This document shows positions 1 to 20,074 of a DNA stretch of 20,074 bases, in pieces. The notes below the pieces were generated by a model. The model had not been told where the DNA came from. It saw nothing but the letters and a program-made list of their open reading frames with translations, and ran no database searches. The position numbers and the translations under genes are program-made. Source of the stretch: a virus; IMG/VR virus record IMGVR_UViG_3300025759_000934, positions 1 to 20,074 of that record; one strand, 5' to 3'. How positions within the stretch are numbered: position 1 is the stretch's first letter; each line of letters starts with the position of its first letter.

Positions 1-1187
1 AATATAGGACTTGCGCTCAGTTGTTCTGTTAAATCATCACTTAGTTTTCAGATCTCAGCTAAAATACTATTATTGTTCTCTAATATTGTTTTATTAGATC
101 ATATTCATGGAACTGCTTTTATATCTTTTACAATATCTAACTCTTGTTTTGTTAATCATACTTGTCTACCACTAAATATTCATCATTCAGTCACTTTTCA
201 TTTACTTATATCTGAAACAGCCTGTTTTTTATTTGCAATAGGCTGTATAAGTTCATTAACAAAATCATCTGTTTTTTTCTTTACACTTTTCTTAGCAGAT
301 TCCTCTAACACTTCTCCAACTCATCCTATTCACTTTCCTACTGTTTTTGTTCCAAGTCATCATATAGCTCAAATAGGAGCAAAAGATAATATATTTCAAA
401 TTGATTCTAGTTTTCTTGCTTCTTTTGGGTTTTCCTTAGCAAAGTCTTGATATGCCTCAACAGATGTTTGTAAAGCTTGTAATCATTGCTGTCATATATC
501 AGATTGTAATAATTTTGTTCAGGCTGTTCAAACTGCTTCTTTTATAGGTTCTTCTATAAAATCTGGTGTTATAGCACTTAGTCATTTACCTAGTAAGTTA
601 AATCATTGCACTACTCATTCTCATATAATATCTCAAAGTCCTCATGCTACTTGTCATGCTACTTCCAGTTCTGTTCAATATCATGGAATCAATACCTCTG
701 CTGCTGTTCTTTCTGTAGTAAATGCTTCTTTTATCTTTTCTCATCTTTCTAGTAATTTAGATCATAATCATTCCCTATCTTCTGAAACCTTATCATCAAT
801 AAATTGTGATTGAAAATCTTCTAAACCTACAATTGTAACTCAATCTTTAGTAATTTGTTCTCAAAATCAATTTAATAACTCTTCATCTGATATTCATTCA
901 TATTCTCAGGATGCTTTAGCATTATCTATTATTTCAAAAAAGTTCTCTTGACTTATTATGGTATCTTCTGGCTGTCAGTTTTGTTGTACTAAATTCTGTA
1001 TAACTTGTTCTGTTCATGTAACTCATTGTCAAGCTTTTATATCTTCTATTTGTGTTTCAGTAGCCTGAGAAAATCCTCAAGTTAATTCTACTTCAGGTTT
1101 TTCAGGTTCTTGACTCATTAGACTAGGGTCTTCTAGTCTTGTTGGGTCTTTCTTAAAATCTATTCATATATCAAAGAAATCTGCCAT
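1..1187 (-). CDS. Phage virion protein, C-terminus beyond window
   Basis: About 395 N-terminal residues are visible, starting at ATG 1187, 2 bases after the stop of the CHAP protein gene. The C-terminus is cut off by the window edge. The first ~140 residues are acidic and soluble. Residues ~150-300 are rich in Gly, Ala, Ile and Leu (for example VAGGLGDIIGEGVVQGFNLL and SIGNILSFAPIGAIGG), resembling membrane-active or flexible stretches in internal virion or tail proteins. No catalytic motif is visible. Almost all glycines are TGA, so the standard code chops the gene into fragments. Its place at the end of the structural block supports a virion role. Candidates are an ejected internal protein or a tail protein, but no family is identified. 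Confidence 0.75.
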
Positions 1188-1189
1188 AA

Positions 1190-3901
1190 TTATTTATTAG
1201 GATTAAAGTTTCTCCAGTCAAATACTTTCTTGTTTTGGTATGAAGCATAAGCGTCTGTAACTGATACACTACTTGCTTTAGTAGATTGTTTGGGTACTTT
1301 TCATTGTAATTCTCATTCAATTACTTCTAACTCTTTATTAATTTGTCTTAGTTTTCATTCAAATCAACTTGTATCTACTCAACTTCTTGCTAAGTCAGTA
1401 AGATTTGTTTCTAATCATCTCTTTACTAGTCTTAGGGTCATTCCTAACATAGCCCTATTAACATCTTCTGTTTGTGTTAGATTTGGTACAGTTTGCCTAT
1501 ATAGTTCGACATCAGCTTCTGTTAATACTCACACTTCTCAATACACTCATCTAGCTAAATTTGGAATAAGTGAAGTGATTTGCGCTTTTAGTTTTTGAGC
1601 AGTGACATCATAAGGGTCTTTACTTCTTAATAATCACACAAAAGGTCAAGTTCATTCTCAAAACATTCATCATGTTCATTCTGTAATAGTTTCTTGTATT
1701 TCTCATAATGAATTTAAGACTGCACTAAATTTTCTTATTTCTTTATTATCAGTTGCACTCATATCTTTTCATCATTTACTATATGCAATAACCTCAAAAG
1801 GATCAGCATTAGGGTCAGTGAATACTTTATTTTGTGCTTCAACTATTGCTTTAAATTGAGGGTCATTTTGTCTTTTAGCCTTTTCACTAGCAGTTAAGCT
1901 ATTAAATACACTTAAATCAGATATACTAAAAGAAACTTCTTTCTGAGTTTCAAACCTGCTTAAATCAACAAAACCACCATCACTATTACTAATTTGAGAT
2001 ACAGGTATAGAGTATATATTCTTTTTACCATCTCATTTTGCATTCCAGTCTGTTATTTCCACCATTCAAGTAGATGGATTATATCAACTAACTATTCAAA
2101 CATGTCCATTTTCTCAATATGTACCCTCTGTTGTTGGATTCCATACAGCCAAACCTCATACCTTAGGAGTTTGGCTATTGATATATTTTTGTTTAGACTT
2201 GTAAGTATCTCCCATTCTAATTCAAGTAACATTAGATGCATTTAAGTAGTTATTTACTGCTTCTCAGCATTGGTATCATGGTGTTTTACTTCTACTTTTA
2301 TATGTTTCTACAGCAGATATTCAGTTTTGAACATTAATATTAGTATTTAGATTATTCTGTCAATTAACTCAATATGAAAAGAAGTCTGGTTTTCTTCAGT
2401 CATCATACATTCTTAATACTTCAAATCATCCTTCTTTATTCTTACTTACTGTATCAGAAAATCACTTTTGTTTTGTAATTCATACTACTTCTCAAGTATT
2501 TGATAGAACAGGATTTGCTTTTCAATCAACTAAGTATAACAAGTTACCATTTCTATCTGTTTGATATACTCATTTCTTATTCATTGCTTGGTACTCTCTT
2601 TCATTCTCAATAAGAGTTGTTTTAAATGCATTAGCTCTATTCTCTGCTTGTATTTTACTTTGTTCTTGAAATTCTAATAAAGCTATTTTATCCATTCTAG
2701 CTCTATCTGTGTTATATTGTTGCAAAGCAGTAGTATATAATTGTCTTTGTTGACTATCTTCAAACTGAGCTATTTGTACTTCTCTGTCTAAATCTCATTT
2801 TAAATCATTATAAGTACCTAATTTAGCATTATATTGATTAATTAATGTATTTTTTTCTCTAACAATATCCTTTCTTCTTCTTCTGATTATAGCATTTTGA
2901 GTAGGTGTATCAAGTCTATTAAATTCACTTCTAACATCTTCTTCTAAAATGTCTAATTCATCATCTATTTCATTAATCTCATTTTGTAAGCTTTCTAATC
3001 ATTCTCTAGTAGATTTTAATTCAGGATTATTTTTAGCTTCATCTAGTTTTTTTCTTAAATCAAAACTAAATAATGAGTTTAAGTTATTAGTTATAGCATC
3101 TAATGATAAAACATTATTATTATCAGTTGTAAAGTCTGTCTTTTTAGTAATATTTAGTTTATTAAACTGTTCAAATCTTCTTCTTTGAGCTTCTGGTAAA
3201 GAATTATATTGTTCACTTCATATAACTAAAGCTCAGCTTTCTGCTGCAGCTCTCATCTCATCATTTGTAGCTCAGTTATATTTCTTAAAGAACTCTACAT
3301 CTGATTTTTGTTTGAATCTTGATTTAACTATACTTGTAAAATCCCCTCTTAAAGATGGGTTATTTGTACTTAATTCTTTAGCTAAATCTAAATTTCCAGA
3401 ATCTATAGCTTGTGTAAATGATGTTAAAGCTTTTCTATTAGCTTCTTCTTGTTGAGCTGTTTCAGTTTCTTTAATAGCAAGTTGTTTTGTTTTGATATCT
3501 TCAGCAGTTTCTACTTTCTCAGCTATTACAGGTGCTTTTCTTTCCTCTTCAATTCTTGTGATAATATCAGGTTCAGCAACTCATTCTTCTCTTAATGCTT
3601 GCACTCTTTTAATTTCTTCTTCTCTTTTTCTTCTTTCTTCATTTACTGCTCTAATATCAACAGGTTCTTCTATAGTTGGTGTAACTTCTTCCTCAGCTAC
3701 TGCTACTTCTGGAGTAGTTGGAGCTTCTGTGGTCACTACTCATTCTTGAATAGGCTCTAAAGGAACTGTAGCTTCTTGTGCTTCTACAGATGTTTCAGGA
3801 GTAGTTACCTCTGGAGTAATTGCTGTTTCATCTATCTTTGTTTTAATTTCTTCTGCTTCTGTTGCTCAAGCTCCTGTTGTTATGTTATCTCAGTTAGCCA
3901 T
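1190..3901 (-). CDS. Large virion protein with CHAP peptidase domain
   Basis: 903 residues with TGA as Gly. Residues 1-110 are a Glu/Thr/Pro-rich low-complexity segment. The middle (~330-480) is charged and helix-rich, probably coiled coil. Residues ~535-640 look like a CHAP (Cys/His amidohydrolase-peptidase) domain: PGYQCGEAVNNYL with candidate nucleophile Cys545, then PKVGGLAVWNP, GENGHVGIVSGY with His600, and EITDWN with Asp618/Asn620. CHAP domains cut peptide or amide bonds in peptidoglycan. The large non-enzymatic flanks and location among tail genes suggest a virion-borne lysin that opens the wall during DNA entry, rather than a free endolysin (inference). The C-terminal ~250 residues are unassigned. 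Start ATG 3901 follows a 50-base spacer. Confidence 0.85.
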
Positions 3902-3921
3902 AATCTTTAGTTATTTATATT

Positions 3922-3949
3922 AATATAATCATTTTATCTATAAAGACAA
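3922..3949 (-). promoter_or_regulatory. Candidate promoter for the CHAP protein gene
   Basis: On the minus strand TTGTCT (3949-3944) and TATATT (3927-3922) are 16 bases apart, a fair sigma70 match, about 20 bases upstream of the ATG at 3901. The spacer is so AT-rich that chance matches are likely. Confidence 0.3.
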
Positions 3950-3951
3950 GT

Positions 3952-4431
3952 TTATTTATATGCTGTTATCATTAGGAACACATCTGCTGTACTATCAGTA
4001 AAATTTAATTCTATTCAGTCACTTATAAAAGTATTATGATTTGCTTCTGTTTCTCATCATCATGGTTGGTTAACATGAAAAACTCTTAATACTCCTCATG
4101 AGAATGAATTACTTTCTCAATCTGCCATCTGAAATGTTCTTTCAGTAGTTCAATCATATAATCATATACTTCATGTTATATCAAGTGACAATCATTGACG
4201 CCATGCAGTAATACTATAACTAGATGGAGTAAATCCAAATCAAGTAAACTGTTGTAATCAAGTTCATACACTTGCAGCTCTTGAAAAGTTTAATGCTTTC
4301 ACTCATCATCAAGCACTAGCTCATCTTACACTTACATTTCAATCTAACTTCTCAGGTCATAATCAAGGAATGTCTGATTCAAAGTTTTCATCTGGTAAGA
4401 AATCTGGTTTAAATTCTTTTTCTGTTGCCAT
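3952..4431 (-). CDS. Small virion protein, decoration or tail-fibre type
   Basis: 159 residues, no catalytic motif. The central part (TGFGFTPSSYSITAWRQ, then GSIGLYDGTTERTFQMADG) has the beta-strand and Gly-rich pattern of small phage capsid-decoration or tail-fibre proteins in which a GFTP segment is followed by a D-G-T-T loop. It ends in a hydrophobic strand, VFLMITAYK. Glycine is encoded by TGA in 20 of 22 cases that I count, an extreme bias. The ATG at 4431 overlaps the stop of the preceding gene by one base (TAATG), which suggests translational coupling. Its structural role rests on context and general composition. Confidence 0.7.
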
Positions 4432-5861
4432 TAGTCTTTAATTATTTCATAAACTATTTTTAATCAATGGAATTTTGGATTTCAACTTACTCTTGTAAAA
4501 TCTATTCTAAAATTTACATCTGTCCATTCTTTAGTGTGTTCAGAGATTATTGTTCTTAGTGAATCTCATTCTTGGTCTATTGTTCTTATATCCTCATAAG
4601 CTCATTGATCATAACTAGCACTTAATTTAACAGTATTATTCTCATCTGTTCAACTAGTAGTAATATAGATTCTTTTTAATTTCTTTTTAATTAATCTATC
4701 TCATCAATCTACTATTGGTAGTATCATATATCAAGAAGTTTGTTTTGTCCCTCAAATTTCATATTTTACTATTTGTTCAATTCAATCTATAGCTACTCAT
4801 ATAAATAATGTATCTAATCAAGGTCATTGAAAGCCATATAGGCTTGTTATTATACTAGATGAGATAGGGTTAATAGGGAAAACTTCTTGAAATGCATCTC
4901 AGAGTCATCTAACTTTGTTTCAGAAACTCCATAACGCATCATAAGTTCCATTTTCATTAATAAAATAGATGTTATCTCATATTCTTCATAATTGAGTTGG
5001 TCTATCCATTCTAGTTTTAAATTTAGGAATGGTTAATCTAGGAGAATCATATTGAAATCATATAATAGGAGCTGAATATCCAGAAGTTATATGTAAATTA
5101 GTTTGAGTTGAATTAAATCAAGATACCATAAAGTCAGTTTGTCATTTATTCTTACTTCATCTTATAAAATCATCTATTTTATAGGATTCATTAACTCATC
5201 AAGCTTCAAATGTCCAAAATGCTACTGTTCAATCACTAGAGTATACTTTAAACTGACTTCCTATTTTTTCTATTCACACTATAGAATCTGCAAATAAATC
5301 ATAAGTGGTTACAGCATCATTGATATCTAATGTAATAAGCTTTCCTCAAACTCAGATAATTAATACTTGGTCATTAAAGTTATAAACAGGATATTTACTT
5401 CTTAAAGTTCAATCTGGAAATGTTCAAGCTGATGGTGTAATAGTTTCTGTTACACTTGATATAGATGTATTTGTTTGATCCATTTTACCAACTCTGATTT
5501 GTCATGTTCAAGATGGCCTAATAAAATAAACAAATCATCACATATTAGTTGCATTTACTACAGCTCTTCAATCTGAAAACGTAAAATCTGGAGTATCATC
5601 TGTTCAATCTGATTTATAAACTACTCAACTATCTCAAGCTCAAACTGCTGTTCTATTTCATCAAGTGTCTTCTACATAAAACCAACATAGAATATTCTTA
5701 TCTCAAGTAGTAACTAAAGAAGTATATCATGCATCTAGCTCAACTGAATAAGTCTCTTTATTTAAATCTAATCAAGAACTATACAAAACCTGATTGGATT
5801 TTGTTTGATAATCATCTTGAGCTATTCATTTAAAAAATCATTGGAATTTTTGTATTGGCAT
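4431..5861 (-). CDS. Tail or head-associated structural protein
   Basis: 476 residues, not matched to a named family. It is a beta-rich protein with repeated short blocks such as FTFSDGRAVVNATN, DGTLRSKYPVYNFNDQ and SDGTVAFWTFEAGG. Aromatic residues and D-G turns recur at fairly regular intervals, as in beta-propeller or fibre-like phage tail proteins. No signal peptide, membrane segment or enzyme motif is visible. It starts at ATG 5861, 2 bases after the adaptor-like gene, and ends in a one-base overlap with the 159-residue gene, so these genes appear co-translated. Context suggests a tail nozzle, stopper or fibre component (inference). Most Gly codons are TGA. Confidence 0.75.
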
Positions 5862-5863
5862 AT

Positions 5864-6568
5864 CTAAGTTTTAAGATTTATTGCATTTGGTAGTATTGCT
5901 TCAACAGGATTATTATACCTGTCTTTGATATTACTAATCATTTGAGTTAATTTTTGATTGAATTCATTAATAGAATCATTTTTCTCATTTGTTAATCCTT
6001 GCTGACTATATATATACTGCTTCATTCATACTGATAGAATTTGATGATATCCTCTTAAATCACTATTTCTTGGGAAGATAGTTGATTCGGCACCTCAAAG
6101 AACTAAATCTTGTAAAGTTATTGTGGATTGTACTCTCATTCATGCTTCAACAGCTTCAGTAGGAGCTGGGTATATAAATATACTTCAATCTTTTATATCA
6201 AAAAATCATTCATCTGTACTTAGCTTATTATTAATTCTTCATTCAGATGTTTTATAGCTTGCTAATGTATCTGCTTCTATTAATGTACTAAATTCATCTG
6301 TAGACTTCCATTTTACTTCAACTCTTTGAATCTTATTCATTCAGTTTGTAGTTGCTGTAGCTTCATTAAAAGTATATTCATTTTGATTTAATATAGTATC
6401 TGTTGTAAAGACATCCCAAAAATAGTCTTCATTTATATCCTCTATAATCCTATTAGCAATAGTATGATATACTATATTCAGATATCTTAACGCTTTTGTA
6501 TCTGTTATTTGTATATCATCTGTATGAGTAATATCTCTAGATAGTTCTATAACTGAATTAACATCCAT
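5864..6568 (-). CDS. Probable head-tail adaptor (P22 gp4-like)
   Basis: 234 residues, mostly helical, with a central beta segment containing GFFDIKDGSIFIYPAP. The 'D-G-x-I-x-I-Y-P-x-P' pattern, followed by an acidic helical tail, recurs in head-completion or adaptor proteins of short-tailed phages that dock under the portal. Its place just downstream of the major capsid gene fits. Residues 1-75 contain no TGA, so this part stays open in the standard code. After Asn75 several TGA codons occur, for example GMNKIQ, GFFDIK and GGAES. The ATG at 6568 is the first after the capsid terminator and has no Shine-Dalgarno sequence. Family assignment is by pattern only. Confidence 0.65.
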
Positions 6569-6623
6569 TTGTTGGTATATTAGTAAATAAACTCTTTACT
6601 TTATCTTCCACATTGTGAAAAAT

Positions 6624-6655
6624 ATAGCAAAAAGAGAGAGGTTTAAATCTCTCTT
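6624..6655 (-). terminator. Intrinsic terminator after the capsid gene
   Basis: On the minus strand AAGAGAGA (6655-6648) pairs perfectly with TCTCTCTT (6639-6632) around an 8-base loop. A T-run (TCTTTTTGC) overlaps and follows the 3' arm. It begins 4 bases past the capsid stop codon and could end the scaffold-capsid message or stabilise its 3' end while letting some transcription through to the tail genes. Confidence 0.75.
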
Positions 6656-6659
6656 AGTA

Positions 6660-7610
6660 TTAAGTATTAGCACCTAAGCTTGAAGCAGATTCAACTCTAT
6701 ATAGAGCTTCCTCTTTAGTTATTGCTGAAGCAAGTCTTACTTTACCTCAAACAGATAACCTTTGGTGTAATGGATCTGCTGTACCTGCACTACCTAGTCC
6801 ATTGATAAATGTTTCCATTCATCCAGACATAACAGTAGCATAAGCATCTCTACCTACAACATAAGTTGGGTAAACATCAACAGTACCACCAGCACCACCA
6901 TCAGCAAAGAATTGAACATTAGAAGATGCAACAACTCTTGCACCAAATAACATACCCATTTCTCATTTAAGTGGTTTTCTTACTTGTGAATCAGTATATT
7001 TATTTAAATCAATAAATGTACCTATACCAGATTCTTGTTGTAAATCATAAGCAACATCTGGATGCATTATAGCAACATATGCTTCTCCATCAAAGAAAGG
7101 AGCATCATTACTTTTTAATTTAGATACAGCTTCTGCTAATTTAGCAGCAGTTAATGTATCAGTAGCATCAACAGTTACTCTTGATGTAGCATCTCATCCA
7201 TAGATAACATTTGTACCTGCATCTATTGCAGCTTGGATTACTTGATCAGCTTTATTAGCTAAATCTCTTCATAATTCAAATGCTGCTTCTTGTACAGCAT
7301 CAACAGGAGCATCAGTTAGTACAACATCAGATAAAAGTGCAAAAGAACCATATTGATTTAATGTTACTTCAACATTTGTTAAAGAGAATGCAGTTTCAGT
7401 TGGAGTTACTCATTCAGTTAATTGAATTGCTGCACCATCTTTATTGTCAACAGTTGGGAAAGTATATTTATTCATTCCAAATGGTAATTGTTTTACCATT
7501 CAAGTTTGTTTGAAAAATAATGCTCTTTCAAAGTTTCTGATAGCTTCTCTTTGGATAAATTCTCCTAAAGCACCAGAAGTCATTATATTTCAGGTTGTAG
7601 TAGTAGCCAT
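6660..7610 (-). CDS. Major capsid protein, N4-gp56 family
   Basis: 316 residues, HK97-fold shell protein of the N4-gp56 type. Family-like blocks are QLTEGVTPTE (64-73), TLNQYGSFALLSD (83-95), AYVAIMHPDVAYDL (177-190), KGEMGMLFGARVV (215-227), VVGRDAYATV (251-260), GLGSAGTADPLHQR (271-284) and YRVESASS (304-311). Gly in LTEGVTP and KGEMG is encoded by TGA, where relatives have Gly, which is strong evidence for code 25. Glycine usage is unlike the neighbours: I count 8 TGA against 23 GGN, mostly GGT. The scaffold gene lies 40 bases upstream and an intrinsic terminator follows directly. The ATG at 7610 has an AT-rich leader without a Shine-Dalgarno sequence. Confidence 0.93.
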
Positions 7611-7650
7611 TGTATAATATTTAGAAATTAATATATAGCTACCCTAACAA

Positions 7651-8214
7651 TTATCTTGCATTATTAAATCCTGCATCTTGAAACTCAGCAACAAGTTTTG
7701 CTTTTAAATCATCATCAGAAATATCAGCAACAGTTTTTGGTTTTCTAATTGAAGAAGGAGTATTTCATGCAACACTATATTTATTAGGATTGCTAGGTTG
7801 TGTAAATCCTATTCCTGCTATAGTAGCTGCTTGTTCATAAGTTAAGCTTGGATGTTGTTCTAAAGTAGATTCAACAGCCTCAAGATTTTCTTCTCAATAA
7901 GTTTCAAGGAAATTATTTCTTTCATTTGCTTTCAAGTCATTCATTTTACTTTCAGCTATTGCTTGCTGTATTAATGCTTGTGCTTTCTCTTCTGAGAATT
8001 CTTTACTCTCAGCTTCAGCTTTCCACTTTTCAGCTTCAGCTTTCCACTTATTCTTTTCAGCTAATATTTTAGGTACATTAGATTTACCTTTTGTAGTAGC
8101 CTTAGTGTCTTTTGATTCTTCAGTTTGAGTTTCCTCTACTTCAGTTTCAATAGTTTCTTCATCTACTGTGTCTGCATTTATGCCTGCATCTTGGCTTTTA
8201 ATTTCTTCTGTCAT
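7651..8214 (-). CDS. Capsid scaffolding (assembly) protein
   Basis: 187 residues. The N-terminal ~45 are very acidic and Thr/Glu-rich. Residues ~50-95 form a strong coiled coil with a repeated KWKAEAE unit. The C-terminus (SIRKPKTVADISDDDLKAKL) is a compact charged helix. This architecture and the slot directly between portal and capsid genes are typical of phage scaffolds that template shell assembly inside the procapsid. No protease motif is visible, so the maturation mechanism is unknown. Only two glycines are TGA (TYGEEN, VAGNTP), against five GGN, similar to the capsid gene. The first 106 residues are open even in the standard code. Confidence 0.8.
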
Positions 8215-8235
8215 AATAAGAAGTTATATAATAAT

Positions 8236-8292
8236 TTATTGTGCAGTTGTTTCTGCTAGGTATTCAAAGAGTAGCAATCAACAAATCGTCAT
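8236..8292 (-). CDS. Possible 18-residue ORF resembling the portal tail
   Basis: A short ORF from ATG 8292, ending YLAETTAQ and then TAA. A TAAGGAG sequence lies upstream but about 14 bases from the ATG, too far for normal initiation. Its last 24 bases resemble the end of the portal gene (SLADIATQ, 8615-8638): both begin and end with the same 8 bases on the plus strand, ttattgtg and tctgctag, with a few mismatches between. It may be the remnant of a duplicated gene end rather than a functional peptide. The rest of 8215-8310 is featureless leader. Confidence 0.2.
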
Positions 8293-8310
8293 TTGTGAAC
8301 TACATTCTCC

Positions 8311-8604
8311 TTAAATAGTTGGAGAATCAATCTTTATTGTTGGTTCATATTCATTTATAATCTTAGTTGGCATAACTACTATATCATCTATTAACTCTAT
8401 CTTATTTCTTAATATGTCTGCATCACTAAATTTCTTTTCAACATCTATTCCTCTATAATCATATACTAAACTTCTAATACATATTTCTTTGTCTTTCTTT
8501 AGTTCATCAATTAAATATGCCCATCAATCAGAAGCCATTAGTGATTGCATTTTAGCTATCACTAATTGTTCTGGTGTTAATTCTGTTTGTTTTTTCTTTC
8601 ACAT
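8311..8604 (-). CDS. Conserved-type small protein between portal and scaffold
   Basis: 97 residues, charged and mostly helical, starting MGKKKQTELTPEQLVIAKMQ and ending in a short beta-like tail. Codon 2 is TGA, so only a cell that decodes TGA can make it. It starts 10 bases after the portal stop and is followed by a TAAGGAG sequence. No family is recognised. Position suggests a role in head assembly, such as a portal-associated or minor head protein, but nothing in the sequence proves this. Confidence 0.65.
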
Positions 8605-8614
8605 AGTTTTTTAA

Positions 8615-10516
8615 TTATTGTGTAGCAATATCTGCTAGACTAGCAGCTCATTGTTCTCATCACTGCATTATTTGAGCATTTGTAACTTGTGCAGCAGTTG
8701 CTCATAATACTCATCCTCATTGTTCTGGCTGTGCTTGTTGTATATTTTGTCAACTTAATATCATTGCATCCATTCTATCTCTTATAGCACTATCTCTTGC
8801 ATCTGTATCCATTGCTTTTCAATAGATAACAATATAACTCATGTGGTCCTCTTCAAGTTGTTCTATTTCTCAAACATCCATATTTCTATTAAGAAGTTCT
8901 AAATCTAACTTAGCTTTCATTTCTTCTATAGAAGCAGGAAATAATACTGAGATTTTATCTTTATCTATTCAATTAGCTCTTGCAATACTTCTTTTAGCAA
9001 ATGTTTTACTTATTTCTGGACTCTTAGGATCTTGAAGAACTAAATCAGCTATTACTAACAATCAAGCTTTTTCTTGCTCTTTCATAGATTCCTCATCACT
9101 TTTATTGATAACTTTAATATCAATATTAGCTCAAGTATCTATATCTTTTCTCTTAACTGATTGTATAACATTACCAAAAGAATTTTGAAGCATTATATTT
9201 TTTTCTCATTTGAAAGGGAAAAATTCATAATAAGCTCTTAACCAGTTTCTCCAAAAATCTTTTTCTCACCATTGATTAATCTTATTATTAAGAACTAACT
9301 TAACATTTTGATTTCTTTGGATTCTTTGATTCTCTGTAGCTGTTATACTCTTATCTGGTGTTCATCATACTGCTCTCTCATCTAATCACATATCATTAGA
9401 ACCTTGTTGTCTAATAACTTGTGCCATATTAAATGCATCTTGCTTGATTCTTCCTCTCTCTACTTCTCTGATAGGATTAGGATTCTTTCTTAAATCAGCT
9501 CTAACATATTTTGGTCATTGAGTATGTTGTCTTAAGTCATTTAGATTTTTAATTGCATCTGTATCTACTAAGAATGTATCTCACCAAGCTTCATGTTCTG
9601 CTTTAATTCTATTTAGATTTAAGAATAATTGTTCTATTCTTTGTTTATCTTCTAATAAGTCTGGAACACTTATACCAAATGGGTCTCATTTAAAAGGTTC
9701 ATAATGATTGACTATAACAGGAAATTTAATCAGATTAGGGTTTTTCTTTTCTTCTTCATAAACTGGTTTAATTTCTTCAAATCTTATTAATAAGCTGTCA
9801 TCATTAGCTAATGTCACTAAATATTTTTTACCTTTTATTGTTGTATAATGATTATATATTCAATAAATAGGTTGTTCATTTGTTTGTGGTGTTCATCAAT
9901 TTACTTGTCTTGATTGTTGTATTTGGTTTCTTCTTCTTTGTTCTCTATCTGAAACACTAGGTTTAACTTTATCTACATTAAAATATACATCTGTAGTTAA
10001 ATCTCAATCATTTATTTCTAATTCAAAACCATGAAATCTATAATTATCTATATATCATAAAGGGTCTGGAATCCAAGATATTGGGTCTATACTTCTATAA
10101 ACAGGAACATCTCTAACTGTATCCCGATAATCAAAGATTCTTAATCATACACCATAAAATAACCTATTCCATTGAACATCATAGGTTAGTTTTTCTAAAT
10201 CCATTTCTTCATAGTCGAATAAAGCTAGATTATTATAATTATCTGCTATCTCATCATCTCACAGTTGTCTTCAAGAGAAATTAACAGTTATTGCATCTGA
10301 ATAATAAAGACTCATTAAAGTTAACATAGTAGAGCGAATAGTCCTTACATATACTTTATCTGCTTTACCTCAATCTTCAGCTATATTAGTATATAGTTTT
10401 AATCTTTCTAAAAATAATTGTCTCTTTTGGTCTACAAAGTTAACTCACAGTTGTTTCTCTTGTTGTACTTGAGTTATTATTGCTGATTCATCAATAGGAA
10501 ATCTTGATTTAGGCAT
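8615..10516 (-). CDS. Portal protein
   Basis: 633 residues, a size and position (directly after the large terminase) typical of the dodecameric portal through which DNA is packaged and ejected. Recognisable features are an N-terminal helical region (ADKVYVRTIRSTMLTLMSLY), RSIDPISWIPDPLGYIDNYR in the wing/crown region, PFKGDPFGISVPDLLEDKQR followed by a long helix (RIEQLFLNLNRIKAEH), GGTPDKSITATENQRIQRNQ, and a Gln/Gly-rich tail. The PxGIS-PDLL-D-Q and TA-E-Q-R patterns match portals of podovirus-like phages. The C-terminal ~50 residues are low-complexity Gln/Ala/Gly. Most Gly are TGA. Confidence 0.88.
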
Positions 10517-10550
10517 ATTAGGAAGTTAGAATTTTAAGTGCTTTAAATGT

Positions 10551-10578
10551 ACTATATATGTTTTAAAATAAAATGCAA
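10551..10578 (-). promoter_or_regulatory. Candidate promoter upstream of portal gene
   Basis: TTGCAT (10578-10573) and TATAGT (10556-10551) on the minus strand are 16 bases apart within the 66-base gap between the terminase and portal genes. This is a reasonable sigma70-like match, with a ~25-base leader before the ATG at 10516. No terminator separates it from the terminase gene. Confidence 0.35.
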
Positions 10579-10582
10579 GTTT

Positions 10583-11857
10583 TTATATTTGTTGTGAAAA
10601 GTCAATAACTAATGGTTCTTCATATCGTTCAACTCGAGTTAAATCATTATAAGCTATTGCCATATATCTAAAAGCATCTGCTAAATGAGATGTCCAGTCA
10701 TGTTCTGGAGTATTTAAAAATATATCTCTTTTCTCATCATACTTTTGTTTATATAAACTTAGAGCTTCAATTAACTCTTCTGTTCTATCTTCATCAAACC
10801 ATACATTATGGAATATCTTACGAGCTGCATTAATTCAATCCATTATTCATAACTTTGGCAATACATAAACTCTACTTGTTCCAAATATATCTCTAACTGT
10901 TTCTAATCTAGAAGCTCATGTAGTTAGTTCTCTAACTTCTATATCATGTGGAAAAAAGAATTTATCTACTGTATATCACTTCTCTGCTTCTTTTTCTCTG
11001 ATTAATCTAGCATAAAATTCAAATCACTCTCAATTATGTTGGATGCAATCTATTATTCTTACTGTATTTCAATGTATTTGTACAAATATAATTGCCATAT
11101 AATCACTTATCCCCAAATCCCATACTGTATATACAGGAAGCAAAGGGTCATATAATCAAGCTTTTATTCTCTTTTCATCTCTAGCTCTATTTATCTCTTT
11201 AGTATAATATGCTCATTTAATTGCTGCTTCAAAACTACATTGGTATTCCTGTTCATATTCTTCATCTGTCATTTCATTTTTTGCTTCATTTAGTTGTTCA
11301 TTAGTTAATAATCAACTCTCGGAAGCTTTTAATAAAAGTGTATAATATTTAGGGTCTTTCTTTCAATTAGCATATATCTTGTAAAAGTTATTCTTTCATT
11401 TTGGTGTTCATATCCATAATACCCAACCATTATTAGCAAGTATCATAGGAAATACAATCTCTCAGTATATATTAGCAGGTTGTTGTGAATACTCATCAAA
11501 TACAACTCATCTTAAATCTAATCACCTTAAACTATCAGGATTATCTGCACCAAATAGTCTTATCTTACTTCAATTAAGTAATTCAACTATTAATTCACTC
11601 TCATTAGTCTTTGTATCTGGTATAGCTTTAGCAAACTTCTTTAATATATCCCAAGCTATCGCTTTTGATTGACGATAAAAAGGGCTTATATATCAATAAT
11701 ACCCTTTTGTGTTTAAAGCTTCATATAGTAATTTAGCTATTGCTACAGTTGTTTTTCAGGCTCTACGATGAACAACTAAAACATTATACTGCTTTGAGTT
11801 TTTTATAAATTCTTTTTGCCAATCTCTTAAAAATTTTAAATCTATTGTTACATTCAT
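10583..11857 (-). CDS. terL: Terminase large subunit
   Basis: 424 residues; ATP-driven DNA-packaging motor with a C-terminal nuclease. The Walker A-like motif HRRAGKTT is at 30-37 with Gly34 encoded by TGA. Walker B VVFDE is at 118-122, and the coupling motif WIGTPKGKNNF at 148-158, with both Gly150 and Gly154 TGA. The nuclease domain shows VWDLGISD, FFPHDIE and HLADAFRYMA, matching the acidic residues of the RNase H-like fold. Start ATG 11857 begins one base before the end of the upstream gene's stop region; an ATG further upstream at 11989 is in frame but would overlap the preceding gene almost fully. Together these motifs give the clearest evidence for TGA = Gly. Confidence 0.95.
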
Positions 11858-11858
11858 G

Positions 11859-12227
11859 TTAGTAAACTTTATTATTAATATCATCAAAAGCATTATATAA
11901 CTCTTTAGAAATTGTTTTTCAAGAGTGTGCATATAATGGATTGAAATATAATATTTTCTTACTATCTCACTTAAGTTTGAATTTCCCAATAAATCACTTT
12001 CTTTTTAAAAATGCCTCTAAACTTCTTTTGTTACTATCTGATATATTTATTCTATCTAGTGTAATTCTATTTTGTGAATCAAGAGTATCTTTTATTAAAC
12101 TTAAGTATCAATATTTTAATACTCATATATCATTAGCTATCTTCTCTGTATCTAACTCTACGTTTACTTTCATAAACTTATATTTTAGATTTATTAAATT
12201 AAATTTGTCATTTAAATAATTCTGCAT
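11859..12227 (-). CDS. Winged-helix-like protein; RepL-like or small terminase candidate
   Basis: 122 residues, first gene of the structural operon and directly before the large terminase. The C-terminal half (RSLEAFLKRKGFIGKFKLKG, then KILYFNPLYAHSGKTISKEL) looks like a winged helix followed by the 'NP...(S/K)G' element seen in plasmid replication/MarR-like RepL proteins. Position would instead suggest a small terminase subunit. A second helix-turn-helix protein at 12418-12789 competes for that role. Regulation of the late operon by autorepression is another possibility, since an inverted repeat overlaps its promoter start. DNA binding is likely; the exact role is not established. Confidence 0.6.
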
Positions 12228-12241
12228 ATAGTATCTTCAAG

Positions 12242-12263
12242 AGGTAAGTTTAGTCGCTTACCT
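12242..12263. repeat. Inverted repeat at the late promoter start site
   Basis: AGGTAAG (12242-12248) and CTTACCT (12257-12263) form a perfect 7-base inverted repeat with an 8-base spacer. It starts two bases after the -10 box of the minus-strand promoter and ends 15 bases before the ATG at 12227, so it covers the expected transcription start. It could be a repressor operator or a 5' RNA hairpin. Read on the plus strand it is followed by T-rich sequence, but no plus-strand gene leads into it. Confidence 0.6.
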
Positions 12264-12265
12264 TT

Positions 12266-12293
12266 ATTTTATACCTTTTTGTCTTGATGTCAA
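12266..12293 (-). promoter_or_regulatory. Strong promoter of the structural operon
   Basis: Minus-strand TTGACA (12293-12288, perfect -35) and TAAAAT (12271-12266) are 16 bases apart. The expected start is near 12259, inside the GTAAG/CTTAC inverted repeat. It lies just after a terminator (12347-12382), so it should be the main entry point for terminase, portal, scaffold and capsid expression. Confidence 0.75.
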
Positions 12294-12346
12294 AACATAA
12301 TTGTTTTACATTCAAGACTTTTTATATACTTCAATTTAAGCTATTC

Positions 12347-12382
12347 TAAAATAAAAAGTAGATAATTTTCAAAAAATCTACT
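12347..12382 (-). terminator. Intrinsic terminator ending the early gene cluster
   Basis: On the minus strand AGTAGAT (12382-12376) pairs with ATCTACT (12363-12357), followed by TTTTTATTTT. The 12-base loop is A/T only. It separates the helix-turn-helix gene from the late promoter. The remaining bases of 12228-12417 show nothing else. Confidence 0.75.
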
Positions 12383-12417
12383 CTATATCTTATAGATAAA
12401 TCATAACTTGTTATACT

Positions 12418-12789
12418 TTATAATTCAAAAGTAACTTTCACTTCTTTATCTGGGTTTTCCATAGCTTTAGTTAATTCATTTTGTCTAAATGCTAAATCTC
12501 TTGCTTTGGTTAATTCATCTAATCTAATCTTTCATTCTTCATCTGCTAACTTCTCTAATAGTTTTATTCAAGTTATATTAAGAATTTTATTATTATCATC
12601 TATGAGTTTTGTGATAGTTTCACTTTGTGTTGCAATTTGTTGCATATCATTCTTCAGTATTCTACTTGTTGTAGTATGTTCTACTCATGTTTGTTTTTCT
12701 ATATCTCTAGTTGATAAATCAGGGTTATTTAGTTTGGCTTCTATTACTTTAGCTTTATCTTCAGAAGATGTTGTTTTTCATCTAGGCAT
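12418..12789 (-). CDS. Helix-turn-helix protein, probable small terminase subunit
   Basis: 123 residues. Residues ~10-47 are a helix-turn-helix (EDKAKVIEAKLNNPDLSTRD, then QTGVEHTTTSRILKND; the Gly before Val is TGA). The rest is two long helices and a C-terminal beta tail, NPDKEVKVTFEL. This order, with an N-terminal DNA-binding domain, helical oligomerisation core and short C-terminal strand, is typical of phage small terminase subunits that recognise packaging sites. Unusually, it is separated from the large terminase by a terminator, a promoter and another gene. It could also be a transcriptional regulator. The gene starts 3 bases after the preceding stop. Confidence 0.65.
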
Positions 12790-12792
12790 AAT

Positions 12793-13164
12793 TTATTTCT
12801 TAAAATAATTATTAATCTTTCATACTACAAATTGCTCTGTTTCTTTACTAAGCATTTCTTGGTATTCTTTTAACATATCTTCATGTTTTTCTCTAATAGG
12901 TTTAGTAGCTTCTTCTAATTCTTCATGGTATTGCTTTATAGGCTCAACATAATCTTTCTTTTTATCTGCTATGTATTTTTCATATTCTAAGTTAGTAAGA
13001 GGAATAGTATATTTTTTTCTTCAAACCTTATATATGAATGTCATATCTCAGTTAGATTTAGTTTGTGAGCTTATATTCTTTGCTTCAGGTTCATTAGTTT
13101 TAATGGTTTCCATAACATAGTTATCTTTAAAATCATCTGAAGAATGTGGTTTAGGTGTTGGCAT
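12793..13164 (-). CDS. Charged coiled-coil protein of unknown function
   Basis: 123 residues with no recognised family. After an N-terminal segment with a short beta motif (MTFIYKVGRKKYTIPLTN), residues ~65-115 are a highly charged continuous helix (KKDYVEPIKQYHEELEEATK and on), probably coiled coil. It has one of the few clear Shine-Dalgarno sites in the window, AAAAAGGA five bases before the ATG at 13164, preceded by a strong inverted repeat. It lies 3 bases upstream of the small-terminase candidate and is probably co-expressed with it. Confidence 0.65.
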
Positions 13165-13185
13165 AGTATCCTTTTTATATAATAA

Positions 13186-13253
13186 ATTCTAATACATAAG
13201 ATGAAAAGGAGATAAACACCATTATGTATTAGAATCTACCATATAAGGTAGAT
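13186..13253 (-). promoter_or_regulatory. Structured leader: two adjacent hairpins
   Basis: A perfect 14-base inverted repeat (13186-13199 with 13222-13235) with a 22-base loop sits 22 bases upstream of the ATG at 13164. Next to it is a 7-base hairpin, ATCTACC (13234-13240) with GGTAGAT (13247-13253); they share two bases, so the two stems can compete. In the minus-strand RNA the big loop contains CTCCTTTT, complementary to the AAAAGG of the ribosome-binding site downstream, so a loop-RBS pairing (pseudoknot) that controls translation is possible. A TATACT box lies just upstream of the small hairpin. Confidence 0.55.
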
Positions 13254-13290
13254 AATAGTATATTAAAATAGTTTTAAGACTTATTTAGGT

Positions 13291-13518
13291 CTATTCTTCT
13301 TTATGTTTTTCTATTAAACCTTTTAAGTACTTTGTGTAAAACTCTTTTTCTTTTCATATAAAAGTAATATCTTCTAACTGTGTGATACTTATAGAGAATT
13401 TTGTAGAAGTAGTGAATATATAATAATAAATACTTTCTCATACAGGTATTCAATATGATAAACCTATATGCTCTACTTCTTGTTTAATAGCAATAATATA
13501 ATCTGTATTAAGTATCAT
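13291..13518 (-). CDS. Small protein of unknown function
   Basis: 75 residues, beta-rich at the start with aromatic residues (LSYGIPVGESIYYYIFTTST), then a charged helix. Three TGA codons read as Gly. No membrane segment or motif is recognised. Its ATG lies 2 bases after the stop of the next upstream gene, so it belongs to the same operon. Confidence 0.55.
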
Positions 13519-13520
13519 AA

Positions 13521-13703
13521 TTAAAACTTATCTTTCTTATCAAGTAAAGTAAAAGTATTCTTAGAAGTGTTGTATGTATTCATTCTAATAGTATCAAGTT
13601 TGTCTATCATTTCTAATTGTTGGTTAGATATTTCAGCATTACTTTTTACTATTTGTTGTAGGTTTTCTATTATTTCTTTTAATAGGTTTGTTATCTTAAG
13701 CAT
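13521..13703 (-). CDS. 60-residue coiled-coil protein
   Basis: A single amphipathic helix with heptad-like Leu/Ile spacing (LLKEIIENLQQIVKSNAEIS) covers most of the protein. It contains no glycine and hence no TGA, so it is intact in either code. Function unknown. Small coiled-coil proteins of this type are common among phage genes of unknown role. The ATG overlaps a TATAAT sequence, which I consider coincidental. Confidence 0.55.
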   Translation of the reverse strand: MLKITNLLKEIIENLQQIVKSNAEISNQQLEMIDKLDTIRMNTYNTSKNTFTLLDKKDKF

Positions 13704-13733
13704 TATACATAAATTAAAAAATAAATCAAGTTT

Positions 13734-13994
13734 TTATGCGTAACTAATATTACCACTAGACTTTACAAAAGGCACTAGAGGTTGTGCTAATTCTAGGGCA
13801 TCTTGTTCTTCTAGGAAATCAAGAGATTCTTTTCCTTTAGCTTTGATTGTTTTAATATCTTCTTCAGATATAGATAATCAATGTTCAGCTTGTAGTCTTA
13901 CCTGATCAATTAGGTTTACAGTCTCTTCATCAAGAACATATTGGTATATATGATTGATAACAGAGATATCATCTGTTTCTATATGTGTTTTCAT
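13734..13994 (-). CDS. Small acidic protein of unknown function
   Basis: 86 residues, mostly helical and acidic (SVINHIYQYVLDEETVNLID, later ISEEDIKTIKAKGKESLDFL). One TGA read as Gly. No family recognised. It begins 9 bases after the stop of the zinc-ribbon ORF and is part of the same gene run. Confidence 0.55.
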
Positions 13995-14003
13995 AGGTTA
14001 TTC

Positions 14004-14174
14004 TTATATAGGTAAAGTACAGTCACATTTATAGCAATATCTCTTATCTGTCTCTGGGTCATATTCTACATCCTTTGTATTAATCACTTCTCAACACTTG
14101 TGACAATATAGTTGTCATAATTTAAGTGTGGAGTCTAAATCACTGACACCATTTCTAAAATCTTGTCTAGTTGT
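14004..14174 (-). other. Zinc-ribbon reading frame without a start codon
   Basis: This frame is open from 14174 to a TAA at 14004-14006. It ends with a clear zinc ribbon: LYCHKCGEVINTKDVEYDP and then RYCYKCDCTLPI, two CxxC pairs about 23 residues apart, the Gly being TGA. No ATG, GTG, TTG or ATT/ATA/ATC/CTG codon occurs in frame before the first Cys. The frame is -1 relative to the exonuclease gene, whose end it overlaps by about 40 bases. It may be made by frameshifting from the exonuclease, giving an exonuclease-zinc-ribbon fusion, by an unknown initiation mode, or reflect a one-base sequence error. No canonical slippery heptamer is visible. Confidence 0.5.
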
Positions 14175-14752
14175 TTATTTGTTTCTATAGTTTCTTTTTC
14201 TATTTTCTCATAGCACATTTTTATAATCCTTGCATCAAATAAAGAATTATGTTTCTCTTCTTCTCAAAACCATGATTCTTCTCATTCTTTTACAAACTCT
14301 TCTCTTGATATATCAGCATCAATTCACTTTATCTTAAATAAAGTACAAATATCAAAAGGAATGTAATACACATTTTCTGGTAGCTGAGGATATCAATCAG
14401 AATAATTAGATAATAAGGTATTAAATAGTACCCAATCATAACTTAGACAATCACTCCATATTTCAATGTATTCAAAATCTCCTAACCATTCAAGAAGTTC
14501 ATATTGTATATAAGCAGTATCTCCTTTTACAGTTGTTTCTTTATCTGATTTTATATTACATCATTCTCAACTAATAATAAGTTTATTTATTACATTCTCT
14601 TTTATCCAATCATTAACTTGATTTTTATTATAATCAGTAAACTCAGCATAAAATGTTTTTCAACATTCCGAAATTAATCAAATAGAAATTAATGTTGTAT
14701 TTTGATGTAATCAAGTAAATTCACAATCAAAAAAAATTTTAGTTGTTTTCAT
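14135..14752 (-). CDS. 3'-5' exonuclease, Rv2179c/RNase T-like DEDDh family
   Basis: 205 residues. The N-terminus [20 protein letters not shown] carries the Exo I acidic pair (Asp9, Glu11); GKTFYAEFTDY follows. SDCLSYDWVLFN supplies a motif II Asp, and the HNSLFDAR block (His168, Asp173) is motif III of DEDDh exonucleases. The overall pattern fits the 3'-5' exoribonuclease family typified by mycobacterial Rv2179c. Such enzymes trim RNA or DNA 3' ends; in a phage they could act in RNA turnover or nucleotide scavenging (inference). Gly in TGLH and SIGL is TGA, matching the family consensus. A zinc-ribbon frame overlaps its 3' end. Confidence 0.85.
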
Positions 14753-14779
14753 ATTCTTTTCTTTAAATATTAATATAAA

Positions 14780-14941
14780 TTAGTCAATAGGTCTTTTTTC
14801 TACATAATCCTTTGCAAAATTGTATAAATAGGCTCTTTTTTCTTTTGTCCAATTCTCATTATTTAATTGTAATCTAGCAATTAATAAATCTTTATAATAG
14901 TTACTTAAATATTCAAATCTTGTATATTTTATTTCTTGCAT
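14780..14941 (-). CDS. 53-residue protein of unknown function
   Basis: Starts MQEIKYTRFEYLSNYYKDLL and ends VEKRPID. Two basic/aromatic helices; no glycine and no TGA. No family recognised. It lies 20 bases downstream of a neighbouring small gene in the same orientation. Confidence 0.5.
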   Translation of the reverse strand: MQEIKYTRFEYLSNYYKDLLIARLQLNNENWTKEKRAYLYNFAKDYVEKRPID

Positions 14942-14961
14942 AGGTTTTTAATTAATAATTA

Positions 14962-15153
14962 TTATTCTGCTCCTCTATTAACACTTTGCATTTTATAAGT
15001 AGTTATATCTGTTTTAAAGTGTTCTGTTTTTTCTGTGAACATAAAACATCAAGTGTTTACAAGTTGTTCTATACTACCATCATCTCATAATAATTCTTCT
15101 ATTGCTCTATCACTAGCTCATTCTAAATCTATTTCTATTATTATTTTTTTCAT
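14962..15153 (-). CDS. 63-residue protein of unknown function
   Basis: Starts MKKIIIEIDLEGASDRAIEE, with three TGA-encoded glycines. A beta strand leads into a helix, then a second beta segment (CFMFTEKTEHFKTDITTY). The size and fold pattern resemble other small phage early proteins, but nothing specific is recognised. Confidence 0.5.
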
Positions 15154-15176
15154 AAGTCTTTTTTAGTAATTAATAT

Positions 15177-15530
15177 TTATTTGTTTAATAACTCTGGGTT
15201 TTCATAGATATTTCAGATAACTGTTCTAAATTCACAATCACTCTTTTGGCATCATCATCCCATAGAGAATTGAGCCTCATCTTCATCCCATTCAACAATA
15301 TGTATATTTGTTGTATTATTTCCCCATTCTTCTTCATTAAATTCAATCACATCTCCTTCATATATTTCTTTTCAGTTCTTATCTTTTAAACCTGTAAATT
15401 GTAGTACCTTTCAGTTTTCATAATTATATTCTTCAGGGAATCATTCATATTCTAAATCTCAAATACTCCAAGAACAACTCATTGTTTTAGTTTCATTGTT
15501 CCAAAATTTAAATTTTATTTCTCTTTCCAT
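15177..15530 (-). CDS. YopX family protein
   Basis: 117 residues with the full YopX family layout: REIKFKFWNNETKTM at the start, then [20 protein letters not shown] (44-63), a central hydrophilic beta segment, and the terminal TVIGNIYENPELL. The glycines in [10 protein letters not shown] and IGNIYENP are TGA where the family has Gly, giving another independent check of the code. YopX proteins are common in phages and prophages of many bacteria; their function is not known. The gene begins 2 bases after the stop of the upstream gene. Confidence 0.9.
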
Positions 15531-15532
15531 AT

Positions 15533-15802
15533 TTATTTATTTGTGTTAGGAGTTAATAAACTTATTTTAAATTTCTTATAAAAATATGTTCTATTGAATA
15601 AGAAAAGAAAATAGTTCCATCTTCATACTAAATCTTTTATTTCTTTTTTAACTTGCTTTAGCTTAGTAAAATATAAAATTGATTCTTCTAAATCCTTTCT
15701 ATAACAAAAAGTATAGGCTCAATAAGGATTTGCATGGTTTAACTCTTCTAGCCTTCTTGTAATCTTTATATATTCTATTATTTTAGTACTTAATCATTTC
15801 AT
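15533..15802 (-). CDS. Basic small protein of unknown function
   Basis: 89 residues, Lys/Arg-rich and helical (KIIEYIKITRRLEELNHANP, then LVGRWNYFLFLFNRTYFYKK). The hydrophobic stretch FLFLF is too short to be a clear membrane segment. The third codon is TGA. No family recognised. It is translationally close to the YopX gene. Confidence 0.5.
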
Positions 15803-15814
15803 AACTATCTATTC

Positions 15815-15997
15815 TTATATAATAAAATTAACAACTTTGATTAATCATATTAAACATCATATGTGATATAAAGTTCATATTGTGCTAATAAGTGCAATTC
15901 CTCTTGAAGCTCAACTATTTATATCATATTTCAATGATTCTGTAGTAAACCATATATTCATATAATATAATCATACTATAGGTATTAATGTTTTCAT
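15815..15997 (-). CDS. Small membrane protein
   Basis: 60 residues. One hydrophobic segment lies near the start (TLIPIVGLYYMNIWF), and a second spans the C-terminal half (GIALISTIGTLYHIGCLIGL), so one or two membrane spans are likely. Short phage membrane proteins include holins, but there is no supporting neighbour here (no endolysin gene adjacent), so function is unassigned. Confidence 0.55.
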
Positions 15998-16036
15998 CTT
16001 TTCTATTTATTAAGTAATAATCTAAGTAACTGCTTG

Positions 16037-16312
16037 TTAATTAGTAAATAATCTTTCAAACCAACTTCTTTTATCTTGTATAACTTTTATACTTGTTCTT
16101 CACTTCCATTTTAGATTCTCTGGTATATGTTGAATACTCCATATTTCTAAGTATCAACTTCCTTTTACCTTAGTAAACTTGATTCAATATTGTTTCAATT
16201 GGTGTAAGTAACCTGAAAATCTCCATCAGGCTATTTTATTAAGTTCTCTATTACTTAAACATTTTGCTCTCTCAAAGGCTTCTAATATTTTTATTGCTCT
16301 TGATTTATACAT
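16037..16312 (-). CDS. Small basic protein, possible helix-turn-helix
   Basis: 91 residues. The N-terminal half (AIKILEAFERAKCLSNREL, then KIAGWRFSGYLHQLKQYGIK) has the spacing of a helix-turn-helix followed by a winged segment; the C-terminal half is a beta region ending FERLFTN. Net positive charge fits nucleic-acid binding. No named family is recognised. It follows a 78-base gap that contains a candidate promoter. Confidence 0.5.
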
Positions 16313-16345
16313 AAAATAATAATTAATAAATAAAGTGATGTATAT

Positions 16346-16374
16346 ATACTAACATAATGTTGTTTTTATTACAA
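16346..16374 (-). promoter_or_regulatory. Candidate promoter in the recombination cluster
   Basis: TTGTAA (16374-16369) and TAGTAT (16351-16346) are 17 bases apart on the minus strand in the only sizeable gap of this cluster. It would drive the small genes from 16312 leftward. Moderate match in an AT-rich background. Confidence 0.35.
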
Positions 16375-16390
16375 GATATTGCAATTGACT

Positions 16391-16807
16391 TTAGTGTGAA
16401 TAACTTTCTAGTAAACTTTGTATCTCTTTAGGACTGTATTTACAGGCAATCTTATTATCACAAATAAACTTCCAGATGGTTTCTATATAGAATATAGTTT
16501 CTTTCTTTGTTAATTCACTTGTAGTTGGTTTCTTTGGTACAACTGTATGGAACTTTCCCATACTCATAGGTTTAGCTCAAAAGCATCATATAAGGAAAAT
16601 TTGCTTTACCCTTTCAGGCTGTTCTCACATATGTTTAGAAATCTCACTACATAATCATCTCAACATTTTTCTTTGTGTGTGTTTTATCATTTCTTTAGTC
16701 TCTTTGTCTGAGATAATACATATTAATTGCTTATCTTCTGCTTGTCTTTCAAAGTATTCAGTTATTTCTTTAAGTATTTCAGATGATGTTCAAGTATATT
16801 TAGGCAT
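16391..16807 (-). CDS. Possible NinB-like recombination protein
   Basis: 138 residues. The layout, with an N-terminal beta/helix region, a basic helix (MIKHTQRKMLRGLCSEIS), GKFHTVVPKKPTTSELTKKE and a helical C-terminus (YIETIWKFICDN), resembles NinB/ORF-type phage recombination proteins, where an S-(T/E)-x-(L/M)-T-K-x-E motif leads into a final helix. The next gene upstream encodes an annealing protein, and RusA lies in the same region, so a recombination role is plausible. Sequence support is weak; an uncharacterised nuclease-like family is an alternative. It starts 2 bases after the Rad52-like gene. Confidence 0.45.
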
Positions 16808-16809
16808 AA

Positions 16810-17334
16810 TTATTTATTATCAATTTCTATATCTTTTATACTTTGTCTAACTTCTTTATTTACTTTATATTTTTCTGTTAGTTTAGTGATTATCTCATTT
16901 GCTGTCTTTCATTCTTTAATTTGTGCTGTAATTCTATCTATATGCTTATCAAAGTCATTATACCAAGGTAAGTTATCATCTGCAACCTTCTTTCCTGTAC
17001 TACTAGGCTTAATATTATATAGGAATCTTCATAAACCCCATACAACACAAGCTCTTTTAAATGAATCGGATATAGCTCACTTTTCTTTCTCTATATTGCT
17101 TTCAGAACCTCAATCCCACTTTGTAATCCATTCTCAGTCTAGTTTTATAGAAACTCAAGCAAATAGCTCTCATCTATGTTCTGCATATTCTACTTTCCAA
17201 TTTTCTATACCACACACTTCATCAAGTCTATCTTGTGCCTGCCTAGCATCAATATATGCTAACTCTTTACCTCAAGGTCAAACCCTTGTTTTGTAGTCCA
17301 TAGGTTCTGCTAGTTTTTTTAAATCTATCTTCAT
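16810..17334 (-). CDS. Rad52/22-like single-strand annealing protein
   Basis: 174 residues. The core matches the Rad52/Rad22 and DdrA-like annealing family: AYIDARQAQDRLDEVCGIEN (26-45), GVSIKLDGEWITKWDGG (60-76), EKEKGAISDSFKRACVVWGL (82-101) and GRFLYN. These proteins anneal complementary single strands and promote phage recombination. Gly in DGE, EKGAISD and GLGRF is TGA where the family has Gly. Nine of the 14 Gly codons are TGA. The C-terminal ~60 residues are a charged helical tail. A NinB-like protein follows and RusA lies upstream in the same orientation, which makes a compact recombination toolkit. Confidence 0.88.
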
Positions 17335-17356
17335 AATTACATATTATTAAAATAAT

Positions 17357-17785
17357 CTATTTTTTCTTAGGCGTATAACTGAGTATTTGACTGTTCTTTA
17401 CTTCAACAGGTTCTATTATCTCTCAATCTTCTGTTATAATGCTTTCTCAGTTATCTGTTGCAACTTTTACTAGTTTTTCAATCTTTTTCATTTCATCTAA
17501 TTTTTCAGCTATTTGTAATTCTTCATATTTAGAGTTGTAATAAGCATTAGATTTTATATCATAAGTCTTTCTAATAGATATTCTAAATTCTTTATATTCT
17601 AATGGACTTTCTTCAACCATATCTCTAGTTTGATTCTCAATAAGTTTCAAAGCATTTTTAATAGTTCACTCAAAACTCCTAAGATATTTATAAGCTACAA
17701 TAGGGGATATTTCTCCATTTTCTATATCTAATAGTAAATCATTAATACTTAAAACTGATTTTTCTATATCTTGTAATTTTCACAT
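17357..17785 (-). CDS. Helical protein upstream of the annealing gene
   Basis: 142 residues, mostly one long charged helix (residues ~50-105), ending with a short acidic linker and a basic tail, LSYTPKKK. Codon 2 is TGA (MGKLQDIEKS). The location just before a single-strand annealing gene and the coiled-coil layout are reminiscent of Gp157-like or nuclease-inhibitor proteins of phages, but no diagnostic motif is present. Function unknown. Confidence 0.55.
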
Positions 17786-17793
17786 AATTATTT

Positions 17794-17982
17794 TTAGTTA
17801 GTAATAAAATTCTCATATAACATATCAAACAATTCTCAACTGTCTTTAACTAGCCAAGTATGTTTTTTATCCATTAAAGTAAATATATCTCAATTATCTA
17901 TTTCTGTAACTTCATAATCTAGTATAGTATCTCATACCTTTAGATCATCTATTGTATTTTTAATTTCTTTGTTTATTGTCAT
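17794..17982 (-). CDS. 62-residue protein, first gene of the recombination operon
   Basis: A compact beta-type domain: TIDDLKVGDTILDYEVTEID followed by IFTLMDKKHTWLVKD, resembling small SH3-like or beta-barrel folds in phage early genes. Three or four glycines are TGA. It is the first gene after the control region at 18000-18130. No named family. Confidence 0.5.
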
Positions 17983-18000
17983 AATATATAATATAAAGAA

Positions 18001-18029
18001 ATAATAGTTATATGGTCTTATGTTGTCAC
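18001..18029 (-). promoter_or_regulatory. Candidate promoter just upstream of 17982 gene
   Basis: GTGACA (18029-18024) and TATTAT (18006-18001) are 17 bases apart on the minus strand. It lies downstream of the hairpin at 18041-18096, so it would escape that terminator and give a short leader. Confidence 0.45.
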
Positions 18030-18040
18030 AGTGTTCCATA

Positions 18041-18096
18041 TATAATAAAAAGTAAGTTGTTTAATAGTTTTTTAGTTAACTATTTTGTAACTTACT
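18041..18096 (-). terminator. Intrinsic terminator or attenuator
   Basis: On the minus strand AGTAAGTT (18096-18089) pairs with AACTTACT (18058-18051), and inside it AATAGTT (18084-18078) pairs with AACTATT (18069-18063). A T-rich run, TTTTTATTATA, follows. It sits after the ribbon-helix-helix gene but also begins right at the expected start of the strong promoter at 18100-18128, so it may both end the upstream gene and attenuate that promoter. Confidence 0.7.
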
Positions 18097-18099
18097 CTT

Positions 18100-18128
18100 A
18101 TTGTACTCTTTTTTATTCTTAATGTCAA
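18100..18128 (-). promoter_or_regulatory. Strong promoter upstream of the hairpin
   Basis: A perfect TTGACA (18128-18123) and TACAAT (18105-18100) with the ideal 17-base spacing on the minus strand. The start is expected near 18093, inside the 5' arm of the terminator-like hairpin. The first transcribed bases include GTAAG, as at the late promoter. Confidence 0.75.
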
Positions 18129-18165
18129 ATCTTTTTTGGACTTTTTTAAATCCTCTCTGGACTTA

Positions 18166-18303
18166 TTATAAATTATGTACCCTCTCAAATTCTTCTAATA
18201 CTCTACTTAAAGCTCTTTTTCTACTTCACATATTAAAATATATCTTTGCTTTATTTAAAATGGCATATTCTTTTTCTGTTATTAAAACTCTTGTATCTTT
18301 CAT
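18166..18303 (-). CDS. Ribbon-helix-helix regulator (Arc-like)
   Basis: 45 residues: a short strand (TRVLIT), helix 1 (EKEYAILNKAKIYFN), a Gly turn (TGA-encoded) and helix 2 (SRKRALSRVLEEFERV). This is the minimal ribbon-helix-helix fold of Arc/CopG/MetJ-type dimeric repressors, in which the strand inserts into the DNA major groove. It lies between two promoters and just upstream of a terminator, a typical position for a phage transcription switch. Its targets are unknown; the GTAAG/CTTAC inverted repeats are candidates. Confidence 0.65.
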
Positions 18304-18334
18304 ATTGTGTTATTATATGTTAATATATGGCTAT

Positions 18335-18362
18335 AGTATATTTATTTTTGGTTTAATTACAA
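18335..18362 (-). promoter_or_regulatory. Candidate promoter of the ribbon-helix-helix gene
   Basis: TTGTAA (18362-18357) and TATACT (18340-18335) are 16 bases apart on the minus strand, about 30 bases upstream of the ATG at 18303. Confidence 0.4.
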
Positions 18363-18368
18363 ATATTA

Positions 18369-18893
18369 TTACATATAGAAATTCCTGACTAATTCTAATT
18401 GCCTTACTTTCTCCTTCCATTTATCATACTCTTGTAAATTATTTTTTGGTTTATCTATATCTTCAAACGGCAAATACACCTCTTTATTATTAATAATTAA
18501 CTTTAAACAGGGTAATCAATTCTTTAATCTTCTTTCTGCTTTTCTTAATATACTAATTCTTTCAGAATTATTTTTATACCATTCTTGTTTTTGTAATCGT
18601 TTTTCTTCTATAGTTTTATGAGTTTTAGGTCAAAATGGTTTATGTGATTTCTTTTCTAAATACATAAGTATTCTTGTTTTATAATAATGTTTCCACATAG
18701 CTTTAAATCTAACTACTTTCCTATTTGCCTTTTTGCTTCTTTCTTTATCCCAACAACTAGTACATAATCATCTTCCTTTATGTTTAAAATTACAAGTTTT
18801 ACACTGTTGACAAAAATCAAACTTGTAACTCCATTTATACTTTCAATTAGTTTGTTTAAAAAGTGTTCAAGTATGTCAATATTTCTTAGTCAT
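18369..18893 (-). CDS. Zinc-ribbon protein of unknown function
   Basis: 174 residues. A four-Cys zinc-binding module lies at 28-47: CQQC, a spacer with KHKGRGLC, then CTSCW, matching small 'C-x2-C ... G-(K/R)-G-L-C-x2-C' domains of HNH-associated and other phage proteins. The rest is very basic and helical (KVVRFKAMWKHYYKTRILMY, later ERLQKQ-like segments), consistent with nucleic-acid binding. No HNH catalytic histidines are visible, so a nuclease role is not supported. Its ATG overlaps the end of the RusA gene by 8 bases (ATGACTAA), so the two are probably translated together. Confidence 0.65.
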
Positions 18894-19254
18894 TTATATA
18901 TTCTTTAATTTCTATTTCTATTCTAGGTTTCTCTTTATCATAAAACTTTTCTACTGTTTGTTTCTGTATTTGGTTATCATCTTCCCAAACTATTCAAGAA
19001 AGAGAATCAAGAAGGATTTTAGAATAGTTGTCTATATCATGTTTTCTATGAGAATCAAAATATATTTTTATGTATGTTTCTATATCTCACATAAATTTAT
19101 CATATCACAAAAACTGTGAATATGCACACATTTTATATGTTTCTTTTAAATCTTTTCACTTCTTAGTCATATAGACTGTTGGGAATCTTCATCTACAAGT
19201 ATGCTTATATAGATGATTAGTAGACTCAGGCTTTCAAGGTAGTGTTATTTTCAT
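18886..19254 (-). CDS. rusA: RusA-type Holliday junction resolvase
   Basis: 122 residues. The diagnostic RusA core is RKHDIDNYSKILLDSLSG (70-87) followed by IVWEDDNQI (88-96), giving the metal-binding Asp73, Asp75 and Asp92/93 and a nearby Lys79. The family pattern also shows at both ends: LPGKPESTNHLY at the start and EKPRIEIEI near the end. RusA dimers cut four-way DNA junctions made during recombination and replication. All six glycines are TGA, including the conserved SGIVWEDD. The start ATG 19254 overlaps the end of the HNH gene by 10 bases. Confidence 0.92.
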
Positions 19255-19511
19255 AGTTTTTCTAAATAATTAATACAATCTTGCCTTATGCCTTGTCATT
19301 TACTACAAGAATGACATTCTCTATGATGATCAGCACAAATAGTTACTCACATTTCTACATTATTTCTATCTTTAGTATAAATACTTTGAGTACCAAAATA
19401 TACATGATGAAATTGTAAGTTTATATTTACTCAGCATATTATACAACACTTATTATCTCTTTCATATATAGCTTCTTTTGTTTTATTACGAAACTTTGCT
19501 TTATGCTTCAT
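19245..19511 (-). CDS. HNH endonuclease-type protein
   Basis: 88 residues. IYERDNKCCIICG (15-27) supplies a Cys pair, then QFHHVYFG (His35/His36), DRNN (Asn50/51) and ICADHHRECHS (His62/63, His67), ending GIRQDCINYL. This is an HNH nuclease pattern of the small phage type, with C-x2-C zinc ligands. Such enzymes cut DNA; roles range from packaging to homing. Reading TGA as Gly extends the protein by Gly-Lys past a TGA that lies inside the downstream ATGA, exactly where a standard-code phage would have stopped. Confidence 0.8.
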
Positions 19512-19513
19512 AC

Positions 19514-19681
19514 TTAATAGTTCATAATATTATATCATTGTTCTCTTGCCTTACTCATTAAATCTATTCAAGGCTTATCACTATAGATTCAGTATTTTAG
19601 TAGAGCTAGAGAGCAAGATTTTATATCTCATACTTTTCAGTCTACTTTTTCTATTAGTTTTCAGTTTTTGTATAGGTACAT
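19514..19681 (-). CDS. 55-residue protein of unknown function
   Basis: Starts MYLYKNGKLIEKVDGKVGDI; a short beta hairpin followed by a helix ending EQGYNIMNY. Six glycines are TGA. No family recognised. It lies 2 bases upstream of the HNH gene and 4 bases downstream of a membrane-protein gene. Confidence 0.5.
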
Positions 19682-19685
19682 AGTT

Positions 19686-19907
19686 TTATTTTAAGTTAAA
19701 ATCTTTTTTAAGTGAGTTTCTAAAATCAGGGACAAAAGATATTCAAAACAATATAACAAATAATGCTCTAAAGGGAACTCAATAATCTGTTAGTGAGTCA
19801 AATTCAAAAGCCATAAAGGAGATAAGAATATATAGTCATCAAGTAATTACCAGTGAAACTATTGTTGCTAATAGTAATTGTAATATTAATAGTTTTATTG
19901 TTTTCAT
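19686..19907 (-). CDS. Small membrane protein, two spans
   Basis: 73 residues. Hydrophobic segments at ~4-32 (LLILQLLLATIVSLVITGGL) and ~46-60 (FRALFVILFGISFV) flank a short acidic loop; the C-terminus is basic (RNSLKKDFNLK). Size and topology would fit a holin or another small phage membrane protein, but no lysis gene is adjacent. Confidence 0.55.
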
Positions 19908-19922
19908 AGTGTTTATTATTAA

Positions 19923-20074
19923 TTAATCTAAAATGATTTTGTGTATTTCTACTGCACAAGATGTGTTCATAGCTCTATCACTAAAGAATAAATCTCATCT
20001 TTTCCTATATCTTACATTCATAGCATCAGCAACTTCAAACTCTCAATTACACCTTGAATTATATCATTGTTTTT
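19923..20074 (-). CDS. Partial unidentified gene, 5' end outside window
   Basis: About 50 C-terminal residues are visible, including NSRCNGEFEVADAMNVRYRK and AMNTSCAVEIHKIILD before TAA at 19923-19925. Three TGA codons lie in frame. No family is recognised from this fragment. Confidence 0.5.

Follow-up and report, generated by a model that had tools for sequence, protein, structure and literature searches.

The window analyzed here (20,074 bases) comprises an entire IMG/VR virus record, with every gene on the minus strand (Table 1). Along this strand, in the 5' to 3' direction, a group of small early-type genes (HNH, RusA, Rad52/Erf-like, NinB-like, YopX and RNase AS-like) is followed downstream by the terminase, portal/connector, scaffold-like, capsid and late virion genes, and then by a CHAP-domain virion protein. 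It represents part of a tailed-phage genome, and its terminase, portal and HK97-type capsid genes, all three detected, place it in Caudoviricetes. The terminase open reading frame as called spans 10583-11989, with an ATG start likely at 11857. Near-identical contigs of 31 and 26 kb, along with several related groups, occur in the same collection. A megablast search of the phage collection with the window gave no match. One close relative has an unrelated-looking terminase of 512 aa in place of the original (L015:5452-6990), with the portal and capsid still about 82% identical.

Table 1. Features of the 20,074-base window, with their positions and the evidence for each assignment.
Feature	Position	Strand	Evidence and remarks
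Virion/tail-region protein, 5' 395 codons, running off the record end	3..1187	-	40 TGA of 49 Gly; no family match
Large virion protein (903 aa) with CHAP peptidase/amidase domain	1190..3901	-	Pfam CHAP E 2e-7; 47 TGA; homologues in code-25 relatives
Small virion-region protein	3952..4431	-	TGA = 20/22 Gly
Late protein (476 aa), in the place of a packaged-DNA stabilisation/tail protein	4431..5861	-	46 TGA; function from gene order only
Late protein (234 aa)	5864..6568	-	Kept across the clade
Major capsid protein	6660..7610	-	phrog_1357 E 1e-53; Pfam capsid; TGA 8/31 Gly, avoided
Scaffold-like protein, upstream of the capsid gene	7651..8214	-	Position; clade conservation
Portal / head-tail connector	8615..10516	-	Relatives match phrog_332, phrog_1216; 30 TGA, 1 CGG
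Sole in-gene CGG (portal codon 131), probably Trp	10124..10126	-	Homologous column 28/35 Trp + 5 Phe/Tyr
Terminase large subunit	10583..11857	-	phrog_2 E 9e-43; PF03237; 19 TGA
RNase AS / DnaQ-like 3'-5' exoribonuclease	14135..14752	-	phrog_2259 E 4e-51; PF16473
YopX-family protein	15177..15530	-	PF09643 E 3e-21; PDB 2qyz
NinB/Orf-like recombination mediator (weak)	16391..16807	-	phrog_72 E 6e-5
Rad52/Erf-like single-strand annealing protein	16810..17334	-	PF04098 E 4e-16; phrog_1097
174-aa protein without assigned function, also in the recoded phage contig of bin G080	18369..18893	-	42% aa; 78% DNA over 136 bp
RusA Holliday-junction resolvase	18886..19254	-	PF05866 E 3e-22; PDB 1q8r
HNH endonuclease	19245..19511	-	PHROG HNH families, E about 3e-7

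The nearest named terminases are those of the Pelagibacter phages HTVC106P and HTVC010P (38-39% identical), which share the order terminase-connector-scaffold-capsid; unlike the window, these phages and their relatives use the standard code, and in our searches at E 1e-5 the terminase was the only window protein with a match to them. The RNase AS-like protein showed ~52% identity to proteins of Enterococcus phages and of Bacillus phage AR9, and is nearer to named phages, over most of its length, than the other window proteins searched.

Gene calling with table 11 left almost no genes, the longest open reading frames being shorter than 150 aa, whereas calling with table 25, in which TGA is not a stop, yielded about 30 minus-strand genes that cover 90% of the record. 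The stops used by the 30 genes are TAA (25) and TAG (4), with no others. We counted 309 TGA, 105 GGN and 54 TGG codons in the genes of the window, TGA making up 75% of their Gly codons. A sequence-only reading of this DNA had placed in-frame TGA in all identifiable genes; we found it in 29 of the 30, the one gene without it being a 60-aa open reading frame (13521-13703). To avoid circularity, TGA was masked as X before the alignment to standard-code homologues. Gly was the most frequent residue opposite TGA (129 of 242, 53%, a 7-fold enrichment), the next being Ala with 18, and Trp was present in only 2 cases. In the same homologues, Gly stood opposite 134 of 217 GGN codons and Trp opposite 56 of 79 TGG codons. 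Since the Gly rates opposite TGA and GGN are alike, TGA behaves as GGN. In code-25 relatives, TGA is exchanged mainly with GGT and GGA, and the column log-likelihood over 140 TGA columns was +109 for Gly, −267 for Trp and −185 for Arg. These results firmly support that TGA encodes Gly rather than Trp, that is, TGA has the sense meaning that characterizes genetic code 25, and the table 4 reading (TGA as Trp) is refuted by the 2 Trp among 242. They also bear out the earlier proposals that TGA is Gly throughout and that TGG encodes Trp separately. Among the examples then cited, each said to fall where the family has Gly, two details are wrong: at the capsid TEGVTP site, Thr is found in 4 of the 8 homologues, and, in the YopX motif TGLKDKNGKE, the second G is encoded by TGA as claimed but the first is a GGN codon.

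A second REASSIGNMENT probably involves CGG, which occurs only once in the genes of the window, at portal codon 131. This column holds TGG, and hence Trp, in every code-25 relative first compared, near-identical contigs aside, and the score for this one column was +4.0 for Trp and −3.1 for Arg. This codon suggests, with good probability, that CGG is read as Trp in the window. The three CGA codons, two in the terminase gene (10634-10636 and 10625-10627) and one in the gene of the 174-aa protein (18597-18599, opposite Lys), lie opposite Lys, Arg and Lys in the nearest homologues, and two of their columns scored −4.5 for Trp and −0.6 for Arg, both terminase sites being poorly conserved. From these three sites, CGA looks like an Arg codon. 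The likeliest code for the window combines TGA as Gly, CGG as Trp and CGA as Arg. Because CGG appears to be Trp at this one site, plain table 25, the assignment made in the sequence-only reading, holds for TGA but is probably incomplete.

The same column inference was applied to the relatives. CGA came out as Trp in seven phage contigs, L180, L181, L182, L183, L291, L294 and L295 (+26.2 for Trp and −22.2 for Arg in L295), which appear to use table 37, with TGA as Gly; CGG has few informative columns there, but seems to be Trp where it could be scored. It came out as Arg in L193, L135 and L409, and the standard code was found in L184-L186, L190 and L308-L316. We infer four coding states among the portal relatives: standard; TGA as Gly with CGA as Arg; TGA as Gly with CGG as Trp; and TGA as Gly with CGA (and CGG) as Trp, that is, table 37. 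On a maximum-likelihood portal tree, obtained with a short search and SH-aLRT support only, and with two weak root branches, one change suffices for the TGA recoding and one for the CGA switch. The clade of the window, with six members, is nested in a larger one of 14 that includes table-37 phages (support 99), and therefore CGA as Trp is parsimonious in its ancestor; if CGA is Arg in the window, a reversal or a change of host is possible.

This nesting speaks for a full table 37 in the window, with TGA as Gly, both CGA and CGG as Trp, and an Absconditabacterium as the host. Against it stand the Lys, Arg and Lys opposite the CGA codons of the window and the lower Trp score of two CGA columns, which make this reading a possible but rather doubtful one. 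A plain table 25, in which CGG and CGA are both Arg and portal codon 131 is a true Trp-to-Arg substitution, is in our view unlikely. It would take a single transition (TGG to CGG) at the only CGG codon of the window, and CGG is Arg in most of the Gracilibacteria examined; however, in an enlarged set of relatives the column is Trp in 28 of 35 and Phe or Tyr in another 5, none of the 1,426 ordinary Arg-codon columns of the clade is as far towards Trp, and the sister phage L191 also carries CGG at a Trp column, in its terminase (+4.5 for Trp versus −9.3 for Arg, three columns).

ARAGORN and Rfam scans of the window and its near relatives were negative for tRNA genes. As no suppressor tRNA is present in the record or its kin, the phage would depend on a host tRNA-Gly(UCA). 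Genome contigs were scanned with a degenerate glycine-type pattern (anticodon UCA, Gly acceptor end CGC + U73), which returned 60 loci. Of 16 candidates examined with ARAGORN, 15 were confirmed to have a UCA tRNA, and their titles assign 14 to Candidatus Gracilibacteria and one to Patescibacteria; the program labeled these tRNAs 'SeC' because the bacterial code was used. In the genes of this Gracilibacteria-type host class, TGA is Gly. Genome G103, considered as a reference host for CGG, was uninformative, with 2 CGG in 21,324 codons. That TGA is Trp or, in a host with the standard code, a stop that a phage tRNA suppresses late in infection is scarcely credible: phages of the latter kind are known (discussed in PMC10746230), but Trp is practically missing opposite TGA, TGA is also dense in early-type genes (RusA, Erf, HNH), and the tRNA scans were negative.

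Homologues of the portal, terminase or capsid that contain in-frame TGA were present in a small number of host-class bins. Bin G080 includes a recoded tailed-phage contig (L413, G080:C107) with its own terminase, portal and capsid, which has in common with the window the 174-aa gene and the gene that precedes the terminase. Such contigs may have entered the bins as contamination. L135 is doubtful as proof of a host, since CGA is Arg in it and not so in the genes of its bin, G019; this difference makes it likely that L135 was misbinned. A search for CRISPR-spacer matches to the window in 353 genomes of the class, an earlier suggestion for verifying the host, found none, nearly all matches in the search looking like chance AT-rich hits, and no CRISPR-like arrays or repeats were found at the 12 best DNA matches among these genomes, an absence that is weak evidence. 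The lack of a phage tRNA, the tRNA-Gly(UCA) of Gracilibacteria genomes and the TGA-bearing homologues in bins of the class strongly imply a host of the Gracilibacteria/Absconditabacteria type, and a host from this group is probable. As CGA seems to be Arg, Gracilibacteria reported to have CGG as Trp are a better fit to the window than SR1/Absconditabacteria, in which both CGA and CGG are Trp; of the two groups named in the sequence-only reading, SR1 is thus the less suitable.

Other bins of the class showed different arrangements. In G004 (C2, C21, C49) and G079 (C2, C30, C38), terminase, capsid and portal homologues (L102, L116, L117, L433, L434) are on separate contigs of about 52-55% GC, and could be dispersed prophage remnants, a domesticated system or the result of assembly breaks. 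Terminase homologues L139 and L140 (G007 and G136, the former also with portal and capsid homologues) are free of in-frame TGA; they could be standard-code members, code-11-compatible relatives or contigs placed in the wrong bin.

We observed that the capsid gene avoids TGA, which supplies 8 of its 31 Gly codons, whereas in the remaining genes it supplies 301 of 383 (Fisher p 4e-9); the Gly codons kept are GGT and GGA, and the neighboring genes are TGA-heavy. Among the 16 phage groups in which a capsid gene was detected, 15 have a TGA share in that gene below that of the whole contig, the exception being L181; the relatives that avoid TGA in this gene include L010, L012, L178, L192, L191, L289, L182, L291, L193, L135 and L409. 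The bias was considered as a marker of table-37 hosts and dropped, as L182 and L291 avoid TGA too. Similarly, the ribosomal-protein operons had less TGA than other genes in 8 of 10 host-class genomes (loci L155-L164, genomes G001-G103), in some strongly so, with shares of 0.35 versus 0.72 in G103 and 0.01 versus 0.30 in G005; G001 showed no depletion and G080 hardly any. A recent transfer of the capsid gene from standard-code phages is an unlikely cause, because the identities of capsid (87/81/67/59%) and portal (83/82/66/60%) fall together. Slower or error-prone decoding of UGA at high demand is the simplest and most likely account, and the bias in capsid and ribosomal-protein genes points to a reassigned codon that still performs less well where expression is high.

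Taken as a whole, the data are best explained, with considerable confidence, by a tailed phage that infects a Gracilibacteria/Absconditabacteria host in which TGA is Gly and, probably, CGG is Trp and CGA is Arg. In such a host UGA would not be a stop, and a tRNA-Gly(UCA) would decode it; the phage, which has no code-shifting tRNA, would borrow that of the host. Drift of the phage genome would have made TGA its chief Gly codon, except in the capsid gene, where GGT and GGA would have been retained, most likely because UGA decoding is slower or less accurate at high demand. CGG would probably be Trp in the host, with CGA still Arg.

Phages and prophages of Absconditabacteria and Gracilibacteria that use code 25 have already been published (Liu et al. 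2023, PMC10746230), so that the earlier identification of a phage with TGA as Gly was right but not new. Like those phages, the window has dense in-frame TGA, a high coding density only with code 25 and a reliance on the host code; unlike them, its clade also includes phages in which CGG and/or CGA are apparently Trp. CGG is not mentioned in that report, and thus sense codons were apparently not tested there. In Absconditabacteria (SR1), UGA is Gly and CGA and CGG are Trp (NCBI table 37), and in some Gracilibacteria CGG is Trp (Shulgina and Eddy 2021, PMC8629427); UGA as Gly was shown by proteomics in a BD1-5 bacterium (PMC4032931). The reassignments observed here, and their inference from conserved columns, are the same as in PMC8629427, which dealt with cellular genomes, in contrast to phages with several code states in one lineage. 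In the open-access literature searched, we found no report of CGG or CGA as Trp in phages, nor any that highly expressed genes of these organisms avoid TGA, and we make no claim of priority.

The phage lineage appears to keep successive steps of genetic-code change. We lean slightly towards the idea that it followed a stepwise change in its hosts, from the standard code to TGA as Gly, then CGG as Trp and, in part, CGA as Trp, with members alive today at each step and the window as an intermediate in which CGG and CGA are split. If this is true, sense-codon reassignment in phages is a record of code evolution; as a virus must match the code of its host, a phage clade with several codes provides an independent and testable record of the order of codon reassignment. 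Pipelines limited to codes 11, 4, 15 or 25 mistranslate such phages, those with table 37 worst. Two further related phages, L301 and L306, have many CGA codons and almost no other CGN, with a mixed Lys/Trp signal at CGA.

Follow-up and report, generated by a model that had tools for sequence, protein, structure and literature searches.

A candidate operator pair at one of two strong promoters in a phage that reads TGA as glycine

Our analysis of two strong phage promoters, which we call P1 and P2, points to a likely local and conserved operator cassette at P1, whereas one master operator shared by both promoters was not supported. The best explanation as a whole, to which we give an even chance, is that P1 is operator-controlled and that P2 is separate, each promoter having its own local control sequences. 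The key element would then be the twin dyads that overlie the P1 −35 box, and not the GTAAG motif at the start site on which an earlier reading of this DNA had centered, and our results correct that reading. Transcription control in the phages of bacteria that read TGA as glycine (Absconditabacteria and Gracilibacteria) seems to be little known; the word 'promoter' is absent from the main text of a paper on such phages (PMC10746230). The P1 cassette is a small, concrete, and testable unit of promoter, candidate operator, and protein.

The window, meaning the whole stretch of DNA that was analyzed, is an entire IMG/VR record of 20,074 bases (27.8% G+C). It has long open frames on the minus strand only, and these depend on translating TGA as glycine (code 25), a reading also found in Absconditabacteria and Gracilibacteria (PMC10746230). 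The same phage is present at an identity of at least 99.9% in the records IMGVR_UViG_3300006916_000207 (G001) and IMGVR_UViG_3300006919_012066 (G002), and the overlaps of the three join into a circle of ~34,453 bases (~34.45 kb), of which one strand carries all genes and the plus strand none. An Rfam search of the window and of L136 gave no match. The coordinates of P1 and P2 descend, as both are minus-strand promoters. The promoters and their start-site repeats are:

12266 to 12293, minus strand: promoter P1, TTGACA-N16-TAAAAT (sigma-70 match 11/12, spacer 16), with an orthologue in the relative L313
12242 to 12263, minus strand: P1 start-site dyad, AGGTAAG-N8-CTTACCT, with perfect arms of 7 bp, extending from about −4 to +18 relative to the predicted start
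18100 to 18128, minus strand: promoter P2, TTGACA-N17-TACAAT (sigma-70 match 11/12, spacer 17)
18047 to 18099, minus strand: P2 start-site inverted repeat, AAGAGTAAGTT...AACTTACTTTTT, with a nested hairpin at 18083-18064 and a U-tract (−12.3 to −14.3 kcal/mol)

Both promoters, first noticed in the preliminary description, hold up as sigma-70-type promoters. Each has a perfect TTGACA box and a TATAAT-like box at a spacing within 16–18 bp, each is intergenic, between minus-strand genes, and on the coding strand, and the two are the best sigma-70 matches in the window; the host RNA polymerase (sigma-70-type) would read both in this code-25 phage. At each of them GTAAG begins 4 nt past the −10 box and is closed by CTTAC, as had been described, across a spacer of 8 nt at P1 and of 34 nt with a nested hairpin at P2, a difference of 26 bp. 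The minus strand 3′ of the −10 box reads AAAGGTAAG at P1 and AAGAGTAAG at P2, where the repeat consists of GTAAGTT, 30 nt with the nested ATAGTT...AACTAT, and AACTTAC, followed by TTTTT. At P1 and P2 alike, the sole pyrimidine-purine step at the usual distance is GT/AAG, seven nt past the −10 box, and the start is accordingly predicted inside the left arm of both repeats, at T(−1)A(+1).

Because the predicted start sits inside the left arm, the full hairpin of P1 would be absent from its own RNA: the fold reaches −7.7 kcal/mol when the whole left arm is included and 0 kcal/mol from the predicted +1. As the RNA from this start is without most of the left arm and does not fold, the P1 dyad would act as DNA or not at all. 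The preliminary description had offered a common 5′-terminal RNA hairpin, which would protect or regulate the transcripts of both promoters, as one way of linking them. The position of the P1 start disfavors this idea, and the orthologous P1 RNA of L313 is likewise without structure from its predicted +1 (0 kcal/mol). We consider a common RNA hairpin very improbable, even though the P2 RNA keeps a shortened hairpin from its predicted +1 (−6.1 kcal/mol) and the full arms of both repeats fold well, since the phage's remaining well-matched intergenic promoters also lack a strong start-site repeat: of its 11 promoter-like sites between genes, only P1 and P2 have one, and the other nine fall short.

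Judged by its sequence, the region's best operator candidate, and a stronger element than the start-site dyad, is a pair of dyads over the P1 −35 box, O1 and O2, which are listed here with the neighboring features:

12303 to 12318, minus strand: O1, upstream operator-like dyad, GTCTT-GAATGT-AAAAC (GTCTTGAATGTAAAAC); L313 counterpart GTCTT-AAGGCT-AAGAC (GTCTTAAGGCTAAGAC)
12281 to 12296, minus strand: O2, operator-like dyad over the −35 box, GTTTT-GACATC-AAGAC (GTTTTGACATCAAGAC); L313 counterpart GTCTT-GACTTT-AAGAC (GTCTTGACTTTAAGAC)
11859 to 12227, minus strand: 122-aa gene directly 3′ of P1, before the gene of the terminase large subunit
12348 to 12382, minus strand: terminator-like hairpin AGTAGAT...ATCTACT-TTTTATTTT, seen directly, with an A/T-rich stem, at the end of the operon upstream of P1

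O1 and O2 are two 16-bp dyads of the form GTYTT-N6-AARAC, 22 bp apart. The expectation for single exact sites of this form is 0.15 per 34 kb, and a pair resembling O1/O2 was present in 0 of 60 shuffled genomes. The pair was not mentioned in the preliminary description. The phage and L313 have one such pair each, in both cases overlying the −35 box ahead of the 122-aa gene, and none was found in G311 or in a 1.5-Mb genome of the host class.

Closer relatives were found through a capsid-protein search, and a single independent relative, L313 (IMGVR_UViG_3300024520_001002), carries the P1 module. Here, an orthologue of the 122-aa protein (67% identity) stands behind the orthologous promoter TTGACT-N16-TAAAAT at 2378, and the spacing of the two dyads is also 22 bp. 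The outer arms (left of O1, right of O2) are complementary in both phages, being GTCTTGA/TCAAGAC in ours and GTCTTAA/TTAAGAC in L313 (G-C to A-T), and the inner arms remain complementary through a double change, from AAAAC/GTTTT to AAGAC/GTCTT (A-T to G-C). At P1, symmetric sites are in this one relative conserved together with the adjacent gene. The start-site dyad lies at the same offset and was partly kept, in line with the conservation that had been anticipated for it; the GTAAG/CTTAC arms themselves were not, as L313 has ATAAG-N9-CTTAT, a compensatory change from G-C to A-T, with further mismatches outside. The terminase of L313 differs from that of the window phage, although the 122-aa gene, the promoter, and O1/O2 are kept, and for this reason we regard the promoter and the 122-aa gene as behaving as a unit. 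Tentatively, we entertain the possibility of a mobile late-transcription switch in code-25 phages: P1, O1/O2, the start-site dyad, and the 122-aa protein would together be a cassette that stays intact while neighboring terminases are swapped, and the protein would represent an undescribed DNA-binding family. G311 is without the 122-aa gene and without P1 and P2, a P1-type promoter is absent near TerL in the TerL relatives L005 and L016, and BLASTN of the P1 and P2 regions against isolated phages gave only matches with E values of 0.1–0.4.

We propose that P1 is probably shut by a dimeric or tetrameric protein that would bind O1/O2 over the −35 box and might bind the start-site dyad as well. 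The binder would most likely be the 122-aa product of the operon's first gene; because this is the likeliest binder, the late operon (terminase, portal, and capsid) would be autoregulated, with P1 probably under the control of the gene it drives. The 122-aa protein had no match in Pfam, PHROG, or PDB. Its structure model (helix-helix-helix-strand-strand) is winged-helix-like by element order only and of low confidence (pLDDT 38), and was dropped as evidence of a fold because it is unusable. Given the missing family match and the poor model, we infer the role of regulator from the position of the gene. Autoregulated repressor promoters have paired operators two helical turns apart, as in lambda/P22-type OR/OL, TetR-type, and toxin-antitoxin operons. 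P1 is like them in its paired dyads ~22 bp apart that overlap the −35 box, in the small gene directly 3′, and in the dyad over the start. It is unlike them in that the downstream protein belongs to no recognizable family, in that the operators are putative, and in that no lysogeny genes were recognized on inspection of the phage ORF list. The control of P1 is ordinary in kind and new in its setting.

P1 and P2 also resemble each other. Outside the hexamers they are identical at 22 of 33 positions (P ~4e-5 to 9e-5), the start-site repeat of each has a background p of ~0.009 (dinucleotide model), and the probability that the same 5-bp arm stands at the same offset and closes at both is ~4e-6 (arms with at least two G/C) to 2.6e-4 (any arm), for a feature that was chosen post hoc. 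In addition, GATTTGACATTAAGAA at P2 resembles O2 of P1. These likenesses would suit one phage regulator that acts through a common element at both promoters, possibly TTGACATYAAGA over the −35 box instead of GTAAG, and coordinates early and late transcription. Such a regulator is in our view unlikely. The identical positions can also be explained by promoter class, and with arms 8 bp apart at P1 and 34 bp apart at P2 the dyad geometry differs, so that one dimer could not bind both promoters alike. The O1/O2 pair is absent at P2, where O1 is missing and the O2-like site is poorly symmetric. Moreover, G001, G002, and G311 hold no other promoter copy of the motif, the sole other GTAAG...CTTAC of the 34.45-kb genome lies within a gene, and the GTAAG core is altered in L313. 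The common operator for one repressor that the preliminary description had envisaged, recurring elsewhere in the genome, is not supported by these results; regulation at the promoters is upheld for P1, by the start-site dyad and more strongly by O1/O2, both retained in L313, but not as one shared system.

A single GTAAG...CTTAC match is uninformative, because 0.54 occurrences of GTAAG-N0-30-CTTAC are expected by chance in the window, and the shared GTAAG is partly explained by the preference for a T(−1)A(+1) start a set number of bases past the −10 box. We nevertheless find it doubtful that the likeness of P1 and P2 comes down to coincidence and start-site preference, with only the individual promoters mattering: promoters of other phages do precede arms other than GTAAG, and unrelated phages and bacteria have GTAAG repeats after promoters too, in many cases one per genome, but the joint probability at P1 and P2 is at most 2.6e-4 and the dyad is partially conserved in L313.

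We looked for recurrence of the motif in a viral and a bacterial collection and ran control arms in the viral one. TTGACA-N-TANAAT-N4-GTAAG...CTTAC was found in 44 viral stretches (~20 independent), nine of them unrelated with stems of at least 7 bp, and in unrelated phages usually once per genome. The controls gave 11 matches for a non-complementary arm, 29 for GAATG/CATTC (none with a short-loop long stem), and nine for GAAGT/ACTTC (three independent long stems). Because control arms match as well, start-site repeats appear to be a general architecture with a mild excess of GTAAG; as the controls leave only this excess, we rejected recurrence in unrelated phages as evidence of a shared regulator. 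In bacteria, inspection by eye placed the motif ahead of MazE/AbrB-type antitoxin genes in ~19 of 53 cases. Of five representatives tested, four have a PF04014 match; the one without it represents another group of five similar loci. Like P1, these bacterial promoters have a TTGACA-N16-18-TANAAT-N4-GTAAG-N6-12-CTTAC dyad straddling the start, which presumably is the autoregulatory operator of the PF04014 gene. They differ from the phage in that the dyad often includes the −10 box (CCTTACAAT-N4-GTAAGG), and the phage, as well as G311 and G312, has no PF04014 match at E values up to 1; a phage-encoded AbrB/MazE-type regulator was therefore rejected. A host regulon was rejected too, since only 2 of 288 SR1/Gracilibacteria-class genomes contain the motif. 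Found in unrelated phages and ahead of bacterial antitoxin genes, the motif seems to mark a typical operator position for different proteins.

In our preferred explanation P2 stands apart from P1, and two further features lie upstream of it:

18127 to 18164, minus strand: tandem repeat AAGTCCAGAGAGGATTT / AAGTCCAAAAAAGATTT upstream of the P2 −35 box, 14/17 identical, 21 bp apart
18166 to 18303, minus strand: 45-aa gene just upstream of P2, with a ribbon-helix-helix-like pattern

Phage operons can meet at overlapping terminator-promoter junctions. P2 is like such a junction in having a U-tract hairpin with the next start site in its left arm, and unlike it in that the nested stem is very A/T-rich and the terminator a predicted one. 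On the transcribed strand, the P2 repeat, which is intergenic, has the stable stem (−12.3 kcal/mol) and subsequent U-tract (TTTATTATAT) of an intrinsic terminator, and it would most likely end transcripts from the upstream operon. The RNA of P2 itself, starting inside the left arm, would contain only the shortened hairpin and read on. A scan for terminator-like hairpins is by itself weak evidence for this terminator, because similar hairpins are as common on the antisense strand as on the coding strand (35 vs 25). That comparison also counts, weakly, against reading all the dyads as terminators, that of P2 ending the upstream operon's transcripts on the coding strand and the two of P1 ending antisense transcription on the plus strand. 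T-runs follow the O1/O2 and start-site dyads of P1 on the plus strand, just as the P2 hairpin has a U-tract behind it on the minus strand, and from their sequence the P1 dyads could be antisense terminators; yet the plus strand has no genes, and a terminator does not require the 22-bp register of O1 and O2. We therefore hold this reading to be quite improbable for the dyads as a set.

With P2 taken as separately controlled, its operator, if it has any, would be the repeat with 21-bp spacing that precedes its −35 box; a 17-bp repeat of this kind has a chance of ~0.001 within 70 nt. No relative spanning the P2 region was found. The 45-aa protein had no fold match and no family match, and its model (mean pLDDT 91.8) shows two helices and is compatible with a ribbon-helix-helix protein.

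At MazE/AbrB-like antitoxin genes of Nitrospirae, Deltaproteobacteria and others (bacterial loci L225, L228, L231, L233, L246, L247, L254, L261, L265, L268, L269, L273 and L276), we observed a common promoter in which CCTTACAAT-N4-GTAAGG...CCTTAC encloses the -10 box and the start site, and this element is likely an autoregulatory operator. Overlap of promoters with hairpins may be common in the phage of the window and G001 (locus L136, whose coordinates are used here for G001). There, a terminator-like hairpin (AAAGTCAAA...TTTGACTTT) overlaps the promoter at ~9561, whose TTGACT -35 box sits in the hairpin's right arm, and downstream of the promoter at ~10634, ACATTA-GAAA-TAATGT lies at the predicted start site. 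We found no good gene across the 856 bp of G001 8506-9361, a stretch that holds several promoter-like sites and a core richer in G+C (8945-9190); it had no Rfam match, and its folding energy was not unusual (z -1.2). A 501-aa gene of G001 (12040-13545) carries a 24-bp tandem repeat (12840-13307); in the protein this gives repeats of eight residues, for example SAGNYAKV and SAEDYAKV.

Ahead of a terminase-like gene, L324, a contig from an SR1/Gracilibacteria-class genome, encodes a protein distantly related to the 122-aa protein of the window (E 0.001); a gene similar to window 18369-18893 lies nearby. This arrangement hints at the host class and at a conserved gene position.

The window also contains a recombination cluster:

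19245-19511, HNH-like gene, called by eye
18886-19254, RusA-like resolvase, called by eye
16810-17334, Rad52/Erf-like annealing protein, matched in Pfam and PHROG
16391-16807, NinB-like gene, matched in PHROG
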